This document shows positions 1-64,000 of a stretch of 64,000 nt of DNA, piece by piece. The position numbers and the translations under genes were made by a program. The stretch is from an uncultured Thioclava sp. (GTDB lineage: Bacteria > Pseudomonadota > Alphaproteobacteria > Rhodobacterales > Rhodobacteraceae). Below the pieces are notes generated by a model. The model searched no databases, was not told the origin of the DNA, and worked only from the letters and a program-made list of their open reading frames with translations. How positions within the stretch are numbered: the first letter of the stretch is position 1; each line of letters begins with the position of its first letter. The stretch spans positions 1 through 64,000 of the forward strand of contig NZ_CAJYBT010000010.1 of the NCBI RefSeq assembly GCF_913064665.1, in the 5' to 3' direction.

Positions 1-1105
1 TCAGCTGCGGGCGCGCCATAGCGGCTTCGTGGCAGACCTGCGCAAGCCCATCGCCGACCGCCTCGAGCCCATGATATTTCACAACGAAACTGCGGCCAAA
101 TTCACCCAGCGCATGGCGCGTTTCGCTGGACTGGCACAGGGTGTCCAGCGCCTCTTCCATCTCTAGGTTTTCAGCGCCGCCATCCCCAATGCCAAACATT
201 CCGCTTTGCAAAAAATCGTCGGTGCTTTTGGGCGTGAAGAGGCGCGCAAACCCACGCTCGCCGATCACCACAAGCGGTTTGGCAAAGGCCAGACCACGCA
301 GCGCCGAACCGCCCATGCCCAGCACGATATCGCTTGCGTCATAGGCCGGGCGCGGGTCGTTCATCGCGCCGATCAAAATCACCGCATCGCGTCCAAGCCG
401 GGCATTGACCACATCGGCCATGTGCTGCAATTCAGCGCGCGCTTCACCATCGCCCACGATCACCAGTTTCAACGGCAGCCGAGCCCCCAATTCGCCGACC
501 ACCTTGATCGCGCGCACCAGACCTTCGGATTTCATCACCTTCGCAAGGCGCGACACCGAGACCAGCGCGATCTCGTCTGCGCGCACGCCATGGCGCGCCC
601 GAAACGCCGCCGCCCCATCGCCAATGCCGGGCGCATTGGCGTGCACATCGACCGGGGGTAACAGCAGATGCGTGTGTCGCCAGCCCGCGCGCACCGCGCG
701 ATCACGCTGCTCGACAAAGCCAAAAGTCGTGGGCACCTCGCGCGGCATCGCGCGTGTGAGGCTCATCATCATGTCGGAAATCACCAGCGGCACCCCCATC
801 GGAAGATGTACACCGCTATAGGCCTCAAGCCCCTGCCACCAATCCCACGCATGGATCAGATCAGGCTGCTCGCGCTGCACCAGCGCACGCAACGCCTTGA
901 TTCGCGCCATCGAGGGATGCAAACGCACATCCGGCGCGGGCGAGTAGATCAGTTTATGCGCCGCAACCAAGTCCAATGCTGGACCTGGCGCGGCGTGGAA
1001 GACGATATCGAACCCGTGCCGATCGCGAAGATCGGCAGCAAGTTCGATCGCATTCACCTGCGTTCCTCCGAGTTCCAGCCGGTGGCCGAACACGATGAGT
1101 TTCAC
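1..1105 (-). CDS. Glycosyltransferase family 4, 3' end cut by window edge
   Basis: A reading frame of at least 368 codons runs without a stop to the left edge, so the C-terminus is missing. The GTG start at 1105 overlaps the stop of the upstream decarboxylase gene (GTGA), which implies translational coupling. The protein begins [15 protein letters not shown], the usual GT4/GT-B N-terminus with a glycine-rich donor loop. The C-terminal half has a [13 protein letters not shown] stretch and a [12 protein letters not shown] stretch typical of the second Rossmann domain. It probably adds a sugar to a polyprenyl-linked exopolysaccharide unit at the cytoplasmic membrane. Donor and acceptor cannot be told from sequence. 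Confidence 0.85.
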
Positions 1106-2157
1106 AGATGCGCTCCGTTTGACATCATGCCGCGAGCCAAAGCCTCGGTATGGGGTTCCACGGGACGGGTCCGACGCAGCAGCGGCGCTTTGCGTTGCGG
1201 AGCACTCGAAGGGGCGGAAAGCTCGCCTTCGAAATAGGTGATCGTGCGCATCAGACCTTCGCGCAGCTCGATCGTGGGCGACCATCCCAGATACTCGCGT
1301 GCGCGCGAGATATCGGGCTTGCGCTGGGTCGGGTCGTCTTGGGGCAACGGCCGGGTCGTCAGGATCGAACGCGAGCCGGTCAGCTCCAGGATGGTTTCAG
1401 CCAACTGTCGCATCGTGAACTCAACCGGATTGCCCAGATTGCACGGCATCGGCACGGTATCTGGCGCATTCATCAGCCCCATGATGCCGCGAATGAGATC
1501 ATCGACATAGCAGAACGAGCGTGTCTGCATCCCGTCGCCATACAGCGTGATCGGTTCGCCTTTCAGCGCCTGCATAATGAAGTTCGACACCACGCGACCG
1601 TCATCGGGGCGCATCCGCGGCCCGTAGGTGTTAAAGATCCGCGCCATCCGGATATCGACACCATATTGGCGGTGATAATCAAAGAACAGCGTCTCGGCAC
1701 AGCGCTTGCCCTCGTCATAGCAGGCGCGCGGACCGATCGGATTGACGTTGCCGAAATAGCCCTCGACCTGCGGATGCATCGCCGGATCGCCGTAAACTTC
1801 GCTGGTGGAGGCCTGAAAGATCTTGGCATTGGCGCGCATCGCCAGATCCAGCATGTTGATCGCGCCATGCACATTGGTGCGCACGGTCTGCACCGGATCG
1901 ATCTGGTAATGCACCGGCGAGGCAGGACAGGCGAGGTTGTAAATCTCGTCAATCTCGGCGCAGATCGGCACCGTTACGTCATGGCGGATCAGCTCAAAGC
2001 GGTAGTCATCCAGCAGATGCAGAATGTTGCTCCTGCTGCCGGTATGGAAATTGTCGAGGCACAGCACATCATTGCCATCCTCCAGCAGGCGTTCACACAA
2101 GTAAGAGCCGAGAAACCCCGCACCCCCCGTTACGAGAATTGTCTTATCCGCGCACAT
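1102..2157 (-). CDS. UDP-glucuronate decarboxylase (UDP-xylose synthase), SDR family
   Basis: The 351-aa extended short-chain dehydrogenase starts [13 protein letters not shown], the NAD-binding glycine motif. It has STSEVYG for the catalytic Ser/Thr region and YDEGKR for the YxxxK pair. The [13 protein letters not shown] and [10 protein letters not shown] stretches are hallmarks of UDP-xylose synthases, which convert UDP-glucuronate to UDP-xylose and CO2. The length fits the family, with about 35 extra residues at the C-terminus after FEGEL. It sits just before the GT4 gene and overlaps it by 4 nt, so UDP-xylose (or the 4-keto intermediate) is a likely donor for the polymer. A UDP-glucose dehydrogenase must be encoded outside the window. 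Confidence 0.9.
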
Positions 2158-2203
2158 ATTTCTGTCTCCTAATCATAAAACCAGCACGCCCAACCACGCG
2201 CAT

Positions 2204-3652
2204 TTAGTAAGCTCCCTTGCGCCCGAGCAGAGCCGCAAAGGTTCCCAGAACGATCCACAGGTCGAGCCAGATGGACCGGTTATCGATGTAATGTTCGTCA
2301 AGCTGTTGCTGCAGCGCGAGATCGGCATCGCTGCGCGCCGTGATCTGCCAAAGCCCGGTGATCCCCGGCGCGACAGAGCCCCGCTTGATCCGAAACTCCG
2401 GGGGCATCGCAGCCAAGTGATAATCGGGAAACGGGCGCGGGCCGACGATGCTCATCTCGCCGCTGATCACATGCAGCAACTGAGGCAACTCATCACAGCT
2501 TGAGGCGCGCAGGAACTTCCCGATCACGGGCAAGATGCGCGGATCGTTATGCAGTTTGAAATGGGTTTCCCACTCGGCGCGCGCGACAGGATCATCGCGC
2601 AGCAAAGCTTGCAAACGCGCATCGGCATCGCGATACATCGTGCGCAGCTTGAGCATGCGCAACACGCGGCCATTATGGCCATCGCGCGCCTGACGGTAGA
2701 ACACCGGGCCGGGATCGACCATCCAGATCGCCGCGCTCGCCAGCGCAAGAATTGGTGCCGCCACGATCATCGCAGGGATCGCAATCGCCAAATCAAAGGC
2801 GCGTTTGCGCGCGCTGATCGGAACGTAGGACAGATCGACAATCTTTTCGCCCACCGCGCCGCGCAACGCGCGCGGACCAATTCCCGAAATGCGCATCTGG
2901 GGAAGATCGGCCAGAACCAGCACCTGCGCATAACGGCGATGCAGATCGGCGGCGGCCTCGGGGCTGGGGGTGCGGTCCAGCGCGGCGATAGCGCCGGGCG
3001 CTTGGGTCGGGATCAAGCCATAGCGCCAATTAAGCGCGAAAAAGCTCTCAAGACGGCGCGCCATATCGGGCGCGGTGAGAAAATGGGTCGGCGTGCCCCA
3101 TAGCCCTAACTGATGCAGCAAACGCTGTACGAGATAGCGCGCAGGCATCTGCAAGACCGTCGCGATCACCAAGAAAAACTCGGACATCGCAACGCCGCTC
3201 CAGCCGCGGGAATCAAATCCGCCAATCCCCGCCACCAGCACCGCTGCACCAAGAAACGCCAGCAGATCGCGACGCAGAATTTCTTGCGGCTGCAAGCGAT
3301 CTCCGGGATAGAACCCGACCAGCCAATGCAGGGCCAAAACTGCGATCACGATCGCTACAGGCACCCACCCCAGCACACTGGCATCTACCACGAAGCTCAG
3401 GTGAAGATAGGCCGCGCCAAACGCCACGATATCGGCCAACGCAACCGCCCCGGCGCAAAGCGCGCGCCGCGTTGTCAGCGGCAGGGTGCGTTGCCATGGC
3501 ATCGTTACCCCTGAGGGGGCTTCAGACACCGAACCGCTGCTCAAAACGGGGCTCGCCCCGGCCAAGGGGTCAGGCGCAATGGTGCTGTTGCTTGGGTTCG
3601 CAGAGGGCCACGAAAGCGAGGCGCGATGAATGTCACCAATAGGTTTTGTCAT
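2204..3652 (-). CDS. Exopolysaccharide polyprenyl-phosphate sugar-1-phosphate transferase
   Basis: This 482-aa protein has several hydrophobic segments in residues 50-200 and a bacterial sugar transferase domain from about residue 285, beginning KRAFDLAIAIP. The family motifs KLRTMYRDAD and SIVGPRPFPDYH are clear. Such enzymes move a sugar-1-phosphate from a nucleotide sugar to undecaprenyl phosphate and start the repeat unit. The ATG at 3652 was chosen because it has GGAAGG upstream and overlaps the WecG-like gene's stop (ATGA); the open frame extends 53 codons further but that part lies inside the upstream gene. First sugar unknown; ExoY, WbaP and PssA homologues use Glc or Gal. Confidence 0.9.
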   Translation of the reverse strand: MTKPIGDIHRASLSWPSANPSNSTIAPDPLAGASPVLSSGSVSEAPSGVTMPWQRTLPLTTRRALCAGAVALADIVAFGAAYLHLSFVVDASVLGWVPVAIVIAVLALHWLVGFYPGDRLQPQEILRRDLLAFLGAAVLVAGIGGFDSRGWSGVAMSEFFLVIATVLQMPARYLVQRLLHQLGLWGTPTHFLTAPDMARRLESFFALNWRYGLIPTQAPGAIAALDRTPSPEAAADLHRRYAQVLVLADLPQMRISGIGPRALRGAVGEKIVDLSYVPISARKRAFDLAIAIPAMIVAAPILALASAAIWMVDPGPVFYRQARDGHNGRVLRMLKLRTMYRDADARLQALLRDDPVARAEWETHFKLHNDPRILPVIGKFLRASSCDELPQLLHVISGEMSIVGPRPFPDYHLAAMPPEFRIKRGSVAPGITGLWQITARSDADLALQQQLDEHYIDNRSIWLDLWIVLGTFAALLGRKGAY

Positions 3653-4557
3653 GATTGTGACCTTCCAGAATTTGAAACGTCGATAGCGGGCACAATCGGA
3701 AAGGCCCGCAGCCCGGTCTTTTGCAAAAACCGCAGCCAGATATAGGCGGGCACACACTTGGCGTAGCGCCGCCACAGCCGACGCGGTTCTGTCATCAGAC
3801 GAAACGCCCATTCCAGCCCGGCGCGTTGCAAAAACGCGGGCGCGCTTCGCTTATTGCCTCCGATGAAGTCGAACGCGGCGCCAACGCCAATCAAGACCGG
3901 AGCTTCCAGCTTGTCGCGCATCGCGGCCATCCAACGCTCTTGCTTGGGCGCGCTTAGCCCGACCCAAACGACATCGGGCTTGACGGCATTGATCACAGCG
4001 CTCACCTCGCGCTCTTCCTGCGCACTCAGCGGGCGGAAGGGTGGCGCATGAACGCCGACGATTTCGGCCCCGGGATATTGGCTTTGCAACGCCACACTCA
4101 GCCGCTCCAGCGACTCGGGTGTGGTGCCATACAGGAAATGCCGCATCCCGCTGGAGACGCCTTTGGCAAACAACAGGCGCATCAGATCGGGGCCATAAAC
4201 CCGCCCCGCGCTGTCATGCCCGTCGCCATGCAGTGCCCAAACCAGCGGCATGCCATCGGGCGTCACTGCCATCGCCGCATTATAAGCATCACGCAGACTG
4301 GGATCGGTTTGGCATTCGACAAGCCCATGCGCCCCTGCCACGCAGATATAGCCCCGCCGGCGCGTTCGCACCGCATCCTGAACCAAGCTCACCGCCTGAT
4401 CCATATTCAGCGCCGACACCGCCACGCCCAACACATTGGTTGTTCCAAGAGGCTGCACTGGCGCTGCATGGCGCGCGGCCATCCCCTCGTTCAGCGGCAC
4501 ATCGATTGGCGTCGCGTCCCAGGTCTGATCTTGCAGGCTTTCACTACGCAGGGTCAT
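3649..4557 (-). CDS. WecG/TagA/CpsF family glycosyltransferase
   Basis: The 302-aa protein carries the family core: VTPDGMPLVWALH, RVYGPDLM, HFLYGTTPESL, VWVGLSAPKQERWM and GVGAAFDFIGG. This fold (GT26) adds a ManNAc-uronate, ManNAc or glucose residue to a polyprenyl-diphosphate-linked first sugar. It is the first gene of the leftward run and is coupled by ATGA to the initiating transferase, so it probably adds the second sugar. The first 40 residues are variable and a later start is possible. The C-terminal segment RLWRRYAKCVPAYIWLRF is typical. Confidence 0.88.
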   Translation of the reverse strand: MTLRSESLQDQTWDATPIDVPLNEGMAARHAAPVQPLGTTNVLGVAVSALNMDQAVSLVQDAVRTRRRGYICVAGAHGLVECQTDPSLRDAYNAAMAVTPDGMPLVWALHGDGHDSAGRVYGPDLMRLLFAKGVSSGMRHFLYGTTPESLERLSVALQSQYPGAEIVGVHAPPFRPLSAQEEREVSAVINAVKPDVVWVGLSAPKQERWMAAMRDKLEAPVLIGVGAAFDFIGGNKRSAPAFLQRAGLEWAFRLMTEPRRLWRRYAKCVPAYIWLRFLQKTGLRAFPIVPAIDVSNSGRSQS

Positions 4558-4928
4558 CGCAAGCTCCGAGATGTTTGCACCCCTCGACGGTAGGCGCGCG
4601 CCAATCCACGGAAAACTTGGATGAATGACACAACGCTGCGCTTTCTGGCTGGGTGGCCCCCTTCATTGGAAGCAAGCCCACTGCACCAGGGGGATAGCCC
4701 TACGCCAAAAGGAGGTGTCCCCGCTCCTCCGGAGGATACCGCGCGCAACGATCGGTGGGATTTACTTGCGCCTCACAATGACCGTCGATGGAAAGAGACT
4801 TTGACTGAGGCTCGGGCGCGCGACTGCCGTGCGAGTGCACGCGCCATTCGCACGAGCGAGCCTTGGGGTCAGATGTGAAACAGCGCCGCATTGGCTCGGC
4901 TGCACAGCTTTGCAAAGGATGATCGACC
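4558..4928. other. 371-bp divergent intergenic region of the EPS locus
   Basis: No convincing gene is present between the leftward wecG-like run and the rightward manC-like gene. Short open frames on both strands lack a ribosome site and a recognisable product. The region must hold promoters for both directions. A G/C-rich patch around 4690-4735 (CCCTACGCC followed by AAAAGGAGG) is the most structured part, but no clear inverted repeat or sigma signature was identified. Confidence 0.5.
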
Positions 4929-6485
4929 ATGGCAAACGGTATCGAAATGACTCATGCAGAGGCCCGCGGGCGCGTGCAAGACACGCCTGCCTCAGCGGCC
5001 GAAACACGTCGCGACAGTCGCCCCGGATCAGAGCCGAGACGCCCCAAGGGCGCGGCAACGATCACCCCTGCCCTTTTGTGCGGCGGCTCTGGAACCCGGC
5101 TTTGGCCGCTCTCGCGCAAAAGCTATCCCAAGCAGTTCGCGCCCTTGATGGATGACCAGACCCTGTTTCAGGCTGCGGCACGGCGGATGTCAGGCGCGGG
5201 GTTTCACGCCCCGATCATCCTGACCCATACCGATTTCCGCTTTATCGTGACCGAGCAGCTCGCCGCGGCCGGGATCACCCCGTCTGCCGTGCTGATCGAA
5301 CCGCTGGCACGAAACACCGCACCAAGCGTTCTGGCCGCCGCCGTGCATCTAGAGCGCACATCGCCCGACGGTCTGTTATTGATCGCGCCCTCGGATCATG
5401 TCGTCACGGACAGCACGCGATTTCTGGCCGCCATCGAGGCGGGCCGAAGTGCTGCAATGGCGGGTAAGATTGTCACCTTCGGCGTATCCCCAACCCGACC
5501 TGAAACCGGCTATGGCTATATCGAACCCGCCCCGTCGAGCGATCCCGAAACGGACAGCCAGCAGCCACGCGACATCGTGCGTTTCATCGAAAAACCCGAT
5601 GCGGCGCACGCGGCTGATATGCTGGCCCAAGGCGGCTATCTTTGGAACACCGGGATCGTGCTGGCCTCGGCGCGCACGATCATCGCAGCCTTTGCCGAGC
5701 ACGCGCCAGACTTGCTGGATCCGGTCACGTCTGCTGTTGAATCGGCACGTCCAGATCTGGATTTTATCCGTTTGGATTCCGCCTCTTGGGCCGAAGCGAC
5801 CGAGATTTCCTTTGACTACGCCATCATGGAGCGCGCGCGCAATCTTGCGGTGGTGACATTGGACACCGACTGGTCGGATCTGGGCGATTGGGCCGCGGTC
5901 TTGCGCGCCTCGAACCCGGATGCGCGCGGCGTTGCGCTGTCAGGGGCCGCCACGGCGATTGATTGCGATATGAGCTTGCTGCGATCTGAAGATGAGGGGC
6001 TGCAACTGGTTGGCCTTGGCCTGCACGGCGTGATCGCCGTGGCGATGCCTGATGCGGTGCTTGTCGCGGATGCCTCACGCGCCCAAGAGGTCAAAGAAGT
6101 GGTCGCAAAACTGCGCGCCCAAAAGGCCAAACAGGCGACGGAATTCCCCAAGGATCACCGGCCTTGGGGCTGGTTTGAAAGCCTCGCCACCGGCAGCCGG
6201 TTTCAGGTCAAGCGCATCGTGGTGCATCCCGGCGCGGCGCTATCGCTGCAATCGCATCACCACCGCTCGGAACATTGGATCGTGGTGGCAGGAACCGCCC
6301 GTGTGACGGTCAACGACAAGGTGAGCCTGATCAGCGAAAACGAGTCGGTCTATATCCCGCTTGGGGCGACCCATCGCATGGAAAACCCCGGCAAGTTTCC
6401 GATGGTGCTGATCGAGGTGCAAACCGGCGCGTACTTGGGCGAAGACGATATCGTGCGCTACGAAGATGTGTATGCGCGCAAGTAA
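4929..6485 (+). CDS. Mannose-1-phosphate guanylyltransferase / mannose-6-phosphate isomerase
   Basis: The 518-aa bifunctional type II enzyme (ManC/AlgA/XanB family) makes GDP-mannose from mannose-1-P and probably interconverts fructose-6-P and mannose-6-P. The nucleotidyltransferase signature LLCGGSGTRLWPLSR is near residues 49-63, followed by KSYPKQF and later FIEKPD. The C-terminal cupin domain (about 405-518) has QSHHHRSEHW, the metal and substrate site of the isomerase. About 45 residues precede the catalytic start, longer than usual and rich in charged residues, so a later start is possible; ATG 4929 has a weak AAGGA upstream. It implies mannose, or a GDP-mannose-derived sugar, in the polymer. 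Confidence 0.92.
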   Translation: MANGIEMTHAEARGRVQDTPASAAETRRDSRPGSEPRRPKGAATITPALLCGGSGTRLWPLSRKSYPKQFAPLMDDQTLFQAAARRMSGAGFHAPIILTHTDFRFIVTEQLAAAGITPSAVLIEPLARNTAPSVLAAAVHLERTSPDGLLLIAPSDHVVTDSTRFLAAIEAGRSAAMAGKIVTFGVSPTRPETGYGYIEPAPSSDPETDSQQPRDIVRFIEKPDAAHAADMLAQGGYLWNTGIVLASARTIIAAFAEHAPDLLDPVTSAVESARPDLDFIRLDSASWAEATEISFDYAIMERARNLAVVTLDTDWSDLGDWAAVLRASNPDARGVALSGAATAIDCDMSLLRSEDEGLQLVGLGLHGVIAVAMPDAVLVADASRAQEVKEVVAKLRAQKAKQATEFPKDHRPWGWFESLATGSRFQVKRIVVHPGAALSLQSHHHRSEHWIVVAGTARVTVNDKVSLISENESVYIPLGATHRMENPGKFPMVLIEVQTGAYLGEDDIVRYEDVYARK

Positions 6486-6490
6486 CCGCC

Positions 6491-6527
6491 CTGCGCGCGC
6501 CCGCTGAAACTAGTGCGGCGCGCGCAG
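6491..6527. terminator. Strong hairpin between convergent genes
   Basis: CTGCGCGCGC at 6491-6500 pairs with GCGCGCGCAG at 6518-6527, with three further inner pairs and a bulged C. It lies just after the manC-like stop and over the last codons of the convergent polymerase-like gene. There is no T-run, so it may be a bidirectional barrier rather than a classical intrinsic terminator. Confidence 0.5.
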
Positions 6528-7916
6528 CCCAAACATTGCGACAACGGTCATCATCATCAGGGATTGAATGTCGTTTTGCGCCAGAAAGTTGCTCTCCGAC
6601 AGGTTGAGCACGACCATCACCCCGATGCTCACATTCATCCACGCCCAGCCCGCTTCGGGTTGCGCACACAGCAACACGCCCCCCCGCCGGATCGCGCGCA
6701 CAATCGTCAGCACCAGCAGCACAAGCCCCGGAATCCCGAAGTTCAGCAACATATCGCGATAGCCATTATGGGCATGCGGCGGAATCCATTGCAGCGCCTC
6801 TTCGATGACAAATTTGGCCGGGTTGCTCTGGCTCCAGAACGCCCCATAGCCATAGCCCCGCCAAGGGCGCTCAGCGATATAACCATCCACCAAATGCCAC
6901 AACGGCACACGACCCGTCAGCGTCGCATCCTTCCCCAGAGATTCCAGAACAGGCACCAGAAACTCGCTTAAAAACAGCAACAACAGCGCTGCCAGTTGCA
7001 ACACAACCAACACCAAAAGCGCGCGCGCGAGGCCGCGCTTACGGTGCAACAGCGTGTAAACCCAAAACAGCACCAATCCCGTGACCGCCGCCAACAGGCT
7101 GGTCGAGGATTGCGACAGCACGAGGCACGCAATGCTGGCCAACAACAAGACGACGCCACGACGAAACAACCGCCCTCCGGCATCCGCCATCAAACCCAGG
7201 GCTAGAATGAAGCCCAGACAGGCCGCCCAGCCCAGAACATTCTTATGGGTATAGATGCCGCGCAATCCGGTATCATCGGGCATGAAGGCGATCTGCGGCG
7301 CGATCACCCCAACAATCAGGCTCAGGCCCAGACAACCGCCCAAGATGGATGAGAACAGCACCAAAAGCTGGCGCGGAGTGAACCGGATCGCCAAAAGATA
7401 GGCCAGCAACATCGCCGCTATCAACGCAATCGCGCGGCGCAACGTGATCGACGGAGAAATCGACCAGAACGCCGACGCAAACGCCAGCAAAGATAGCGAA
7501 AACATCGGCAGCGTGCGGCGAATGGCCAGCAGAAGCTCGCCCAGATGGCGGCTCAAAAGGATCAACGTGATCGCGATCACCGGCAATTGCATCAGGCGCA
7601 AAACGCCGCGCTCTGAATCGCCAAGACTGCCTGACTGCACCATCAAGAGCAGTGGAAACACCGCCCCCGATAACAAGAACAGCGAAATCGCAACGCCCCA
7701 CCATTCCAGCAATCGCCAGCTTACATGCAGGCTTTGCCTGCGATAGCGGCGCGCCGATCGGGCTGCGGGCGTCACGACGGCCAAGGGCAAACCTCCAGTT
7801 CCAGACTCAAGACGGCTCCCCCCGCCCGGATGCGTCCACGCATCATCCTCACGGCAAGGGCGCTCGCCTTCGACTGTGACGGTGCGCAGAAGCTCAGGAA
7901 AGCCCCCTTTCCGCAT
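6510..7916 (-). CDS. O-antigen ligase/polymerase (Wzy-like) membrane protein
   Basis: The product is up to 468 aa with about ten hydrophobic segments (for example WWGVAISLFLLSGAVFPLLL and LLVLFSSILGGCLGLSLIVG) and a large loop near residue 340 containing GRVPLWHLVDGYIAERP and GYGYGAFW. That loop pattern is characteristic of the O-antigen ligase/Wzy superfamily (PF04932), which polymerises or transfers polyprenyl-linked repeats at the periplasmic face. The ATG at 7916 lacks a ribosome site; a TTG at 7784 has GGAGG seven bases upstream and is the likelier start, giving about 424 aa. It runs opposite to its neighbours but inside the EPS cluster, so it is the best polymerase candidate. Confidence 0.82.
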   Translation of the reverse strand: MRKGGFPELLRTVTVEGERPCREDDAWTHPGGGSRLESGTGGLPLAVVTPAARSARRYRRQSLHVSWRLLEWWGVAISLFLLSGAVFPLLLMVQSGSLGDSERGVLRLMQLPVIAITLILLSRHLGELLLAIRRTLPMFSLSLLAFASAFWSISPSITLRRAIALIAAMLLAYLLAIRFTPRQLLVLFSSILGGCLGLSLIVGVIAPQIAFMPDDTGLRGIYTHKNVLGWAACLGFILALGLMADAGGRLFRRGVVLLLASIACLVLSQSSTSLLAAVTGLVLFWVYTLLHRKRGLARALLVLVVLQLAALLLLFLSEFLVPVLESLGKDATLTGRVPLWHLVDGYIAERPWRGYGYGAFWSQSNPAKFVIEEALQWIPPHAHNGYRDMLLNFGIPGLVLLVLTIVRAIRRGGVLLCAQPEAGWAWMNVSIGVMVVLNLSESNFLAQNDIQSLMMMTVVAMFGLRAPH

Positions 7917-8067
7917 GGGGGCGCATCAACTGGATGAGGGCTCATGCCCCCTTACGGCGTCAAAAGAGGTAGAGTGGCACGCAACTTACGCCTGATAGGC
8001 ATGTTAGGTCTTGGGCAAGAACCCGCTAGTCTGACCTATGTGGCCACTATTGCCTCTGGAGGGAACC

Positions 8068-9309
8068 GTGGGGATATCTTCGCAAATGAGACGGATCATG
8101 CGTGGCGCGCGGGTTGTCTGCGCCCTTGGCGCGATCTGGCTGGCGCAGGGGATCGGCGCTCCGGTCCTCGCCGAGACCTTGGTTGAGCGCGGCGATGTGC
8201 TGTATGTCGCGGTCGTGGGAACGCCCGAGATGACGCGCGATGCACGGGTCGACGCCGATGGCCGCGTCCGCCTGCCGCTTGTCGGGGGCATTCCCGTGGC
8301 CGGCAGCGACCTTGATGAGATCAGCGCGCGGATCAAAGAGGCGCTGGTCAAGGCTAACATTCTGCTCGATCCGGTGGTGCTTGTCGAAATCTCGACCTAC
8401 CGCCCGATCTATATCGGCGGCGCGGTGAAACGCAGCGGTGCTGTTCCCTATGAACCCGGATTGACGGTGCGCCATGCGCTGATCGCGGCGGGTGGGCTGG
8501 AGACCGCAACAAGCGTCGAGCCCGTGGGCATTGGTCAGGTTCTGGAATTGCTGGCGCGCCAGCGCGCAGCTTCGCTGTCGCTGGCACAGACCGATAGCGA
8601 GATCGCGCGCCTCAAGGCCCAGCTAGCCCAAGCCGATGCACCCGCTCAAGACCCGCCCGAGATGGCCCAAAACGCCGCTCCAGACGCCCCCGCCGAGGCC
8701 CGCGCGATCCAGAAAATCGACAGTGACCTGTTGCGGGATCTCTCGTTTCAGCGGTCCTCGAATCTGGCCTATGCCAAGACTGCGGTAAAGCTTGCCGAGG
8801 TCGAAATCGACGTGCTGGAACAACAGGCGACCTTTCAAAAACACGAACAGCAGTTGCAGCACGATGAGGTGGAGCGCACCCGCACCCTTGTGGAGCGCGG
8901 TCTGGTGCCGCTGCCTCAGTTGATGGAATTGCAACGTGAGGATTCGCGTCTGTCGCGCGACCTGCTTGAGAATTACGCCTTCGCCGCGCGCGCCCGCCAA
9001 TCGATGGAGCGCATCCGTCACGAAACCAGCGTCGAGGCGACCCAGAACCGCATCAAGAACCGTGAATCCTATCGCGCAGCATTGCGCGAACGTGCGGCCC
9101 TGCAATCTGAACTGGATATCATCGCCGGGCATCTTTTGGCGGCAGGGCAAAAAAGCGATCCGCAGGCAGGGATCGCCGCTGTGGAGCCCAATGTGGTGAT
9201 CTATCGCCGCGCCTCCAATGAAACCCGCAAGGTGCCCGCCACGATGGAGACCCCCCTTGAGCCCGGCGATATCGTCGAGCTGAACCTGCCCGATCTGGTG
9301 CGTGGCTAA
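8068..9309 (+). CDS. Polysaccharide export protein, ExoF/GumB/Wza type
   Basis: The 413-aa protein starts at GTG 8068, with GGAGGG at 8058-8063; the longer ATG frame has no ribosome site. A signal peptide follows (hydrophobic core VVCALGAIWLAQ, likely cleavage near VLAE). The polysaccharide export domain (LVERGDVLYVAVVG, then RVRLPLVGGIPVAG) comes next, then a SLBB-like part (RPIYIGGAVKRSGAVPY). Residues about 165-370 form a long Glu/Gln/Arg-rich coiled coil, as in rhizobial ExoF, rather than a compact Wza. It probably forms or links the outer-membrane export channel and acts with the Wzc-like protein downstream. There is no lipobox cysteine. Confidence 0.87.
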   Translation: MGISSQMRRIMRGARVVCALGAIWLAQGIGAPVLAETLVERGDVLYVAVVGTPEMTRDARVDADGRVRLPLVGGIPVAGSDLDEISARIKEALVKANILLDPVVLVEISTYRPIYIGGAVKRSGAVPYEPGLTVRHALIAAGGLETATSVEPVGIGQVLELLARQRAASLSLAQTDSEIARLKAQLAQADAPAQDPPEMAQNAAPDAPAEARAIQKIDSDLLRDLSFQRSSNLAYAKTAVKLAEVEIDVLEQQATFQKHEQQLQHDEVERTRTLVERGLVPLPQLMELQREDSRLSRDLLENYAFAARARQSMERIRHETSVEATQNRIKNRESYRAALRERAALQSELDIIAGHLLAAGQKSDPQAGIAAVEPNVVIYRRASNETRKVPATMETPLEPGDIVELNLPDLVRG

Positions 9310-9411
9310 CGTGGCGCGTCCAATCGGATCTGGCGTTTCGCCCCCCCTTGCGTCTTGGCAAACCGGTCAAGGCGGCAAGGCAATCTGTCACGCCGAGCGG
9401 AGCATTGCTGC

Positions 9412-10361
9412 ATGACCTCTCCTTTGATCAGCGTCATCATCAACAATTACAATTACGGCGCGTTTCTGGCGCGCGCCGTGCAAAGCGCGCTGGATCAACG
9501 CGACGTGCACGCCGAGGTGATTGTGGTGGATGACGGCTCTAGCGATGACAGCCGCGCCGTGATCAACAGCTTTGGCGATCAGATCGTGGCGGTGTTTCAG
9601 GCCAATGCCGGACAGGCGGCCGCGATCAATACCGGCGTGCGCTACAGCAAAGGCGAGATCCTGTGTTTTCTGGATGCCGATGACTGGTTTCCCCCGACCA
9701 GCTGGCCGCCACCGCCGCCGCTTTTGCGCGCGATCCGCGCATCGGGCTTGTGTATAACCGCCTGCAACCCGTGCACCCCGATGGCAGCGACGCTTTTGCG
9801 CCCATTCCGCGCAGCCTGTGTCAGGGCGATCTGGCGGCGCTGATGGCGCGCTCGGGCGGGCGCTGGCCGTTTCCAATGACCTCAGCCGTCTCGGTGCGCC
9901 GCAGTCTGTGGCAGCGCATCGGCGATATTCCCGACAGCTTTCGTATTTCTGCCGATGCCTGGCTGGTCGGGATCTATCCGTTTTTCGCGCGCGTCGCGGC
10001 CCTGCCCGAGGTCTTGGGGTTTTATCTTATTCACGCCAACAATTGGTATCGCGCGCAAGATGACGCCGAGATGCTGCAAAAACGCATGGTGCATTGGGCT
10101 GCGACTGTCGCGGCGAGCAATGAGTTTCTGATCACGCACGACCTGCCCCATCGCCTTGAATTAGATGATCATTTTCCCTACCAGGTCGCGCGCGCGCGTC
10201 TGGAAGGGGCCGCACCCAGCGCCCGGCTTGACCTGCTTTGGAACGGCTTGCGCGACCCCGGAGAGCCGAACCTTGCGCGCCGTATCCTCGACTGTTTGCG
10301 CGCGATGCAACAGGTGTCGAGCGCGGGCATTGGGGGCGCTGATCCGGTGCGCGCGCGATGA
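9412..10361 (+). pseudogene. Glycosyltransferase family 2, interrupted by one frameshift
   Basis: The first frame from ATG 9412 reads SVIINNYNYGAFL, VVDDGSSDDS and CFLDADDWFPP, the classical GT-A start with its DxD motif. It then turns into proline-rich nonsense. The rest continues in another frame (DQLAATAAAFARDPRIGLVYNR and onward to 10361). One extra C in the CCCCC tract at 9691-9695 would restore a single protein of about 316 aa. Both halves match one GT2 enzyme with a long C-terminal part (RISADAWLVGIYPFFARVA). The gene ends in an ATGA overlap with the next GT. It may be inactive, or the shift may be a sequencing error. Confidence 0.8.
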
Positions 10362-11458
10362 ACCTGCTGTTGATCGGATCCGAGCCGGTCGATTACACCA
10401 TTGCTTTCGCCAATGGGGTGGCGGCCAATATGCCCGTCACATTGGTGGCCCCGCGGGCGCGGTTCGCCGCGCTGACCGAGGCGCTTGATCCGGCGATTGA
10501 ACTTATCTTGATGGATTGGCCACGCCATCGCAGCCTTGCCAACCCGGCCTTTCTGGCGCGCCTGACACGGCTGATCCATCAGCGCAAACCCGATCTTGTC
10601 CACCTGCTCTCCAACACCGCGCTTTGGCTCAATCTGGCGGTGCCGTTTTGGCGCCCAATCCCGCTTCTGACGACGATCCATGACACGCGCCTGCATCCCG
10701 GAGATCGCGACACCGCGACCCTGCCAGCTTGGGCGCCGCGCCTGATGGTGCGCCAGTCGCGCGATGTCGTGGTGCATGGCGAAAGCCTGCGCGACAGCGC
10801 CGCTGCGACCTTTCACAAGCCCGCCGAACGCATCCATGTGCTGCCCCATCCCGCGATGCCGCGCTACGCTGATCTGGCGCGCGCCAAGGGGTTGGCGCGG
10901 CGCGCCCCTGACGACAGTTTCACGGTTTTGCTGTTTGGCCGGGTCTTTGCCTATAAGGGGTTAGATACGCTTTTGCGCGCCGAGGCACTGCTGGGCGAAC
11001 GCGTGCCGGGCCTGCGTATCGTGGTGGCTGGGCGGGGCGATGATCCGATGGCGCTGCGCGATCTGATGGGCCGCCCCGAGCGCTATGACATCCGCCACCG
11101 CTTTATCGAAGATCCCGAGGTGGCGCAGCTGTTTCTCGACGCGGATCTGGTGGTGCTGCCCTATCACGAAGCCTCGCAAAGCGGCGTGCTGCCAGTTGCC
11201 GCCACCTTTGGCAAGCCGGTGGTGGTCACCGATGTCGGAGAGTTGCGCGCCAGTGTCGAACCCCATGGAACCGGGCTGGTCGTTGCCCCCAATGACCCGG
11301 CGCAACTGGCGGATGCGATCGCACAGATGGCGCAAGATCGCGATCTGCTGGCGCGCTGCGGCGAACGCGCGCGCGCATGGGCTGACGGCGTGGTTGGCCC
11401 CGAAATTGTCGGCGCGCAGGCCCATCAACTTTACGCCCGCATCCTCCAAAGGGTCTAG
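10358..11458 (+). CDS. Glycosyltransferase family 4
   Basis: The 366-aa GT-B enzyme begins MNLLLIGSEPVDYTIAFANG. It has the donor-domain stretches TVLLFGRVFAYKGLDTLL, LRIVVAGRGDD and the DADLVVLPYHEASQSGVLPVA segment with the second Glu/Ser site of GT4 retaining enzymes. Its ATG overlaps the stop of the GT2 gene (ATGA), so translation is coupled. It probably extends the lipid-linked repeat on the cytoplasmic side. A 105-nt gap separates it from the next GT gene. Confidence 0.88.
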   Translation: MNLLLIGSEPVDYTIAFANGVAANMPVTLVAPRARFAALTEALDPAIELILMDWPRHRSLANPAFLARLTRLIHQRKPDLVHLLSNTALWLNLAVPFWRPIPLLTTIHDTRLHPGDRDTATLPAWAPRLMVRQSRDVVVHGESLRDSAAATFHKPAERIHVLPHPAMPRYADLARAKGLARRAPDDSFTVLLFGRVFAYKGLDTLLRAEALLGERVPGLRIVVAGRGDDPMALRDLMGRPERYDIRHRFIEDPEVAQLFLDADLVVLPYHEASQSGVLPVAATFGKPVVVTDVGELRASVEPHGTGLVVAPNDPAQLADAIAQMAQDRDLLARCGERARAWADGVVGPEIVGAQAHQLYARILQRV

Positions 11459-11563
11459 GCAGTCCACCGAACAGATGGGCGCGATATCGGGAAGTCACGT
11501 TGTTTGGTGCCAAGGCCTGCCGGACAGTAAAAGCAGTATTGGACAGGTTTCAGGTAGGTTCAC

Positions 11564-12748
11564 GTGCACAACAATACCCATAAACTTCCAGAGCCGATGC
11601 CAGAGCCGAGCGTTCGTCACTACGTCGCTGGCGGCACCGAACATGGCGGCGGCATCGGGCGGCTGATTGGCTATATTCTGGCCTCGCACCCGCAAAACAG
11701 CCATGACCACCGCGTCACCGACACGCGCGGCCCGCGCTGGGACAAGCTGCGCTCGCCGTTCATTCTATGGGGTGCGATGGCGCTGATGATCAAAGACCGG
11801 CTGGTCGCACCGGGGCGCGTGCATCATCTGCATATCGCGGGACGCGGCAGCACGGCGCGCAAGCTGGTTCTGGGGGCGTGCGCGCGCACGTTGGGCTGCA
11901 CCCATGTGCTGCATCTGCATGACTTCGATTACGCCGCCGATTTCCTACGCCGCCCGATCTGGCAAAGACGCGCGATCCGCGCCTTGTTTCGCGGGGCCGA
12001 CCGCGTCATCGTTCTGGGAGAGCGCGACCGCGCCACCGCCACCGAATTGCTGGGCGTGCCTCCGCGCAGCATCGGCGTGCTGCACAACGCCGTCCCCGAC
12101 CCGCAGCAAGGGCGGGATGCGCCGGCCAAGACACAGGCCACAGCGCCACAGGCCGATCCGCAAGGCACACCCTGCAAAATCGTCTTTCTTGGCCAGCTTG
12201 GGCCGCGCAAAGGCGTGCCCGAACTGCTGAGCGCCTTGGCCCATCCGAACATGCAATCGCTGAACTGGTCAGCGGTTTTGGCGGGCGATGGCCCCGTCGA
12301 TGAGTATCACGCCGAGGCAGAGCGTTTGAGTCTGCTGGACCGGGTAAGCCTGCCCGGCTGGCTGGGCAGCGCAGAGACCCGCGCGCTATGTGAGCGCTCG
12401 GATATTCTGGTGCTGCCGTCGCATGGCGAGGGCATGGCAATGGCAGTGCTGGAAGGTCTCGCGCATGGGCTGGCCGTCGTGACCACACGAGTGGGCGCAC
12501 ATGAGGAAATCCTGCGCGATTGGGAAACCTGTCTGTTCGTCCCTGTCGGCGATGTCGAGGCCCTGGCCAACGCGCTTGGCAATCTGATCGCCCACCCCGA
12601 GATGCGCGCAAAACTCGCGCAGGCAGGGCGGGCGCATTACCTGAACGCGCTGAGCATTGATGCCTATGTTGGCAAGCTCGACGCGCTGCACCGCTCTGTT
12701 TCCCAAGGTGCCCTGCAACGCGTGCCCACCCAGCGAGGGGCGGCATGA
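11564..12748 (+). CDS. Glycosyltransferase family 4
   Basis: The 394-aa protein starts at a GTG with AGGTAGG upstream. The GT4 core is plain: KIVFLGQLGPRKGVPELL, VLAGDGPVDEYH, DRVSLPGWLGSAET, then ILVLPSHGEGMAMAVLEG holding the ExxxxxxxE nucleotide-sugar motif. The N-terminal EHGGGIGRLIGYI loop fits the acceptor domain. A hydrophilic insert (about residues 185-205, rich in Gln/Ala/Pro) separates the two Rossmann domains. It overlaps the Wzc-like gene by ATGA and belongs to the same transcription unit as the export and GT genes. Confidence 0.88.
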   Translation: MHNNTHKLPEPMPEPSVRHYVAGGTEHGGGIGRLIGYILASHPQNSHDHRVTDTRGPRWDKLRSPFILWGAMALMIKDRLVAPGRVHHLHIAGRGSTARKLVLGACARTLGCTHVLHLHDFDYAADFLRRPIWQRRAIRALFRGADRVIVLGERDRATATELLGVPPRSIGVLHNAVPDPQQGRDAPAKTQATAPQADPQGTPCKIVFLGQLGPRKGVPELLSALAHPNMQSLNWSAVLAGDGPVDEYHAEAERLSLLDRVSLPGWLGSAETRALCERSDILVLPSHGEGMAMAVLEGLAHGLAVVTTRVGAHEEILRDWETCLFVPVGDVEALANALGNLIAHPEMRAKLAQAGRAHYLNALSIDAYVGKLDALHRSVSQGALQRVPTQRGAA

Positions 12749-14934
12749 ACCAGCTTCAACACAACCGCCATGCGCCGCTAACCTTTGCTGCGCCAGATCC
12801 CGCAATGCCGCGCGAGGCCGATTTCGACCTTAGCGCGATGCTGCGCATGATCCGGCGCAATGTGCGTTTTATCGGGGCAATCACCGCCCTGCTGACGCTT
12901 GCGGCACTGCCCTTTATCATCGCAATTGACCCGGTCTATCGCGCGCAGGCACGGTTTCTCATTCACCCCACGCTTGCGGTCGAAACAAACAAAGATGCGG
13001 CCGCGCCCGATCTGAGCGATGAGGTTGAACGCTTGCGCTCACGCGTGATCGCCGATCAGGTCATCGCGCGTTTCGATCTTGCAGCGCTACCCGCCTTCAA
13101 CCCGAAAGCCAAACCGCCCAGCGCGATCCAGAGCACCGTCACAGAGCTGAAATCAGCCCTCAGCGTCACCGCAACACCCAATAGCCAACCCCTTGGCACC
13201 CAAGAGCGCATCTTGGCGTCGTATTATCAGCACCTCTCGGTCTGGCACGAAACCAAAAGCCAGGTCGTGCAAATCAGCTTTAGCGCGCCCACTCCAGAAT
13301 TGGCAGCCGAGGTGCCCAACGCGATGATCGGCATCTATCTCGCCGATCGCGAAGCCAAGCATCGACAGCGCGTCTCAGCCGCATTGGAGCTGCTGGACGG
13401 GCAGATTGCCGAGCAAAAAGACAATGTCGCCAAGGCTGCCGCCGAAGTGCAGGCCTATCAGGTCGAAAGCGGCGTCACCTCGGTTGGGCGCGCGGAAACG
13501 CTGGAACAAAGCCGCATCATTCTGGTCAATGAACAGCTGTCCGATATTCAGCGTCAATCCTCGGAACTGCATGGCAAGCTGCGCTCGGTCGAGGCGGCAC
13601 TGGCAGGGGACGGGGGCATTTCGCCCGACGAGCCCGAGGTCATCAGCGATCTGCGCAAGGCGTTGCAACTGCGCAAACGCGCACTCGCGCAGCTTACGGC
13701 CAGCTATGGCGATGCCTATGGCGGTGTCTTGACCGAACGCGCCCATGTCATCGAAATCGAGAACTCGATCCGCGATGAATTGACAGCCTGGGCGGCTTCG
13801 ATGCGCGCCCAAATCGGCCAGCTTAACGACGACGAAGCGACCCTCACGAAAAACCGCAACACCTTGGAGGGCACGCTGTCAAAGACGACCGTTGCAGAGT
13901 TGAACCTGATCAACCTGATCCGGCGCGCCGATGCCCAGCGTGAAATTCTCGATGGCTATGAGGGCCAGCGCCGCCAGCTTGCCGCCCGTCTGGCGCAGCC
14001 CGCGCTGGATCTTGAAATGATCGCCCCCGCGACCCCGCCCCTCTGGCCAGAAGGGCGCGGGCGCAAGGTCTATCTTCTTTTCACGATGCTCGCCGCGGGG
14101 CTGTTTGCATTAACCCTTGCCGGGGCGCGCGATCTGACCGATCGCAGTGCCCGCTCGCATCTGCAATTTGAAGATGACCCCGATATTATTGACGCGGGAA
14201 TGCTGCCGATATTGCGCCGCCGGGGCAAAACCCGCACTGCGGATCGACACCTCAAGATGGCGCTGAACGCGACGATCCGGGTAATTGCCACACAGGAAGG
14301 CGGGGCATTGCCGCGCAGCTTGATGGTCACGCCGGTGCAGGCCAATGACGGCGCGCGCTTTGTGGGCTATGAGCTGGCGCGCGAACTGGTTGCCAGCGGT
14401 CAGGGCGTTTTGGTGATCGACACGCTTGGCCCTAAGCAGCCATGGTTTGCCAAATGGCTGCCGCGAAAGCTTCGCCTTCGTCTGAAATCGGCCAAGCCGG
14501 GCCGAAAGGGCTTTGCCGAGCATCTGCGCGAGGGCACGGATCTGACCGAGTTGGTGGTCACCGGACGCGCCACCGGGCTTCGGGTTTTACAGCGTGGCAA
14601 TGGGGTCATTCCGCCGCTTGACGATGCGTTGGCCATTCGATCGATCCTGAAATATGCCTCAACCTATCGCTTGATGGCGATCTTCATCTGCCCGCCTGCC
14701 CTAAGCAGCGCATCCACGACCAAGATCGCCTCGGTGATGGAGCAGGTTTTGGTGGTGATCGGTTGGGGGCATTCCCCCCAAGAGGCCGTGCGCGCTACGG
14801 CGGATCATTTGCAGATGGCGGGGGTGGATCGTGTGCTTACAGTGCTGAACCGCGTCGATGCGCGGCGCCAAGCGCTGTATCCGTTTGGCGACGGCACGGC
14901 CTTCGCCCATGCCGCGCGCGCGGATGCCTGGTAG
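12745..14934 (+). CDS. Wzc/ExoP-like chain-length protein with degenerate kinase domain
   Basis: The 729-aa polysaccharide co-polymerase has a first membrane segment near residue 43 (FIGAITALLTLAALPFIIAI), a periplasmic coiled-coil region (about 190-420) and a second membrane segment near 450 (VYLLFTMLAAGLFALTLAG). The cytoplasmic C-terminal domain has the layout of a BY-kinase, but the Walker A is replaced by TPVQANDGARFVGYELA, without GKS/T. A VLVIDTLGP strand replaces Walker A' and there is no C-terminal tyrosine cluster. It probably sets chain length and couples to the export protein but should not bind ATP or autophosphorylate in the known way. The start overlaps the GT stop by ATGA. Confidence 0.85.
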   Translation: MNQLQHNRHAPLTFAAPDPAMPREADFDLSAMLRMIRRNVRFIGAITALLTLAALPFIIAIDPVYRAQARFLIHPTLAVETNKDAAAPDLSDEVERLRSRVIADQVIARFDLAALPAFNPKAKPPSAIQSTVTELKSALSVTATPNSQPLGTQERILASYYQHLSVWHETKSQVVQISFSAPTPELAAEVPNAMIGIYLADREAKHRQRVSAALELLDGQIAEQKDNVAKAAAEVQAYQVESGVTSVGRAETLEQSRIILVNEQLSDIQRQSSELHGKLRSVEAALAGDGGISPDEPEVISDLRKALQLRKRALAQLTASYGDAYGGVLTERAHVIEIENSIRDELTAWAASMRAQIGQLNDDEATLTKNRNTLEGTLSKTTVAELNLINLIRRADAQREILDGYEGQRRQLAARLAQPALDLEMIAPATPPLWPEGRGRKVYLLFTMLAAGLFALTLAGARDLTDRSARSHLQFEDDPDIIDAGMLPILRRRGKTRTADRHLKMALNATIRVIATQEGGALPRSLMVTPVQANDGARFVGYELARELVASGQGVLVIDTLGPKQPWFAKWLPRKLRLRLKSAKPGRKGFAEHLREGTDLTELVVTGRATGLRVLQRGNGVIPPLDDALAIRSILKYASTYRLMAIFICPPALSSASTTKIASVMEQVLVVIGWGHSPQEAVRATADHLQMAGVDRVLTVLNRVDARRQALYPFGDGTAFAHAARADAW

Positions 14935-14995
14935 ACGCAAGGTCGTGGCCCGCAGAGGCGCGCAGCCACATCTTTTAGGCAAGTTCCATAGCTAC

Positions 14996-15020
14996 GCGCG
15001 CGCCCTTTCGTGGCGCGCGC
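14996..15020 (+). terminator. Hairpin after the EPS gene run
   Basis: GCGCGCGCC at 14996-15004 pairs perfectly with GGCGCGCGC at 15012-15020 around a 7-nt loop. A short T-run (CCTTTT) follows a few bases later. The site lies 60 bp after the stop of the Wzc-like gene and suits a terminator for the rightward transcript. Confidence 0.5.
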
Positions 15021-15178
15021 AAGTCCTTTTGCGCGGGGCAATTGATGATAGCCGAGCGAACCCCACCACTGCGCATCTCATCGCCTAAAGCTGAGAGACG
15101 CAGCGTGCATTGCGCCCTTTGGCACAGCCGCACTGAGCCGTGCGGCACGCGATCACTCATATTGTCAAACGGGGGGAT

Positions 15179-15205
15179 GGGCGATGCACAGCCTGCGCAT
15201 CGCCC
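15179..15205 (-). terminator. Hairpin after the type I secretion genes
   Basis: GGGCGATGC at 15179-15187 pairs with GCATCGCCC at 15197-15205, just past the stop of the HlyD-like gene on the minus strand. No T-run follows, so termination here is inferred from position and stem strength. Confidence 0.4.
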
Positions 15206-15210
15206 GCAAG

Positions 15211-16518
15211 TCAGCCGCGGAAGGCGCGGGCGAAATAGTCGCTGAGCGGCTTGATCAGATAGGCCAGCGGGGTGCGATCCTGGGTGCGGATAAACACCTC
15301 GACCGGCATGCCGGGGATCAGGGTCACATCGTCGGGCAAACGGTCGCGCTCGGTTTCACTCAGGGTGATTTCAACGCGGTAATAGCTGGCCTTCGATCCC
15401 TCATCCTGAAACGCATCCGCCGAGATTTGCACAACTTTGCCGGTCAATTCCGGCGTGGTGCGCCGATCCAGCGCCGAAAAGCGCACGCGCACGTCCTGAC
15501 CGATCCGGATCTGGTCGATATGGCTTGGCACGACCTGCGCGTGAATAACCAAGGGGCGATCCTGCGGCACGATGTACAAGATCGGCTCGGCGGGCTTCAA
15601 CACTGAGCGCGGCGCGAACACCTGCAGGCCATAGACCACCCCCGAAACCGGCGCGACGATGTCGAGCCGGTCAATCTGTTCCAACAGCGACGAGCGTTGC
15701 TCGCGCAGCTCCAACTCACGATATTGCAGGTCTTGCAACGTCGTGTTGGTCTCTTCGCGCAGCCCCGATTGTAGCTTCAGCAGTTCGATGTCGATTTCGG
15801 TCATGCGGCCCTCGGACTGCGCTTTTTGCGCCGTCAAATCGCCCAGACTGCCCTGCAACCCGGCCTGTTCGCGCCGCAATGACAGCACGCGCGAGGCCTG
15901 CGCCAGCCCCTTGTCGAGAAGGGATTGCTGATCGCTCAATTCGCTGCCGATCAGGTCGGTCTGTTCGCGCAGCGCGTCTTGCTGCGCCACGATCCCTTTG
16001 ATCTGATCTGCGATCTGGGATTTGCGTTTCGTGAGCTGGGCGATCTCGTTGGTCAAATTCCCCGCGCGCGCGGCCAGCAGCCGCTTTTGGCCCTCGATCA
16101 GACCGCGCACATCGGCGTTGTCACGCGCCGCCTGCACCAGCAGCGGATCAAAGCTGGCCTGCGCATTGCCATCGCGTTCGGCTTCCAGCCGGCCCCGGCG
16201 CGCCATCAGCTCATACAGCTCGTTCTCGGTGATCACGAGCTTGGATTTCAGCGTTGTCGCATCCAGACGCAGCAAGGGCTGGTCAGCGGCGACCATCTCG
16301 CCCTCATCGACCAAAATCTCAGAGACGACCCCGCCATCGGGATGCTGCACCACTTGGCGATTCTGATCGACCTCGATGCGTCCGTTGGCAATGACCGCGC
16401 CTGCGATATTGGTGAACGCCGCCCAGCTGCCAAAGCCGCCCAGCAGCAGAACAAGGCCCAACACCCCGATCGAAATCGGCCAGCGTGCCGACCATGCGGA
16501 TTTCTGTGCGAGAGTCAT
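15211..16518 (-). CDS. Type I secretion periplasmic adaptor, HlyD family
   Basis: The 435-aa membrane fusion protein has one N-terminal membrane anchor (ISIGVLGLVLLLGGFGSWAAF). It continues with the lipoyl half-motif GRIEVDQNRQVVQHPDGG, a long alpha-helical hairpin (about 110-290) and a beta-barrel part with IVAPVSGVVYGLQVFA and LIPGMPVEVFI. The pattern PrtE/HlyD/LapC is typical of adaptors that bridge the inner-membrane ATPase to a TolC-type channel. The ATG at 16518 shares a base with the ATPase gene's TAA (TAATG). No TolC gene lies nearby. Its likely cargo is discussed with the two DUF4082 proteins. Confidence 0.92.
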   Translation of the reverse strand: MTLAQKSAWSARWPISIGVLGLVLLLGGFGSWAAFTNIAGAVIANGRIEVDQNRQVVQHPDGGVVSEILVDEGEMVAADQPLLRLDATTLKSKLVITENELYELMARRGRLEAERDGNAQASFDPLLVQAARDNADVRGLIEGQKRLLAARAGNLTNEIAQLTKRKSQIADQIKGIVAQQDALREQTDLIGSELSDQQSLLDKGLAQASRVLSLRREQAGLQGSLGDLTAQKAQSEGRMTEIDIELLKLQSGLREETNTTLQDLQYRELELREQRSSLLEQIDRLDIVAPVSGVVYGLQVFAPRSVLKPAEPILYIVPQDRPLVIHAQVVPSHIDQIRIGQDVRVRFSALDRRTTPELTGKVVQISADAFQDEGSKASYYRVEITLSETERDRLPDDVTLIPGMPVEVFIRTQDRTPLAYLIKPLSDYFARAFRG

Positions 16519-18251
16519 TAGCGGATACCTCCCGTGCCGACGGATTGCACGATCTTGGTGCGGTTTTGCACGACTTCGCGCAACACATCATCTTTTGGAC
16601 CAAAGGCACGGACTGCGCCGTTTTCGAGCATCAGCAAGATGTTACATTCCTTGATTGCAGCGGGGCGGTGGGCCATGATCAGCACCGACTTTCCCGCCTC
16701 CTTGAAGCCCCGGATCGCCCGGTTCACCGCCGCGCTGCCCTCGCTATCAAGATTTGAATTGGGCTCATCGAGCACCAAGATCACCGGATCACCATACATC
16801 GCGCGCGCCAGACCGATGCGCTGCATTTGCCCCCCTGACAAGCGCCCGCCATTGGCTGAAACCGGGGTGTCATAGCCTTGCGGCAGTTTGAGGATCATCT
16901 CATGGGCATCGGCCTTGGTGGCCGCAGCGACCACCGCCGCCGGATCCGGCGCATGTGAAAGCCGGGCGATATTCTCGGCAATCGTGCCGTCAAATAGCTG
17001 CACGCGTTGGGGCAGATAGCCGATATGGCGCCCCAGGACATGGGGCGCAAACTGATCCAGCGTCGCGCCATCCAGCCGGATGGTTCCCGAACGCGGCCGC
17101 CACACCCCGGTGATCGCGCGCGCCAGCGTGGATTTGCCAGACCCCGAGGTGCCGATCACGCCGATAGCCTGCCCCGGCTCGACCGTGAAGCTGACCGCTT
17201 TCAACACCGGATCGCTTTCGCCCGGCGCCAAGATCGTGAGGTTTTGCACCTCAAGTCGCGCCTTGGGGCGGGGCAATTCGGTGCGTGCGCTTTCAGGGGG
17301 AACCTGTTCGAGCAGCACTTCCAGACTGCTCCAGCCCTTGCGGGCGCGCTGGATCATCGCCCATTGGCCAACGATCTGTTCCACCGGCGCCAAAGCGCGC
17401 CCCAGAAGAATTGAGGAGGCGATCATCGCCCCGGCCGTCATCTCGCCGCGCAGCACCAGATAGGCCCCAAGCCCCAGCATGGCCGATTGCAAAAACAGCC
17501 GGAACGTCTTGGTGGTAACGCTGAACGTGCCCCCCAGATCAGAGGCGCGGATCTGCGCCCCCAGCGCACGCCCACGCGCCTTGTGCCAGCGGTCAAACGC
17601 CGCGTCGCGCATGCCCATCGCCTGAACCATCTCAGCCTCAGAGCGGATCTGATTGGCCATCACCCCGGCCTGAACCGCAGCTTGGTTGGCATTCGTCAGC
17701 GAGTTGCGCGTGGCGAACTGGTTGGCCAGCGCCACCAGCACCAGCAGCCCGCCCCCCGTCAGCGCCAGCGTTCCCAGGAACGGGTGGAAGATCCAGATCC
17801 CGGCGAGAAAAAGCGGCGTCCAGGGCAGGTCGAACACGGCGGTCAGCACTGGCGATGCGATCAACCGCTGCACCGATTCCAGATCGGCAAGCCCGGTCGT
17901 TGTGCGCTCATCCGGTGCAATCGCGGATTTGCGCACCACCGCATCAAAGACGCGACGATCAAGGCGGGATTGAAACCGCGCCCCCACCCGCCCCATGACG
18001 CGCCCACGTGCATAATCCAGAATCCCCATCATGCCATAAAGAAACGCTACCAGCGCTGTCAGCGCGACCAGCGTTTCTACTGATCGGCTACCCAACACCC
18101 GGTCATAGACCTGCAGCATGTAAAGCGGCCCCGTCAGCATCAGCAGGTTCACGAAAACGCTGAACACCGCGACAAAGACGTACAGGCCCCACGAGGCCCT
18201 GCGGGCCGCGCGCAGCTCGGCTCGGCCATGAGAGGGGACTTGCTGGGTCAT
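16518..18251 (-). CDS. Type I secretion ABC transporter ATPase/permease (PrtD-like)
   Basis: The 577-aa protein has an N-terminal exporter membrane domain of about six helices (VFVAVFSVFVNLLMLTGPLYMLQVYDRVL is split by short polar turns) without a peptidase C39 domain. A nucleotide-binding domain follows: Walker A GTSGSGKST, signature LSGGQMQRIGLARA and Walker B VILVLDEPNSNLD. Length and order match PrtD/AprD exporters of RTX-type proteins. ATG 18251 was preferred over the frame start at 18389 because it has AAGGA upstream and gives the family's usual N-terminus. It is coupled to the adaptor gene. A motif related to those before the DUF4082 genes lies about 117 bp upstream. Confidence 0.92.
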   Translation of the reverse strand: MTQQVPSHGRAELRAARRASWGLYVFVAVFSVFVNLLMLTGPLYMLQVYDRVLGSRSVETLVALTALVAFLYGMMGILDYARGRVMGRVGARFQSRLDRRVFDAVVRKSAIAPDERTTTGLADLESVQRLIASPVLTAVFDLPWTPLFLAGIWIFHPFLGTLALTGGGLLVLVALANQFATRNSLTNANQAAVQAGVMANQIRSEAEMVQAMGMRDAAFDRWHKARGRALGAQIRASDLGGTFSVTTKTFRLFLQSAMLGLGAYLVLRGEMTAGAMIASSILLGRALAPVEQIVGQWAMIQRARKGWSSLEVLLEQVPPESARTELPRPKARLEVQNLTILAPGESDPVLKAVSFTVEPGQAIGVIGTSGSGKSTLARAITGVWRPRSGTIRLDGATLDQFAPHVLGRHIGYLPQRVQLFDGTIAENIARLSHAPDPAAVVAAATKADAHEMILKLPQGYDTPVSANGGRLSGGQMQRIGLARAMYGDPVILVLDEPNSNLDSEGSAAVNRAIRGFKEAGKSVLIMAHRPAAIKECNILLMLENGAVRAFGPKDDVLREVVQNRTKIVQSVGTGGIR

Positions 18252-18368
18252 CTTGGGATCATCCTTGCTGAGCGGCGGGTTGAACAGATGCGCATGAACC
18301 AGAGCGCGACGCATCCTGGATCGGGAGCTGGATCGGGGCTGCGCGCCGTGGTTGCTTGGGCTGCGGTC

Positions 18369-18381
18369 TTTGATCATGCAA
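18369..18381. promoter_or_regulatory. Weak copy of a palindrome-like motif upstream of the T1SS genes
   Basis: On the minus strand this reads TTGCATGATCAAA. It matches 10 of 13 positions of TTGCATAATGCAA, found upstream of the 1385-aa protein gene, and lies 117 bp before the ATPase start. Functional meaning is inference only. Confidence 0.3.
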
Positions 18382-18528
18382 CGCGGCATTGAACCATTGC
18401 GGCCTTGCGTGGCAGGCTATTTCCCGCCACCCGTTCGGCAAGAAGCAAGCCGATGACCGCAAAACTCGAATCGTGCTAAGGTGATCGGGCCGTCGAGCAA
18501 ACCGCCCACTGCGGCCCAACCCAGCTGA

Positions 18529-19179
18529 ATGAAACGGGATTTTTCGGTGACACGACCTAAAGTAGTTCTGATCGGCCTGAGCGGAAATACGCGCGAAATT
18601 TTCGAAGCGGTGCAGGCGCAATTCACAATCATGGCGATCTTGTCGGATGATCCCGCGCATGCCTCCGGGTTTGAGGGCATTCCGGTGGCCCCGCTGGCGC
18701 AGGCCCATCGCTTTGCCGACTCGCAATTCCTGTTCCTGATCGGCTCGCAAGCGTCCTATCTGCACCGGCGCGAGTTGATCGCGCGCCTCGGCGTCCCGCA
18801 GGATCGCTACACTCAAATCATTCATCCGCGCGCAACCGTGTCGCGCTTTGCCCGGCTTGGCGCAGGGTGCGTGCTGCATTGCGGTGTGACGCTGACCTCG
18901 AACGCGGTTTTGGGCGCGCATGTGATGGTGTTGCCCCATACGGTCATTCATCACGATGTCACGGTCGGGGACTATTCGCTGATCGGCTCGAATGTGACCA
19001 TCGCGGGGTCGGTCGAGATCGGCGAGAGCTGCTATATCAGTAGCGCCTCTTCGATCCGCAACGGCGTGCGGATCGGGGATGGCGCGTTGATCGGCATGGG
19101 CGCGAATGTGTTGAACGATGTCGCGCCCGGAGCCGTGATGGTGGGCAATCCGGCGCGCGCAATCCCACGCCGCAGCTAG
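18529..19179 (+). CDS. NeuD/PglD-like sugar O- or N-acyltransferase
   Basis: The 216-aa protein has an N-terminal Rossmann-like PglB/NeuD domain (PKVVLIGLSGNTREIFEAV) and a C-terminal left-handed beta-helix of hexapeptide repeats (from about residue 105 to ANVLNDVAPGAVMVG). The ending GNPARAIPR is typical of the NeuD/PglD/PerB group, which acetylates sialic-acid-like or amino-sugar nucleotides. A GTG at 18547 is an alternative start. It stands alone on the plus strand, facing the amino-sugar operon, so it likely modifies a product of those enzymes. Confidence 0.85.
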   Translation: MKRDFSVTRPKVVLIGLSGNTREIFEAVQAQFTIMAILSDDPAHASGFEGIPVAPLAQAHRFADSQFLFLIGSQASYLHRRELIARLGVPQDRYTQIIHPRATVSRFARLGAGCVLHCGVTLTSNAVLGAHVMVLPHTVIHHDVTVGDYSLIGSNVTIAGSVEIGESCYISSASSIRNGVRIGDGALIGMGANVLNDVAPGAVMVGNPARAIPRRS

Positions 19180-19232
19180 GGATTTGCTTCTCTTGCGGCG
19201 TGGCGTGTGCCCCCGATCAAGGCCCGGTATCA

Positions 19233-20477
19233 TCACCCCGGCTCGCGCATCGCGACCGCGTCAGAGGCAGTGTGCATCGACGCCGCTGGCACCGCCACCG
19301 GTTCGCGTCTGGGTTTGGCCGGACGGACGCCCCGGCGCGCCTTTGCCATCTCATCGCGCAGCCTGTCGGCGACGATACCGACCTCGCCATCGCTCATCTG
19401 CACATATAGCGGCAACAGGATCGCGTGATCGCGCGCCTCCTCAGAGCGCTTGAGCGAATGACGCAACTCGACATCAGCCTGCGCGGGTTCCAGATGCATG
19501 CACATGATGCCACGCCGCGTGGTCACGCCCCGATCCAGCAAGCCTTGCATCAAGGCGCGCTGATCAATCGCGCTGTCCAGTCGCACCGCATAGCTTTGCC
19601 AGTTCGAGCGCGCCCAATCGGGCTCGACCGGCGTGGACAGCCCCTCGATCCCGGACAGCATCTCGCCATAAAGCGCGGCAATCTCGCGACGGCGGCGCAC
19701 GATTTCATCAAGCCGCCCAAGTTGCACCCGCCCGACAGACGCCTGAATATCGGTCATGCGATAGTTATAGCCGCGCTCGATATAGCTTTCGAACACGACA
19801 CTTGCGGCGGCGTGACGCGCGGTGTCGGAAATCGACATCCCATGCTGACGCCACAGCCGGAATTTCGCATCATATTCGGCGTTGCGCGTGGTCAGCATCC
19901 CGCCCTCGCCGGTGGTGATGACCTTGCGCGGATGAAACGAGAAGCAGGCGATATCGCCATGCGGCGCGCCGATCTTGCCCCATTTCCCGTCAACGCGGAT
20001 TTCCGAGCCGATGGCGCAGGCTGCATCCTCGATCAGCGGCAGATCATGGGCGCGCGCAATCGCGAGCAGCGCCGTCAAATCGCAGGGCATCCCGATCTGA
20101 TGCACACACAAGATCGCCTTGCTGCGCGGCGTGATCGCCTGCGCGACCGCCTCGGGATCAATGTTATAGCCGTCCGCCTCGATATCAACGAACACAGGCA
20201 TCGCGCCGCATTGCCGGATCGCGTTGCCGCTGGCGATGAAGGAATGGCTGACGGTGATCACCTCATCGCCAGGGCCCACGCCCAGCGCCTGACAGGCCAA
20301 ATGCAGCGCAGTGGTGCAGTTGGACACAGCCACCGCATGGGGCGCGCCTACGAGGGCGGCGAAATCGGACTCGAACGCGGCGACCTGCGGCCCTTGTGAG
20401 ACCCAGCCCGACAGGACGGCGGCATGGGCGGCATTGGCCTCGGCCTCGCCCAGAAACGGTTTTGCAATCGGTATCAT
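19233..20477 (-). CDS. DegT/DnrJ/EryC1/StrS sugar aminotransferase
   Basis: The 414-aa PLP enzyme has the fold-type I features of the family: VAVSNCTTALHLACQAL near residue 55, the Asp-containing LIEDAACAIGS, and the catalytic lysine in CFSFHPRKVITTGEGG. It transfers an amino group to a keto-sugar nucleotide. The ATG at 20477 overlaps the epimerase stop (ATGA); the frame runs 16 codons further but into that gene. About 35 C-terminal residues rich in Arg/Pro/Ala go beyond the usual end. It is the last gene of the coupled five-gene operon and may act on a 4-keto or 3-keto sugar made by its partners. Confidence 0.9.
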   Translation of the reverse strand: MIPIAKPFLGEAEANAAHAAVLSGWVSQGPQVAAFESDFAALVGAPHAVAVSNCTTALHLACQALGVGPGDEVITVSHSFIASGNAIRQCGAMPVFVDIEADGYNIDPEAVAQAITPRSKAILCVHQIGMPCDLTALLAIARAHDLPLIEDAACAIGSEIRVDGKWGKIGAPHGDIACFSFHPRKVITTGEGGMLTTRNAEYDAKFRLWRQHGMSISDTARHAAASVVFESYIERGYNYRMTDIQASVGRVQLGRLDEIVRRRREIAALYGEMLSGIEGLSTPVEPDWARSNWQSYAVRLDSAIDQRALMQGLLDRGVTTRRGIMCMHLEPAQADVELRHSLKRSEEARDHAILLPLYVQMSDGEVGIVADRLRDEMAKARRGVRPAKPRREPVAVPAASMHTASDAVAMREPG

Positions 20478-21475
20478 GCGAACATCTCCCGTGCTTGCGT
20501 GGCCATGGTTTCCCCCTGCCACCATGCGATCAGATCGTGCAGCCCGATGTCGACGGGGATCTGAGCCGTAAAGCCAAGCTGTTTGGCGGCCAACGCGCCC
20601 GAGGCAAGACGCCGCGGCACCGGGTTGACGTTGCGCTCGGGCGCATGGGTTGGCACCAAATCGGGGCGCCCCATCCCGGCCGACAGCAGTTTCGCCAGTT
20701 CCAGCAGCGAGGTTTCGGTTTCGCTGCCGACGTTGAACACCGCATCCGACACCGGCACGCTGGCCGCCAGAATATTGGCCCGCGCCACGTCGCGCACGTC
20801 GATCATATCCATCGTCTGAAGCCCGTCGCCGAACACGATCGGGGGTTCGCCATTGGCGATCCGCTCCATCCAGCGCACCATGACCTCGGTGTAGCGACCA
20901 TGCAGGTCCATACGCGGGCCATAGACGTTGAAATAGCGCAGCGCGACATAGTCCAGCCCATACATATCGTTGAACGAGCGCAGCATCCCCTCGCCAAAAG
21001 CCTTGGCTGCACCGTAAAGCGTGCGATTGGGATAGGGCGGTTCGGATTCGGTGGTCGGGAAATTCTCGGCCAAGCCATAGATCGAGGCCGAAGACGCCAT
21101 CACCACCTTACGGGTGCCTGCACGCTGACACATCTGCAACAGATCAAAGGTCGCCTGCACCATCACCGACATCGCCTCATCGGGTTCGGCAGCGCAATGG
21201 GTGATGCGCAAAGCGGCCTGATGAAACACGGTATCGGTCCCCGCAACAAGGCGCTCCATCAGATCGCTGTCGCGAATATCGCCCTCGATCAGCTTGACCC
21301 GCTTGTCGCCCAGCGCCGTTGCAAGATTTTCGCGCCGACCCCGCACCATGTTATCAACCACGATGATCTCGCTGCAATTCTCGGCCAGCAGAAGATCGAC
21401 GATATGCGACCCGACAAAGCCACTTCCGCCGGTCACCAAAACGCGCTTGTTCGCCAGAATACCTTGAGTGCTCAT
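20474..21475 (-). CDS. NAD-dependent sugar epimerase/dehydratase (SDR)
   Basis: The 333-aa extended SDR begins RVLVTGGSGFVGSHIVDLLL and has the SSASIYG and YGAAK catalytic motifs, plus RYFNVYGPRMD. This resembles the UDP-GlcNAc/UDP-glucuronate 4-epimerase group (WbpP-like), but an unusual dehydratase cannot be excluded. ATG 21475 has AAGGA seven bases upstream and starts four bases after the stop of the aminotransferase gene before it. It supplies a nucleotide sugar to, or modifies a product of, the aminotransferases. Confidence 0.88.
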   Translation of the reverse strand: MSTQGILANKRVLVTGGSGFVGSHIVDLLLAENCSEIIVVDNMVRGRRENLATALGDKRVKLIEGDIRDSDLMERLVAGTDTVFHQAALRITHCAAEPDEAMSVMVQATFDLLQMCQRAGTRKVVMASSASIYGLAENFPTTESEPPYPNRTLYGAAKAFGEGMLRSFNDMYGLDYVALRYFNVYGPRMDLHGRYTEVMVRWMERIANGEPPIVFGDGLQTMDMIDVRDVARANILAASVPVSDAVFNVGSETETSLLELAKLLSAGMGRPDLVPTHAPERNVNPVPRRLASGALAAKQLGFTAQIPVDIGLHDLIAWWQGETMATQAREMFA

Positions 21476-21479
21476 GGGA

Positions 21480-22601
21480 CTATCCTTGCATTTCCATTGG
21501 CGCCATCGCGCCGGCAAATCGGTTCACCGACTCCACGATATGATCGACATGCTTGTCCGTGAGATCGGGATGGATCGGCAGCGAGACGGTGGTGTCGGCA
21601 TAGGCCTCGGCCACCGGGAAATCGCCGCGCGAATAGCCCATGCGGGCATAGGCGGGTTGCAGATGCACCGGCAACGGGTAGTGCACACTGGTGGGCACGC
21701 TGGCGGTTTCCAGATTGGCTTGGAACTCGGCGCGATTGGCGACACGAATGGCATAGACATGACCGACATGATCCTCGCCAAACGGCCCCTTGGCGCGTGA
21801 AATGTCAGGCGCGAGCCCCTCGTGATACATATTGGCGATCCGGCGCCGCGCAGCATTCCACGCATCCAGATGGCGCAGCTTTACGTCAAGGATCGCGCCC
21901 TGCACCGCATCCATGCGGAAATTGTAGCCCTCGACCACATGGTTGCCTTTGCCTTTTTGGCCCCAGTCGCGCAGGCAGCGCACCTTCTCATCTAACTCTG
22001 CCGAGCTGGTGACAATCGCGCCACCCTCACCACATGCGCCAAGGTTCTTGCCGGGATAAAAGCTGAAACAGCCGATATCGCCGAATGTACCCGCACGCTG
22101 CGTGCCCCGCTGCGCGCCATGCGCCTGCGCGGCGTCTTCGATCACCAGCAAGCCATGACGGCGCGCAATCGCGACGATGGCCTCCATATCGGCCAACCGA
22201 CCGTGCAAATGCACCGGCAAGATCGCGCGGGTGCGTGGCGAAATCGCGGCTTTGATCCCGCTTGGGTCCATGTTCCAGGTCTCGGGATCGATATCGACCA
22301 GCACCGGGGTTGCACCCGTATAAAGAATGGCCGCGATCGTGGCGACGAAGGTGGAGGGCGTGGTGATGACCTCATCGCCCGGCCCGATCCCGGCAGCCAA
22401 CAACGCCAGATGCAGCGCCGAGGTGCCACTGCTGACACCAATCGCAGACCCCGCGCCACAATAGAGCGCGAAGTTCTCTTCAAAGGACTCGACCGGCTCG
22501 CCCAGCACATAATTCCCGCTGCGCAAGACCTGCAGCACGGCCTCTTCGAGCTCGGGGGCGATGGCGCGATACTGGGCGCGAAGGTTCAGGAACGGGATCA
22601 T
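21480..22601 (-). CDS. DegT/DnrJ/EryC1/StrS aminotransferase, WbpE-like
   Basis: The 373-aa PLP enzyme starts IPFLNLRAQYRAIAPELE. It has the substrate motif VGVSSGTSALHLALLA-like (here IGVSSGTSALHLALLA), VIEDAAQAHGAQ, and the catalytic lysine in CFSFYPGKNLGACGEGG. Close relatives (WbpE, WlbC) aminate UDP-2-acetamido-3-oxo-glucuronate. Its ATG overlaps the stop of the oxidoreductase gene (ATGA). Together with the WbpB-like and WbpD-like genes upstream this is the known B-E-D trio for 3-amino groups on UDP-GlcNAc-uronate. Confidence 0.9.
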   Translation of the reverse strand: MIPFLNLRAQYRAIAPELEEAVLQVLRSGNYVLGEPVESFEENFALYCGAGSAIGVSSGTSALHLALLAAGIGPGDEVITTPSTFVATIAAILYTGATPVLVDIDPETWNMDPSGIKAAISPRTRAILPVHLHGRLADMEAIVAIARRHGLLVIEDAAQAHGAQRGTQRAGTFGDIGCFSFYPGKNLGACGEGGAIVTSSAELDEKVRCLRDWGQKGKGNHVVEGYNFRMDAVQGAILDVKLRHLDAWNAARRRIANMYHEGLAPDISRAKGPFGEDHVGHVYAIRVANRAEFQANLETASVPTSVHYPLPVHLQPAYARMGYSRGDFPVAEAYADTTVSLPIHPDLTDKHVDHIVESVNRFAGAMAPMEMQG

Positions 22602-23617
22602 GACGCCTCTCTTTTCTGGCCAAGTTCGACGGGAAAGCCCCGACGCGTTGTGGAAAGGGTTGCCGCCGCGAGCAGTTCGACCACCCGCAGCCCGCCGACC
22701 CCATCGGTCAGAGGCGTGGCTTTGGTGTCGATGCAGCGTGCGAATTCCTGAACTTCGGTGACCAGCGCCTCCTTCGAGGACAGCGCGGGCGCACGCATGT
22801 CACCCAAGCGATACGAGACCAGCGGCTCATAGCGATCAACCCCGGGGGCAGCGCCGCGGTCATAGACCTTGACCTTCTCGCTGGTCTGCATGTCGTCATA
22901 GATCACCATACGCTGGCTGCCACCGATCACGGTCTGGCGGATCTTGACCGGAGCCAGCCAGTTCACGTTGAGATAGGCCATCACCCCGTCGTCATAATAG
23001 ATCGACAGATGCGCCATATTGGCCGGGCTGCCCGCGATGCAGGTCGCCGCACTGGCCGAAACCGCAATCGGGCTGGCCCCGAGAAGGTGGTCGAGGATAG
23101 CAATGTCATGCACCGCGAGATCCCAGATCACATCGACATCGCGCTGGAAAATCCCAAGGTTCACCCGCGTGGAGTCGTAATAATACATCTTGCCGAGTTC
23201 GCCCGATGACATCAGCTCTGAAATCTTCTGCACCGCTCCGGTATAGATGAAGGTGTGATCGACCATCAGGATCACGCCTTTATGGGCGGCCGCTTCGACC
23301 AGTTTTGCCGCGCGCAAGGGCGTGTCGGCCATCGGCTTTTCGACCAGCACATGCTTGCCCGCCTGAATGGCCGCCATTGCCAGATCGTAATGGCTGGCGA
23401 CGGGCGTGGCGATCATCACCGCATCGACTTTGGGATCCGCGATCATCTCATAGATATCGGTGCTCAGGCGGGCCGCCGGGTGGCGCTGTGCTGCGCGCCC
23501 CAAGGCCTTGCTGTCACGATCCGCGATCATCTCGACGCGCGCACAGCCCGATTCCGAGACCGCACGGGCGAGGTTGGGGCCCCAATAGCCGTATCCTGCG
23601 ACTCCTACGTTGATCAT
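22598..23617 (-). CDS. Gfo/Idh/MocA family sugar dehydrogenase, WbpB/WlbA-like
   Basis: The 339-aa protein starts MINVGVAGYGYWGPNLAR, an NAD-binding Rossmann motif, and has the family's EKP lysine/proline motif in LVEKPMADT. DLAVHDIAILDHLLG carries the conserved Asp and His of the active site. WbpB/WlbA enzymes oxidise C3 of UDP-GlcNAc-uronate. ATG 23617 has GGAGG seven bases upstream and overlaps the acetyltransferase stop (ATGA). The longer frame to 23800 lies inside the upstream gene and was rejected. Confidence 0.9.
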   Translation of the reverse strand: MINVGVAGYGYWGPNLARAVSESGCARVEMIADRDSKALGRAAQRHPAARLSTDIYEMIADPKVDAVMIATPVASHYDLAMAAIQAGKHVLVEKPMADTPLRAAKLVEAAAHKGVILMVDHTFIYTGAVQKISELMSSGELGKMYYYDSTRVNLGIFQRDVDVIWDLAVHDIAILDHLLGASPIAVSASAATCIAGSPANMAHLSIYYDDGVMAYLNVNWLAPVKIRQTVIGGSQRMVIYDDMQTSEKVKVYDRGAAPGVDRYEPLVSYRLGDMRAPALSSKEALVTEVQEFARCIDTKATPLTDGVGGLRVVELLAAATLSTTRRGFPVELGQKREAS

Positions 23618-24201
23618 GTCCGGTCCTCCGGTTGCTGTGACGAATGTGTCTTTGAAGGGGATTGGCCGCTGCCTTGCGCAGATGGCACATCCCCGATGAT
23701 GCGCGCGGGCACGCCCGCCACGACGGTGCGCGCGGGCACGTTGCGCGTGACCACGGCCCCCGCGCCGATCAAAGCTCCCGGGCCAATCGAGATGCCGCAA
23801 AGAATGGTCGCATTGGACCCGATGGACGCGCCGCGCCCGATCACAGTCTCAAGGCATTCCCAATCCTGCGCACCTTTCAGCGAGCCGTCGGGATTGGTGC
23901 TGGCGGGATACATATCATTGGTGAACATCACGCCGTGGCCGACGAAGACCTCATCTTCAAGGATGACGCCGCTACAGATGAAACTGTGCGAAGACACCTT
24001 GCAGCGCGCTCCGATCCGGGTGCCTGACTGGATCTCTACGAACGGGCCAATCTGGGTGTGACTGCCAATGCTACAGCCATAGATGTTCACAAGATCAGGG
24101 TGCGTGATCTTTACGTCTTTGCCGAGAGAACAATTCACGATTGGCACATCACTGATCCGTTGCTGGGCCGCAGGGTCTGACGAGAGAGCCACTGGCAGCA
24201 T
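23614..24201 (-). CDS. WbpD/WlbB-like UDP-amino-sugar N-acetyltransferase
   Basis: The 195-aa left-handed beta-helix protein has hexapeptide repeats through residues 25-165 and the loop MFTNDMYPAS, typical of WbpD/WlbB. It ends VVTRNVPARTVVAGVPARIIG. These enzymes acetylate the 3-amino group of UDP-2-acetamido-3-amino-glucuronate. The ATG has AGGGA upstream. It is the first gene of the coupled operon that runs left to the second aminotransferase. About 20 hydrophilic residues extend past the usual C-terminus. Confidence 0.9.
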   Translation of the reverse strand: MLPVALSSDPAAQQRISDVPIVNCSLGKDVKITHPDLVNIYGCSIGSHTQIGPFVEIQSGTRIGARCKVSSHSFICSGVILEDEVFVGHGVMFTNDMYPASTNPDGSLKGAQDWECLETVIGRGASIGSNATILCGISIGPGALIGAGAVVTRNVPARTVVAGVPARIIGDVPSAQGSGQSPSKTHSSQQPEDRT

Positions 24202-24780
24202 TTATCCCTAGGACAAAGCTGACAAATCACGCGCCGATAAAGAACCGCGCTATTGGGCGTAGCGCGTTGCGGATCGGGGGAAATGGGCTGTGCTGTGCCA
24301 CCGCCAAACGCCGCGCAGGCACCGCTGATTTGCGTCATGGCGCGCCAAAAGGCACAGGCGCATCTGCAAGCGCGCGCCCTTTTGACACCCGCGCTTCCGC
24401 CAAATGCGCCCCAGCATGACCATTCGGAGGAGCCCGCAAATCTTGCCCAGGCAGCCCAAGCAAGCGCGCCTTCGCAAGCACGAAAACGAGTCGCGTTTCG
24501 CTCTGTCAGGCAACCAGATATCGCCGTCGACAAGCGGATGATCGCCAAATAGCGGCATATTTTGCGGATTTAGCCCTGTCGCAAGGCCTTAATCGGCAAC
24601 AATCCGCGCATCAGATTCGCAAGACCTCTCTCGGGCCAAGTTGCTGAGGACGGGGTGAAAATTTCGACGCGTTTGGGGCCGAAGACTCGGATCGGCATAA
24701 AATGCACCCATCCTTTGTAAGTTGCCGCTTATGCGCCCAGCCCTGTCTGACGTTTAAGGATTCCCAATGCTATCAATCCC

Positions 24781-24793
24781 TCGCAATATGCAA
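24781..24793. promoter_or_regulatory. Palindrome-like motif upstream of the beta-helix protein gene
   Basis: The plus strand reads TCGCAATATGCAA; its complement TTGCATATTGCGA matches 11 of 13 positions of the TTGCATAATGCAA palindrome before the next DUF4082 gene. It lies 92 bp before the start codon. A binding site for a shared dimeric regulator is inferred, not shown. Confidence 0.4.
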
Positions 24794-24811
24794 TTGATCG
24801 AAGCAAAAGAT

Positions 24812-24869
24812 CTTTCGGCCGATGCCACTACTTCAAAAGAAGTAGCCCCACAGAACGCAAGGCCGAAAG
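24812..24869 (+). promoter_or_regulatory. Nested stem-loop in the leader of the beta-helix protein gene
   Basis: CTTTCGGCC at 24812-24820 pairs with GGCCGAAAG at 24861-24869. Inside it, CTACTTC at 24828-24834 pairs with GAAGTAG at 24839-24845 around an AAAA loop. The outer stem ends six bases before the GGAGG at 24876-24880, so the structure sits where it could affect translation or mRNA stability. There is no T-run, which argues against a terminator. Confidence 0.55.
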
Positions 24870-24885
24870 CCCATTGGAGGCGAAC

Positions 24886-27165
24886 ATGACTGTTTACTAT
24901 GTCGACACGAACGGCAACGACAACGCGAACGGCAGCTCAGGCTCTCCGTTTCGCACCATCAACCAGGCGCTCAATGCCAATCTCAACCCTGGAGATGAGA
25001 TTGTTGTGCGCCCTGGAACCTATAACGAAGCGCTCAATATCGACCAAGGTGGCTCGGCGGCAGGCGACGTCACCATTCGCGCAGAAACCCCCGGCACAGC
25101 CCTGATCCGTCCCCCCTCAGGGTCGTGGAACGCGATCAGCGTGAATGCGAACTATGTGAAGATCGAGGGCTTTGACATCGCCAACGCCAATGGCGACGGG
25201 ATCGAGGCCAACAGCGTCCATCACATCACCATTGCCGACAATATCGTGCACAACAACGCCGAGTCGGGCATCCAGTTCAACTACTCGGAATTCATCACCG
25301 TCGTCGGCAACGAGACCTATGGCAACGCCTCGTCGGGTTGGTTTTCGGGTATCTCGATCTATCAAAACCGCAATGTCAGCGGCGATACGACGACGCCCGG
25401 ATATCGCACGATCATCAAAGACAACATCACCCATGACAACGTAACGCAAAGCGGTGCGCATACCGATGGCAACGGCATCATCATCGATGATTTCCAAAGC
25501 ACCCAAACCTCCGGTTATCCGAATTACACCTACCCCACGCTGGTCGAGAACAACGTCTCTTACGGCAATGGCGGCAAGGGTATTCAGGTCACCTGGAGCG
25601 ACTATGTGACGGTGAGCAACAACACCGCCTATCACAACAATGTCGATCTGCAGAATGACGGCACCTGGCGTGGCGAAATCTCGAATGCGCAGTCGAGCAA
25701 CAACACCTTCGTCAACAACATCGCCGTGGCCGATCCCAGCATCAATGGCAATAACACCGCGATCGATAACAACTCGTATGGTGGCTATTCCAACGACAAT
25801 GTCGTCTGGCAAGACAACGTGCTGTATAATGGCACGGACGGAAAGCTCTCGGTCTCGACGGATGGCGGCAATGCCGCCCCAAGCGCGGCTGATGGCAACC
25901 TAATCGGCGTCGATCCGCAATTCGTCGATCCCGAGAATGGCGATTTCAGCCTTGCCTCGGGCTCGGCCGCGATTGATCTTGGCGCCTCTGTAGGGGGCTC
26001 TGACTCGGTTGTTTCGCCCCCCAGCACCCCAGACCCTGTCGTCACCCCCGACCCCGTCGTGACACCCGACCCGGTACCAGCGCCTGGTACACCCGCAGTC
26101 GAAAACACGGCCCCCGTGGCGCATGACGATATCAACTTTGAGACCACGCCAACCACGCCCTTGGTCTTGAAAGAGGCGCAACTGCTGTCCAATGACACGG
26201 ATGCGGATGGCGATGTTCTGGTGTTGACCAATATCGTCGGCACCACGAAGGGCAGCGCGGTGATGAACGATCAGCACGAGATCACCTTCACGCCCGACAG
26301 CACGGCCAGTGGCACGGCAAGCGTGACCTATCGTGTGTCTGATCAGCAAGGCGGCACGGATACCGCAACGGCCTTTATCGACATCACCGCAGCTTCGGCA
26401 CCCACGACGCCCGATACCACCTCCCCTGCCGCCGATGACGCGCTTTACAGCGTCTGGTCGGCGTCGGACACACCTGCTGTCACCGCAGAGAACGACCATA
26501 ACTCGGTCGAGCTGGGGATGCGCTTTGAGGTCACTGCCGATGGCGAGATCGATGCCGTGCGCGTCTATCGCGGCGAGGGCAACACCTCGACGATGCCCGC
26601 CACGCTATGGGACGCCGATGGCAACAAGATCGCCACGGCAACCCTGTCGGATACCGGAACAGCGGGCTGGCAACAGGTCGCCTTTGACACCCCGGTGCAG
26701 GTCTCGGCGGGCGATAGCTATGTGATCTCGTATCACGCCCCGCAAGGCCAATACGCGGTGAGCCAGAACTACTTCGACGATACCATGTCGACGGGTCCGA
26801 TCTCGACCGAGGCCAATGCGGGCGTCTATAGCTACGGCTCACAATCCGCACTGCCGACCCAAAGCTACCACGCCAGCAACTACTGGGTGGATGTGGTCTT
26901 TGACGCCGGCAACGGAGTGGACGCCAACGCCGATGAGTTTGTGTTCACGCCGGACACGCAAAGCGCTGTGGCTTCCAACCTGTCCGCCGCACCTTTGGAC
27001 GTGGCAGCACCCGCAACGGATGTCGCGGCTGCGACCCATGATGCTTCATCCGTCGACCCGGCCACGATTGACCCCGCCGCAGCAGATAGCCTGCCTGCGC
27101 TTGAGACCTCTCATGTCTTTGGGCACCATTCTGGCTGGTCGTTCTGGGGCGACATGGCAAGCTGA
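24886..27165 (+). CDS. Secreted beta-helix protein with DUF4082 domain
   Basis: ATG 24886 was chosen for GGAGG five bases upstream. The 759-aa product starts TVYYVDTNGNDNANGS, a DUF1565-type start of right-handed beta-helix proteins. PbH1-type coils rich in Asn follow (about 60-360), then a PDPVVT repeat linker (about 375-400), a cadherin/Big-like domain (405-502, with LSNDTDADGD), and one DUF4082 domain (about 518-675, ending SNYWVDVVFD). The tail has ADEFVFTPD and is Ala/Asp rich. There is no Sec signal peptide, so type I secretion is likely. The beta-helix could bind, cleave or epimerise polysaccharide; no catalytic residues could be assigned. Confidence 0.85.
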   Translation: MTVYYVDTNGNDNANGSSGSPFRTINQALNANLNPGDEIVVRPGTYNEALNIDQGGSAAGDVTIRAETPGTALIRPPSGSWNAISVNANYVKIEGFDIANANGDGIEANSVHHITIADNIVHNNAESGIQFNYSEFITVVGNETYGNASSGWFSGISIYQNRNVSGDTTTPGYRTIIKDNITHDNVTQSGAHTDGNGIIIDDFQSTQTSGYPNYTYPTLVENNVSYGNGGKGIQVTWSDYVTVSNNTAYHNNVDLQNDGTWRGEISNAQSSNNTFVNNIAVADPSINGNNTAIDNNSYGGYSNDNVVWQDNVLYNGTDGKLSVSTDGGNAAPSAADGNLIGVDPQFVDPENGDFSLASGSAAIDLGASVGGSDSVVSPPSTPDPVVTPDPVVTPDPVPAPGTPAVENTAPVAHDDINFETTPTTPLVLKEAQLLSNDTDADGDVLVLTNIVGTTKGSAVMNDQHEITFTPDSTASGTASVTYRVSDQQGGTDTATAFIDITAASAPTTPDTTSPAADDALYSVWSASDTPAVTAENDHNSVELGMRFEVTADGEIDAVRVYRGEGNTSTMPATLWDADGNKIATATLSDTGTAGWQQVAFDTPVQVSAGDSYVISYHAPQGQYAVSQNYFDDTMSTGPISTEANAGVYSYGSQSALPTQSYHASNYWVDVVFDAGNGVDANADEFVFTPDTQSAVASNLSAAPLDVAAPATDVAAATHDASSVDPATIDPAAADSLPALETSHVFGHHSGWSFWGDMAS

Positions 27166-27200
27166 TCGACGCCACGCCCAAGGCGTAGCACGCAATCCCG

Positions 27201-27230
27201 ACGCGTCCGGCTTTTGCCGGGCGCGTTTTT
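27201..27230 (+). terminator. Intrinsic terminator after the beta-helix protein gene
   Basis: ACGCGTCCGGC and GCCGGGCGCGT form an 11-bp stem with one G-T pair around a TTTT loop. TTTT follows directly. It lies 35 bp after the stop, so the 1385-aa protein gene likely has its own promoter. Confidence 0.85.
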
Positions 27231-27334
27231 CGTTCTGGCCCCCCTCGCCTTTTGACGCCCTGAGCCGGCTCCCAACCCGCCCTTTGATCCGCGCAATCGT
27301 CAATCCGAAGATCGGCGCGCGCGCCCACCCCCAT

Positions 27335-27347
27335 TTGCATAATGCAA
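27335..27347. promoter_or_regulatory. Perfect TTGCATAATGCAA palindrome
   Basis: TTGCAT and ATGCAA flank one central A, 118 bp before the start of the 1385-aa protein gene and downstream of the terminator at 27201-27230. Similar sequences precede the beta-helix protein gene and the type I secretion genes. It is a candidate operator or activator site. Confidence 0.45.
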
Positions 27348-27465
27348 CGATCAATCGGTGAGGAAGAATCAGCCGTTCGGTGAGTATTCCCACGACGCGA
27401 TCGCGCGCAGACTGTGGCTCGATAGGGCTGATTTCCGGCCAGACGCAGAAAAAGGGCGACACGTC

Positions 27466-30400
27466 ATGGCAGACAACCCGATTGTTATCGAAAATCAGAA
27501 ACCCGGCACCGCGCGCGCGATCTGGGATGCGCCTGCAAGCAACCAGATCGAAGGGTTCGCGACCGATATCAGCGTCGATACGGGCGATGAAATCTCGTTC
27601 AAGATCAACGTGAACGCCGCTGACGGGGTCGATGTGCCCTATCACATCGAGATTTATCGCCTGGGCTATTATGGCGGCGATGGCGCGACGCTGGTCACCA
27701 CGATCAACGGCCTTGTCGGCAACGCACAACCCGACCCGATCACCGATGATCGCGGGCTGGTCGATGCCGGAAACTGGAGCGAATCGGCCTCGTGGCTGAC
27801 GCCAGAGACCGCCGTGTCGGGCGTCTATCTGGCCAAGCTGGTGCGCGACGATACCGGAGACACCAACCAGATTCCGTTCATCCTGCGTGAGGATGATCTG
27901 CGTGCAGATGGCAGCCGCAGCGATATCGTGCTGCAGACCTCGGACACGACATGGCAGGCCTATAACGGTTGGGGCGGCAACAATGGCGAGGTCGCGGGCA
28001 ATTTCTATGGCGGCTATGCGGACGCACCCCCGCCGCCCGAAGATGCTGGCCCGTTCGGTGCCGATCGCGCCTTTGCGCTCTCTTATAATCGCCCGATCAT
28101 CACACGTGACGGTGGCGGCTATGCATCGGGTCCGCAGGACTATCTGTTTGGCGCCGATTACGCGGCGATCTACTGGCTTGAAGAGAATGGCTATGATGTC
28201 AGCTATATCTCGGGGGTCGACACGGATCGGCTTGGCCCGGGCGCGTTGCTGGGGCATGAGGCCTATATCTCGGTCGGGCACGACGAATACTGGTCGGGCG
28301 ATCAGCGCGACAATGTCGAGGCAGCACGCGATGCGGGGGTGAACCTGCTCTTCTGGGGCGGCAATGACGTTTACTGGAAAACCCGCTACGAGCCCAGCAT
28401 CGACGGCACGGACACCGATTACCGCACGCTGATCACCTATAAGGAAACCTGGGCGAATTATTCGCTTGCGGCGGGCCCGGATGACTACGCCAATATCGAC
28501 CCCTCCAACGAGTGGACGGGAACTTGGCGCGATCTGCGCTTTGTTGATGCGGTGGATGCGCAGGGCAATCCGACGGCCGAGGGCGCGATCCCTGAAAACG
28601 CGCTGACGGGCCAGTTGTTCATCGGTGATGGCGGCGTGTCTGATGTGGGCCTTGATGTGCCGCAGGAATTGTCCGGGCTTCGGCTGTGGCGCGATACCTC
28701 GGTTGCGGGGGTAGGCGCGCAAGACCTTTCGCCTGCGATTATCGGCTATGAATGGAACACCGTGCCCGCAGATGAATATCGCCCCGCCGGGCTGATCTTG
28801 CTGTCGAGCACCGAGGTGGCGTGGGATGAAATCCTTGTCGATCAGGGCAGCCGGACGGCTCCGGGCACTGGCACGCACAGCCTGTCGCTGTATCGCGCGC
28901 CAAGCGGGGCGCTGGTCTTTGGCGCAGGCACCGTATTCTGGACCTGGGGTCTGAGCGACGAGCATGACTCCTCGCCCTATGGCGGCAATATCGAAAACGC
29001 AGCGCTGCAACAATTCACCGTCAACCTGTTTGCCGATATGGGCATCCAGCCCGGTGTGTCCGATCTGGTGCTCGCCTCGCAAGGTTTGGTGCGCGCAACG
29101 GCCTCGACCGACACGGTGGCGGCCACCGCCACGCTTGACGATTTGCCCAATGAGGTCGTTGCCCTCTCGCCCTACCTCATCACCGGCACGGCGACCGATG
29201 ACGACGGCAATCCGCTGACCGATGACGGGCAAGTCGCGATGGTCGAAGTCTCGTTTGACAACGGCGTGACGTGGCGACCCGCCTCGGGGTTCAGCACGTG
29301 GAGCTATGAATGGACGCCCCAGCAAGAGGGCAGTTTCCAGATCGTGGCGCGCGCGATTGATGACAGCTTGAACATCCCCTCATCGGTCGGGTTGGCCTCG
29401 GATGTGGTCACGGTGACCCCGGCCCCCTTGCCCGAGACGTTCTCGTTGTTTGAGGGCGCGCCGATCACCCCGCAGGCGCAGAACGATGGCGCATCACTGG
29501 AACTTGGCATGCGCTTTGCGCCAAGCCAAAGCGGGATCATCACCGAGCTGCATTATTTCCGCGCCCTCAGCGATTCCGATGATACCGACCTGCGCGATGG
29601 CCATTTGTGGGACGCGAATGGCAACCTGCTGGCGACCGTAAGCTTCACCTCGGTGCCCGGCCAAAGCGGTTGGCAAACGGCCGCGCTGTCGGCCCCCGTC
29701 ACCGTGATCGCGGGCACGACCTATACCGCCTCCTATCACACCGAAAATTTCTATGTCGGAACGGCGGGGTTCTTTACCAGCGATTTCAGCGATCCCTATG
29801 ATCTGTTGACCGCGCCCTCTGGCTCGAACGGTGTCTATGCCTATAGCGTCACGCCCGTTGTGCCCGAAGGGTCGTATGAGGCGACGAATTACTGGGTCGA
29901 TGTGACCTATCAGGTCGGTGTTCCGGGCAATGCGGCCCCGGTATTTACCTCTGATAGCGGGTTCAACATGATCGAGAACCAGATCCTTGCTGCGATCTTG
30001 GGCGCAGACGATCCCGATGATGATCCGCTGACGTTCTCGATAGCGGGCGGAGCCGATGCGGCCCTGTTCTCGATTGGCTCAAGCAACGGCGCGCTGTCTT
30101 TCCTGACAGCCCCCGATTTTGAGGCCCCGGGCGATGTGGGCGGGGACAATGTCTATGACCTGCTGGTCAGCGTCACCGATGGCATCACGGACCCGGTCAT
30201 CCAGGCCATCCAGATTGCGGTGGGCGATCAAGTCAACGAATCGCCATCATCCAATCTGTATTCCCTGTTCAACGAGGGGGTGGTGTCGGCCACTACGATC
30301 AACGATTCCTCAACGGTCGAGTTGGGAATGCGGTTCACCCCGACCCAGACTGGCACGATCACCGAATTGCGCTATTTCCGCTCGGTTGGGGATTCCAACG

Positions 30401-31623
30401 ATACCGACCTGCGCGATGGGCATTTGTGGGACGCGAATGGCAATCTGTTGGCCAGCGTGCAATTTGACTCCGCCCCCGGAGACAGCGGCTGGCAAACAGT
30501 GGCCCTGTCCTCTCCCATCCTTGTGAGCGCGGGGCAGACCTATACCGCCTCGTATCGCACAGCGGATAACTATGTCGCATCGCAGGGCTATTTCACCACC
30601 GATGTGACCGATGCGTCTGGCAATCTGACCGCGCCCGGGGTGGTCAATGGCGTTTATTCCTATGGCAGCGCGCTCAGCGTGCCAACGGCAAGCTATAACT
30701 CAAGCAATTATTGGGTGGATGTCGGGTTTGATCTGAACGTTCCGGCCAATGAGGCGCCTGTCATCACCTCGCAAGCGGCCTTTGATGCGGCGGAAAACCA
30801 GACCAGTGCCGGGGTAATCACCGCGACAGATCTTGATGGCAATACGCTGAGCTTTGCGATTGCGGGGGGAGCGGATGCGGCGCGCTTTGGTATCGACGCG
30901 CAAAGCGGTGCGCTCAGCTTCCTGTCCAAGCCCAATTTCGAACTTCCCTCCGATGCCGGGGCCGACAATATCTATGATGTGACCGTCAGCGTGTCTGACG
31001 GGATCGCGCCTGCCGTGACGCAAGCGGTGCAGGTCACGGTGACCGATGTCGAACCCGAAACCGCCCCGACATTTGCAACCCTCTTTGAGGCAAGCGACGC
31101 CCCCGCCGCGACGATCACAAGCGAGGCAACCGATTACGAGCTGGGGGTGAAATTCACCGCCAATTCAGCGGGCGAAGTGACCGAGCTGCGCTATTTCCGA
31201 GGTGCAGCAGATGCGGGCGACACCGATCTGCGCACGCTCAATCTTTGGGATAACAACGGGGTCAATCTGGGCTCTGTCACGGTGCAATCCGATCCGGGTG
31301 ACTCGGGCTGGCAGGTCGGCGCGCTGGCGACGCCCATCGCCTTGACGCCGGGGGCCAGCTATGTGGCGTCTTACGGCACGACGCAGAACTATGTCGCGAC
31401 CAACAACTATTTCGACACGGGCCATGACGGGACCGATGGGCTTCTCAGCGCTCCGGGCGGAAGCAACGGGGTGTTTGCAGCCAATACCACCGGGATCTTC
31501 CCGACCCAAAGCTGGGCGTCGTCGAATTACTGGGTGGACGTCGGGTTCACACCGGATTTGCCCGAGGATGAGTTCATCTTTGCCCTCGATCCGGCCCCGG
31601 CTTCGGGTGACTTGCTGTTCTAA
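27466..31623 (+). CDS. 1385-aa modular secreted protein: DMFase-beta-like domain, cadherin-like and three DUF4082 domains
   Basis: ATG 27466 has AAGGG upstream. Residues 1-540 resemble the N,N-dimethylformamidase beta-subunit C-terminal family (FKINVNAADGVDVPYHIEIYR, TWQAYNGWGG, SVGHDEYWSGDQR, NLLFWGGNDVYWKTR). An Ig-like domain follows (about 545-650), then three DUF4082 domains (657-815, 930-1090, 1202-1363) separated by two cadherin-like domains (823-921, 1096-1195). The tail EDEFIFALDPAPASGDLLF resembles a type I secretion end, and there is no Sec signal. Enzyme activity is unproven. The role may be in matrix binding or turnover of the polysaccharide made by this locus. Confidence 0.85.
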   Translation: MADNPIVIENQKPGTARAIWDAPASNQIEGFATDISVDTGDEISFKINVNAADGVDVPYHIEIYRLGYYGGDGATLVTTINGLVGNAQPDPITDDRGLVDAGNWSESASWLTPETAVSGVYLAKLVRDDTGDTNQIPFILREDDLRADGSRSDIVLQTSDTTWQAYNGWGGNNGEVAGNFYGGYADAPPPPEDAGPFGADRAFALSYNRPIITRDGGGYASGPQDYLFGADYAAIYWLEENGYDVSYISGVDTDRLGPGALLGHEAYISVGHDEYWSGDQRDNVEAARDAGVNLLFWGGNDVYWKTRYEPSIDGTDTDYRTLITYKETWANYSLAAGPDDYANIDPSNEWTGTWRDLRFVDAVDAQGNPTAEGAIPENALTGQLFIGDGGVSDVGLDVPQELSGLRLWRDTSVAGVGAQDLSPAIIGYEWNTVPADEYRPAGLILLSSTEVAWDEILVDQGSRTAPGTGTHSLSLYRAPSGALVFGAGTVFWTWGLSDEHDSSPYGGNIENAALQQFTVNLFADMGIQPGVSDLVLASQGLVRATASTDTVAATATLDDLPNEVVALSPYLITGTATDDDGNPLTDDGQVAMVEVSFDNGVTWRPASGFSTWSYEWTPQQEGSFQIVARAIDDSLNIPSSVGLASDVVTVTPAPLPETFSLFEGAPITPQAQNDGASLELGMRFAPSQSGIITELHYFRALSDSDDTDLRDGHLWDANGNLLATVSFTSVPGQSGWQTAALSAPVTVIAGTTYTASYHTENFYVGTAGFFTSDFSDPYDLLTAPSGSNGVYAYSVTPVVPEGSYEATNYWVDVTYQVGVPGNAAPVFTSDSGFNMIENQILAAILGADDPDDDPLTFSIAGGADAALFSIGSSNGALSFLTAPDFEAPGDVGGDNVYDLLVSVTDGITDPVIQAIQIAVGDQVNESPSSNLYSLFNEGVVSATTINDSSTVELGMRFTPTQTGTITELRYFRSVGDSNDTDLRDGHLWDANGNLLASVQFDSAPGDSGWQTVALSSPILVSAGQTYTASYRTADNYVASQGYFTTDVTDASGNLTAPGVVNGVYSYGSALSVPTASYNSSNYWVDVGFDLNVPANEAPVITSQAAFDAAENQTSAGVITATDLDGNTLSFAIAGGADAARFGIDAQSGALSFLSKPNFELPSDAGADNIYDVTVSVSDGIAPAVTQAVQVTVTDVEPETAPTFATLFEASDAPAATITSEATDYELGVKFTANSAGEVTELRYFRGAADAGDTDLRTLNLWDNNGVNLGSVTVQSDPGDSGWQVGALATPIALTPGASYVASYGTTQNYVATNNYFDTGHDGTDGLLSAPGGSNGVFAANTTGIFPTQSWASSNYWVDVGFTPDLPEDEFIFALDPAPASGDLLF

Positions 31624-31628
31624 ACAAC

Positions 31629-31663
31629 ACAGGCCCGCAGTCCGATACGTGACTGCGGCCTGT
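31629..31663. terminator. Stem-loop between convergent genes
   Basis: ACAGGC-C-CGCAGTC pairs with GACTGCG-GCCTGT, with a single bulged C and an 8-nt loop. It lies just after the stop of the 1385-aa protein gene and before the convergent Crp/Fnr gene end. No clear T-run; probably a bidirectional terminator. Confidence 0.6.
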
Positions 31664-31671
31664 AGCCATGG

Positions 31672-32400
31672 CTAGAACACCGTCTTGGCCCTGAGATAGC
31701 CCGGATCGAACCCGGCCAGCTTGCTGAGCTGGTCGTAGTCGTCGATGAACACCTCGCCCTTGCGAAAGGTCAAAAGCCCGTCTTCACGCAGCTCGCGCAG
31801 GACGCGATTGATGTGGATCGCGCTAAGACCCAGCGCATCGGCCATGTGATATTGCGTCAGCGGGCAGGCGTAATTGTCTTTGCGCCCCTGCCCGGCCTCC
31901 TCCAGCCGCGCGCCCAGTTCCAAGAAGAAATGCGCAGTGCGTTCGGGCGCACCACGCCGCCCGATACTGACCAGATGCTCGACCGTAATCGCTTGATCGC
32001 GTGCAATTCCCGCTAGGATGGCCGACATCAAACGTGGCACTTTTGTGCCCGCGCCCAGCAACTCGCCAATCTGGAACTCGGTGACCTCGACATCCGTAAG
32101 CGGCTCGATGAACAGATCCGACATTGGTGACAGCAACCCGCGCAGGCCCAGAAAATCCCCCGCCACGCGAAAATCCACGATCTGGCGCGACCCGTCATGC
32201 AGCAAAATATACGAAAACGCCCAGCCCCGCGTCAGGATAAACGCCGCGCTATTGGCCTGCCCTTGCTGGGACAGCCCCTGATCCGTGCTCAGCGTCAACT
32301 TGCGTTGCGCCACCCCCGCCAGCGTTTCTATTTCGGCTGCGGTCAGAGCCATAAACTTGCTCAGTTTTTGCGTCAGAGCATTGGAATGCATTTGGTCCAT
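31672..32400 (-). CDS. Crp/Fnr family transcriptional regulator
   Basis: The 242-aa protein has a cyclic-nucleotide-type beta-barrel (about 20-140; SAAFILTRGWAFSYILLHDGSRQIVDF) and a winged helix-turn-helix (about 180-225; MADALGLSAIHINRVLREL, then GLLTFRKGEVFI). It lacks the N-terminal cysteine cluster of Fnr, so it is not an iron-sulfur oxygen sensor of that type. Ligand unknown. It converges on the 1385-aa protein gene, so it may be a local regulator of the surface locus. No autoregulatory site was identified. Confidence 0.9.
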   Translation of the reverse strand: MDQMHSNALTQKLSKFMALTAAEIETLAGVAQRKLTLSTDQGLSQQGQANSAAFILTRGWAFSYILLHDGSRQIVDFRVAGDFLGLRGLLSPMSDLFIEPLTDVEVTEFQIGELLGAGTKVPRLMSAILAGIARDQAITVEHLVSIGRRGAPERTAHFFLELGARLEEAGQGRKDNYACPLTQYHMADALGLSAIHINRVLRELREDGLLTFRKGEVFIDDYDQLSKLAGFDPGYLRAKTVF

Positions 32401-32556
32401 TTGAGCGGGCTCACCGAAATACTCTGTTGCGAGAACAATCCCTTAATCTGACACAGAGCGGACAACATAAGCCAGTTAATCATTTGGCCAGCTTTGCCCA
32501 AAATATAGGCAAAGCTGAATCCGCCACCCGCCCCGACTGCAACAAGGCGGGGTTGG

Positions 32557-33333
32557 CTAGGTTCCAGACCAGTTTGGCGGACGCTTTTCAAAGAACGCAG
32601 CAATCCCCTCGGCCACGTCCTGGCTGCGCGACAACGCCTGCAAAGAGCGGTCATTGGACTGCCAAAGAGAGGCCTCTTCACTGCGAAACATCTGATCTGA
32701 AAGCGCAAGACTTTCGGTGATGCTTTGCGGCGCGTTTTGCGCGATCTCGCGTGCCAATCCCAGTGCGGTTTCAACCAAGTCCTGCGCGGCCACCACTTGG
32801 TTGATCAGCCCCCAGCGCAGCATTTCTGAGGCCGGATAGGTCTTGCCCGTCAGCAGCAACTCATTGGCCAGCACGCGCGGGATGCGCTGCGCGAGCCGGA
32901 TCGCCCCGCCCCCGCCTGCAATCAGCCCCAGCTTCACCTCGGGCAGACCAAACACCGCCTCTTGCGTGGCCACAACCAGATCGCAGGCCAGCATGATCTC
33001 AAACCCGCCCGCAAGGGCCGCGCCATGCACAGCGGCGATCACCGGCTTGCGCCGTTCACGCGCCACGAACCCGGCAAAGCGATGCGGGCCATTCAGGATC
33101 GCATCGGCCTCACCCTTGGTGAAACTTTTCAGATCCATCCCGGCGCAAAATACCGGCCCTGCGCCGCTAAGGACCGTGACGCGCACGTCCGGGTCCGCCT
33201 CGATACGGTCGAACGTGGCGCGCAGGGCGGTGACCATCTCGGGGTTGATCGCATTGCGCTGCTCGGGGCGGTTGAGCACGACCGAGGCCACCCCGTCCGA
33301 CACCTCGACACGCACCAAATCACTGCTGTTCAT
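32557..33333 (-). CDS. Enoyl-CoA hydratase/isomerase (crotonase) family protein
   Basis: The 258-aa crotonase has the oxyanion-hole stretches FCAGMDLKSF and HGAALAGGFEIMLACD (with Glu) and the second Glu in FGLPEVKLGLI, followed by AGGGGAIRL. Both catalytic glutamates of hydratases are therefore present. It overlaps the end of the acyl-CoA ligase gene by 14 nt and is the last gene of the TAXI-TRAP operon, so it likely acts on the CoA ester made by that ligase. The substrate is unknown. Confidence 0.9.
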   Translation of the reverse strand: MNSSDLVRVEVSDGVASVVLNRPEQRNAINPEMVTALRATFDRIEADPDVRVTVLSGAGPVFCAGMDLKSFTKGEADAILNGPHRFAGFVARERRKPVIAAVHGAALAGGFEIMLACDLVVATQEAVFGLPEVKLGLIAGGGGAIRLAQRIPRVLANELLLTGKTYPASEMLRWGLINQVVAAQDLVETALGLAREIAQNAPQSITESLALSDQMFRSEEASLWQSNDRSLQALSRSQDVAEGIAAFFEKRPPNWSGT

Positions 33334-34972
33334 TGTCTGCCTCCTCCTGCGCCAAAGCGCGCAATTGCGCGCGGATAATCTTGCCCGTCGTGGTGGCGGG
33401 CATCACCTCGATGAACCGAACCACGCGCGGAAATTCATAGGCGGCAAGCTTGTCTTTCACATGCAGCGCAATTTCATCTGCCAGCTCCGGGCTTGGCGTA
33501 AAACCTTGGGAAAGCTGGATATAGGCGGCCACGATTGACCCGCGCACCGGGTCGGGCTTACCCACGACCCCAGCCAGATGCACCGCGGGATGCGTTAGCA
33601 GACAATCCTCAATCTCGGCGGGGCCGATGCGATAGCCTGACGAGCCGATCACATCGTCATCGCGCCCGATAAAGGCGATCCGCCCCGAGGGCGTCACCCG
33701 CCCCTTATCCCCCGTCAGCAGCCATTTCTGATCGCCCACGCTCAGGAATTTCGCCGCCGTGGCCTCGGGGTTGTTCCAATAGCGCAGGAACATCACCGGA
33801 TCAGGGGCAAGCACGGCGATAGCACCCTCAGCCCCCGGCTCGGCCTGCGTGCCGGTTTCCTCGTCCAGAATAGCCAACGTGTGACCGGGCACCGCAAAGC
33901 CCATCACGCCCGGCTCGGCGGGCTCAAGCGCGGCGCAAGACGACACGATCATGTTGCATTCGGTCTGGCCGTAGAACTCGTTGATCGTGCAGCCAAACAC
34001 CCGCTGCCCCCAAGCGATCAGCTCTTTGCCTAAGGTCTCGCCGCCGCTGGCAACCGAGCGCAGATCAAGGCGCTGCGTCTCGGCTTCGGGCCAAAGCCGC
34101 ATCATCTTAAGCGCGGTGGGCGGCAAAAACGCATTGCGGATTTTCTGGGCACGCATCAGATCAAACGCCGCCTGCGCACTGAATTTGCGAAACCGGCAGG
34201 CGACCACCGTCACCCCGTGATGCAGCGCGGGCATCATCACATCCAGCAAGCCGCCGATCCACGCCCAGTCGGCGGGCGTCCAGATGCGATCGCCCGGTTG
34301 GGGAAAGAAATCATGGCTCATCTCGACACCGGGCAGATGCCCCAGCAACACCCGATGCGCATGCAGCGCGCCTTTGGGATTGCCCGTCGTGCCCGAGGTG
34401 TAAATCAGGATCGCCGGGTCTTCGGCCAGAGTTGGGGTAAACGCGAACTCAGCGCTTTGCGCAGCACAGATGGTTGCGAAATCAAGCACTGGCGCAGGCG
34501 CGGGATCGACGCAAATGACATGGCGCAGATCGGGCAGTTGGTCGCGGATCTGGGCGATCTTGGCGACCCCATCGGCATTGGTGATCACCACGCTGGCCCC
34601 GGAATCGCGCAGCCGATGCAGCAGCGCATCGGGGCCAAACAGCGTGAACAGCGGCAGCGCGATACGTGCGGATTTGGTGATCGCGATATGGGCCTGTGCG
34701 GTCTCGATGGATTGCGGCAGCAAGACGCCGATCCGGTCGCCCTTGGCGCTGATCTCGCCCAGCGCATTGGCCAAACGGTTCGAACTTTGGCGCAAGGCCT
34801 CGAAACTGCACTGCCGGGTGGAGCCATCTTCGGCTACGTCGATGATCGCAATCGCTTCGGGGCGCTGCGCCGCATGGCGGTCGCAGATATCCACGCCGAT
34901 ATTATAGTGCTGTGGGATATCCCAAGCGAACTGATCGCGCGTCTGCGCATAAGTTGGCTGTTGTCCTAACAT
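33320..34972 (-). CDS. AMP-dependent acyl-CoA synthetase/ligase
   Basis: The 550-aa ANL enzyme has the P-loop-like LIYTSGTTGNPKGALH, the A5 motif GQTECNM, WLLTGDKG, the hinge GRDDDVIGSSGYRIGP, and the C-terminal catalytic lysine in TTTGKIIRAQLR. It resembles medium-chain/acetyl-CoA synthetase-like enzymes that activate carboxylates with ATP and CoA. ATG 34972 was chosen because GGAGGGGAGG lies four bases upstream. It follows the transporter genes after a 76-bp gap that holds a perfect inverted repeat. Confidence 0.9.
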   Translation of the reverse strand: MLGQQPTYAQTRDQFAWDIPQHYNIGVDICDRHAAQRPEAIAIIDVAEDGSTRQCSFEALRQSSNRLANALGEISAKGDRIGVLLPQSIETAQAHIAITKSARIALPLFTLFGPDALLHRLRDSGASVVITNADGVAKIAQIRDQLPDLRHVICVDPAPAPVLDFATICAAQSAEFAFTPTLAEDPAILIYTSGTTGNPKGALHAHRVLLGHLPGVEMSHDFFPQPGDRIWTPADWAWIGGLLDVMMPALHHGVTVVACRFRKFSAQAAFDLMRAQKIRNAFLPPTALKMMRLWPEAETQRLDLRSVASGGETLGKELIAWGQRVFGCTINEFYGQTECNMIVSSCAALEPAEPGVMGFAVPGHTLAILDEETGTQAEPGAEGAIAVLAPDPVMFLRYWNNPEATAAKFLSVGDQKWLLTGDKGRVTPSGRIAFIGRDDDVIGSSGYRIGPAEIEDCLLTHPAVHLAGVVGKPDPVRGSIVAAYIQLSQGFTPSPELADEIALHVKDKLAAYEFPRVVRFIEVMPATTTGKIIRAQLRALAQEEADNEQQ

Positions 34973-34989
34973 CGGCCCTCCCCTCCGAA

Positions 34990-35011
34990 TAATTGAACTT
35001 ACGTTCAATTA
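34990..35011. promoter_or_regulatory. Inverted repeat upstream of the acyl-CoA ligase gene
   Basis: TAATTGAAC and GTTCAATTA are perfect 9-bp arms around TTAC, 17 bp before the ligase start and overlapping the space after the DUF1850 gene. The form suits a TetR- or FadR-type repressor of acid catabolism. No such regulator gene is adjacent. Confidence 0.6.
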
Positions 35012-35048
35012 AACGCTAGCGCCTGACGGAAGACCATTCAAGGCTTTG

Positions 35049-35417
35049 TCATCGCGAGTTACAGGGCGCGATGCGAATAGGCGCTTCGCGCTGTGCCCCG
35101 ATCACCGTGCAGCCCACCGAACACAGCGTCCAACCCGACACCGTCGCCCCCGAGGCCGCCAGTTCGAGATTGGGCACCTCGGGGCCGGTCGTGCTCCAGA
35201 CCCACCAGCCGTCTTCGAAATGTCCGCCCGGCCCCGGCTCCATCCCCGCACCCGAGCCCTTGACCGCCGCCCCGACCAGCCGCAGCGTTTGGTGATCGGT
35301 GAGCTGCCAATGCTCGCGCCAGCCCTCATGTTCGACCGAATGGGTCCATTCGAGACTGAACTGGCCCGAGGGCGCCAGCGCGATCATCATGGCACCGACC
35401 ATCAGGCACGCGCTCAT
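35049..35417 (-). CDS. DUF1850 domain-containing protein of TAXI-TRAP locus
   Basis: The 122-aa protein starts MSACLMVGAMMIALAPSG, a probable signal or membrane segment. FSLEWTHSVEHEGWREHW and GGHFEDGWWVW follow, the pattern of DUF1850 proteins that commonly accompany TAXI-TRAP transporters. The ATG at 35417 overlaps the permease stop (ATGA). It is probably periplasmic and may help the transporter, though its function is unknown. Confidence 0.85.
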   Translation of the reverse strand: MSACLMVGAMMIALAPSGQFSLEWTHSVEHEGWREHWQLTDHQTLRLVGAAVKGSGAGMEPGPGGHFEDGWWVWSTTGPEVPNLELAASGATVSGWTLCSVGCTVIGAQREAPIRIAPCNSR

Positions 35418-37498
35418 GCGGTGGCCGCGCCTTTGCGCATCCACAACACGGCGGCAAAGCCCGCAACCAGCGCAAAGCCGATCTCATCGGTGAGCGGCAG
35501 CGCGGCGATCAGCGTAAAGGCCGCGACCATCGCAAGGCCGCGCTCCCATAATGCCAGCGGACGGCCCAACCAGCCGATCACTGCCACACCCCAAAGCGCA
35601 ATCGCGATCACCGCCTTGAGAATAACGTAGGCGACCGCAGGCCAATAGCCGATTGCCACCGCCAAAGGCCCGCCATCTTGCAGCATCAAAGCGGGCGTGT
35701 AGACCGCCATGAAAGGCACCACGAATCCAGCAGCAGCAACCTTGATCGCCTCAAAACTGATCTTGAGCCCACTTTCCTTGGCGATGGGCGCGGCGGCAAA
35801 ACAGGCCAGCGCCACGGGCGGTGTCAGATCGGCGAGAATGCCGAAATAGAACACGAACATATGGCTCACGATCAGCGGCACGCCCAGCGCCAGCAGCGCA
35901 GGCCCGGCAATCGACGAGGTGATGATGTAATTCGGGATCGTCGGAATCCCCATGCCCAGCACGATACAGGTGATCATCGTCAAGATCAGCGACAGGAACA
36001 ACGAGGATTTGCCAACCCCCACGATGAACTGTCCGAATGTCGTAGCCGCCCCGGTCAGCGTCATCACCCCGATGATCGTACCCACCAGCGCGCAGGCGAT
36101 CCCCACCGGCAGCGCGGTTTTCGCGCCTTCGGCCAGACTGTCGCGGCACAGCGCCAGCGTCGCATGACCGCCCTTGATGAAGGCGTTGATCGCGATCAGC
36201 ACCGCCACGGCAGCCAGCACCGCCCAGATGCCGACCTCAAAAAACGCACCCGCCACCAGCGCGATGATGATCCAGAAAATCACCCGCAACACCTGATTGG
36301 GCAGCCCCAGCGCGACCGAACCGCCCAAGATCAAAAGCCCGGTCAGCGACAGTCCTACGGTGCCGGCAAATAGCGGCGTGTAGCCCGAAAACAGCAGGTA
36401 AACGAGCACGCCCAGCGGCAGCAGCAGATACCAGCCCTCGCGCAGCGCCTTACGCGGGCTGGGCAATTCAGATTTCGCCAAGCCGCGCAGATTGCGCTTG
36501 CCCGCCTCAAGATGCACCATCCAGAATGCGCCCAAGAAATACAGGATCGCGGGGATCAGCGCGGCCTTGACGACCTCGACATAATCGACACCCAAGGTCT
36601 CGGCCATGATGAAGGCCACAGCCCCCATCACCGGCGGCATGATCTGCCCGCCCATCGAGGCCGTGGCCTCGACCCCGCCCGCAAAAGCCGAGCGATAGCC
36701 AAAGCTTTTCATCAGCGGAATCGTGAATTGCCCGGTGGTCACGACATTGGCCACGCCCGAGCCCGAGATTGTGCCCATCAGCCCCGAAGACAGCACCGAG
36801 ACCTTGGCCGCCCCGCCCATCTTGTCGCCCACCAGCCCCAGCGAAACATCGGTGAAAAGTTTGATCATCCCGGCCTTTTCAAGGAACGAGCCGAACAGGA
36901 TAAACAGGAAAATATAGGTCGCCGAGACATAGGTCGGGATACCGTAAATCCCCTCGGTGCCATAGCTCATCTGCTCGATCACCTGTTCAAACGCATAGCC
37001 GCGATGGTTGAACGGTGAGGGGAGATATTGGCCAAACATCGCATAGGCCAGAAACGAGCCCGAGATGATCGGCAGCGCAGGCCCCATCAGCAGCCACGCT
37101 GCGGTAAAGACGGTGACCAACAGGATCACCCCGAACACCAGATCGACGCTGGTGGGGTCGCCTGCGCGCATCAAAAGCGGCGTATATTCCACCCATTGAT
37201 AGGCCGCTACAGCGACACCACAGGCGGCCAGAACATAGGCGATCGACTTGCCCAACGGCCCGTAGCCCTTGGCGATCGACAGCAGCGGAAAGCCCAGCGC
37301 CAGCAGAAATCCAACATGCACCGCGCGCGCGATCTGGCTGGAGGGCGTCACGATATGCGCGGCAAAGGCGATCTGCCAGACCGAGAAGGCCACGGCCAGC
37401 CAGAACAGCGCCCGCCCCTCGAAACTGGCGGGAAACCCTCCGGCCAGCGGATCGTGCTGCACCAATTCGGCTTCTGCGGTTTGTGTCGTCACGCCCAT
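35414..37498 (-). CDS. TRAP transporter fused permease subunit (TAXI type)
   Basis: The 694-aa protein joins the small (4-helix) and large (12-helix) TRAP subunits in one chain. Many hydrophobic segments run along it, and the family stretches GDKMGGAAKVSVLSSGLMGT, GSGVANVVTTGQFTIP and MGGQIMPPVMGAVAFIM are clear. The ATG at 37498 has GGAGGG four bases upstream. It uses an ion gradient to import an organic anion brought by the binding protein encoded just upstream. Substrate unknown. Confidence 0.93.
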   Translation of the reverse strand: MGVTTQTAEAELVQHDPLAGGFPASFEGRALFWLAVAFSVWQIAFAAHIVTPSSQIARAVHVGFLLALGFPLLSIAKGYGPLGKSIAYVLAACGVAVAAYQWVEYTPLLMRAGDPTSVDLVFGVILLVTVFTAAWLLMGPALPIISGSFLAYAMFGQYLPSPFNHRGYAFEQVIEQMSYGTEGIYGIPTYVSATYIFLFILFGSFLEKAGMIKLFTDVSLGLVGDKMGGAAKVSVLSSGLMGTISGSGVANVVTTGQFTIPLMKSFGYRSAFAGGVEATASMGGQIMPPVMGAVAFIMAETLGVDYVEVVKAALIPAILYFLGAFWMVHLEAGKRNLRGLAKSELPSPRKALREGWYLLLPLGVLVYLLFSGYTPLFAGTVGLSLTGLLILGGSVALGLPNQVLRVIFWIIIALVAGAFFEVGIWAVLAAVAVLIAINAFIKGGHATLALCRDSLAEGAKTALPVGIACALVGTIIGVMTLTGAATTFGQFIVGVGKSSLFLSLILTMITCIVLGMGIPTIPNYIITSSIAGPALLALGVPLIVSHMFVFYFGILADLTPPVALACFAAAPIAKESGLKISFEAIKVAAAGFVVPFMAVYTPALMLQDGGPLAVAIGYWPAVAYVILKAVIAIALWGVAVIGWLGRPLALWERGLAMVAAFTLIAALPLTDEIGFALVAGFAAVLWMRKGAATA

Positions 37499-37567
37499 GC
37501 ATCCCTCCCTCATGGATCAGGGGCGACCCGTCTGCGCGCGCCGCCCCTGCTTGTGTTAGCTCTGACC

Positions 37568-38518
37568 TTACTTGATCAGGCCTTTTTCTTTGTAATATTT
37601 CTCGGCACCCGGATGCAGCGGGATCGGCAGCCCTTGGATTGCTGCCTCAAGCGAAATACCGCCCGCAGCCGCATGCGCCGCCTTGAGCGTATCGAGGTTT
37701 TCAAACAACAGCTTGGTCATCTGATAGGCCTCTTCGTCGGACACATCCGACTGCGTGACAAGAATATTGGTGATCGCCACGGTGGGCACATCCGCGTCCT
37801 GACCCGGATAGGTACCCGCCGGAATGACGCCCGGCTTGTAGGGCGCGCCCAGCTTGTCAGCAATGTCGGCCGGGATCGCCACAAAGGTTACGTCCTGCGT
37901 CGTCGACAGATCCTTGAGCGCGGCATTGCCCAGACCCGAGGATTGGAAGGTCGCATCCAACTGGCGGTTCTTCATCAACTCGACCGATTCCGAGAAGGGC
38001 AGATATTCCACCTTGCCCAGATCGTCATAGCTCATCCCGGCTGCGTCAAAAATCTTGCGCGCGTTCAGCTCGGTGCCCGACTTCGCGGCCCCGACCGAGA
38101 TGCTTTTGCCCTTCAGATCGGTGATCGTGGTGGCATTCGCGTCCTTCAAAGCGGCGATCTGGATGAAGTTGGGATAGATCGCTGCGATGGCGCGCAGCTT
38201 GCTCAGCGGTGCCTTGAAGCCCGCATCGGCATTGCCTTCCCAGGCGTCTTTAACCGAGTCACCCAGCGCAAAGGCCAGCTCACCCCGTCCCTGTTGCAGC
38301 AGGTTCAGGTTCTCAACCGAGGCCTTGGTCGATTGCACCTGAACGCGGGTATCGGCCATGTTCTGGCCGTAGATTTCCGACAGCGCCACGCCCAGCGGGT
38401 AATACACCCCCGAGGTGCCCCCGGTCAGAATGTTAATGAATGTCTCGGCCTTGGCGACCGGAGCCGACAGCGCGATAATCCCGGCGACCAGCGCGCCGAG
38501 CTTGATGTTGTGAAACAT
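37568..38518 (-). CDS. TAXI family TRAP transporter substrate-binding protein
   Basis: The 316-aa protein has a Sec signal peptide (KLGALVAGIIALSAPVAKAE) followed by INILTGGTSGVYYPLG, the family's N-terminal ligand loop. STKASVENLNLLQQG and ISVGAAKSGTELNAR also match TAXI binding proteins. ATG 38518 follows GGAGG by five bases and ATG 38521 is the alternative. First gene of the importer operon. Ligand unknown, but a ligase and a crotonase encoded downstream point to a carboxylate. Confidence 0.93.
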   Translation of the reverse strand: MFHNIKLGALVAGIIALSAPVAKAETFINILTGGTSGVYYPLGVALSEIYGQNMADTRVQVQSTKASVENLNLLQQGRGELAFALGDSVKDAWEGNADAGFKAPLSKLRAIAAIYPNFIQIAALKDANATTITDLKGKSISVGAAKSGTELNARKIFDAAGMSYDDLGKVEYLPFSESVELMKNRQLDATFQSSGLGNAALKDLSTTQDVTFVAIPADIADKLGAPYKPGVIPAGTYPGQDADVPTVAITNILVTQSDVSDEEAYQMTKLLFENLDTLKAAHAAAGGISLEAAIQGLPIPLHPGAEKYYKEKGLIK

Positions 38519-38700
38519 CATCTCCTCCCGTTTTATCATTGCCCGCATTGACTTGCAGGACTGCGCCTAGCCTTAACATATTCGCGCGCAGATCAAATCA
38601 ATTCACACAGTTGCGACAAGAAAACGCGTTTGCAGCGATATGATTGCCTAAGCGCTGTGCAGGCATGGCTTTTGGCCCATTGCTGCACATTTCGCGCGGC

Positions 38701-39852
38701 TCAATCCAGCGTCTGGTGATAGCGGCGCAGCGCGACAAACACGATCACCGCCATGATCACGGCGATCCCAAGCATGTTGCCTGAGATATCGCCAACCCCT
38801 GCGCCTTTAAGCATGACCTTGCGCACGAGGCGCAGAAAATGGGTCGTGGGGATCGCGCTTCCGATCGCCTGCGCCCATGAGGGCATCGCGGCGAAGGGAA
38901 ACATGAACCCCGACAGCAAGATCGAGGGCAGCAAGGTAAAGAACGACAGTTGCATCGCCTGCATCTGGCTGCGCGCCACCGTCGAGATCAAAAATCCCAG
39001 TGCCAGATTGGTCACGATGAACAGGTTGAACCCCAGAAAGAACGCCAGCGCAGAGCCGGTGAACGGCACATTGAACAGCGCCCGCGCGGCCAGCAGAAAC
39101 ACCCCCGTCTGCACATAGCCCACCAGCACATAGGGCGCGATCTTGCCCAGCATCACCTCAAACGGGCGCACGGGGGTGGCGATCAACGTCTCCATCGTGC
39201 CGCGCTCGGTTTCGCGCACGATGGCGACGGCGGTGATCATCACCATCGTCATCGAGAGAATGACACCCAAAAGCCCCGGCACGATATTGATCGAGGTTGA
39301 GCCTTCGGGATTATAGGCGCGATGCACAACCACCGAAAACGGCGATTTGCCTTGCGCGGCAAAGGCCAGCGGCCCGCTCAGCGTTTGTGCCATCGCGGTG
39401 TCCACGATGCCAGAAATCGCGCTGGCAGCCCCACCCACAGCGGTTGGATCGGAGGCATCGGCCGATAGCAGAATTTGCGGTGCTAACCCACGCATCACGT
39501 CGCGCTCAAAATCGGGCGGAATCACCACGACGAAATTCGCGCTGCCATCGCGCAGCGCCGCCTCGCCCTGCGCAGGGCTGGTCACCACGCCTTCGAAATC
39601 GAAATAGCTTGAGGTCTTCATGCCCATCAGCACCGCGCGGCTCACCGGGCCCTCATCGGCCATCTCAACCAGCGTCGGCAAATGGCGCGGATCGGAATTG
39701 ATCGCGTAGCCAAAGATCATCAGCTGCATGATCGGCACCCCGATCATCATCACAAAGGTGATCCGGTCGCGCCGCATCTGGATGAATTCCTTGGACAGCA
39801 CCGCAAGAAACCGTCGCCAGGAGAAGCGAAAGAAGGGGAATCTTGCGCTCAT
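38701..39852 (-). CDS. ABC-2 type transporter permease
   Basis: The 383-aa membrane protein has an N-terminal helix after FLAVLSKEFIQMRRDRITFVMM, a large periplasmic loop (about 50-175) and five C-terminal helices, including LLGVILSMTMVMITAVAIVRETERGT, a signature of the YhhJ/YbhR group. With the ATPase and HlyD adaptor upstream it forms a three-part exporter, perhaps for drugs or lipids. The ATG overlaps the ATPase stop (ATGA). Confidence 0.9.
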   Translation of the reverse strand: MSARFPFFRFSWRRFLAVLSKEFIQMRRDRITFVMMIGVPIMQLMIFGYAINSDPRHLPTLVEMADEGPVSRAVLMGMKTSSYFDFEGVVTSPAQGEAALRDGSANFVVVIPPDFERDVMRGLAPQILLSADASDPTAVGGAASAISGIVDTAMAQTLSGPLAFAAQGKSPFSVVVHRAYNPEGSTSINIVPGLLGVILSMTMVMITAVAIVRETERGTMETLIATPVRPFEVMLGKIAPYVLVGYVQTGVFLLAARALFNVPFTGSALAFFLGFNLFIVTNLALGFLISTVARSQMQAMQLSFFTLLPSILLSGFMFPFAAMPSWAQAIGSAIPTTHFLRLVRKVMLKGAGVGDISGNMLGIAVIMAVIVFVALRRYHQTLD

Positions 39853-40787
39853 TTCAGATCCCCGCGAAAGTTGTCCGCAGCTCCGGTCATCAAATAGATA
39901 AAAGCTTCTTCCAGCTCTGCGGGCTTCTGCTCCCAGTTATGGGTGCCCTTGGCACGGTAGCGATCCGCCAGCGCGCTAAGCGCCGCCTCATCGGTGCCCG
40001 ATACATGCAACACCGCGCCGAACCGTGCGACCTGCACCACGGCAGGTTCGGATTTCAACGCCACCTCAAGGGACGTTATATCGGGCCCGGTGACGCGGTA
40101 AGTATGCAGCCCGATCATTTTCGGGATGTCCTGCGCCACGCCCGAAATCAGCTTTTTGCCATAGGCGATGTAGGCGATGAAATCGCATTGCACCGCCTCG
40201 TCCATGTAATGGGTCGAGACCAGCACCGTCACGCCTTGCGCCGAGAGTTTGCGGATCTCATCCCAGAAATCGCGCCGCGCCTTGGGATCGACGCCCGCAG
40301 TCGGCTCATCCAGCAACAACAACGCGGGGCCGTGGATCATGCAGGCGGCCAGCGCGAGGCGCTGCTTCCACCCACCCGACAAGTTGCCCGCAAGTTGCGC
40401 GGCGCGATCGGCCAGCCCCAGATCCTCAAGCGCCGCCTGAACCCGTTTCTTGCGCCCCTTCACGCCAAACATCTGCGCGATGAAATCAAGGTTTTCGCGG
40501 ATCGTCAGATCCTCATATAGCGAGAATTTCTGCGTCATATAGCCGACATTGGCCTTGATCCGGTCCTGCTCGCGCAGGATGTCAAAGCCCAGACAGGTGC
40601 CCGTGCCCTCATCGGGCGTGAGCAACCCGCACATCATGCGAATGGTGGTCGTCTTGCCCGAGCCGTTGGGCCCCAAGAAACCGTAAATCGCGCCTTTGGG
40701 GACATCCATATCAAAGTGATCGACCACTGTGCGCCCCGAAAACCGCTTGGTCAGGCCAGACACGGAAATGGCGGGCGCGTCACTCAT
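39849..40787 (-). CDS. ABC transporter ATP-binding protein
   Basis: The 312-aa ATPase has Walker A GPNGSGKTTT, signature LSGGWKQRLALAA, Walker B LLLLDEPTAGVD and the switch His in VSTHYMDEA. This is the drug/YbhF-like group with a C-terminal extension (about 225-312). It powers the permease encoded downstream. The ATG overlaps the adaptor gene's stop (ATGA). Only one ATPase domain is present, unlike two-domain YbhF. Confidence 0.92.
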   Translation of the reverse strand: MSDAPAISVSGLTKRFSGRTVVDHFDMDVPKGAIYGFLGPNGSGKTTTIRMMCGLLTPDEGTGTCLGFDILREQDRIKANVGYMTQKFSLYEDLTIRENLDFIAQMFGVKGRKKRVQAALEDLGLADRAAQLAGNLSGGWKQRLALAACMIHGPALLLLDEPTAGVDPKARRDFWDEIRKLSAQGVTVLVSTHYMDEAVQCDFIAYIAYGKKLISGVAQDIPKMIGLHTYRVTGPDITSLEVALKSEPAVVQVARFGAVLHVSGTDEAALSALADRYRAKGTHNWEQKPAELEEAFIYLMTGAADNFRGDLK

Positions 40788-41734
40788 GGTTTTGCGCTCA
40801 ACGTGAGGGGTTGGCCGGGCAGCAGCCCTTGGGCGTTGTTCACCCGCGCCTCAACGCGAAACACGAGGCGCGCACGCTCCTCGCGGCTATAGATGATCGG
40901 CGGGGTGTATTGTGGGCTTGAGGCCATGCGCGTGACCTTGGCTGTGATGCCGCTGGCACATCCGGTGCAGCTGACGTTGAATACCTCGCCCAGCTTGATC
41001 TGCGCGCGATCCGGTTCGGGCACGAAAAACAGCGCCTTGAGCGCATTGGGCGGCAAGATCGCCACCACTGGCGCGCCTGCGCCTGCCACCTCGCCCAGAT
41101 CGTAATAGACCTTGTCCACCAAACCGCCCACTGGCGCGTCAACCGTGCGATCACTCAGCGCCGATTGCGCCCCCGCCTCTTGCGCAAGTGCGGCGGTGTG
41201 GCTGGCCTCGGCGGCGACACGTTGGGCATTGCGCGCAGGCAACTCGGCCACCTTGAGCTGTGCTTCAAGCTGGGCGACATGCGCCGTGGCGCTGTCATAG
41301 CTGGCCTGATCGACATCGACCTTGGCCTGCGAGACCGCCCCGCTTGCGCGCAGCTGTTGGGTGCGCGCAAGGGTCGAGGCGGCCAGCGTCTGATCGGCGC
41401 GCGCTTGATCCAGCGTGGCGCGGATCACGTCAATCTCGGGCAACCGACTGCCCGTCGAGAGGTTTTCCAGATTGGCCTGCGCCACCGCCGCATTCGCCTT
41501 GGCCGCGTTGAGCGCTGCCACTTGTTGGGAATTCTCAAGGCGAAACAGCAGATCCCCTTTGTGCACCTGCATGCCCTCAACCGCGTCAAGCTGCGCAATC
41601 CGGCCAGCGGCAGCGGGCGCGGCATAGACGTAATCACCCTCGGCATACCCGTTGTAGCTTGGCACTCCATCGCCGCCAAAGCCCGGAAAAATCGCCGCCG
41701 CAAAGGTCGCAATCCAATCGACAAAAGCGCTCAT
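40784..41734 (-). CDS. HlyD family efflux adaptor
   Basis: The 316-aa membrane fusion protein has a short N-terminal hydrophobic region (WIATFAAAIFPGFGG), then VYAAPAAAGRIAQLDAVEGMQV, a lipoyl half-motif. An alpha-helical hairpin follows (about 85-180), then DAPVGGLVDKVYYDLGEVAGAGAPV, the second half. It resembles YbhG/YhiI adaptors of ABC-2 exporters. The hydrophobic start is less like a clear signal than usual, so a membrane anchor is likely. It overlaps the TetR gene stop by ATGA. Confidence 0.9.
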   Translation of the reverse strand: MSAFVDWIATFAAAIFPGFGGDGVPSYNGYAEGDYVYAAPAAAGRIAQLDAVEGMQVHKGDLLFRLENSQQVAALNAAKANAAVAQANLENLSTGSRLPEIDVIRATLDQARADQTLAASTLARTQQLRASGAVSQAKVDVDQASYDSATAHVAQLEAQLKVAELPARNAQRVAAEASHTAALAQEAGAQSALSDRTVDAPVGGLVDKVYYDLGEVAGAGAPVVAILPPNALKALFFVPEPDRAQIKLGEVFNVSCTGCASGITAKVTRMASSPQYTPPIIYSREERARLVFRVEARVNNAQGLLPGQPLTLSAKP

Positions 41735-42381
41735 GGCGTTTCTCCCACAGGGGGGTCGAGCCCCGCAAAAATCAGGGTCAGATGGTTTTCAACCAACCGA
41801 TCCATCTGCAACCCGCCCTCGGGGCGAATGGCGAAAACCTCGGACAGCAAGAGATGCGCAATCATCGGGCCAATCACGCTGCGCGCGGTCAGCTCCGGGT
41901 CGATTGCGCGGATATGCCCGCCCGCCACGCCCTGCGCCAAAAGCGCGATCATCGCAGGCAGCGCACGTTCCAGAACCGATTTGCGATAAAGCGCTGCGAT
42001 ATTGGGCGCGACGGGCGCTTCTTGCAGGATGATCATCACCACGGCGCGGGTTTTGGGCACCGCAAGCGCCTGCGCCATCGCGCGCAGGAATTGCGCCAGC
42101 ACGGGGCGCGGATCGCCGCGAAAATCGGCCATCGTCTCGAAAGCCGCCTCTGCGACCGGCTCAACCGTGCGCCGCACCAATCCTTCAAGGATCGCCTCTT
42201 TCGAGGCGAAATACAGATAGACCGTGCCCTTGGAGAACCCCGCCCGCTTGGCCACCTGATCGACGGTGGTGCGCGCATAGCCCTTTTCGGTGAACAGGCT
42301 CAGTGCAGCATCCAACACCTCATCCGGGCGCGCCTCGGCACGTCTGCGGAACTTTGGTTCTTTGGGGGTATTTTGCGTCAT
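41731..42381 (-). CDS. TetR/AcrR family transcriptional regulator
   Basis: The 216-aa repressor has a classical TetR N-terminal HTH: ALSLFTEKGYARTTVDQVA then AGFSKGTVYLYFASKEAIL. The C-terminal ligand domain is of the AcrR group. ATG 42381 is the only start that gives the standard N-terminus; the open frame beyond it runs through the operator. It heads the efflux operon and is followed by ATGA-coupled adaptor, ATPase and permease genes, so it likely represses them and itself through the palindrome 10 bp upstream. Confidence 0.92.
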   Translation of the reverse strand: MTQNTPKEPKFRRRAEARPDEVLDAALSLFTEKGYARTTVDQVAKRAGFSKGTVYLYFASKEAILEGLVRRTVEPVAEAAFETMADFRGDPRPVLAQFLRAMAQALAVPKTRAVVMIILQEAPVAPNIAALYRKSVLERALPAMIALLAQGVAGGHIRAIDPELTARSVIGPMIAHLLLSEVFAIRPEGGLQMDRLVENHLTLIFAGLDPPVGETP

Positions 42382-42391
42382 GTCAAAATAA

Positions 42392-42411
42392 ATAACTGAC
42401 CGGTCAGTTAT
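42392..42411. promoter_or_regulatory. Perfect 20-bp palindrome, likely TetR operator
   Basis: ATAACTGACC is followed by its exact reverse complement, with no spacer, 10 bp before the TetR start codon. The TGACC/GGTCA core is common in AcrR-type operators. It could also affect the divergent Hsp70 gene 107 bp away. Confidence 0.8.
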
Positions 42412-42518
42412 CAGCAAGAGGCTTTCGATATCCGCGTCCAATCCGCTTCTTCCCTTGCAGCATTGCGCAAAATTGAGTAGCCGCGCAGGTTCCGCTTTTC
42501 CTGATGAGGCCGCCGCAG

Positions 42519-43763
42519 ATGACCGCCCCAACCCTTGCAATCGACTTTGGGACCTCCAATTCCGCCGCCGCGATTCTTGAGAATGGCACCGTGCGCCACC
42601 TGCCGATCGAGGCAGAGGCACTGACCTTGCCCACGGCCGTGTTTTTCCCCGCAGACGAGGCCGAGATGCTGATCGGCACGGCCGCGGCACAGGCGCTGAT
42701 GGCGGGCGATGAGGGGCGCTATATGCGCGCACTCAAAAGCGTTCTGGGCCTGCCGTTGCTGCATGAAACGCGTCTGATCGGGGGCAAGCGGCGCACGCTG
42801 TCCTCGATCATCACAGCCTTTCTGGGCCAGATCAAAGCGCGCGCCGAGGCGCAGACCGGACAGCCCTTCACCCACGCGCTGTCAGGCCGCCCCGTGCATT
42901 TCCACTCCAACGATCCCGAGCGCGACGCGCGTGCCGAGACCGACCTGCGCGCCTGTTATCTGGCAGCTGGGTTCGAAACGGTCGACTTCCTGTTCGAACC
43001 CGAGGCCGCAGCCCTTACCTATCAAAGTCGCGGTGCGGCGGGCGAGATCGGGTTGATTGTCGATATCGGCGGCGGCACCTCGGATTTCACCGTCTTTCGC
43101 AGCCACGGCCCGCGCATCGAAGTGCTGGCAAGCCACGGCATTCGCCTTGGCGGCACCGATTTTGATCAGGCCGTGTCGATGGCGCATGTGATGGCGCATC
43201 TCGGGCATGGCGGCACGCTAAAACGCAGCTTTGGCACCGGGCTGCTTCCCGTTCCAAACGCGATCTATGTTGACCTTTCCACCTGGGCCAAAATCCCGTT
43301 CCTTTACACACGCGACACCGAACGCGCGGTCGAGGATATGGTCAAACACGCCAGCGATCCGCGCAAAATGCGCCGTCTGGAAAAGGTGATTGAGGATCAT
43401 TTGGGCCACACGCTGGCGTTCGCGGTCGAGCGCGGCAAGATCGAGGCCAATGGCGCGACCGCAAGCGAGATCGCGATGGGCTTTATCGAACCCCGATTGA
43501 ACGCACCAATCACGCCGGACTCTCTGAACGCGGCGCTGCAGGGGTTTCGCCCCGATCTGCGCGCGGCGATGGCCGAAACGCTCTCGCTCGCGGGAGTTGA
43601 CGCACGCCAGATTGACGCGGTGATCCTTGTGGGTGGCTCCAGCCTGATGGGGATGATTTCGCAAGAGGCGCAGGCGCTGTTCCCACTCGCCACACAGGAC
43701 CGCGCCGATGCCTTTACCGCCGTGGTCGATGGGCTGGCACGCGCGACCGCCCTGCGCGGATAG
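42519..43763 (+). CDS. Hsp70 family protein, YegD-like
   Basis: The 414-aa actin-fold ATPase has the phosphate-1 motif LAIDFGTSNSAAAIL, phosphate-2 VDIGGGTSDFTVF and adenosine VILVGGSSLMGM. It ends there, with no substrate-binding domain, so it is a short YegD-type protein rather than DnaK. ATG 42519 follows GAGG; an earlier in-frame ATG at 42504 lacks a site. Client and role are unknown. Confidence 0.9.
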   Translation: MTAPTLAIDFGTSNSAAAILENGTVRHLPIEAEALTLPTAVFFPADEAEMLIGTAAAQALMAGDEGRYMRALKSVLGLPLLHETRLIGGKRRTLSSIITAFLGQIKARAEAQTGQPFTHALSGRPVHFHSNDPERDARAETDLRACYLAAGFETVDFLFEPEAAALTYQSRGAAGEIGLIVDIGGGTSDFTVFRSHGPRIEVLASHGIRLGGTDFDQAVSMAHVMAHLGHGGTLKRSFGTGLLPVPNAIYVDLSTWAKIPFLYTRDTERAVEDMVKHASDPRKMRRLEKVIEDHLGHTLAFAVERGKIEANGATASEIAMGFIEPRLNAPITPDSLNAALQGFRPDLRAAMAETLSLAGVDARQIDAVILVGGSSLMGMISQEAQALFPLATQDRADAFTAVVDGLARATALRG

Positions 43764-43814
43764 ATCAGCGCGCGTCTTTACGCTATGGCTAGGGCGCAGC
43801 CAGCCGGAGGAGAC

Positions 43815-44513
43815 ATGCGCGAGGCCGATCTATACCCGCCGATCAAGACCTATCTTGAAGCTCAAGGCTATGAGGTGAAAGCGGAAATCGGTGCCTGCGA
43901 TGTGATGGCGCGGCGTGGCGATGAACCGTCCCTCGTGGTCGAGTTGAAGACGACATTCTCGCTGGCGCTGATCTTTCAGGGGATTGAACGCCAGACCCAT
44001 AGCGACCTCGTGTATCTTGCCGTTCCGGTGTCGTCCGAACGTGGCTGGAAGCTGCGCTACAAGGATATTGCGCGGCTGTGTCGACGGCTGGGGCTGGGGC
44101 TGCTGGCGGTGGATGTGAGCCGCGCCAAGGTCGAGGCGCATCTTGATCCCGGCGATCATACGCCGCGCAAAAACCGCAAGGCCGCCACGCGGTTGCTGCG
44201 CGAGTTTGAGCGCCGGGTGGGCGATCCGAATGTCGCGGGCACAACACGCACAAAACGCATGACCGCCTATCGCCAAGACGCGCTGCGCTGCGCGGCTTAC
44301 TTGGGCACGCATGGCATATCGAAACCCGCGACGATTGCCCGCGCCACCGGAGTCACGCGGGCTGCAACCCTGATGCGCGCCGATCATTACGGATGGTTCG
44401 AGCACCCCGAGCGCGGGCTTTACGCGCTGTCTCCGACTGGTCAGGCGGCGGTGCTTGAGCATGCCGCAGAATTGGACATCATTGCAGCCGCAACCCCGCC
44501 AGAGACGCCTTAA
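43815..44513 (+). CDS. DUF2161 family putative PD-(D/E)XK nuclease-like protein
   Basis: The 232-aa protein begins MREADLYPPIKTYLEAQGYEV. CDVMARRG and VVELKTTFS together form a D-(ExK) arrangement expected of the PD-(D/E)XK fold. A C-terminal winged-helix-like stretch (KPATIARATGVTRAATLM) may bind DNA. ATG 43815 has GGAGG four bases upstream. The gene's 3' end overlaps the convergent DUF3047 gene by 35 nt. Its physiological role is unknown. Confidence 0.85.
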   Translation: MREADLYPPIKTYLEAQGYEVKAEIGACDVMARRGDEPSLVVELKTTFSLALIFQGIERQTHSDLVYLAVPVSSERGWKLRYKDIARLCRRLGLGLLAVDVSRAKVEAHLDPGDHTPRKNRKAATRLLREFERRVGDPNVAGTTRTKRMTAYRQDALRCAAYLGTHGISKPATIARATGVTRAATLMRADHYGWFEHPERGLYALSPTGQAAVLEHAAELDIIAAATPPETP

Positions 44514-45111
44514 GCGTGCTGTCCGTGTCATCGCTATCAGCCGAAACAGCCAGACCAACGAGCGTCGTTTTCGCCCCGCCAAATGCCTTGGTATAATCCG
44601 TCGCCAGATCGACGTTTTCGCGATGATCGCCCGTGCCCGCCTTGCGCATGATCAGCGTCTTGCCGCGCGCGCCCAAATATGGCGAGGACAACACCGAGCC
44701 GCGCGCATGCTCGCCACCCCAGACATACATCAGCACCCGCGCCTCCTTGACGCTCAGCAACTTGCGGATCGAGGCGTTGCGGTTTTGTGCGGCCACGTTT
44801 TCGGGCATGAACACGAAATAGAGCGACAGATCGCGGTCATCCCCACCCTTTTGCGTCAGATCGGTCGCGGGCACGCTTTGCGCCACCGACCAGCGCCATG
44901 ACGCCTTGCGCACATTCCCCTGCGCAGGCGATAGCGCCGTCCAGATCAGCGACACCGCCCCATCAGAAACCACCGATACGCCATCCGCCGATTGCTGCCA
45001 GTCATTGCCGGAAAACAGCGAAAAGCGCTGTTCCTTCCAATTCCCGAAAGGCTGCGCCAGTGCCAGCCCCGGCACCAGGATTGCCAGCGTGAGGGCCAGA
45101 ATACGTTTCAT
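44479..45111 (-). CDS. DUF3047 domain-containing exported protein
   Basis: The 210-aa protein has a Sec signal peptide (ILALTLAILVPGLALAQP). The mature part contains WRWSVAQSVPATDLTQKGGDD, LYFVFM and VLMYVWGG, the DUF3047 pattern. AAGGAG lies six bases before the ATG. The function is not known; it is probably periplasmic. Confidence 0.85.
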   Translation of the reverse strand: MKRILALTLAILVPGLALAQPFGNWKEQRFSLFSGNDWQQSADGVSVVSDGAVSLIWTALSPAQGNVRKASWRWSVAQSVPATDLTQKGGDDRDLSLYFVFMPENVAAQNRNASIRKLLSVKEARVLMYVWGGEHARGSVLSSPYLGARGKTLIMRKAGTGDHRENVDLATDYTKAFGGAKTTLVGLAVSADSDDTDSTLKASLAGLRLQ

Positions 45112-45181
45112 CGCGATCTCCTTGAGTGTCGGAAAAGGTTACGTCATCACGCGACATCGCAATCACTTTCATACGGCGCGT

Positions 45182-45613
45182 CTAGCCGACAACCGGTGCC
45201 AGAAGCAGACAGCTTTCGCTATTCTGCACCCCGGGAATTTCGCGGATCTCGCGCAGCGCACGGTCAAAACTGGCCAAGGAATCCGTGCGGATTTCGGCCA
45301 CCAAATCCCAGTTGCCATTGGTGGCATAAACGGTCGAAACATCAGCGATACGATGCAGCGCGCGGATCACGGTGCGCGACATGCGCCCTTGCAACTGCAC
45401 CAACGTAATCGCGCGCACCTGCCCCTCAACATCGATATCGGTCTCAATGGTGAAGCGCCGGATCCGTCCGCTCTCCATCAGTGATTGCAACCGCACCCGC
45501 GCAGTGGTGCGCGAGATCCCGGCCTTATGCGCCAGTTCGGTCACCGAGACCCGCGAATCTTGACGCAAGGCGGCGATGATTGCGCGGTCGATGGTGCTAG
45601 GCAGGTCGCTCAC
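45182..45613 (-). CDS. Lrp/AsnC family transcriptional regulator
   Basis: The 143-aa regulator has an N-terminal HTH (VSVTELAHKAGISRTTARVRLQ) and a RAM ligand domain (ITLVQLQG, then VYATNGNWDLVAEI). A GTG start gives SDLPSTIDRAIIAAL, the normal N-terminus. It is divergent from the arginase gene across a 115-bp AT-rich gap, so it probably senses arginine or ornithine and controls that pair. Confidence 0.92.
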   Translation of the reverse strand: MSDLPSTIDRAIIAALRQDSRVSVTELAHKAGISRTTARVRLQSLMESGRIRRFTIETDIDVEGQVRAITLVQLQGRMSRTVIRALHRIADVSTVYATNGNWDLVAEIRTDSLASFDRALREIREIPGVQNSESCLLLAPVVG

Positions 45614-45629
45614 TGATCACTTCGCACAA

Positions 45630-45654
45630 ATAATTGCTCTATTCGATTAATTAT
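45630..45654. promoter_or_regulatory. AT-rich inverted repeat between lrp-like and arginase genes
   Basis: ATAATT at 45630-45635 and AATTAT at 45649-45654 flank 13 bp in a locally AT-rich gap. Lrp-type regulators favour such degenerate sites. A TTGACA at 45673-45678 could be a -35 element for arginase, but the -10 is unclear. Confidence 0.4.
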
Positions 45655-45728
45655 ACCTTCATTTCGCGCAAATTGACAATCGAAACCGCAAGAAAATTCC
45701 CCCATCTTGGCGCTTAACTAGGGAGATC

Positions 45729-46658
45729 ATGATGAAAAAGACCTGTTCGCTTTTGGGCGCACCGATTCAGACGGGCGCATCTCAGCCGGGCTGTGTGATG
45801 GGGCCTGCGGCCTTGCGCACAGCGGGACTGGCGCGCGTGCTTGCTGATCTGGACTGGACCGTCACCGATCTGGGCGATCTGGCGATTGGCCCGCAAACAC
45901 CCCTGCCCCATGCCAACCCCGCGATCCACGATCTGGCCGAGACCCGCGCCTGGATCACGATCCTTGCACAAGCCGCGCAGGAGGCCGCGCGCACCCACGA
46001 CCTGCCCGTCTTCATGGGTGGCGATCACGCGATGGCGGCAGGAACGGTCAGCGGCATTGCGGCACATGCGGCCAGCCTGAACCGCCCGCTTTTCGTGCTG
46101 TGGCTGGATGCCCATCCCGATCTGCACACGCTCGACACCACAACCAGCGGCAATCTGCACGGCACGCCGGTCGCCTATTTCACCGCCCAGCCGGGGTTTG
46201 AGGCCTATCCGCCGCTCAAACATGCCGTGGAGCCAGCCAATATTTGTATGATGGGCATCCGCTCGGTCGATCCGGCAGAGCGTGACCGCATCACCGCGAC
46301 GGGCATTGAGGTGCATGACATGCGCGCACTCGATGAGACCGGCGTGCTGGCCCCGTTGCGTGCGTTTCTGGCCCGTGTGCGCGCCGCCAATGGACTGCTG
46401 CATGTCAGCTTCGACGTTGATTTTCTCGACCCTGCAATCGCGCCTGCCGTGGGCACAACCGTGCCCGGTGGGGCGACCTTCCGCGAGGCGCATCTGATCA
46501 TGGAGGAGCTGTGTGACAGCACCCTCGTAACCTCGCTTGATCTGGTCGAGCTGAACCCGTTTCTCGATGAGCGCGGGCGCACTGCAAAACTGATCCGCGA
46601 CCTCACCGCCAGCCTGTTTGGCCGACGCGTTCTTGACCGCATGACCCGGAGCTATTGA
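45729..46658 (+). CDS. Arginase
   Basis: The 309-aa manganese hydrolase has GGDHAMA, LDAHPDLHT and SFDVDFLDP, the three metal-binding motifs of arginases, which split L-arginine to ornithine and urea. An ASQPGCVMGPAALR loop after the start is typical. The ATG follows AGGGAG. It overlaps the ornithine cyclodeaminase gene by one base (TGATG), so arginine would go to ornithine and then proline. The agmatinase relatives are less likely given this partner. Confidence 0.93.
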   Translation: MMKKTCSLLGAPIQTGASQPGCVMGPAALRTAGLARVLADLDWTVTDLGDLAIGPQTPLPHANPAIHDLAETRAWITILAQAAQEAARTHDLPVFMGGDHAMAAGTVSGIAAHAASLNRPLFVLWLDAHPDLHTLDTTTSGNLHGTPVAYFTAQPGFEAYPPLKHAVEPANICMMGIRSVDPAERDRITATGIEVHDMRALDETGVLAPLRAFLARVRAANGLLHVSFDVDFLDPAIAPAVGTTVPGGATFREAHLIMEELCDSTLVTSLDLVELNPFLDERGRTAKLIRDLTASLFGRRVLDRMTRSY

Positions 46659-47713
46659 TGACCTCGCAGGCCCCTACCCCTTCGGCGCTCGCCTTTGTGC
46701 CCTTCGTCTCTGTCGCCAACATGATGCGGCTGGTGAACTCCATCGGCCCCGAGCAGGTACTGCGCGACTTGGCCGCATATATCGAGCAGGATTTCCGCCG
46801 CTGGCCGGAATTCGACAAGACCCCGCGCGTGGCGAGCCATTCGCAAGAGGGCGTGATCGAGCTGATGCCCACGGCAGACGCCGAAAATTACGGCTTCAAA
46901 TATGTCAACGGCCACCCCAAGAACGGGCGCACCGGGCATCAGACGGTGACGGCCTTTGGCGTGCTGTCCTCGGTCGCGACGGGCTATCCGCTGCTGCTGT
47001 CGGAAATGACGGTACTGACGGCGCTGCGCACGGCGGCGACCTCGGCTTTGGTGGGTAAATACCTCGCCCCGAAAGGCGCAACCGTGATGGCGATGATCGG
47101 CAATGGCGCGCAATGCGAATTTCAGGCGCTGGCCTTTCGCGCGATCTGCGGCATCAACCGCTTGCGCCTGTATGACATCGACCCTGCGGCCACCGCGAAA
47201 GCCATGCGCAACCTCAGCGCGCAGGGCTTTGGCGTGACGGCCTGCACATCGGGCGCGCAGGCCGTGGAGGGCGCGCAGATCATCACCACCTGCACCGCCG
47301 ACAAGCAATGCGCGACGATCCTGAGCGATAACATGGTCGGCGCGGGCGTGCATATCAACGCGATTGGCGGCGATTGCCCCGGCAAGACTGAGCTGCATCG
47401 CGATATCCTCACCCGCTCGGATATTTTCGTGGAATACCCGCCGCAAACCCGGATCGAGGGCGAGATCCAGCAGCTTGACGCCGATCACCCCGTGACCGAG
47501 CTGTGGCAGGTGATGCGCGGCGAGGCCGAGGGGCGGCGCGATGCGCGCCAGATCACGCTATTTGACTCTGTGGGTTTCGCAATCGAGGATTTCAGCGCCC
47601 TGCGCTACATTCACGACCAGATCGCGGGCAGCGATTTTTACCAGCCGCTTGATCTGCTGGCCGATCCCGATGACACGCGCGATCTGTTTGGCATGCTTAT
47701 CCGCGCGGCGTGA
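46658..47713 (+). CDS. Ornithine cyclodeaminase
   Basis: The 351-aa protein of the OCD/mu-crystallin family turns L-ornithine into L-proline and ammonia with NAD. It has KYVNGHPKNGRTGHQTV, TALRTAATSALVGKYLAP, the Rossmann MIGNGAQCEFQALAF, and NAIGGDCPGKTELH with the catalytic Asp. ATG 46658 directly overlaps the arginase stop. The long form (about 350 aa) matches the group found next to arginase in alphaproteobacteria. Confidence 0.93.
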   Translation: MTSQAPTPSALAFVPFVSVANMMRLVNSIGPEQVLRDLAAYIEQDFRRWPEFDKTPRVASHSQEGVIELMPTADAENYGFKYVNGHPKNGRTGHQTVTAFGVLSSVATGYPLLLSEMTVLTALRTAATSALVGKYLAPKGATVMAMIGNGAQCEFQALAFRAICGINRLRLYDIDPAATAKAMRNLSAQGFGVTACTSGAQAVEGAQIITTCTADKQCATILSDNMVGAGVHINAIGGDCPGKTELHRDILTRSDIFVEYPPQTRIEGEIQQLDADHPVTELWQVMRGEAEGRRDARQITLFDSVGFAIEDFSALRYIHDQIAGSDFYQPLDLLADPDDTRDLFGMLIRAA

Positions 47714-47730
47714 ACGCCCCTCGCGGTCTT

Positions 47731-47761
47731 GGGGGCGCGGCAGGTCTGCCCTGCCCCCTTT
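47731..47761 (+). terminator. Terminator after ornithine cyclodeaminase
   Basis: GGGGGC at 47731 pairs with GCCCCC near 47752, with a second inner stem GGCA/TGCC. TTT follows. It lies 18 bp after the stop and before the convergent gluconokinase gene. Confidence 0.6.
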
Positions 47762-47779
47762 GGCCTGCCAAAAGCGAAG

Positions 47780-48343
47780 TCAACCGATCTTAGCCCCTCG
47801 CGAAAGCGCAGCGTCTTGCAAGCTGCGGCAAATCTCGGCGATGATCTGTTCTGGCGGCTGCGCAATATCACAGATCAGCGCGCCTTCCTCTTCGCTGGGC
47901 GCCTCAAGATCGGCCAACTGACAGTCAAGCAACGTGGCTGGTTTCAAATGGTCTGTCCGCTGCGCCAAACGCGCCTTGATCAAAGCGCGCGTACCGCTCA
48001 GATACACAATCGGAATCTTGCCGAGCTTACTGCGCAAGCGGTCGCGATAGGCATGTTTGAGCGCGGAGCAGGCGAAAATCACACGTTGCCGACTGAGCAT
48101 ACCCACGCGCAGTACCTCATAGGAAACCCGGTCAAGCCACTCCGATTGCATCGCATCATCCAGCGCCTTGCCCGATGCGATTTGCGCTTCATTCGCAGGC
48201 AGATGATAGTCATCGGCGTCAAGAAACCGCCCACCCAAGGCCTGCGCGACACCTTTGGCAATCGTACTTTTGCCGGTGCCACTCACGCCCATCACAAGCA
48301 CTGATTCAATAGGATCTCTTGAGTTTACAGCCATTTCGCCCAA
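47780..48343 (-). CDS. Gluconokinase, GntK type
   Basis: The 187-aa kinase has the P-loop VMGVSGTGKSTIA, DADDYHLPANEAQIASGKAL for substrate binding, FACSALKHAYRDRLR and LLDCQLADLEAP, all typical of thermoresistant gluconokinase. It makes 6-phosphogluconate from gluconate for the Entner-Doudoroff or pentose phosphate pathway. A second ATG three codons in is an alternative start. It faces the arginine genes and has no operon partner. Confidence 0.9.
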   Translation of the reverse strand: MGEMAVNSRDPIESVLVMGVSGTGKSTIAKGVAQALGGRFLDADDYHLPANEAQIASGKALDDAMQSEWLDRVSYEVLRVGMLSRQRVIFACSALKHAYRDRLRSKLGKIPIVYLSGTRALIKARLAQRTDHLKPATLLDCQLADLEAPSEEEGALICDIAQPPEQIIAEICRSLQDAALSRGAKIG

Positions 48344-48751
48344 CCAGAGTTAACGATATTTTCTGTCATTGCTTGGCTTTTTAGTCCGATCTTATCTTTA
48401 ACAGGATAGGCTGATTTCCCTAATGGGAAAGAACGCAAAAGAATATGCAAAACCGAAAGTGGGGAAACAAAGCGTCGGACAATCGCCAAGCGTGCCGATT
48501 TCGCCACAACCGCAGTTGCGTGCCCGCGCCTTGCGGTGTCGCGCCGGTACCAAGGTTCGCAAATGACGCGGGGGCCTGCCCCCAAGCGACAGTTTCAACT
48601 GATGAACTCAGGGGAAATTCAGCCCCCAGCACGGCCCAATGCGCCAGCTTCCAAAGTGCTCGCCCCAAATATCGCGTGACAGCTTTCAGCCATTGGCGTG
48701 GGGCATAACTGTGCTATCTGACAGGCATAACAACAAGATGACGGCACCAAT
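48344..48751. other. 408-bp divergent intergenic region, no gene seen
   Basis: It lies between gluconokinase (leftward) and the AbrB-family gene (rightward). A small TTTCCC-TAAT-GGGAAA hairpin occurs at 48415-48430, and the region is less G+C rich in its left third. Short open frames give no recognisable protein. No RNA gene could be identified. Confidence 0.4.
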
Positions 48752-49825
48752 ATGCTTGCCTCTTTGCTGACCCTCCCCGCGAAATGGCCCACACCGCTGC
48801 GCTGGGGTGTCTTGATCTTGGGCTCAAGCCTTTTGGCGCTGCTGCTGGGACAGGCACATCTGTCTGCGGCGCTGCTTTTGGGACCGATGATCGTCGCGAT
48901 TGCGATGGCCGGGCTGGGCTCTGGCGTGGCGATCCCGCGGGTTGTTTTCATCATCGCGCAAAGCGTGGTCGGCATGATGATGGCCTCAAAACTGCCCCCC
49001 GAGCTGTTTCCTGAAATTGCGCGCGACTGGCCAATCTTTGCGGCGGGAATCCTGTCGACCGTGTTGGGCGCGATCAGTCTGGGCTGGTTGCTTTCGCGCA
49101 CGGGCATGCTGCCCGGTAGCACGGCGATCTGGGGATCGTCGCCCGGGGCCGCGACGGTAATGACGCTGATGTCGGAAAGCTACGGCGCCGATATGCGGCT
49201 GGTCGCGATGATGCAATATCTGCGCGTGGCGTGCTGCGCGATCGCGGCCACGGTGGTGGTGAAACTCTTTGGGATCGCGCCGAGCCACACCGTGAGTTTA
49301 GCGCCAAGCGTCGTGCCCCATAGCGCGCTGGAGATTGCCAAGACCCTGACATTGGCGATTGGCGCGGGGTTGATCGGTTGGCGCTTGAAAGTGCCCGGTG
49401 GCGGGTTGCTGACACCGCTGATCGCAGGGGTGATCTACAATCTCGGCGGTCTGGGCGTGATCGCATTGCCCCAGCCCGTGCTGGCGCTGAGCTATGCTAT
49501 CGTCGGCTGGGGGATTGGCATGCGGTTCTCTCACGAGGTGTTGCGCCATGCCGCGCGGGTGTTGCCGCTGGTGCTGGGCATGATCGTGACGCTAATTGCG
49601 CTTTGCGCGGGCTTTGCCGCCCTTTTGGTGCATTTTGCCGGCATCGAGCCGGTGACCGCCTATCTGGCGACCAGCCCCGGTGGCGCCGATTCCGTGGCAA
49701 TCATCGCGGCGGGCACGCAGGTGGATATCCCCTTTGTGATGGCGATGCAGATCGGGCGATTCCTGCTGGTGCTGATCGCGGGTCCGGCAATGGCGCGCTA
49801 CCTGTCACGCGGGGCACGGAGCTAA
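48752..49825 (+). CDS. AbrB family membrane protein (AbrB duplication family)
   Basis: The 357-aa protein has about ten membrane segments in two repeated halves, with GSSPGAATVMTLMSESYGADMRLVAMMQYLR and TSPGGADSVAIIAAGTQVDIPFVMAMQIGR as matching motif stretches. That duplication marks the AbrB family (PF05145), formerly labelled ammonia monooxygenase-like. It is not a DNA-binding regulator in spite of the name. Function unknown, possibly transport. Confidence 0.85.
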   Translation: MLASLLTLPAKWPTPLRWGVLILGSSLLALLLGQAHLSAALLLGPMIVAIAMAGLGSGVAIPRVVFIIAQSVVGMMMASKLPPELFPEIARDWPIFAAGILSTVLGAISLGWLLSRTGMLPGSTAIWGSSPGAATVMTLMSESYGADMRLVAMMQYLRVACCAIAATVVVKLFGIAPSHTVSLAPSVVPHSALEIAKTLTLAIGAGLIGWRLKVPGGGLLTPLIAGVIYNLGGLGVIALPQPVLALSYAIVGWGIGMRFSHEVLRHAARVLPLVLGMIVTLIALCAGFAALLVHFAGIEPVTAYLATSPGGADSVAIIAAGTQVDIPFVMAMQIGRFLLVLIAGPAMARYLSRGARS

Positions 49826-49856
49826 CATTTGCCGCCAAATCAGGCGCGCCAAAAGC

Positions 49857-49882
49857 AAAAGGCCGCGCCCAACGGCACGGCC
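49857..49882 (-). terminator. Intrinsic terminator of rpmG
   Basis: On the minus strand GGCCGTGC and GCGCGGCC make an 8-bp stem with one G-T pair and a 6-nt loop, followed by TTTT. It lies 25 bp after the rpmG stop and serves the convergent gene pair. Confidence 0.75.
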
Positions 49883-49907
49883 CTTCAACCAATCCAAAGC
49901 GGCGATC

Positions 49908-50075
49908 TTATTTGATCTTGCCTTCTTTGTATTCAACATGCTTGCGCACGACCGGATCGTATTTGTTCACGGCCATTTTTTCCGTCATGGTGCGGGCATT
50001 CTTCTTGGTCACATAGAAGTGCCCGGTGCCCGCCGTCGAGTTCAGACGGATCTTGATCGTCGTCGGCTTCGCCAT
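49908..50075 (-). CDS. rpmG: 50S ribosomal protein L33
   Basis: The 55-aa protein starts [19 protein letters not shown] and ends VEYKEGKIK, as in alphaproteobacterial L33. It lacks the cysteine pairs of zinc-binding forms. AGGAG lies seven bases before ATG 50075; the open frame to 50099 includes the ribosome site and was rejected. It is a single gene with its own terminator. Confidence 0.97.
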
Positions 50076-50269
50076 TTTAATTCTCCTAGCTCCGGGCACA
50101 TCGGCGCGCCCGCGGAATCCTTGAAGCCCGCCTTTTAGCTATACCCCATGCGGAGTCAACACCAAAACCCAGGCCGCACCCCAGATTTCCCGCGCGGCTT
50201 GGCGCAGAAAATAAAATAGACGCCCGTTTTTCGACAGTCCCACGCGCAAGCGGGTGCTAAGTTGGCGTC

Positions 50270-51331
50270 ATGCTATTTGATTTGCCAGATCACGCCACCC
50301 TGTATCGCGCCCTGCTAGAGCGCGACTCGCGTTATGACGGGCAGGCCTTTGTCTGCGTAGCCACCACAGGCATTTTTTGCCGCCTGACCTGCCCTGCGCG
50401 CAAACCGCTGGCTCAAAACTGCACCTTTCACGACTCGATCGGGGCCTGCTTTGAGGCCGGGTTTCGTCCCTGTAAACGCTGCCATCCGATGCAAGCCGCC
50501 GCCAAAGCCGAGCCAGTCATCGCCACACTTCTTGACGCACTCGAGGCCGATCCGGCGCGGCGCTGGCGGGAAGGCGATCTCGCGCAGATGGGCTATGATC
50601 TGTCCACCGTGCGGCGGGCTTTCAGGCGTCATTTCGGGATGACTTTTCTGGACATGGCCCGGCTGCGTCGCTTGCGCGAGGGGTTTGAGACGCTGGCCGA
50701 GGGCGGCAAGGTGATCACCGCGCAGCATCAGGCCAGCTTTGATTCGCCCAGCGCCTTTCGTGCGGCCTTTGCCCGACTGATGGGATGCGCGCCGGGCGCC
50801 TTTCGGGCAGATGCCGCGCTGCGCGCCAGCTGGATCGCCACGCCTTTGGGCGACATGATCGCGCTGAGCAGCGCGACCCATCTGCATCTTTTGGAATTTC
50901 TCGACCGCAAGGCGCTGCCCGCGGAGTTGAAAAAGCTGCGCGAAACCACGCCCGGCGGAATCGGTATCGGGCGGTTTACCCCCACCGATCAGGCCGAGGC
51001 GGAACTGACCGAATATTTCGCGGGCCGCAGCGCGCAGTTCGCCACGCCGCTGGCCCAGCACGGATCAGAGTTCTCCCGCGCCGTCTGGGCCGCGTTGCGC
51101 ACCATCCCCGCAGGCCAAACCCGCAGCTATGCCCAGATCGCCCAAGCCATCAATCGCCCCAGTGCGACCCGTGCCGTCGCGCGTGCCAACGGGGCCAATC
51201 AGATCGCGCTGATGGTGCCCTGCCATCGGGTGATCGGCGCGGATGGGTCGCTGACGGGCTATGGTGGCGGGCTGTGGCGCAAGCAACGCCTGATCGAGAT
51301 CGGGCGCGGCTTCAAGTCTGCCACCCCCTGA
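50270..51331 (+). CDS. ada: Bifunctional DNA-binding regulator / O6-methylguanine methyltransferase Ada
   Basis: The 353-aa protein has the Ada zinc domain with the methyl-acceptor Cys set (FCRLTCPARKP and RPCKRCHP), an AraC-like DNA-binding part (about 85-180) and a C-terminal methyltransferase domain with the active PCHRVIG and GYGGGLWRK. It removes methyl groups from phosphotriesters and O6-methylguanine and activates the adaptive response. Length fits Ada. No alkB or alkA neighbour is seen. Confidence 0.95.
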   Translation: MLFDLPDHATLYRALLERDSRYDGQAFVCVATTGIFCRLTCPARKPLAQNCTFHDSIGACFEAGFRPCKRCHPMQAAAKAEPVIATLLDALEADPARRWREGDLAQMGYDLSTVRRAFRRHFGMTFLDMARLRRLREGFETLAEGGKVITAQHQASFDSPSAFRAAFARLMGCAPGAFRADAALRASWIATPLGDMIALSSATHLHLLEFLDRKALPAELKKLRETTPGGIGIGRFTPTDQAEAELTEYFAGRSAQFATPLAQHGSEFSRAVWAALRTIPAGQTRSYAQIAQAINRPSATRAVARANGANQIALMVPCHRVIGADGSLTGYGGGLWRKQRLIEIGRGFKSATP

Positions 51332-51391
51332 AATGCAAGATGCGGGCCACGGCGCTTGGCCCCGACCCGCATCCCAATGTCCAAGCCCAGA

Positions 51392-52102
51392 TCAGACCAG
51401 CGGCTTGCCCATCGTCTGATGGATTATCGCCACTTTCTCTGTCTGCAAGCCAAGCGCTGCCGCCAGATTCGCAAGATATTGCTTTTCGGCCTCGGTATCG
51501 ACGGTAATCGCCATCAGCGCGGCGGAATAGACCTGCGCTTTCATGCTTTCAGCCGTATCACGGGCGAGGCCCGTCACGTCGATCTCGGCGTCGAGTTCGG
51601 ATTTCACGAAGGCGATTTCCTCATCGGAGGCATCCGAAAGGTGATCAAGAATGGTCGTGCGTTCCTGATCGTCGATCGACCCGTCGGCCTTGGCCGCCTG
51701 AATCATCGCGCGGATCATCAGTTTCGCCTGATCCTCCATCGCGGGTTCTGCCGCCGTGCCGCCCGTAACCGCGCTAAGCATGCCGCCCAGACCGCCTGCG
51801 CCCGTCTTGGCCGCACTTGTCAGCGCGCCCATCAACGACCCAAGCCCCGCCTCAGCCGCTCCCGTCGCCGAGGCTGCCTGATCACCAAATTTGGCGAACA
51901 TATCGCGCACGCTGTCCTTGCCGCCGGGGACGCCCATTTTTTCCGCCATATCGCCGATCTGATCGGCTACGCCGCCGGGTTGACCGGCACTTCCGAGGGC
52001 GTCTTTCATGCCCTGCAAGCCACCCATTTTCGAAAACTTCTGCGCCCCTTTGGCAGCAGCAAACCCCACCGCCAAAGTTGCCAATGTCTTGACGAAGCTC
52101 AT
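51392..52102 (-). CDS. DUF533 / TerB-like protein
   Basis: The 236-aa protein has an N-terminal segment with a possible weak membrane helix (TLATLAVGFAAAKGAQ), a Gly/Ala-rich middle, and a C-terminal TerB-like helical domain (about 118-225) with IQAAKADGSIDDQERTTIL. YebE-type DUF533 proteins look alike. ATG has GGGAGG five bases upstream. Function unknown. Confidence 0.8.
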   Translation of the reverse strand: MSFVKTLATLAVGFAAAKGAQKFSKMGGLQGMKDALGSAGQPGGVADQIGDMAEKMGVPGGKDSVRDMFAKFGDQAASATGAAEAGLGSLMGALTSAAKTGAGGLGGMLSAVTGGTAAEPAMEDQAKLMIRAMIQAAKADGSIDDQERTTILDHLSDASDEEIAFVKSELDAEIDVTGLARDTAESMKAQVYSAALMAITVDTEAEKQYLANLAAALGLQTEKVAIIHQTMGKPLV

Positions 52103-52182
52103 GTCAGCCTCCCGAGTTGAGTTAAATCCACGCCAGTCTTGCGCGTGATCCCCCGGAAGGCCAGCAAAAACGCTATATCAGG

Positions 52183-52566
52183 TCAAAGCGCCGCGATGAC
52201 GTCCTTGAGCATTGCGCGCACCTTGGTTGCGACTTCGGCTAGCCCGTCACTTTTCACCGCCTGCATCGAGACCACCGGATCGACGGCTGACACCTCGACC
52301 CCACCTTCGACTTCGCGCAGGATCACGTTGCAGGGCAACATCGCGCCAATTTTGGGCTCGTGCTGGATCGCTCTAAAGGCCAGTTTCGGATTGCACGCGC
52401 CAAGGATCTTGTAGCGCGGCATGTCTTCATCCAGCTTGGCCTTCATCGTGGCCGAGACATTGATCTCCGTCAGCACGCCAAACCCCGCCGCGCCCAAAGC
52501 CGCGCGCACCTGCGCCTCAACGGCGTCAAAATCTCCGTCCAATGTCTTGTCGATCGTATAAGTCAT
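52183..52566 (-). CDS. DUF302 domain-containing protein
   Basis: The 127-aa protein contains EAQVRAALGAAGFGVLTEINV, YKILGACNPKLAFRAIQ and IGAMLPCNVILREVEGG, the DUF302 core with its two cysteines. ATG 52566 has GGAGG seven bases upstream; longer frames into 52863 reach the RNase P region. It lies in the same direction as the DUF533 gene 80 bp downstream. Function unknown. Confidence 0.9.
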   Translation of the reverse strand: MTYTIDKTLDGDFDAVEAQVRAALGAAGFGVLTEINVSATMKAKLDEDMPRYKILGACNPKLAFRAIQHEPKIGAMLPCNVILREVEGGVEVSAVDPVVSMQAVKSDGLAEVATKVRAMLKDVIAAL

Positions 52567-52730
52567 CTTCGCTCCTCCTGAAGGTCGTATAAGTCTACCT
52601 TCTAAGCTTGGGGTCTGGCGCGAAAAAGAAAGGTCCACTCGCGCAGAGGTGCGATTGCAATTTCGCACAGTGCGGCGCCACTGCGGCCAAGACCCCGAGG
52701 GAACCCCCTCCCTCAAAGCCATGAAAAATT

Positions 52731-53157
52731 TGCGCGGATGGCCTGTAAGCCGGATTCTGTCCAAGGGTTGCCCCTCTGGATGACCATTCCTCTCGCCCTG
52801 TCGTTGCCAACAGGGTCCAGCCGCCAACCCGGATCGCTCGGGGCGAAGTTCCCCTGCCGTCACCCGTTGCCGGGGCGGCGCACGATCCCTATTCGGCGTT
52901 GCTCCCGGTGGGGCTTGCCATGCCAGGACTGTTACCAGCCCCGCGGTGGGCTCTTACCCCACCGTTTCACCCTTACCCACAAGATCCGCCGAGGCGAACC
53001 GATTGGGCGGTATCTTTTCTGTGGCGCTTTCCGTCGGGTTGCCCCGCCCGGGCGTTACCCGGCACCGTTACTTCATGGAGTCCGGACTTTCCTCGGGCAC
53101 CCAGCTGTCCGCAGAAACGGAGCTATGGGCACTCGCGGTCATCCGGCCATCCGCGCA
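52731..53157 (-). ncRNA. rnpB: RNase P RNA, class A
   Basis: On the minus strand the RNA begins near GCGCGGATGGCC, which pairs with the 3' GGCCATCCGCGC to make helix P1. The universal GAGGAAAGTCCGGACTCC lies near 53080-53097, and CAGAATCCGGCTTACAGGCC is near the 3' end. The length of about 427 nt is usual for alphaproteobacteria. AATTTTT follows P1 at the end and may serve as terminator. Ends are accurate to a few bases only. Confidence 0.93.
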
Positions 53158-53196
53158 TCGTTGCAGATAGGCAATCACATGCGGCGGGTCAATCGC

Positions 53197-54399
53197 CTAG
53201 GCGCGCGCCGCCCGTGCTTCACGTGCCAACAGGACCAGCGTGATCAGGCACAACAGCGCCACGACGGCGGCAAAGCCGATCGCGCTGGCGTAAAGCCCAA
53301 AGACCGCGCTGGCCAAGCCAACCCCGACCACCGGCAGTGACAGCGCAACATAGGACACCGTGAAAAAGGTCGAGGTGACGGCAGCGCGTTCGTCAACGGG
53401 CGCGGCTTGCGCGACCCGGCCCAGCCCGGCACGCAGCACCAACCCGTTCCCCACACCCGCAATCATCGCCCCAACGAAAATCACCGAGAGTTGCGCCAAC
53501 ACAAGCCCGGCGCCCAAGACCAACACCCCCGTCAACAGCAGACCGACCCCGATGGGCAAGCGACGATGCGCCGGAAAGAGCGGCAACAACATCTGTCCCA
53601 GCACCGCCATCAGCAGGAAAGAGGCCACATCCAACCCGACCAGAATCTCGCTGTGACGCCCCAAAACCGCGCCTAGAAACGCGGGCGACACGGCCGTGAA
53701 GAACCCCGCCACCATGAAACCGGCAAAGGCCGCCGTGGCTGCGGGCACAAAGACCGGACGGACCTCGGGCGGCACTTCGAGACGCTGCATCTGCAGCCGT
53801 GGATGCGCGGGTTTGTTGACGGTTTCCGGCGCGATCAAGATCAGCACGGCACCGATCACGGCCAGCCCAAGATGGCTAAGGTAGGGTGTCACCAGCGGGT
53901 CAGACACGTCTTGCAAGATAAGCGCCGCAAATAGCGGCCCCAGCCCCAACCCGCCCAGATTGGCCGCAACGGCCACCAGCGGGCCATGCGCGCGCCAACG
54001 CTCTGGCATCAGCTCGATCACCGACACCGTCGCAGCACCCGTGTAAATCCCCGCCGACATCCCCGAGATCAACCGCCCCAGTAACAGCCAGCTCAGCCCG
54101 TCGGCCTGCGCCAAGATCACGTCGCTCAGCGCCGCACAGCCCAGCCCTGCCAGCAGCATCGGCCGTCGCCCGATCTGATCCGACCAGCGCCCCATGCCCA
54201 AAAGCGCCCCGATCACCCCCACCGCATAGACTGCAAAAATCACCGTGATCAGCGGCTCGGAAAACCCAAAACCCTGCCGATAGAGCGGATAAAGCGGGGT
54301 TGGCACCGTGGTGCCCAGCATCACCACGAAAAATGCGAATACCGTGCCCGGCAGACCCAAAACATGGCGTAATCTGGAAGCGGCGTGAAACGACGTCAT
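53197..54399 (-). CDS. MFS transporter
   Basis: The 400-aa protein has about twelve membrane segments and the MFS loop motif GRWSDQIGRRPMLLAG between helices 2 and 3. Its N-terminus (TTVPTPLYPLYRQGFGFSEP) is like a drug/proton antiporter. ATG 54399 follows GGAGA; the frame start at 54435 has no site. It is alone and divergent from the DsrE-like gene. Substrate unknown. Confidence 0.88.
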   Translation of the reverse strand: MTSFHAASRLRHVLGLPGTVFAFFVVMLGTTVPTPLYPLYRQGFGFSEPLITVIFAVYAVGVIGALLGMGRWSDQIGRRPMLLAGLGCAALSDVILAQADGLSWLLLGRLISGMSAGIYTGAATVSVIELMPERWRAHGPLVAVAANLGGLGLGPLFAALILQDVSDPLVTPYLSHLGLAVIGAVLILIAPETVNKPAHPRLQMQRLEVPPEVRPVFVPAATAAFAGFMVAGFFTAVSPAFLGAVLGRHSEILVGLDVASFLLMAVLGQMLLPLFPAHRRLPIGVGLLLTGVLVLGAGLVLAQLSVIFVGAMIAGVGNGLVLRAGLGRVAQAAPVDERAAVTSTFFTVSYVALSLPVVGVGLASAVFGLYASAIGFAAVVALLCLITLVLLAREARAARA

Positions 54400-54583
54400 A
54401 CGAAAGGGTCTCCGGGCAGTTGGGCAATCGGGCAAGCGCGACGCGCGCCGTCACGAGCGCTCCACTTGGCGCGGCGAAGCGGCGCGGCCATTCACGAATG
54501 AGTGAGCGCCCTGCGCGGTTTTTGTTGCAATTCGCAAGCGCTTTGCCAAGGCTGTAGGTTCAGAATGTGAAAGGGAGAGTCAC

Positions 54584-55018
54584 ATGATTAAGGGAGGAAC
54601 CCGCCTCGGGCTTGCGCTCGCGGCGACACTATGGGCCTTGCCGGTCTTTGCCGAGCAAAAGGTCGCCATTCAGGTCGATGAAGCCGACCCGAAAGTGATG
54701 AATATCGCGCTCAATAACGCCGCGAATATCATCAAATATTATGAGGAGAAGGGTGAGAAGATAAGCGTCGAGATCGTCACCTATGGCCCCGGCCTGAACA
54801 TGCTGCGCTCGGACACGTCGCCGGTGAAGGCGCGAATCGAGGAAATGGCGATGACCGATCAGCCGATTCATTTCCGCGCCTGCGCCAACACGATTGCGGG
54901 AATGACGCGAAAACTGGGCAAGGCGCCGCCGCTGGTTGACGAGGCCGAAGTCGTGCCCTCGGGCGCGGTCTATCTGATGGAGCTTCAAGGTCAGGGCTAC
55001 GCGTATTTGCGCCCCTGA
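54584..55018 (+). CDS. Exported DsrE-like protein
   Basis: The 144-aa protein has a signal peptide (LGLALAATLWALPVFAEQ) and a DsrE/F-type fold: ALNNAANIIKYYEEKG, VEIVTYGPGLNML and FRACANTIAGM, with the conserved cysteine before NT. Periplasmic DsrE-like proteins of this type are common, but their role is not settled. GGGAG lies upstream. It has its own terminator. Confidence 0.85.
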   Translation: MIKGGTRLGLALAATLWALPVFAEQKVAIQVDEADPKVMNIALNNAANIIKYYEEKGEKISVEIVTYGPGLNMLRSDTSPVKARIEEMAMTDQPIHFRACANTIAGMTRKLGKAPPLVDEAEVVPSGAVYLMELQGQGYAYLRP

Positions 55019-55045
55019 GCGTCCAAGCGCGAAAATACAAAAGAG

Positions 55046-55075
55046 AGGGGCGCGCGCGCAGGCTGCGCCCCTTTT
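55046..55075 (+). terminator. Terminator after the DsrE-like gene
   Basis: AGGGGCGC pairs perfectly with GCGCCCCT around an 11-nt loop, followed by TTTT, 28 bp after the stop. Confidence 0.85.
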
Positions 55076-55205
55076 CGCGGACCAGAATTCCCAAGTGATG
55101 GGCGGACAGCAACGCGTTAACAATTATTAGCGCCTCTTCAACACTTCGTTGATATCAATGGGCATGGCTGCGTAACTTACTGTCAGTGAACAGAAACATC
55201 CTTGC

Positions 55206-55579
55206 ATGAGCGATCGAGCAGGATCATCTCAGATGTGTTGCAGCGTCGTCACGACCAAATTTGTAACTGTCGCATCGCTAGCCTGCGCCTTTTCACCCAT
55301 GTCCGCATTTGCCCAAGATAACGCTTGGCGGCAACCTGATGCGCACCCGTCTTTCGGGGGGCGGCAGTCATATTGATCTCGATATGATTGGCGTCGCTGG
55401 AATACGCCCGCACCAAAGCCGATCTGGGCGGTGGAAGCGCCTCGTTGAACACGGTGCGCCTTGGCGTGCCCCTCCCGTTCGGTCAGGCGACGGGAAAAGT
55501 GCCGCTGAACAGCGTGGCGGATTCGATCTTGAACCCGACCCATAGCGCGCTGTCCTCAACCGTTCTCAGCGCGTTCTGA
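55206..55579 (+). pseudogene. Probable relic of a small exported protein gene
   Basis: A frame from 55206 reads a signal-peptide-like start (FVTVASLACAFSPMSAFAQD), then stops early. In a second frame from about 55309 come ITLGGNLMRTRLSGGGSH and DLDMIGV. In a third from about 55388 come LEYARTKADLGGGSASLNTVR and an ending at 55579. The pieces look like one beta-rich outer-membrane protein broken by two frame changes. A good terminator follows at 55601. It may instead be noise or a chain of sequencing errors. Confidence 0.4.
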
Positions 55580-55600
55580 GACGGCTGAAACGCAATAGCG

Positions 55601-55632
55601 AAAGGCCGAAGGCGTCAACCTCCGGCCTTTTT
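55601..55632 (+). terminator. Terminator after the gene relic
   Basis: AAGGCCG pairs with CGGCCTT over a 14-nt loop and is followed by TTT. It lies 22 bp beyond the last in-frame stop of the relic and before the convergent ampD gene end. Confidence 0.7.
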
Positions 55633-55660
55633 CATTTGAGACATGACTGCCCGGCGGCGC

Positions 55661-56347
55661 CTAGCTCGCGCGCCACGCCCCACCATCATTGCCAAAACGC
55701 ATCGCAAGATCCGCGACCAGCGCCATGTCGGTGGCATCGAGCGGCCCCTGATAGCGCGGACGAAAGCGCAGCCGAAAGGCGGGCAGCAGCGTCTCGATCC
55801 CCAGATCGCCATAGCCAAAACTTAGCGCCAAGGCGCAAAACGTGTCGGCATTGGGCGCAGGTGCATTGCGCGGCTCGGGCCAGATCGACAGCCCCTGACA
55901 CGCCAAACGCTGCCAATCGAACCGTGAACCGGGATCGATCTTGCGCCCCGGCGACATATCGGAATGGCCGATGATATTTTCAGGCGGGATCGCCCAGCGC
56001 GCCATGATAGCGCCTAGCAAGCCCTCAAGCGCGGCCATTTGTGGTTCGGGAAAAGGGCGTTCGCCAAGATTGTCCAACTCGATCCCGATCGAGCGGGAAT
56101 TCACATCGTCACAACCGCGCCATTGCCCTGCCCCGGCATGCCAGGCGCGCATCTCTTCGGGCACCAGTTGCTCGGCCTGCCCATCACTGCCGATCAGCCA
56201 ATGCGCCGAAACTTCGGCCTCGGGCAGGCACAGACGCGTGCGCGCCGAGCCAAAACTGGGCATCGCGGTGTAATGGATCACCACCAGCTCCGGGCGCGCG
56301 CCGCCCCGCCGCTCACCGAAATTGGGTGAGGGCAGCGCGCAGATCAC
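55661..56347 (-). CDS. N-acetylmuramoyl-L-alanine amidase, AmpD type
   Basis: The 228-aa zinc amidase has VVIHYTA (first zinc His), WHAGAGQW, SIGIELDN and IIGHSDMSPGRKIDPG with the other zinc ligands. It cleaves anhydro-muropeptides in cell-wall recycling. The GTG start overlaps the lipoprotein gene's stop (GTGA). It is the last gene of the gatC-gatA run. No signal peptide, as in cytoplasmic AmpD. Confidence 0.92.
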   Translation of the reverse strand: MICALPSPNFGERRGGARPELVVIHYTAMPSFGSARTRLCLPEAEVSAHWLIGSDGQAEQLVPEEMRAWHAGAGQWRGCDDVNSRSIGIELDNLGERPFPEPQMAALEGLLGAIMARWAIPPENIIGHSDMSPGRKIDPGSRFDWQRLACQGLSIWPEPRNAPAPNADTFCALALSFGYGDLGIETLLPAFRLRFRPRYQGPLDATDMALVADLAMRFGNDGGAWRAS

Positions 56348-57057
56348 TGGCGGGCGGCCTGAAACGGTGTCGGATCCCAGCCACAGGCAAATCCATCCCC
56401 GTCGGGATCAAGGTTCAGCTTGTCGCGCTGCGGCCCCCCCGACGACAGAAACGCAATCTGCGCCTGGTCGGCCGAGATATATTTCGCGCAGGCTTTGTCC
56501 GTCGAGGTCAGGTGAATTCCGCCGCGTTTATAGACCGACTGGCCCGGGCGGTTGGACACCGACAGCGCATAAGCCGCAAGATTTGGCCCAGACGCATCAT
56601 TATCCAAGATCGGTTGCGCAGCTACGGGCGCAGGCGTGGCAGGCAGGCTTGACGCCGTTGTGCTGGACCCGCTTGTCGCGTTCATTGTATCGCCGCTCGG
56701 CGCGGTCTGTTGCAACGCCGCCATCGCATCCGCACCAATCGTGTCCCCGGCCGTCCCCGACATCGCGGGGGCGGGCACGCTTGGATTATTCCCAATCGTG
56801 CCCGTCGCATCAATCGAGGGGGCCGAAAGCGCATCGGTCGTGCCCGGCATCGCCGTGCCCGTTGCATTGAGGGGCGCGCCAGCGGGCGAGGGGTTGGTGC
56901 CCGGCTCGCCCGGCATCACGCCTTGGGCAGTAGGCGGCACGATCGGCTGACCACGCAACTGCGCCTCGCGCTGTGACTCGGGGCCAGAATCGGGGATTGA
57001 GGACACACAGCCCGCAAGGGCCACAACGCCACCAAGAACAGCCAAAGCACGCATCAT
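56344..57057 (-). CDS. Lipoprotein with Excalibur-like C-terminal motif
   Basis: The 237-aa protein has a lipobox (VVALAGCVSS), so it is probably lipidated. The middle (about 30-160) is Pro/Ala/Gly/Ser/Thr rich and likely disordered. The C-terminal part has LNLDPDGDGFACGWDPTPF, a short Asp-rich loop with the pattern of Excalibur-type calcium motifs. It starts two bases after gatA. Function unknown. Confidence 0.75.
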   Translation of the reverse strand: MMRALAVLGGVVALAGCVSSIPDSGPESQREAQLRGQPIVPPTAQGVMPGEPGTNPSPAGAPLNATGTAMPGTTDALSAPSIDATGTIGNNPSVPAPAMSGTAGDTIGADAMAALQQTAPSGDTMNATSGSSTTASSLPATPAPVAAQPILDNDASGPNLAAYALSVSNRPGQSVYKRGGIHLTSTDKACAKYISADQAQIAFLSSGGPQRDKLNLDPDGDGFACGWDPTPFQAARQ

Positions 57058-57058
57058 A

Positions 57059-58537
57059 TCACCACCATTTTTTCGGTTTCGCGGCAAAGCCTGCCGCCTG
57101 TTCCAAAACGTAGGCGTGGTTCAAAAGTTCCCCTTCTTCCCACGGACGTCCGATCAATTGCAGCCCCAGCGGCAAGCCCTTGGCATCCAGCCCACAGGGA
57201 ACCGAAATGCCCGGCAGGCCAGCAAGGTTCACGGTCACGGTGAACACATCGTTGAGATACATCGCGACCGGATCAGCATCCGCCATCTCGCCCAGACCAA
57301 AGGCCGACGAGGGCGTGGCAGGCGTCAGGATCGCGTCGATCCCTTGGGCAAAGACCTGTTCGAAATCGCGTTTGATCAGGGCACGCACCTTGCGGGCGCG
57401 GTTGTAATAGGCGTCGTAAAAGCCCGCGCTCAGCACATAGGTGCCGATCATCACGCGGCGCTGAACCTCGGCGCCAAAGCCCTCGGCGCGGGTTTTTTCA
57501 TACATGTCGGTAATGCCTTCGCCCGCCGCCAGCTTGGCGCGGTGGCCATAGCGCACCCCGTCATAGCGCGCGAGGTTCGAGGAGGCCTCGGCAGGGGCCA
57601 CGACATAATAGGCGGGCAGCGCGTATTTCGTTTGCGGCAACGAGATATCGACAATCTCGGCGCCGGCATCTTTCAGCATCGCGATCCCGTTTTCCCAGAG
57701 CTTTTCGATCTCGGCGGGCATGCCCTCAAGGCGATATTCTTTGGGGATACCGATCTTCTTGCCGCGAATATCGCCCGTCAACATCGCTTCGAAATCAGGA
57801 ACGGCGATCTCGGTCGAGGTCGAATCCTTGGGGTCATGGCTGCACATCGTGCCCAGCATGATCGCGGCATCGCGCACCGATTTCGTCATCGGCCCGGCCT
57901 GATCGAGGCTAGACGCAAACGCCACCACACCCCAGCGCGACACACGCCCATAAGTCGGCTTGATGCCCACGATGCCGGTGAAGGCTGCAGGCTGGCGGAT
58001 TGAACCGCCAGTATCGGTGCCCGTTGCTGCCAGACACAGATCCGCCGCCACAGCCGCCGCCGAGCCACCCGAAGAGCCGCCCGGCGTCAACTGACGGTCA
58101 TCGACCTTCCACGGGTTCACAACCGGGCCATAGCAGGCGGATTCGTTGCTCGAGCCCATCGCGAACTCGTCCATGTTGAGCTTGCCCAACATCACCGCGC
58201 CCGCATCCCACAGGTTCTGCGTCACGGTCGATTCGTATTCCGGCTTGAACCCTTCGAGGATGTGTGAGGCTGCCTGCGTTGCGACACCCTTGGTCGCGAA
58301 CAGGTCCTTGATCCCTAGCGGGATGCCGCACATCGCAGGCGCATCGCCCGACTTGATCCGCGCATCGGCGGCCTTGGCCTGCTCCAGCGCGATCTCGGGG
58401 GTTTTGTGCACGAACGCATTCAGCGCCCCTGCCCCTTCGATCTCGCCCAGACAGGCCTCGGTCAGCTCCACCGAGGTCAGATCGCCCTTGGCCAGCGCAT
58501 CGCGCGCTGCGGAAATGGTCAGTTTGTTCAGGCTCAT
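57059..58537 (-). CDS. gatA: Asp-tRNA(Asn)/Glu-tRNA(Gln) amidotransferase subunit A
   Basis: The 492-aa amidase has the Ser-cisSer-Lys triad: Lys in [14 protein letters not shown] and the serines in [13 protein letters not shown], followed by [14 protein letters not shown]. It releases ammonia from glutamine for tRNA-dependent Asn/Gln synthesis. The ATG overlaps the gatC stop (ATGA). gatB is not in the window. Confidence 0.97.
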
Positions 58538-58821
58538 TCGACCACCTTCGGCACGGCAAAGAAACCCTCGCGGGCATCGGGCGCGTTCTTCAGAATTTTC
58601 TCGGGATAGCCGCCATCGGTGACCACATCTTCACGCCGCTTCAGGCGCATCGGCGTCACCGAGGTCATCGGCTCCACCCCCTCAACGTCAACTTCGTTGA
58701 GCTGCTCCATGAAGGTCAGGATGTTGGACAGCTCGGATGCAAGCGCAGGAAGGTGGTCTTCGGGCACCCGGATTCGGGCCAGATGCGCCACCTTGCGCGC
58801 GGTGTCGATATCAATGGACAT
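58534..58821 (-). CDS. gatC: Asp-tRNA(Asn)/Glu-tRNA(Gln) amidotransferase subunit C
   Basis: The 95-aa protein starts [17 protein letters not shown] and has [22 protein letters not shown] and [17 protein letters not shown], the standard GatC sequence. It wraps around GatA and stabilises the complex. It is coupled to gatA by ATGA. Confidence 0.97.
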
Positions 58822-58961
58822 TGGGTCACTCCGCTACTCTTGGATCGCGGTTTAGCCCGTGCATCAGCCGCTTTCAAGCGCCCCGCCCGATTGTGAGCGT
58901 CCCTCCCCCTATCCGGCACAGATTTACGCCCTAGACTTGGGGAAGACACAAAGGAGGACCA

Positions 58962-59657
58962 ATGATGAAACTGACCTGGCTTGGCCATTCCGGCTTTCGT
59001 ATCGAGACGGGCGACGCGGTGATCCTGCTGGACCCGTTCCTGACCGGCTCGCCCGTCTTTCCCGATGACAAACGCGGCGAGGCGATCAAAGGCGCGACCC
59101 ATATCTTACTGACCCACGGCCATGGCGATCACGCATCGGATGCGGTGCCAATCGCCAAGGAATTGAGCATCCCGATCTATTGCATCCATGAACTGTCGAT
59201 CATCCTCGGGGCTGAGGGCGCTGAGGTTGTGGGCTTTGGCAAAGGCGGCACGGTCGATATTGGCGGCGCCAAGGTAACGATGGTGAATGCGACCCATTCG
59301 GCCTCGATCGACTATAAGGGCGGCGATCCGATCTATGCCGGACAGCCCGCAGGCTTCATGATCGCGGCGGAAGATCACACGATCTATGTCAGCGGCGACA
59401 CCGACATCATGGCCGATATGGAATGGATGGGCGAGCTGCACCAACCCGATATCGGCATCCTCGCGGCGGGTGGTCATTACACGATGAACATGGAGCGCGC
59501 GGCATGGGCGGCCAAGAAATACTTTGATTTCAAGACCGTGATCCCCTGCCATTACAAGACATTCGGCCTGCTGGAGCAATCAGCCCAGCCGCTGATCGAC
59601 GGGCTGGCGGGCGTTAACGTGATCGAACCCGAAATCCTCAAACCGATCGAAATCTAA
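58962..59657 (+). CDS. UPF0173 metal-dependent hydrolase
   Basis: The 231-aa metallo-beta-lactamase-fold protein has MKLTWLGHSGFRIET, the metal motif LLTHGHGDHASDAV, and VSGDTDIMADM with the bridging Asp. The start follows AAAGGAGG. UPF0173 proteins (YtkL-like) have no agreed substrate. It is divergent from gatC. Confidence 0.92.
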   Translation: MMKLTWLGHSGFRIETGDAVILLDPFLTGSPVFPDDKRGEAIKGATHILLTHGHGDHASDAVPIAKELSIPIYCIHELSIILGAEGAEVVGFGKGGTVDIGGAKVTMVNATHSASIDYKGGDPIYAGQPAGFMIAAEDHTIYVSGDTDIMADMEWMGELHQPDIGILAAGGHYTMNMERAAWAAKKYFDFKTVIPCHYKTFGLLEQSAQPLIDGLAGVNVIEPEILKPIEI

Positions 59658-59663
59658 ACAAAG

Positions 59664-59711
59664 GCGCGACCGGGCGGCAAGCGATCGCTTGAAGCCCGCC
59701 GCCCGGCGCGC
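59664..59711 (+). terminator. Very strong nested hairpin
   Basis: CCGGGCGGC at 59670-59678 pairs with GCCGCCCGG at 59698-59706, extended by GCGCG/CGCGC outside. AAGCGATCGCTT at the top is itself a palindrome. It lies between the hydrolase and the first MerR gene and probably ends the former's transcript; no long T-run follows. Confidence 0.55.
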
Positions 59712-59739
59712 TAGATTTTGGCTCTAGAGGAGGGGCAGT

Positions 59740-60108
59740 ATGTCCGATTTGCTGACGTTCAAGGAAATGTGCGAGCGCTTCGACGTAACGCCGCGCACCT
59801 TGCGCTATTACGAGTATATCGAGCTTCTAAGCCCACAAAAGGAAGGCCGCTCGCGCTTTTATGGTCCGCGTGAGATTGCCCGCATGACGCTGATCCTGCG
59901 CGGCCGCCGCTTTGGTTTTTCTCTAGAAGAGTCGCGGCAATGGCTGCAAATCTATGATCAAAAGGGCACGCAGGAACAAAATCGCGTCTGGATCGAATTG
60001 GCCGATCGCCAGCTCGGCATTCTCCGCGCGCAGCGCGATGAGCTGGACAGCGCGATCGAAGATCTCCGACAATTGCGTGATCAGGGCTCGCCCCCCCTTG
60101 ATTCTTGA
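59740..60108 (+). CDS. MerR family transcriptional regulator
   Basis: The 122-aa regulator has the MerR winged helix (FDVTPRTLRYYEYIELL, then RSRFYGPREIARMTLILRG) and a short C-terminal coiled coil. It has no cysteine or metal site beyond one Cys near the start, so it is not a classical metal sensor. AGGAGG lies before the ATG. It is paralogous to the regulator 240 bp downstream. Confidence 0.9.
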   Translation: MSDLLTFKEMCERFDVTPRTLRYYEYIELLSPQKEGRSRFYGPREIARMTLILRGRRFGFSLEESRQWLQIYDQKGTQEQNRVWIELADRQLGILRAQRDELDSAIEDLRQLRDQGSPPLDS

Positions 60109-60227
60109 CTGCAAAATGCATTCCTTAGCGTCAGCACGCATGAGAAACCTCAAGCGGGCTTAATAATAAGTTTCGCATTCGGCGAAAGAATATTTCTTGG
60201 CCGAATGGTTAAAAGTTCCTGACATTA

Positions 60228-60271
60228 CGTCACCAAATTCGTGACGCGACGTTACGGTGACGTACGCGTCA
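60228..60271. promoter_or_regulatory. Cluster of GTGACG/CGTCAC repeats, candidate MerR operator
   Basis: CGTCAC (60228-60233), GTGACG (60241-60246), GTGACG (60257-60262) and GCGTCA (60266-60271) form two overlapping inverted repeats in the 236-bp gap before the second MerR gene. The pattern is consistent with tandem dimer sites. Which regulator binds is unknown. Confidence 0.5.
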
Positions 60272-60344
60272 AGAAGTCTTGTAATGTAGGGGCAGTCGTA
60301 TGATTTGCCCCTGCATTACGCTAAGGAAACACGGGGCTGAGAGC

Positions 60345-60743
60345 ATGACCGAAGACGAAGTTTTGACGATCCGCGAGATGTGTGACGCGTTCAATGTAAC
60401 GCCGCGCACCCTGCGGTTCTACGAAAGCAAGGAGTTGCTGTTCCCCATCCGTGAGGGTCAGAAACGGCTATTTACGCGGCGTGATCGCGCAAGGCTGAAA
60501 CTGATCCTGCGCGGCAAGCGTTTTGGCTTTAGCCTGGAGGATATCCGCCAGCTGCTGGATCTTTACGAAATGGGCGATCAGCAAAAGACGCAGCTGCACG
60601 AGACGATTAAAGTCGCGCAGCAAAGAATGTCGGAGATGTCGCGCCAACGGGATGAGTTGGGGCAGGCCATTTCCGAACTGGCCGAGCAGATCAGCTGGGC
60701 AGAGAAACAACTGGATAAGGCGCGCCACACCGACGCGGCCTGA
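60345..60743 (+). CDS. MerR family transcriptional regulator, acyl-CoA dehydrogenase neighbour
   Basis: The 132-aa protein has the same N-terminal HTH as the previous one ([35 protein letters not shown]) and a longer C-terminal coiled coil (residues 80-125). ATG 60345 gives the normal MerR start. It is 31 bp before the acyl-CoA dehydrogenase gene and likely controls it. LiuR/PsrA-like MerR regulators of acid catabolism show the same pairing. Confidence 0.9.
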
Positions 60744-60774
60744 TCCGCGACTGACGAAAAACCGGGAGGACGCC

Positions 60775-62550
60775 ATGCCGAATTTCACCGCCAACACCAA
60801 GGACATGCAGTTCGTGCTGCAAGAGGTTCTGAAGATCTCGCAGACCGATATTCCGGGCTATGAGGACATGGAGCCCGATTTCACCGAGGCCGTGCTTGAT
60901 GCCGCCGGTAAGGTCAGCGCCGAAGTGCTCGCCCCGCTCAATGAAGTTGGCGACAAGGAAGGCTGCGTGCTGGAAAACGGCATGGTGCGCACGCCCAAGG
61001 GCTTTGACAAGGCCTTTGCCGCGATGAAAGACGGTGGCTGGACCGCACTGGATTGCGACCCCGAATATGGCGGTCAGGGCATGCCTTATGTGCTCAACTG
61101 CGCGGTGGGCGAGATGTTCGTGTCCGCCAACATGGCGTTCAACATGTATCAGGGCCTGACGCATGGCGCCTACTCGGCGATCCACACGCATGGCACGGAC
61201 GCGCAGAAATCCACCTATCTGCCCAAGATGGTCACCTGTGACTGGACCGGCACGATGAACCTGACCGAGCCCCATTGCGGCACCGATCTGGGTCTCATGC
61301 GCACCAAGGCAGAGCCGCAGGACGATGGCTCTTATCTGATCACCGGCACCAAGATCTTCATCTCGGCGGGCGATCATGACCTCTCGGATAACGTGATCCA
61401 TCTGGTACTGGCCAAGGCACCGGGCGGTGGTGAGGGCACCAAAGGTGTGTCGCTGTTCATCGTGCCGAAGTTCCTCGTGAATGACGATGGTTCCCTGGGC
61501 GAGCGCAACGCGGTCTCCGTGGGCAAGCTCGAAGAGAAGATGGGCATCCACGGCAACGCCACTTGCGTGATGAACTACGACAGCGCCAAGGGCTGGCTGC
61601 TGGGCGATCTGCACAAGGGCATGCGCGCGATGTTCACGATGATGAACGAGGCGCGTCTGGGCGTGGGCCTGCAAGGCTACGCCGTGGCCGAGGCCGCCTA
61701 TCAAGAGGCCGTGGCCTATGCCAAGGATCGTCTGCAAGGCCGCGCCGTCACCGGGGCCGAGGCCCCTGACAAGGCCGCCGATCCGATCATCGTGCACCCC
61801 GATGTGCGCCGGATGCTGATGGATCAGAAAAGCTTTGTTGAGGGCGCGCGTGCGTTCACCTTCTGGGGCGCGCATCTGATTGACCGCGTGCACAAGGCGG
61901 GTGACAAAGACGCTGACGGGCTGATCTCGTTGATGACGCCGGTGATCAAGGGCTTCCTGACCGACAAGGGCTTTGAGACCGCGGTGCAGGCCCAGCAGGT
62001 GTTCGGCGGCCACGGCTACACCGAAGATTGGCCGATGTCGCAGCATGTGCGCGACGCCCGCATCGCGATGATCTATGAGGGCGCGAACGGCATTCAGGCG
62101 CTCGATCTGGTGGGCCGCAAGCTCGCTCAGGACGGCGGCAAGCATGTCATGGCCTTCTTTGAGATGGTCAAGGCCGAGTGTAAGTCGCATGACGGCGATG
62201 AGCGCATGAAACCCTTCACCGATGCGCTGAAAGTGGCCAGCAAACAGCTTCAGGCGGCGGGCATGTTCTTTATGCAAAGCGGCATGAAGAACCCCAACGC
62301 GGCGCTGTCGGGCAGCTATGACTTCATGCATCTGATGGGCCATGTCTGCCTTGGCCTGATGTGGACGCGGATGGCAAAAGCCGCCAATGTCGCGCTGGAC
62401 AATGGAGCGACCGATACCGCGTTCTACGAGGGCAAGATCGCCACCGGCCGCTACTACATGGCGCGCCAACTGCCCGCCTGCGCGATGCACCTGGCCCGCA
62501 TCGAAACAGGGGCCGAAACGGTGATGGCGCTGGCCGAAGATCAGTTCTGA
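60775..62550 (+). CDS. Acyl-CoA dehydrogenase, DmdC-like long form
   Basis: The 591-aa flavoenzyme starts [19 protein letters not shown] after GGGAGG. It has [32 protein letters not shown] and [20 protein letters not shown], with the flavin and active-site elements of the long acyl-CoA dehydrogenase group that includes 3-methylmercaptopropionyl-CoA dehydrogenase (DmdC). A C-terminal extension domain (about 475-590) is typical of this group. The true acyl chain is not known; DMSP use is possible in this bacterial order but unproven here. Confidence 0.9.
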
Positions 62551-62573
62551 TCCCAAGCGACCCAAGACCTAAG

Positions 62574-62598
62574 ACGGCGGGCTTTGGCCCGCCGTTTT
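62574..62598 (+). terminator. Terminator after the acyl-CoA dehydrogenase gene
   Basis: ACGGCGGGC pairs perfectly with GCCCGCCGT around TTTG and is followed by TTT, 24 bp past the stop. Confidence 0.9.
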
Positions 62599-62697
62599 CA
62601 AATTGATCACCAGCATGTGCGGTGAAGTGTCCGGCCGGGCGATTGTGTCAGCCCGGGCGCGCGCTACCCTAGCCTCAATTCGACTCATGAGGTTGCC

Positions 62698-63054
62698 ATG
62701 TATCTGGGCACAGCTGAAACCAATCGCCGCTATGCGGTCGCGCTGTCTGAATTGCGCGCGCGCGGCGTGATTCACGGCCCCCGCCCGCTGCTTGCGCGGG
62801 TGATGGCAGCGCTTGGCCTGGAGCCGCGTCCGGGCCCGTATCTGAGCTGGCGGCAAACCCTGCTGATTTACACCATCGGCTTTGCCATCGCGCGTCTTGT
62901 CGTTGATCCGCTGCTAAGCTGGACGACAGGATTGTCCTTCGGTGTGCATATCCTCGGGCTGGTGCTAAGCGCGCTGTTTTTCGGCTCCATCGTGGCGGGT
63001 CTGCAAATCTGGCGTCAGCATAAATTGGGCCTGAGCGCCTGGGATCAGCTTTAG
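62698..63054 (+). CDS. Small membrane protein of unknown function
   Basis: The 118-aa protein has two hydrophobic stretches (LLIYTIGFAIARLVV and GVHILGLVLSALFFGSIVAGL). The N-terminal half is basic (RRYAVALSELRARGV, LLARVMAALGLEPRPGP). The ATG has GAGG upstream. It resembles small DUF6404-type proteins only loosely; no firm family is claimed. Confidence 0.7.
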   Translation: MYLGTAETNRRYAVALSELRARGVIHGPRPLLARVMAALGLEPRPGPYLSWRQTLLIYTIGFAIARLVVDPLLSWTTGLSFGVHILGLVLSALFFGSIVAGLQIWRQHKLGLSAWDQL

Positions 63055-63141
63055 ACGCGACGGCCCCAAGGCCACGCCCCAAGCCCATGGCCACCCCCCA
63101 AGATCATGCTAAACTGTGGCGGCACAGCTTCGGAGCGCCAG

Positions 63142-63597
63142 ATGATGCCTCAAAATCCGACTTTTCCTACAGCACGTGGCGGCTGCCAATGCGGCGCGAT
63201 CCGATTCACCGTGTCCGAAGGCCCCGCCAAAGCCGGTCTTTGCCATTGCCGGATGTGCCAGCGCGCCACCGGAAATGCCTTTGCGCCGCTTTTCGAGGTG
63301 CCCGGTGCGCGGGTCGAATGGCAGGGCGAGACGCCACGCGAATGGGCCTCCTCCAACATCTCTGTGCGCGGGTTTTGCCCGACCTGCGGCACGCCGCTCT
63401 ATTTGCGGACGGGCGACACGATAGAAATCATGGCGGGCTGCTTTGCCCCCGATTTCCCCTATCAACCGCGCGACCAAGGCGGGATCGAGGCAAAGATGGG
63501 CTGGCTCGACCAGCTAAGCCACCTGCCCGCACATGACACTTATCCCGATCTGATCGCACAGGTCGTTTCGAACCAAGCCCCCGAGGAGCGCGGATGA
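63142..63597 (+). CDS. GFA family (glutathione-dependent formaldehyde-activating-like) protein
   Basis: The 151-aa zinc protein has GGCQCGAIRF, LCHCRMCQRATGN and GFCPTCGTPLYL, the cysteine pattern of the GFA family. These were thought to help formaldehyde and glutathione combine, but most members have unknown roles. The ATG at 63142 follows GGAG. Its stop overlaps the next small gene (ATGA). Confidence 0.9.
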   Translation: MMPQNPTFPTARGGCQCGAIRFTVSEGPAKAGLCHCRMCQRATGNAFAPLFEVPGARVEWQGETPREWASSNISVRGFCPTCGTPLYLRTGDTIEIMAGCFAPDFPYQPRDQGGIEAKMGWLDQLSHLPAHDTYPDLIAQVVSNQAPEERG

Positions 63598-63806
63598 CCA
63601 AACGCCTGAAACTGACCCGCCGCTTTCCCGTCGCCATGACAAACGATGCTTATCGTCGCCTCAACCGCTTTGCTCAAGAAGCCGAGATCACGCCGGACGA
63701 GGCCTTGACCTTCCTCTTTGAACATTTCAATTCGGTGACCCATCAAGAGAACCTCACCCACAGGTTGCGGCTGTTCAAGGCGGAATTGCCAGAGCGCAAA
63801 GCCTAG
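63594..63806 (+). CDS. Small hypothetical protein
   Basis: The 70-aa basic protein (KRLKLTRRFPVAMTNDAYRRL start) has one helical stretch and no cysteine. Its ATG overlaps the GFA gene stop, which supports real translation. Its length and the RRL/RLFKAEL pattern resemble a small DNA- or protein-binding helix protein, but the family is not recognised. Confidence 0.65.
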   Translation: MTKRLKLTRRFPVAMTNDAYRRLNRFAQEAEITPDEALTFLFEHFNSVTHQENLTHRLRLFKAELPERKA

Positions 63807-63822
63807 GCGCGAAAGGTCCGAT

Positions 63823-64000
63823 ATGCCTCGTCTGCTTCTTGCAACTGCGCTTTGTCTCGCGACCAGCCTGCCTGCCCTTGCCTTCGATGCGTCAGATCGC
63901 AATGCGATCACCCAAGAGGCGGCGGGTTTCGTGCGCGCGGTGCAAGACAAGAACTATGACGTGTTTTTTGACACCGTGCCGCCAAAGATGATGCGCGCCC
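63823..64000 (+). CDS. Exported protein, 3' end beyond the window
   Basis: The frame starts at ATG 63823 after AAAGG and runs out of the window. The first residues PRLLLATALCLATSLPALAF form a signal peptide with a likely cut after LAF. The mature start DASDRNAITQEAAGFVRAV is not a family known to me. Only 59 codons are visible. Confidence 0.7.
   Translation, partial: MPRLLLATALCLATSLPALAFDASDRNAITQEAAGFVRAVQDKNYDVFFDTVPPKMMRA

Follow-up and report, generated by a model that had tools for sequence, protein, structure and literature searches.

Two DUF4082 proteins as predicted type I secretion cargo in an exopolysaccharide locus of an uncultured Thioclava sp.

The Rhizobium counterpart and the organization of the locus

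The closest described counterpart of the region studied here is the pRL9 exopolysaccharide (EPS) locus of Rhizobium leguminosarum 3841, in which, as in the window (the whole stretch of DNA analysed, 64,000 nt), non-RTX DUF4082/DMFA2 proteins are encoded next to a type I secretion system (T1SS) pair. Krehenbrink and Downie proposed in 2008 that this pair, BltDE, secretes pRL90159 and pRL90161, and the cited passages of that paper describe no visible change upon mutation of bltD in Rhizobium (PMC2275737), although pRL90159 and pRL90161 may have been overlooked on the gel shown there. The Rap and Ply proteins, cargo of the Rhizobium PrsDE exporter, resemble the window proteins in that, according to the cited part of PMC9298526, they are devoid of a Sec signal, several have cadherin-like domains, and they act on EPS. 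The families of the PrsDE cargo differ from those of the window proteins, except for the beta-helix head described below. PrsDE itself is taken here to be a PrtD-class exporter. RTX exoproteins of PrtD-class systems end in a motif of acidic and hydrophobic residues, which is described in the quoted portion of PMC2642768 as requiring a free C-terminus, one extra residue impairing secretion; a similar motif is found on the 1385-aa protein of the window and on many of its homologues, but the window proteins differ from these exoproteins in having no HemolysinCabind repeats.

The window corresponds to positions 1-64,000 of contig NZ_CAJYBT010000010.1 (assembly GCF_913064665.1), from an uncultured Thioclava sp. 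Its relevant features are the following:

1102..14934: remaining EPS locus, with genes for UDP-glucuronate decarboxylase-like, sugar transferase, WecB/TagA/CpsF-type, ManC-like, O-antigen ligase/polymerase-like, OPX-like, glycosyltransferase and Wzz-like proteins (named after pRL9 counterparts where matched)
15211..16518, minus strand: T1SS membrane-fusion protein, HlyD type (TIGR01843)
16518..18389, minus strand: T1SS ABC transporter, PrtD type (TIGR01842; tree)
18529..19179, plus strand: acyltransferase with hexapeptide repeats, lying between the exporter genes and the sugar block (Pfam Hexapep)
19233..20525, minus strand: sugar block, DegT aminotransferase 1 (Pfam; 64% to pRL9 counterpart)
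20474..21517, minus strand: sugar block, NAD-dependent epimerase/dehydratase (Pfam; 59% to pRL9 counterpart)
21480..22601, minus strand: sugar block, DegT aminotransferase 2 (Pfam; 57% to pRL9 counterpart)
22598..23800, minus strand: sugar block, Gfo/Idh/MocA oxidoreductase (Pfam; 50% to pRL9 counterpart)
23614..24201, minus strand: sugar block, acyltransferase (NCBIfam hexapeptide-transferase matches below cut-offs; 61% to pRL9 acyltransferase)
24886..27165, plus strand: 759-aa protein with beta-helix, Cadherin_5 and one DUF4082 (Pfam); predicted T1SS cargo 1
26932..26946, plus strand: DEFVF peptide, residues 683-687 of the beta-helix protein, in the tail past DUF4082; internal
27466..31623, plus strand: 1385-aa protein with DMFA2_C, three DUF4082 and cadherin domains (Pfam); predicted T1SS cargo 2
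31567..31581, plus strand: DEFIF peptide, residues 1368-1372 of the 1385-aa protein; internal
31606..31620, plus strand: GDLLF, C-terminus of the 1385-aa protein; likely export signal, PrtD-class terminal motif

The DUF4082 domains that the first-pass annotation had recognized in both proteins were recovered by Pfam, in one and three copies respectively, and these four are all the DUF4082 matches of the genome. Searches of solved structures with the beta-helix protein returned weak matches, the best with an E-value of 0.015.

Seventeen of 21 window proteins have matches among 26 R. leguminosarum pRL9 proteins (blastp, E 1e-8 or better). Outside the sugar block, identities are 73% for the decarboxylase, 57% for the WecB/TagA/CpsF-type protein, 47% for the ligase/polymerase, 60% for two glycosyltransferases, 41% for the sugar transferase and 25% for the OPX protein, and the ManC-like protein, one glycosyltransferase and the Wzz-like protein were without a counterpart in the part of pRL9 that was compared. 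The 1385-aa protein aligns with two non-RTX pRL9 DUF4082 proteins (40% identity across 1393 aligned positions with one, 50% across 837 with the other), and the head of the beta-helix protein is 71% identical over 375 aa to a pRL9 beta-helix RTX protein. The latter is likely pRL90140, which is reported, in the cited sections of PMC2275737 and PMC9298526, as missing from the supernatants of prsD mutants.

The two loci also differ. BltD of pRL9 is HlyB-like, presents a Peptidase_C39 match and is 28% identical to the PrtD-type ABC of the window; a HlyB-like pump takes the corresponding place at the Rhizobium locus. The pRL9 beta-helix protein bears RTX repeats where that of the window has cadherin and DUF4082 domains; each pRL9 DUF4082 gene is followed by a CobW-type gene; and the pRL9 DUF4082 proteins end in QLAA, while the 1385-aa protein ends in DLLF.

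The exporter pair and its distribution

The ABC transporter was assigned to the PrtD subfamily (TIGR01842, 665.1 bits; cut-off 510.15) and the adjoining HlyD protein to the T1SS adaptors (TIGR01843, 355.9 bits; cut-off 208.65). The pair lies 6.5 kb from the beta-helix gene, within the EPS locus, in agreement with the first-pass placement at about 6 kb, and no other candidate cargo was seen between it and the two DUF4082 genes. The genome has a single gene for a TolC-type outer-membrane factor, located at G000:C49:12478-13635 and not linked to the EPS locus; its open frame gave two OEP matches. The same genome has two further PrtD-type ABCs above the cut-off, on contigs C27 and C13.

The group of the window ABC (53-70% identity) was found in 34 of 45 genomes from other genera of the family, none of which has DUF4082, so this exporter is not a dedicated one. 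The PrtD ABCs adjacent to DUF4082 genes occupy three separate places in the tree, and some DUF4082-adjacent ABCs are HlyB-like, which indicates that the pairing with DUF4082 genes arose repeatedly and independently. The idea that DUF4082 cargo has an ABC clade of its own was considered and rejected, since genomes with and without DUF4082 interleave in the tree. Judged from these sequence comparisons, the exporter looks like a general, family-wide PrtD-type pump, sited in the EPS locus of three Thioclava genomes.

Within the genus, the window ABC occurs at 91% identity or more in three of 16 Thioclava genomes, exactly those with DUF4082, and the pair sits inside the EPS locus in all three, with contig breaks between exporter pair and cargo genes in the other two drafts. 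T. indica has the ABC and a protein of the 1385-aa type, but a search of its draft genome gave no beta-helix/DUF4082 gene. This co-occurrence was discarded as proof of an exporter-cargo pair, because the sugar-block aminotransferase is distributed identically (at least 94% in the same three genomes, at most 47% in the rest). The EPS locus was thus gained or lost as a unit, and linkage accounts for the Thioclava pattern. More widely, a T1SS adaptor above cut-off was present in 40/40 tested genomes with DMFA2/DUF4082 proteins, nearly all of them alphaproteobacteria as judged by name. With regard to the refuting case named at the outset, DUF4082 proteins in genomes that have no such exporter, this is weak evidence, as PrtD-type ABCs also occur without DUF4082, in 13/13 other Thioclava genomes.

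ABC and HlyD pairs adjoin related genes at 21 of 80 homologous loci, and HlyD was present in 15 of a chosen subset of 41 loci, where 0.58 would be expected. Of the 14 other Rhodobacterales loci retrieved, some of which end at contig breaks, none had such a pair; in Jannaschia the window-group ABC lies on the same contig as the cargo locus at a distance of about 215 kb, and in Salipiger this distance is about 595 kb. In Bradyrhizobium (L045) the pairs lie about 2.4 kb away from the cargo gene, on the opposite strand.

Termini and predicted export signals of the DUF4082 proteins

By a simple hydropathy rule, neither DUF4082 protein has a Sec-like hydrophobic N-terminus, and the OPX protein of the locus does; the earlier statement that both proteins have no Sec signal was thus sustained. 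The same rule, applied with fragments included, gave Sec-like N-termini in 0/50 close DMFA2/DUF4082 homologues, 5/121 beta-helix homologues and 42/96 proteins of a comparison DUF4082 set. Since Sec-type DUF4082 proteins exist elsewhere, among them MCA2328 of Methylococcus, listed with an SPI signal in the part of its source used here, the DUF4082 domain alone is no marker of type I export.

RTX nonapeptides (GGxGxDxUx) had been reported as missing from both proteins, and indeed no HemolysinCabind match was obtained in either. The 37 PF00353 matches of the genome are all on contigs other than that of the window, and contigs C13 and C27, with the other PrtD loci, have none. The RTX proteins of the genome itself were tried as a standard for the export signal and rejected, as only one of seven repeat ORFs ends typically (ASDVYFS). 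Several of the RTX-repeat ORFs of this genome look Sec- or membrane-targeted by eye. Among homologues, some with the architecture of the 1385-aa protein bear RTX repeats, and RTX homologues share the heads of both window proteins.

The similar acidic tails, described in the first-pass annotation as resembling type I signals, are present: among six-frame open stretches of at least 20 aa, DEF[VIL]F occurs twice within the window, once per DUF4082 protein. However, they are not endings, because 72 residues follow in the beta-helix protein and 13 in the 1385-aa protein. A looser DEF-F form was found in the tails of 9/45 DMFA2/DUF4082 and 5/12 beta-helix/DUF4082 homologues and in 0/64 of the comparison set, leaving out rows without a recognisable tail of at most 160 residues (5/50, 109/121 and 36/100, respectively), and chance is hardly the cause of this distribution. 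The peptide is conserved among the Thioclava relatives of both proteins. It is internal in 12 of the 14 homologues having one and stands at the very end in P0040 and P0284.

The extreme C-terminus is the commoner conserved feature. The end of the 1385-aa protein, GDLLF, has an acidic residue followed by three hydrophobic ones and fits the strict motif; that of the beta-helix protein, GDMAS, fits only a looser pattern, and the strict motif is also missing in 37/49 non-RTX beta-helix homologues. The terminal [DE] plus three hydrophobic residues occurs in 68/72 and 3/4 of the RTX-bearing homologues of the beta-helix and 1385-aa proteins, respectively, and in 24/46 non-RTX DMFA2/DUF4082 homologues versus 22/687 neighbouring ORFs. 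When tails of at least 10 residues past a domain landmark were considered, it was found in 23/37 non-RTX DMFA2/DUF4082 homologues versus 0/20 of the comparison set, rows without a usable landmark being left out (2/46 and 27/98, respectively). The comparison set as a whole has the motif in 11/98 non-RTX rows, against a shuffle mean of 1.9, and 9/51 of its short-tailed rows owe it to the last strand of the DUF4082 domain itself. GDLLF is thus the likely export signal of the 1385-aa protein.

Possible function, alternative readings and meaning

The DMFA2_C domain of the 1385-aa protein is shared with the large subunit of N,N-dimethylformamidase (DMFase) and with N-acetyl-(R)-beta-phenylalanine acylase (PDB 6lvb, 8huy). 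In profile comparisons the DMFA2 region matched the acylase (E 3e-15) and DMFase chains (5e-5 and 1.3e-4), which were also the best Foldseek matches of its AlphaFold model, a poor one (mean pLDDT 54) that does not serve for placing the metal site. Two tyrosines and an H-x-E spacing resemble Y399, Y440, H519 and E521 of DMFase. The candidate iron ligands Y166, Y207 and E274 and the nearby H272, assigned by spacing, are at least 90% conserved over 21 rows. These residues make up a putative 2-Tyr-1-Glu iron-amidohydrolase site. Unlike in DMFase and the acylase, this domain is fused to DUF4082 and cadherin domains and encoded in an EPS locus. At 39/80 loci a CobW-type GTPase gene lies no more than 2.5 kb from the gene for the DMFA2/DUF4082 protein, and no match to those CobW proteins was obtained in the window. 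Such a neighbour might point to loading of the metal inside the cell, a poor fit with export of an unfolded chain.

We propose, with a probability of about 0.58, that both DUF4082 proteins are T1SS cargo, exported in one step via the neighbouring PrtD/HlyD pair and the TolC-type channel encoded elsewhere. The first-pass annotation had suggested a secretion system and its cargo. There is good support for both proteins as type I cargo of the non-RTX kind, from the RTX-bearing homologues with the same heads, the likely relative reported as prsD-dependent, the recurrent T1SS neighbours and the N-termini that are not Sec-like, whereas export by the neighbouring pair itself is no more than plausible. 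Both chains would be threaded unfolded through ABC, HlyD and TolC, with the extreme C-terminus, rather than the internal DEF-F peptide, as signal; they would fold outside the cell via the cadherin-like and DUF4082 domains, and would act there on the polysaccharide that this EPS locus produces, by binding or editing it.

It is possible, though rather unlikely, that both proteins are type I cargo and exit by another general PrtD-type exporter, that of contig C27 or C13, the EPS-locus pair exporting mainly something else. In Rhizobium, PrsDE likewise serves many substrates encoded at scattered sites. The two further ABCs of the genome speak for this, as do the cargo loci of the other Rhodobacterales genomes, which contain no window-group ABC (in Jannaschia and Salipiger it lies at the distances given above), and pRL90140, which is reported in the passages at hand to use prsDE despite bltDE on the same plasmid. 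Against it are the position of the pair inside the EPS locus in three Thioclava genomes, with no other candidate cargo between, and the genomes G108, G113 and G114, each with one PrtD-type ABC (of the window group) and one HlyD above thresholds.

That the 1385-aa protein is instead a cytoplasmic or otherwise routed metalloenzyme, which would receive its metal via a CobW-type GTPase and lie near the exporter as mere content of the EPS island, appears improbable. The frequent CobW neighbours and the nearly invariant candidate ligands would suit it, but the window has no match to those CobW proteins, the cadherin and DUF4082 domains point to a location outside the cell, homologues of the same architecture bear RTX repeats, and the terminal motif also counts against it. 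Least probable is the DEF-F peptide as export signal: its conservation in Thioclava and its terminal position in P0040 and P0284 are outweighed by its internal position in both window proteins and most homologues, by the free C-terminus that the motif is described as needing (PMC2642768, portion quoted above), and by its lower frequency in DMFA2/DUF4082 tails (9/45 versus 24/46 for the terminal motif).

With export by the neighbouring pair as the preferred reading, the Thioclava locus is a new example of an exporter-cargo idea already advanced in 2008 for Rhizobium relatives, in the cited passages of PMC2275737, and makes the link between large type I cargo without RTX repeats and exopolysaccharide synthesis accessible to tests. 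Natural homologue pairs, with the same head with and without RTX, could reveal what the repeats contribute to export, and the presence of exporters of different class in two otherwise similar loci would show conservation of cargo identity rather than of exporter orthology. A speculative extension, unlikely to hold as a whole, is a matrix-editing kit, in which the EPS locus makes an acylated amino sugar and an exported iron-dependent DMFA2 amidohydrolase trims N-acyl groups of the finished polymer, with DUF4082/cadherin as scaffold, any recruited type I pump, and a C-terminus (DLLF- or QLAA-like) adapted to the lineage. Finally, the widespread DMFA2/DUF4082 proteins, which the sources mostly name by domain, thereby gain a suggested function.

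The exopolysaccharide locus and the 1385-aa protein

The window comes from a Thioclava genome, and an exopolysaccharide (EPS) locus occupies part of it, within bases 1–24 kb. The genes considered here are the following.

Features of the locus and of the adjoining DUF4082 genes
15211–16518, minus strand: HlyD adaptor, score above the T1SS adaptor cut-off
16518–18389, minus strand: PrtD-type ABC transporter, score above the PrtD subfamily cut-off
19233–24201: sugar block (DegT, epimerase, DegT, Gfo/Idh, acyltransferase)
24886–27165: beta-helix protein, 759 aa; right-handed beta-helix, cadherin-like domain, one DUF4082
27466–31623: 1385-aa protein; DMFA2_C domain, three DUF4082, cadherin domain
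27961–28287: candidate iron site of the 1385-aa protein (residues 166–274); Y166, Y207, H272 and E274, dimethylformamidase (DMFase)-like

All four DUF4082 matches of the genome lie within the beta-helix protein or the 1385-aa protein. The genome has three PrtD-type ABCs over the cut-off, counting that of the window, and one TolC-type gene, located elsewhere. A Crp/Fnr-type regulator gene (31672–32400) points towards the 1385-aa gene; relatives occupy the same position in Jannaschia (L027:15059–15907) and genome G005 (L021:18378–19169). On contig C13 of the same genome, two large ORFs (4907–8768 in locus L104) are located directly upstream of another PrtD/HlyD pair, and are possibly its non-RTX cargo.

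A profile of 21 relatives of the 1385-aa protein matched N-acetyl-beta-phenylalanine acylase in the PDB (E 3e-15), and also dimethylformamidase (E 5e-5 and 1.3e-4). The iron ligands of DMFase are Y399, Y440 and E521, and H519 is required (PMC7686228). The spacing of 41 between Y399 and Y440 is repeated between Y166 and Y207, and H272-x-E274 parallels H519-x-E521; conservation of all four residues reaches 90% or more across the 21 rows. The 1385-aa protein is predicted to be a working metal amidohydrolase.

From 158 relatives in named records, 80 related loci were retained (28 loci were shorter than 15 kb). In 39 of these 80, the DMFA2/DUF4082 gene has a CobW/CobW_C GTPase gene no more than 2.5 kb away (e.g., L036:8719–9975, L041:8655–9986, L143:31582–32766), and the window contains no match to the GTPase of those loci. 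CobW-family proteins are metal chaperones. Such genes occur near DMFA2/DUF4082 genes in many alphaproteobacteria and are a commoner neighbour than the exporter.

C-terminal tails

The first-pass annotation proposed that the PrtD/HlyD pair may export both DUF4082 proteins, with their DEF-F tail peptides as the signal. That both proteins are type I secretion cargo is likely (about 0.85); export through the window's own pair is plausible, and the full statement, that both are cargo and leave by this pair, is somewhat favoured. The analysis gave no support to the proposed signal. DEFVF and DEFIF exist, and no other DEF[VIL]F occurs in any open stretch across the six frames, but 72 and 13 residues still follow before the C-termini.

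Type I signals of the protease class are reported to end in hydrophobic residues after an acidic one, at a free C-terminus where one extra residue impairs them; in one study on a Serratia lipase, the motif was not essential (PMC2642768). The C-terminus of the 1385-aa protein, GDLLF, agrees with this pattern, and that of the beta-helix protein, GDMAS, agrees loosely only. A terminal [DE] plus three hydrophobics is present in 24/46 non-RTX and 3/4 RTX members of set A (close DMFA2/DUF4082 homologues), in 12/49 non-RTX and 68/72 RTX homologues of the beta-helix protein, in 11/98 non-RTX rows of a comparison set of other DUF4082 proteins, and in 22/687 other ORFs of the loci. When only tails of at least 10 residues beyond the DUF4082 NYWxD landmark were counted, the motif was found in 23/37 of set A and 0/20 of the comparison set; its presence in short-tailed comparison rows (9/51) is explained by the DUF4082 domain itself supplying the pattern.

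The 80 loci contain 91 DMFA2-type ORFs, 22 of them cut at the locus end. The 69 uncut ORFs end in [DE] plus three hydrophobics (14), QL[AVT][AG] (43) or otherwise (12, three with masked tails). The QL[AVT][AG], or QLAA-class, ends come chiefly from Rhizobium, Bradyrhizobium and Neoroseomonas (loci L042–L103), and this conserved extreme C-terminus is perhaps another type I signal class. Tail class and exporter class show no clean match, since the neighbours are HlyB-like in Rhizobium and Neoroseomonas and PrtD-type in Bradyrhizobium.

Exporters at related loci

An ABC gene adjoins an HlyD gene in 21 of the 80 loci. The loci are not independent: of the 21, ten come from Rhizobium, four from Bradyrhizobium and three from Neoroseomonas, while Reyranella, Methylobacterium, a Hyphomonadaceae bin and another Rhizobiales genome contribute a single locus each. 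HlyD was present in 15 of 41 chosen loci (40 genomes), against 0.58 expected from genome-wide counts. No pair was observed in the 14 other Rhodobacterales loci fetched, so the window is the sole case seen in its own order. Among ten typed ABCs (nine from related loci, one own-genome paralogue), L041 and L045 passed the PrtD cut-off and L056 the HlyB cut-off; six, from Neoroseomonas, Rhizobium and Methylobacterium, fitted the HlyB model best, yet under its cut-off. DUF4082-adjacent PrtD ABCs fall in three separate places of a 72-sequence tree. At least three of the four core sugar-block genes occur in 14/80 loci; the block accompanies DMFA2/DUF4082 genes repeatedly, in Jannaschia, Loktanella, Neoroseomonas and Rhizobium.

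Of 16 Thioclava genomes, 3 have the ABC at ≥91% identity; precisely these hold DUF4082, and the sugar-block aminotransferase has an identical distribution (≥94%), which indicates that the locus moves as a single unit. In both remaining Thioclava drafts of the three, EPS genes surround the pair, and contig ends part it from the cargo genes. Beyond the genus, an ABC of 53–70% identity (E ≤ 1e-170) occurs in 34 of 45 other-genus genomes of the family, none with DUF4082. One of 56–91% identity is present in 14 of 19 genomes carrying DMFA2/DUF4082 genes; outside Thioclava, an ABC of the window's kind is absent from their fetched cargo loci, and five of the ABC neighbourhoods inspected contain no recognisable cargo. 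Being widespread without DUF4082 and absent from other cargo loci, the exporter appears to be a general one; among the genomes sampled, only these Thioclava have it inside the EPS locus.

The pRL9 counterpart in Rhizobium

The head of the beta-helix protein matched 22 Rhizobium plasmid records in tblastn, mostly at 69–72% identity. In the stretch compared, 140–185 kb of the Rhizobium leguminosarum 3841 plasmid pRL9 (NC_008379.1), EPS genes and the same sugar block occur together with genes for an HlyB-like ABC, an HlyD and a beta-helix protein of 745 aa that bears RTX repeats and a (TPT)n run. The stretch also encodes two DUF4082 proteins, 1728 and 1774 aa long (computed masses 178.6 and 183.9 kDa), and a CobW-type GTPase gene follows the gene of each. 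In blastp, 17 of 21 window proteins have matches there: decarboxylase (73%), WecB/TagA/CpsF (57%), ligase/polymerase (47%), DegT (64% and 57%), epimerase (59%), Gfo/Idh (50%) and acyltransferase (61%) among them. The two beta-helix proteins share 71% over 375 aa, whereas the ABCs share only 28%; the ManC-like, one glycosyltransferase, Wzz-like and Crp-type genes found no match in this stretch.

By size, repeats and position, the beta-helix protein of this stretch was equated with pRL90140, and its two DUF4082 proteins with pRL90159 and pRL90161. The 745-aa protein has a computed mass of 75.3 kDa against 79.0 reported for pRL90140, perhaps from a different start. In the account of Krehenbrink and Downie, pRL90140 is an RTX protein with a beta-helix and six TPT repeats that is absent from prsD-mutant supernatants; pRL90159 and pRL90161 (179 and 184 kDa; ~140-aa repeat, no classical RTX), encoded immediately upstream of bltDE, are considered probable substrates of BltDE (PMC2275737). 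A bltD mutation at this Rhizobium locus had no visible effect. The PrsDE dependence of pRL90140 is listed again elsewhere (PMC9298526), and the relevant sections of a 2024 review restate the BltDE–pRL90159/161 link with no new data (PMC10925705). The arrangement was thus proposed earlier for Rhizobium, and the Thioclava locus would be a new example of it.
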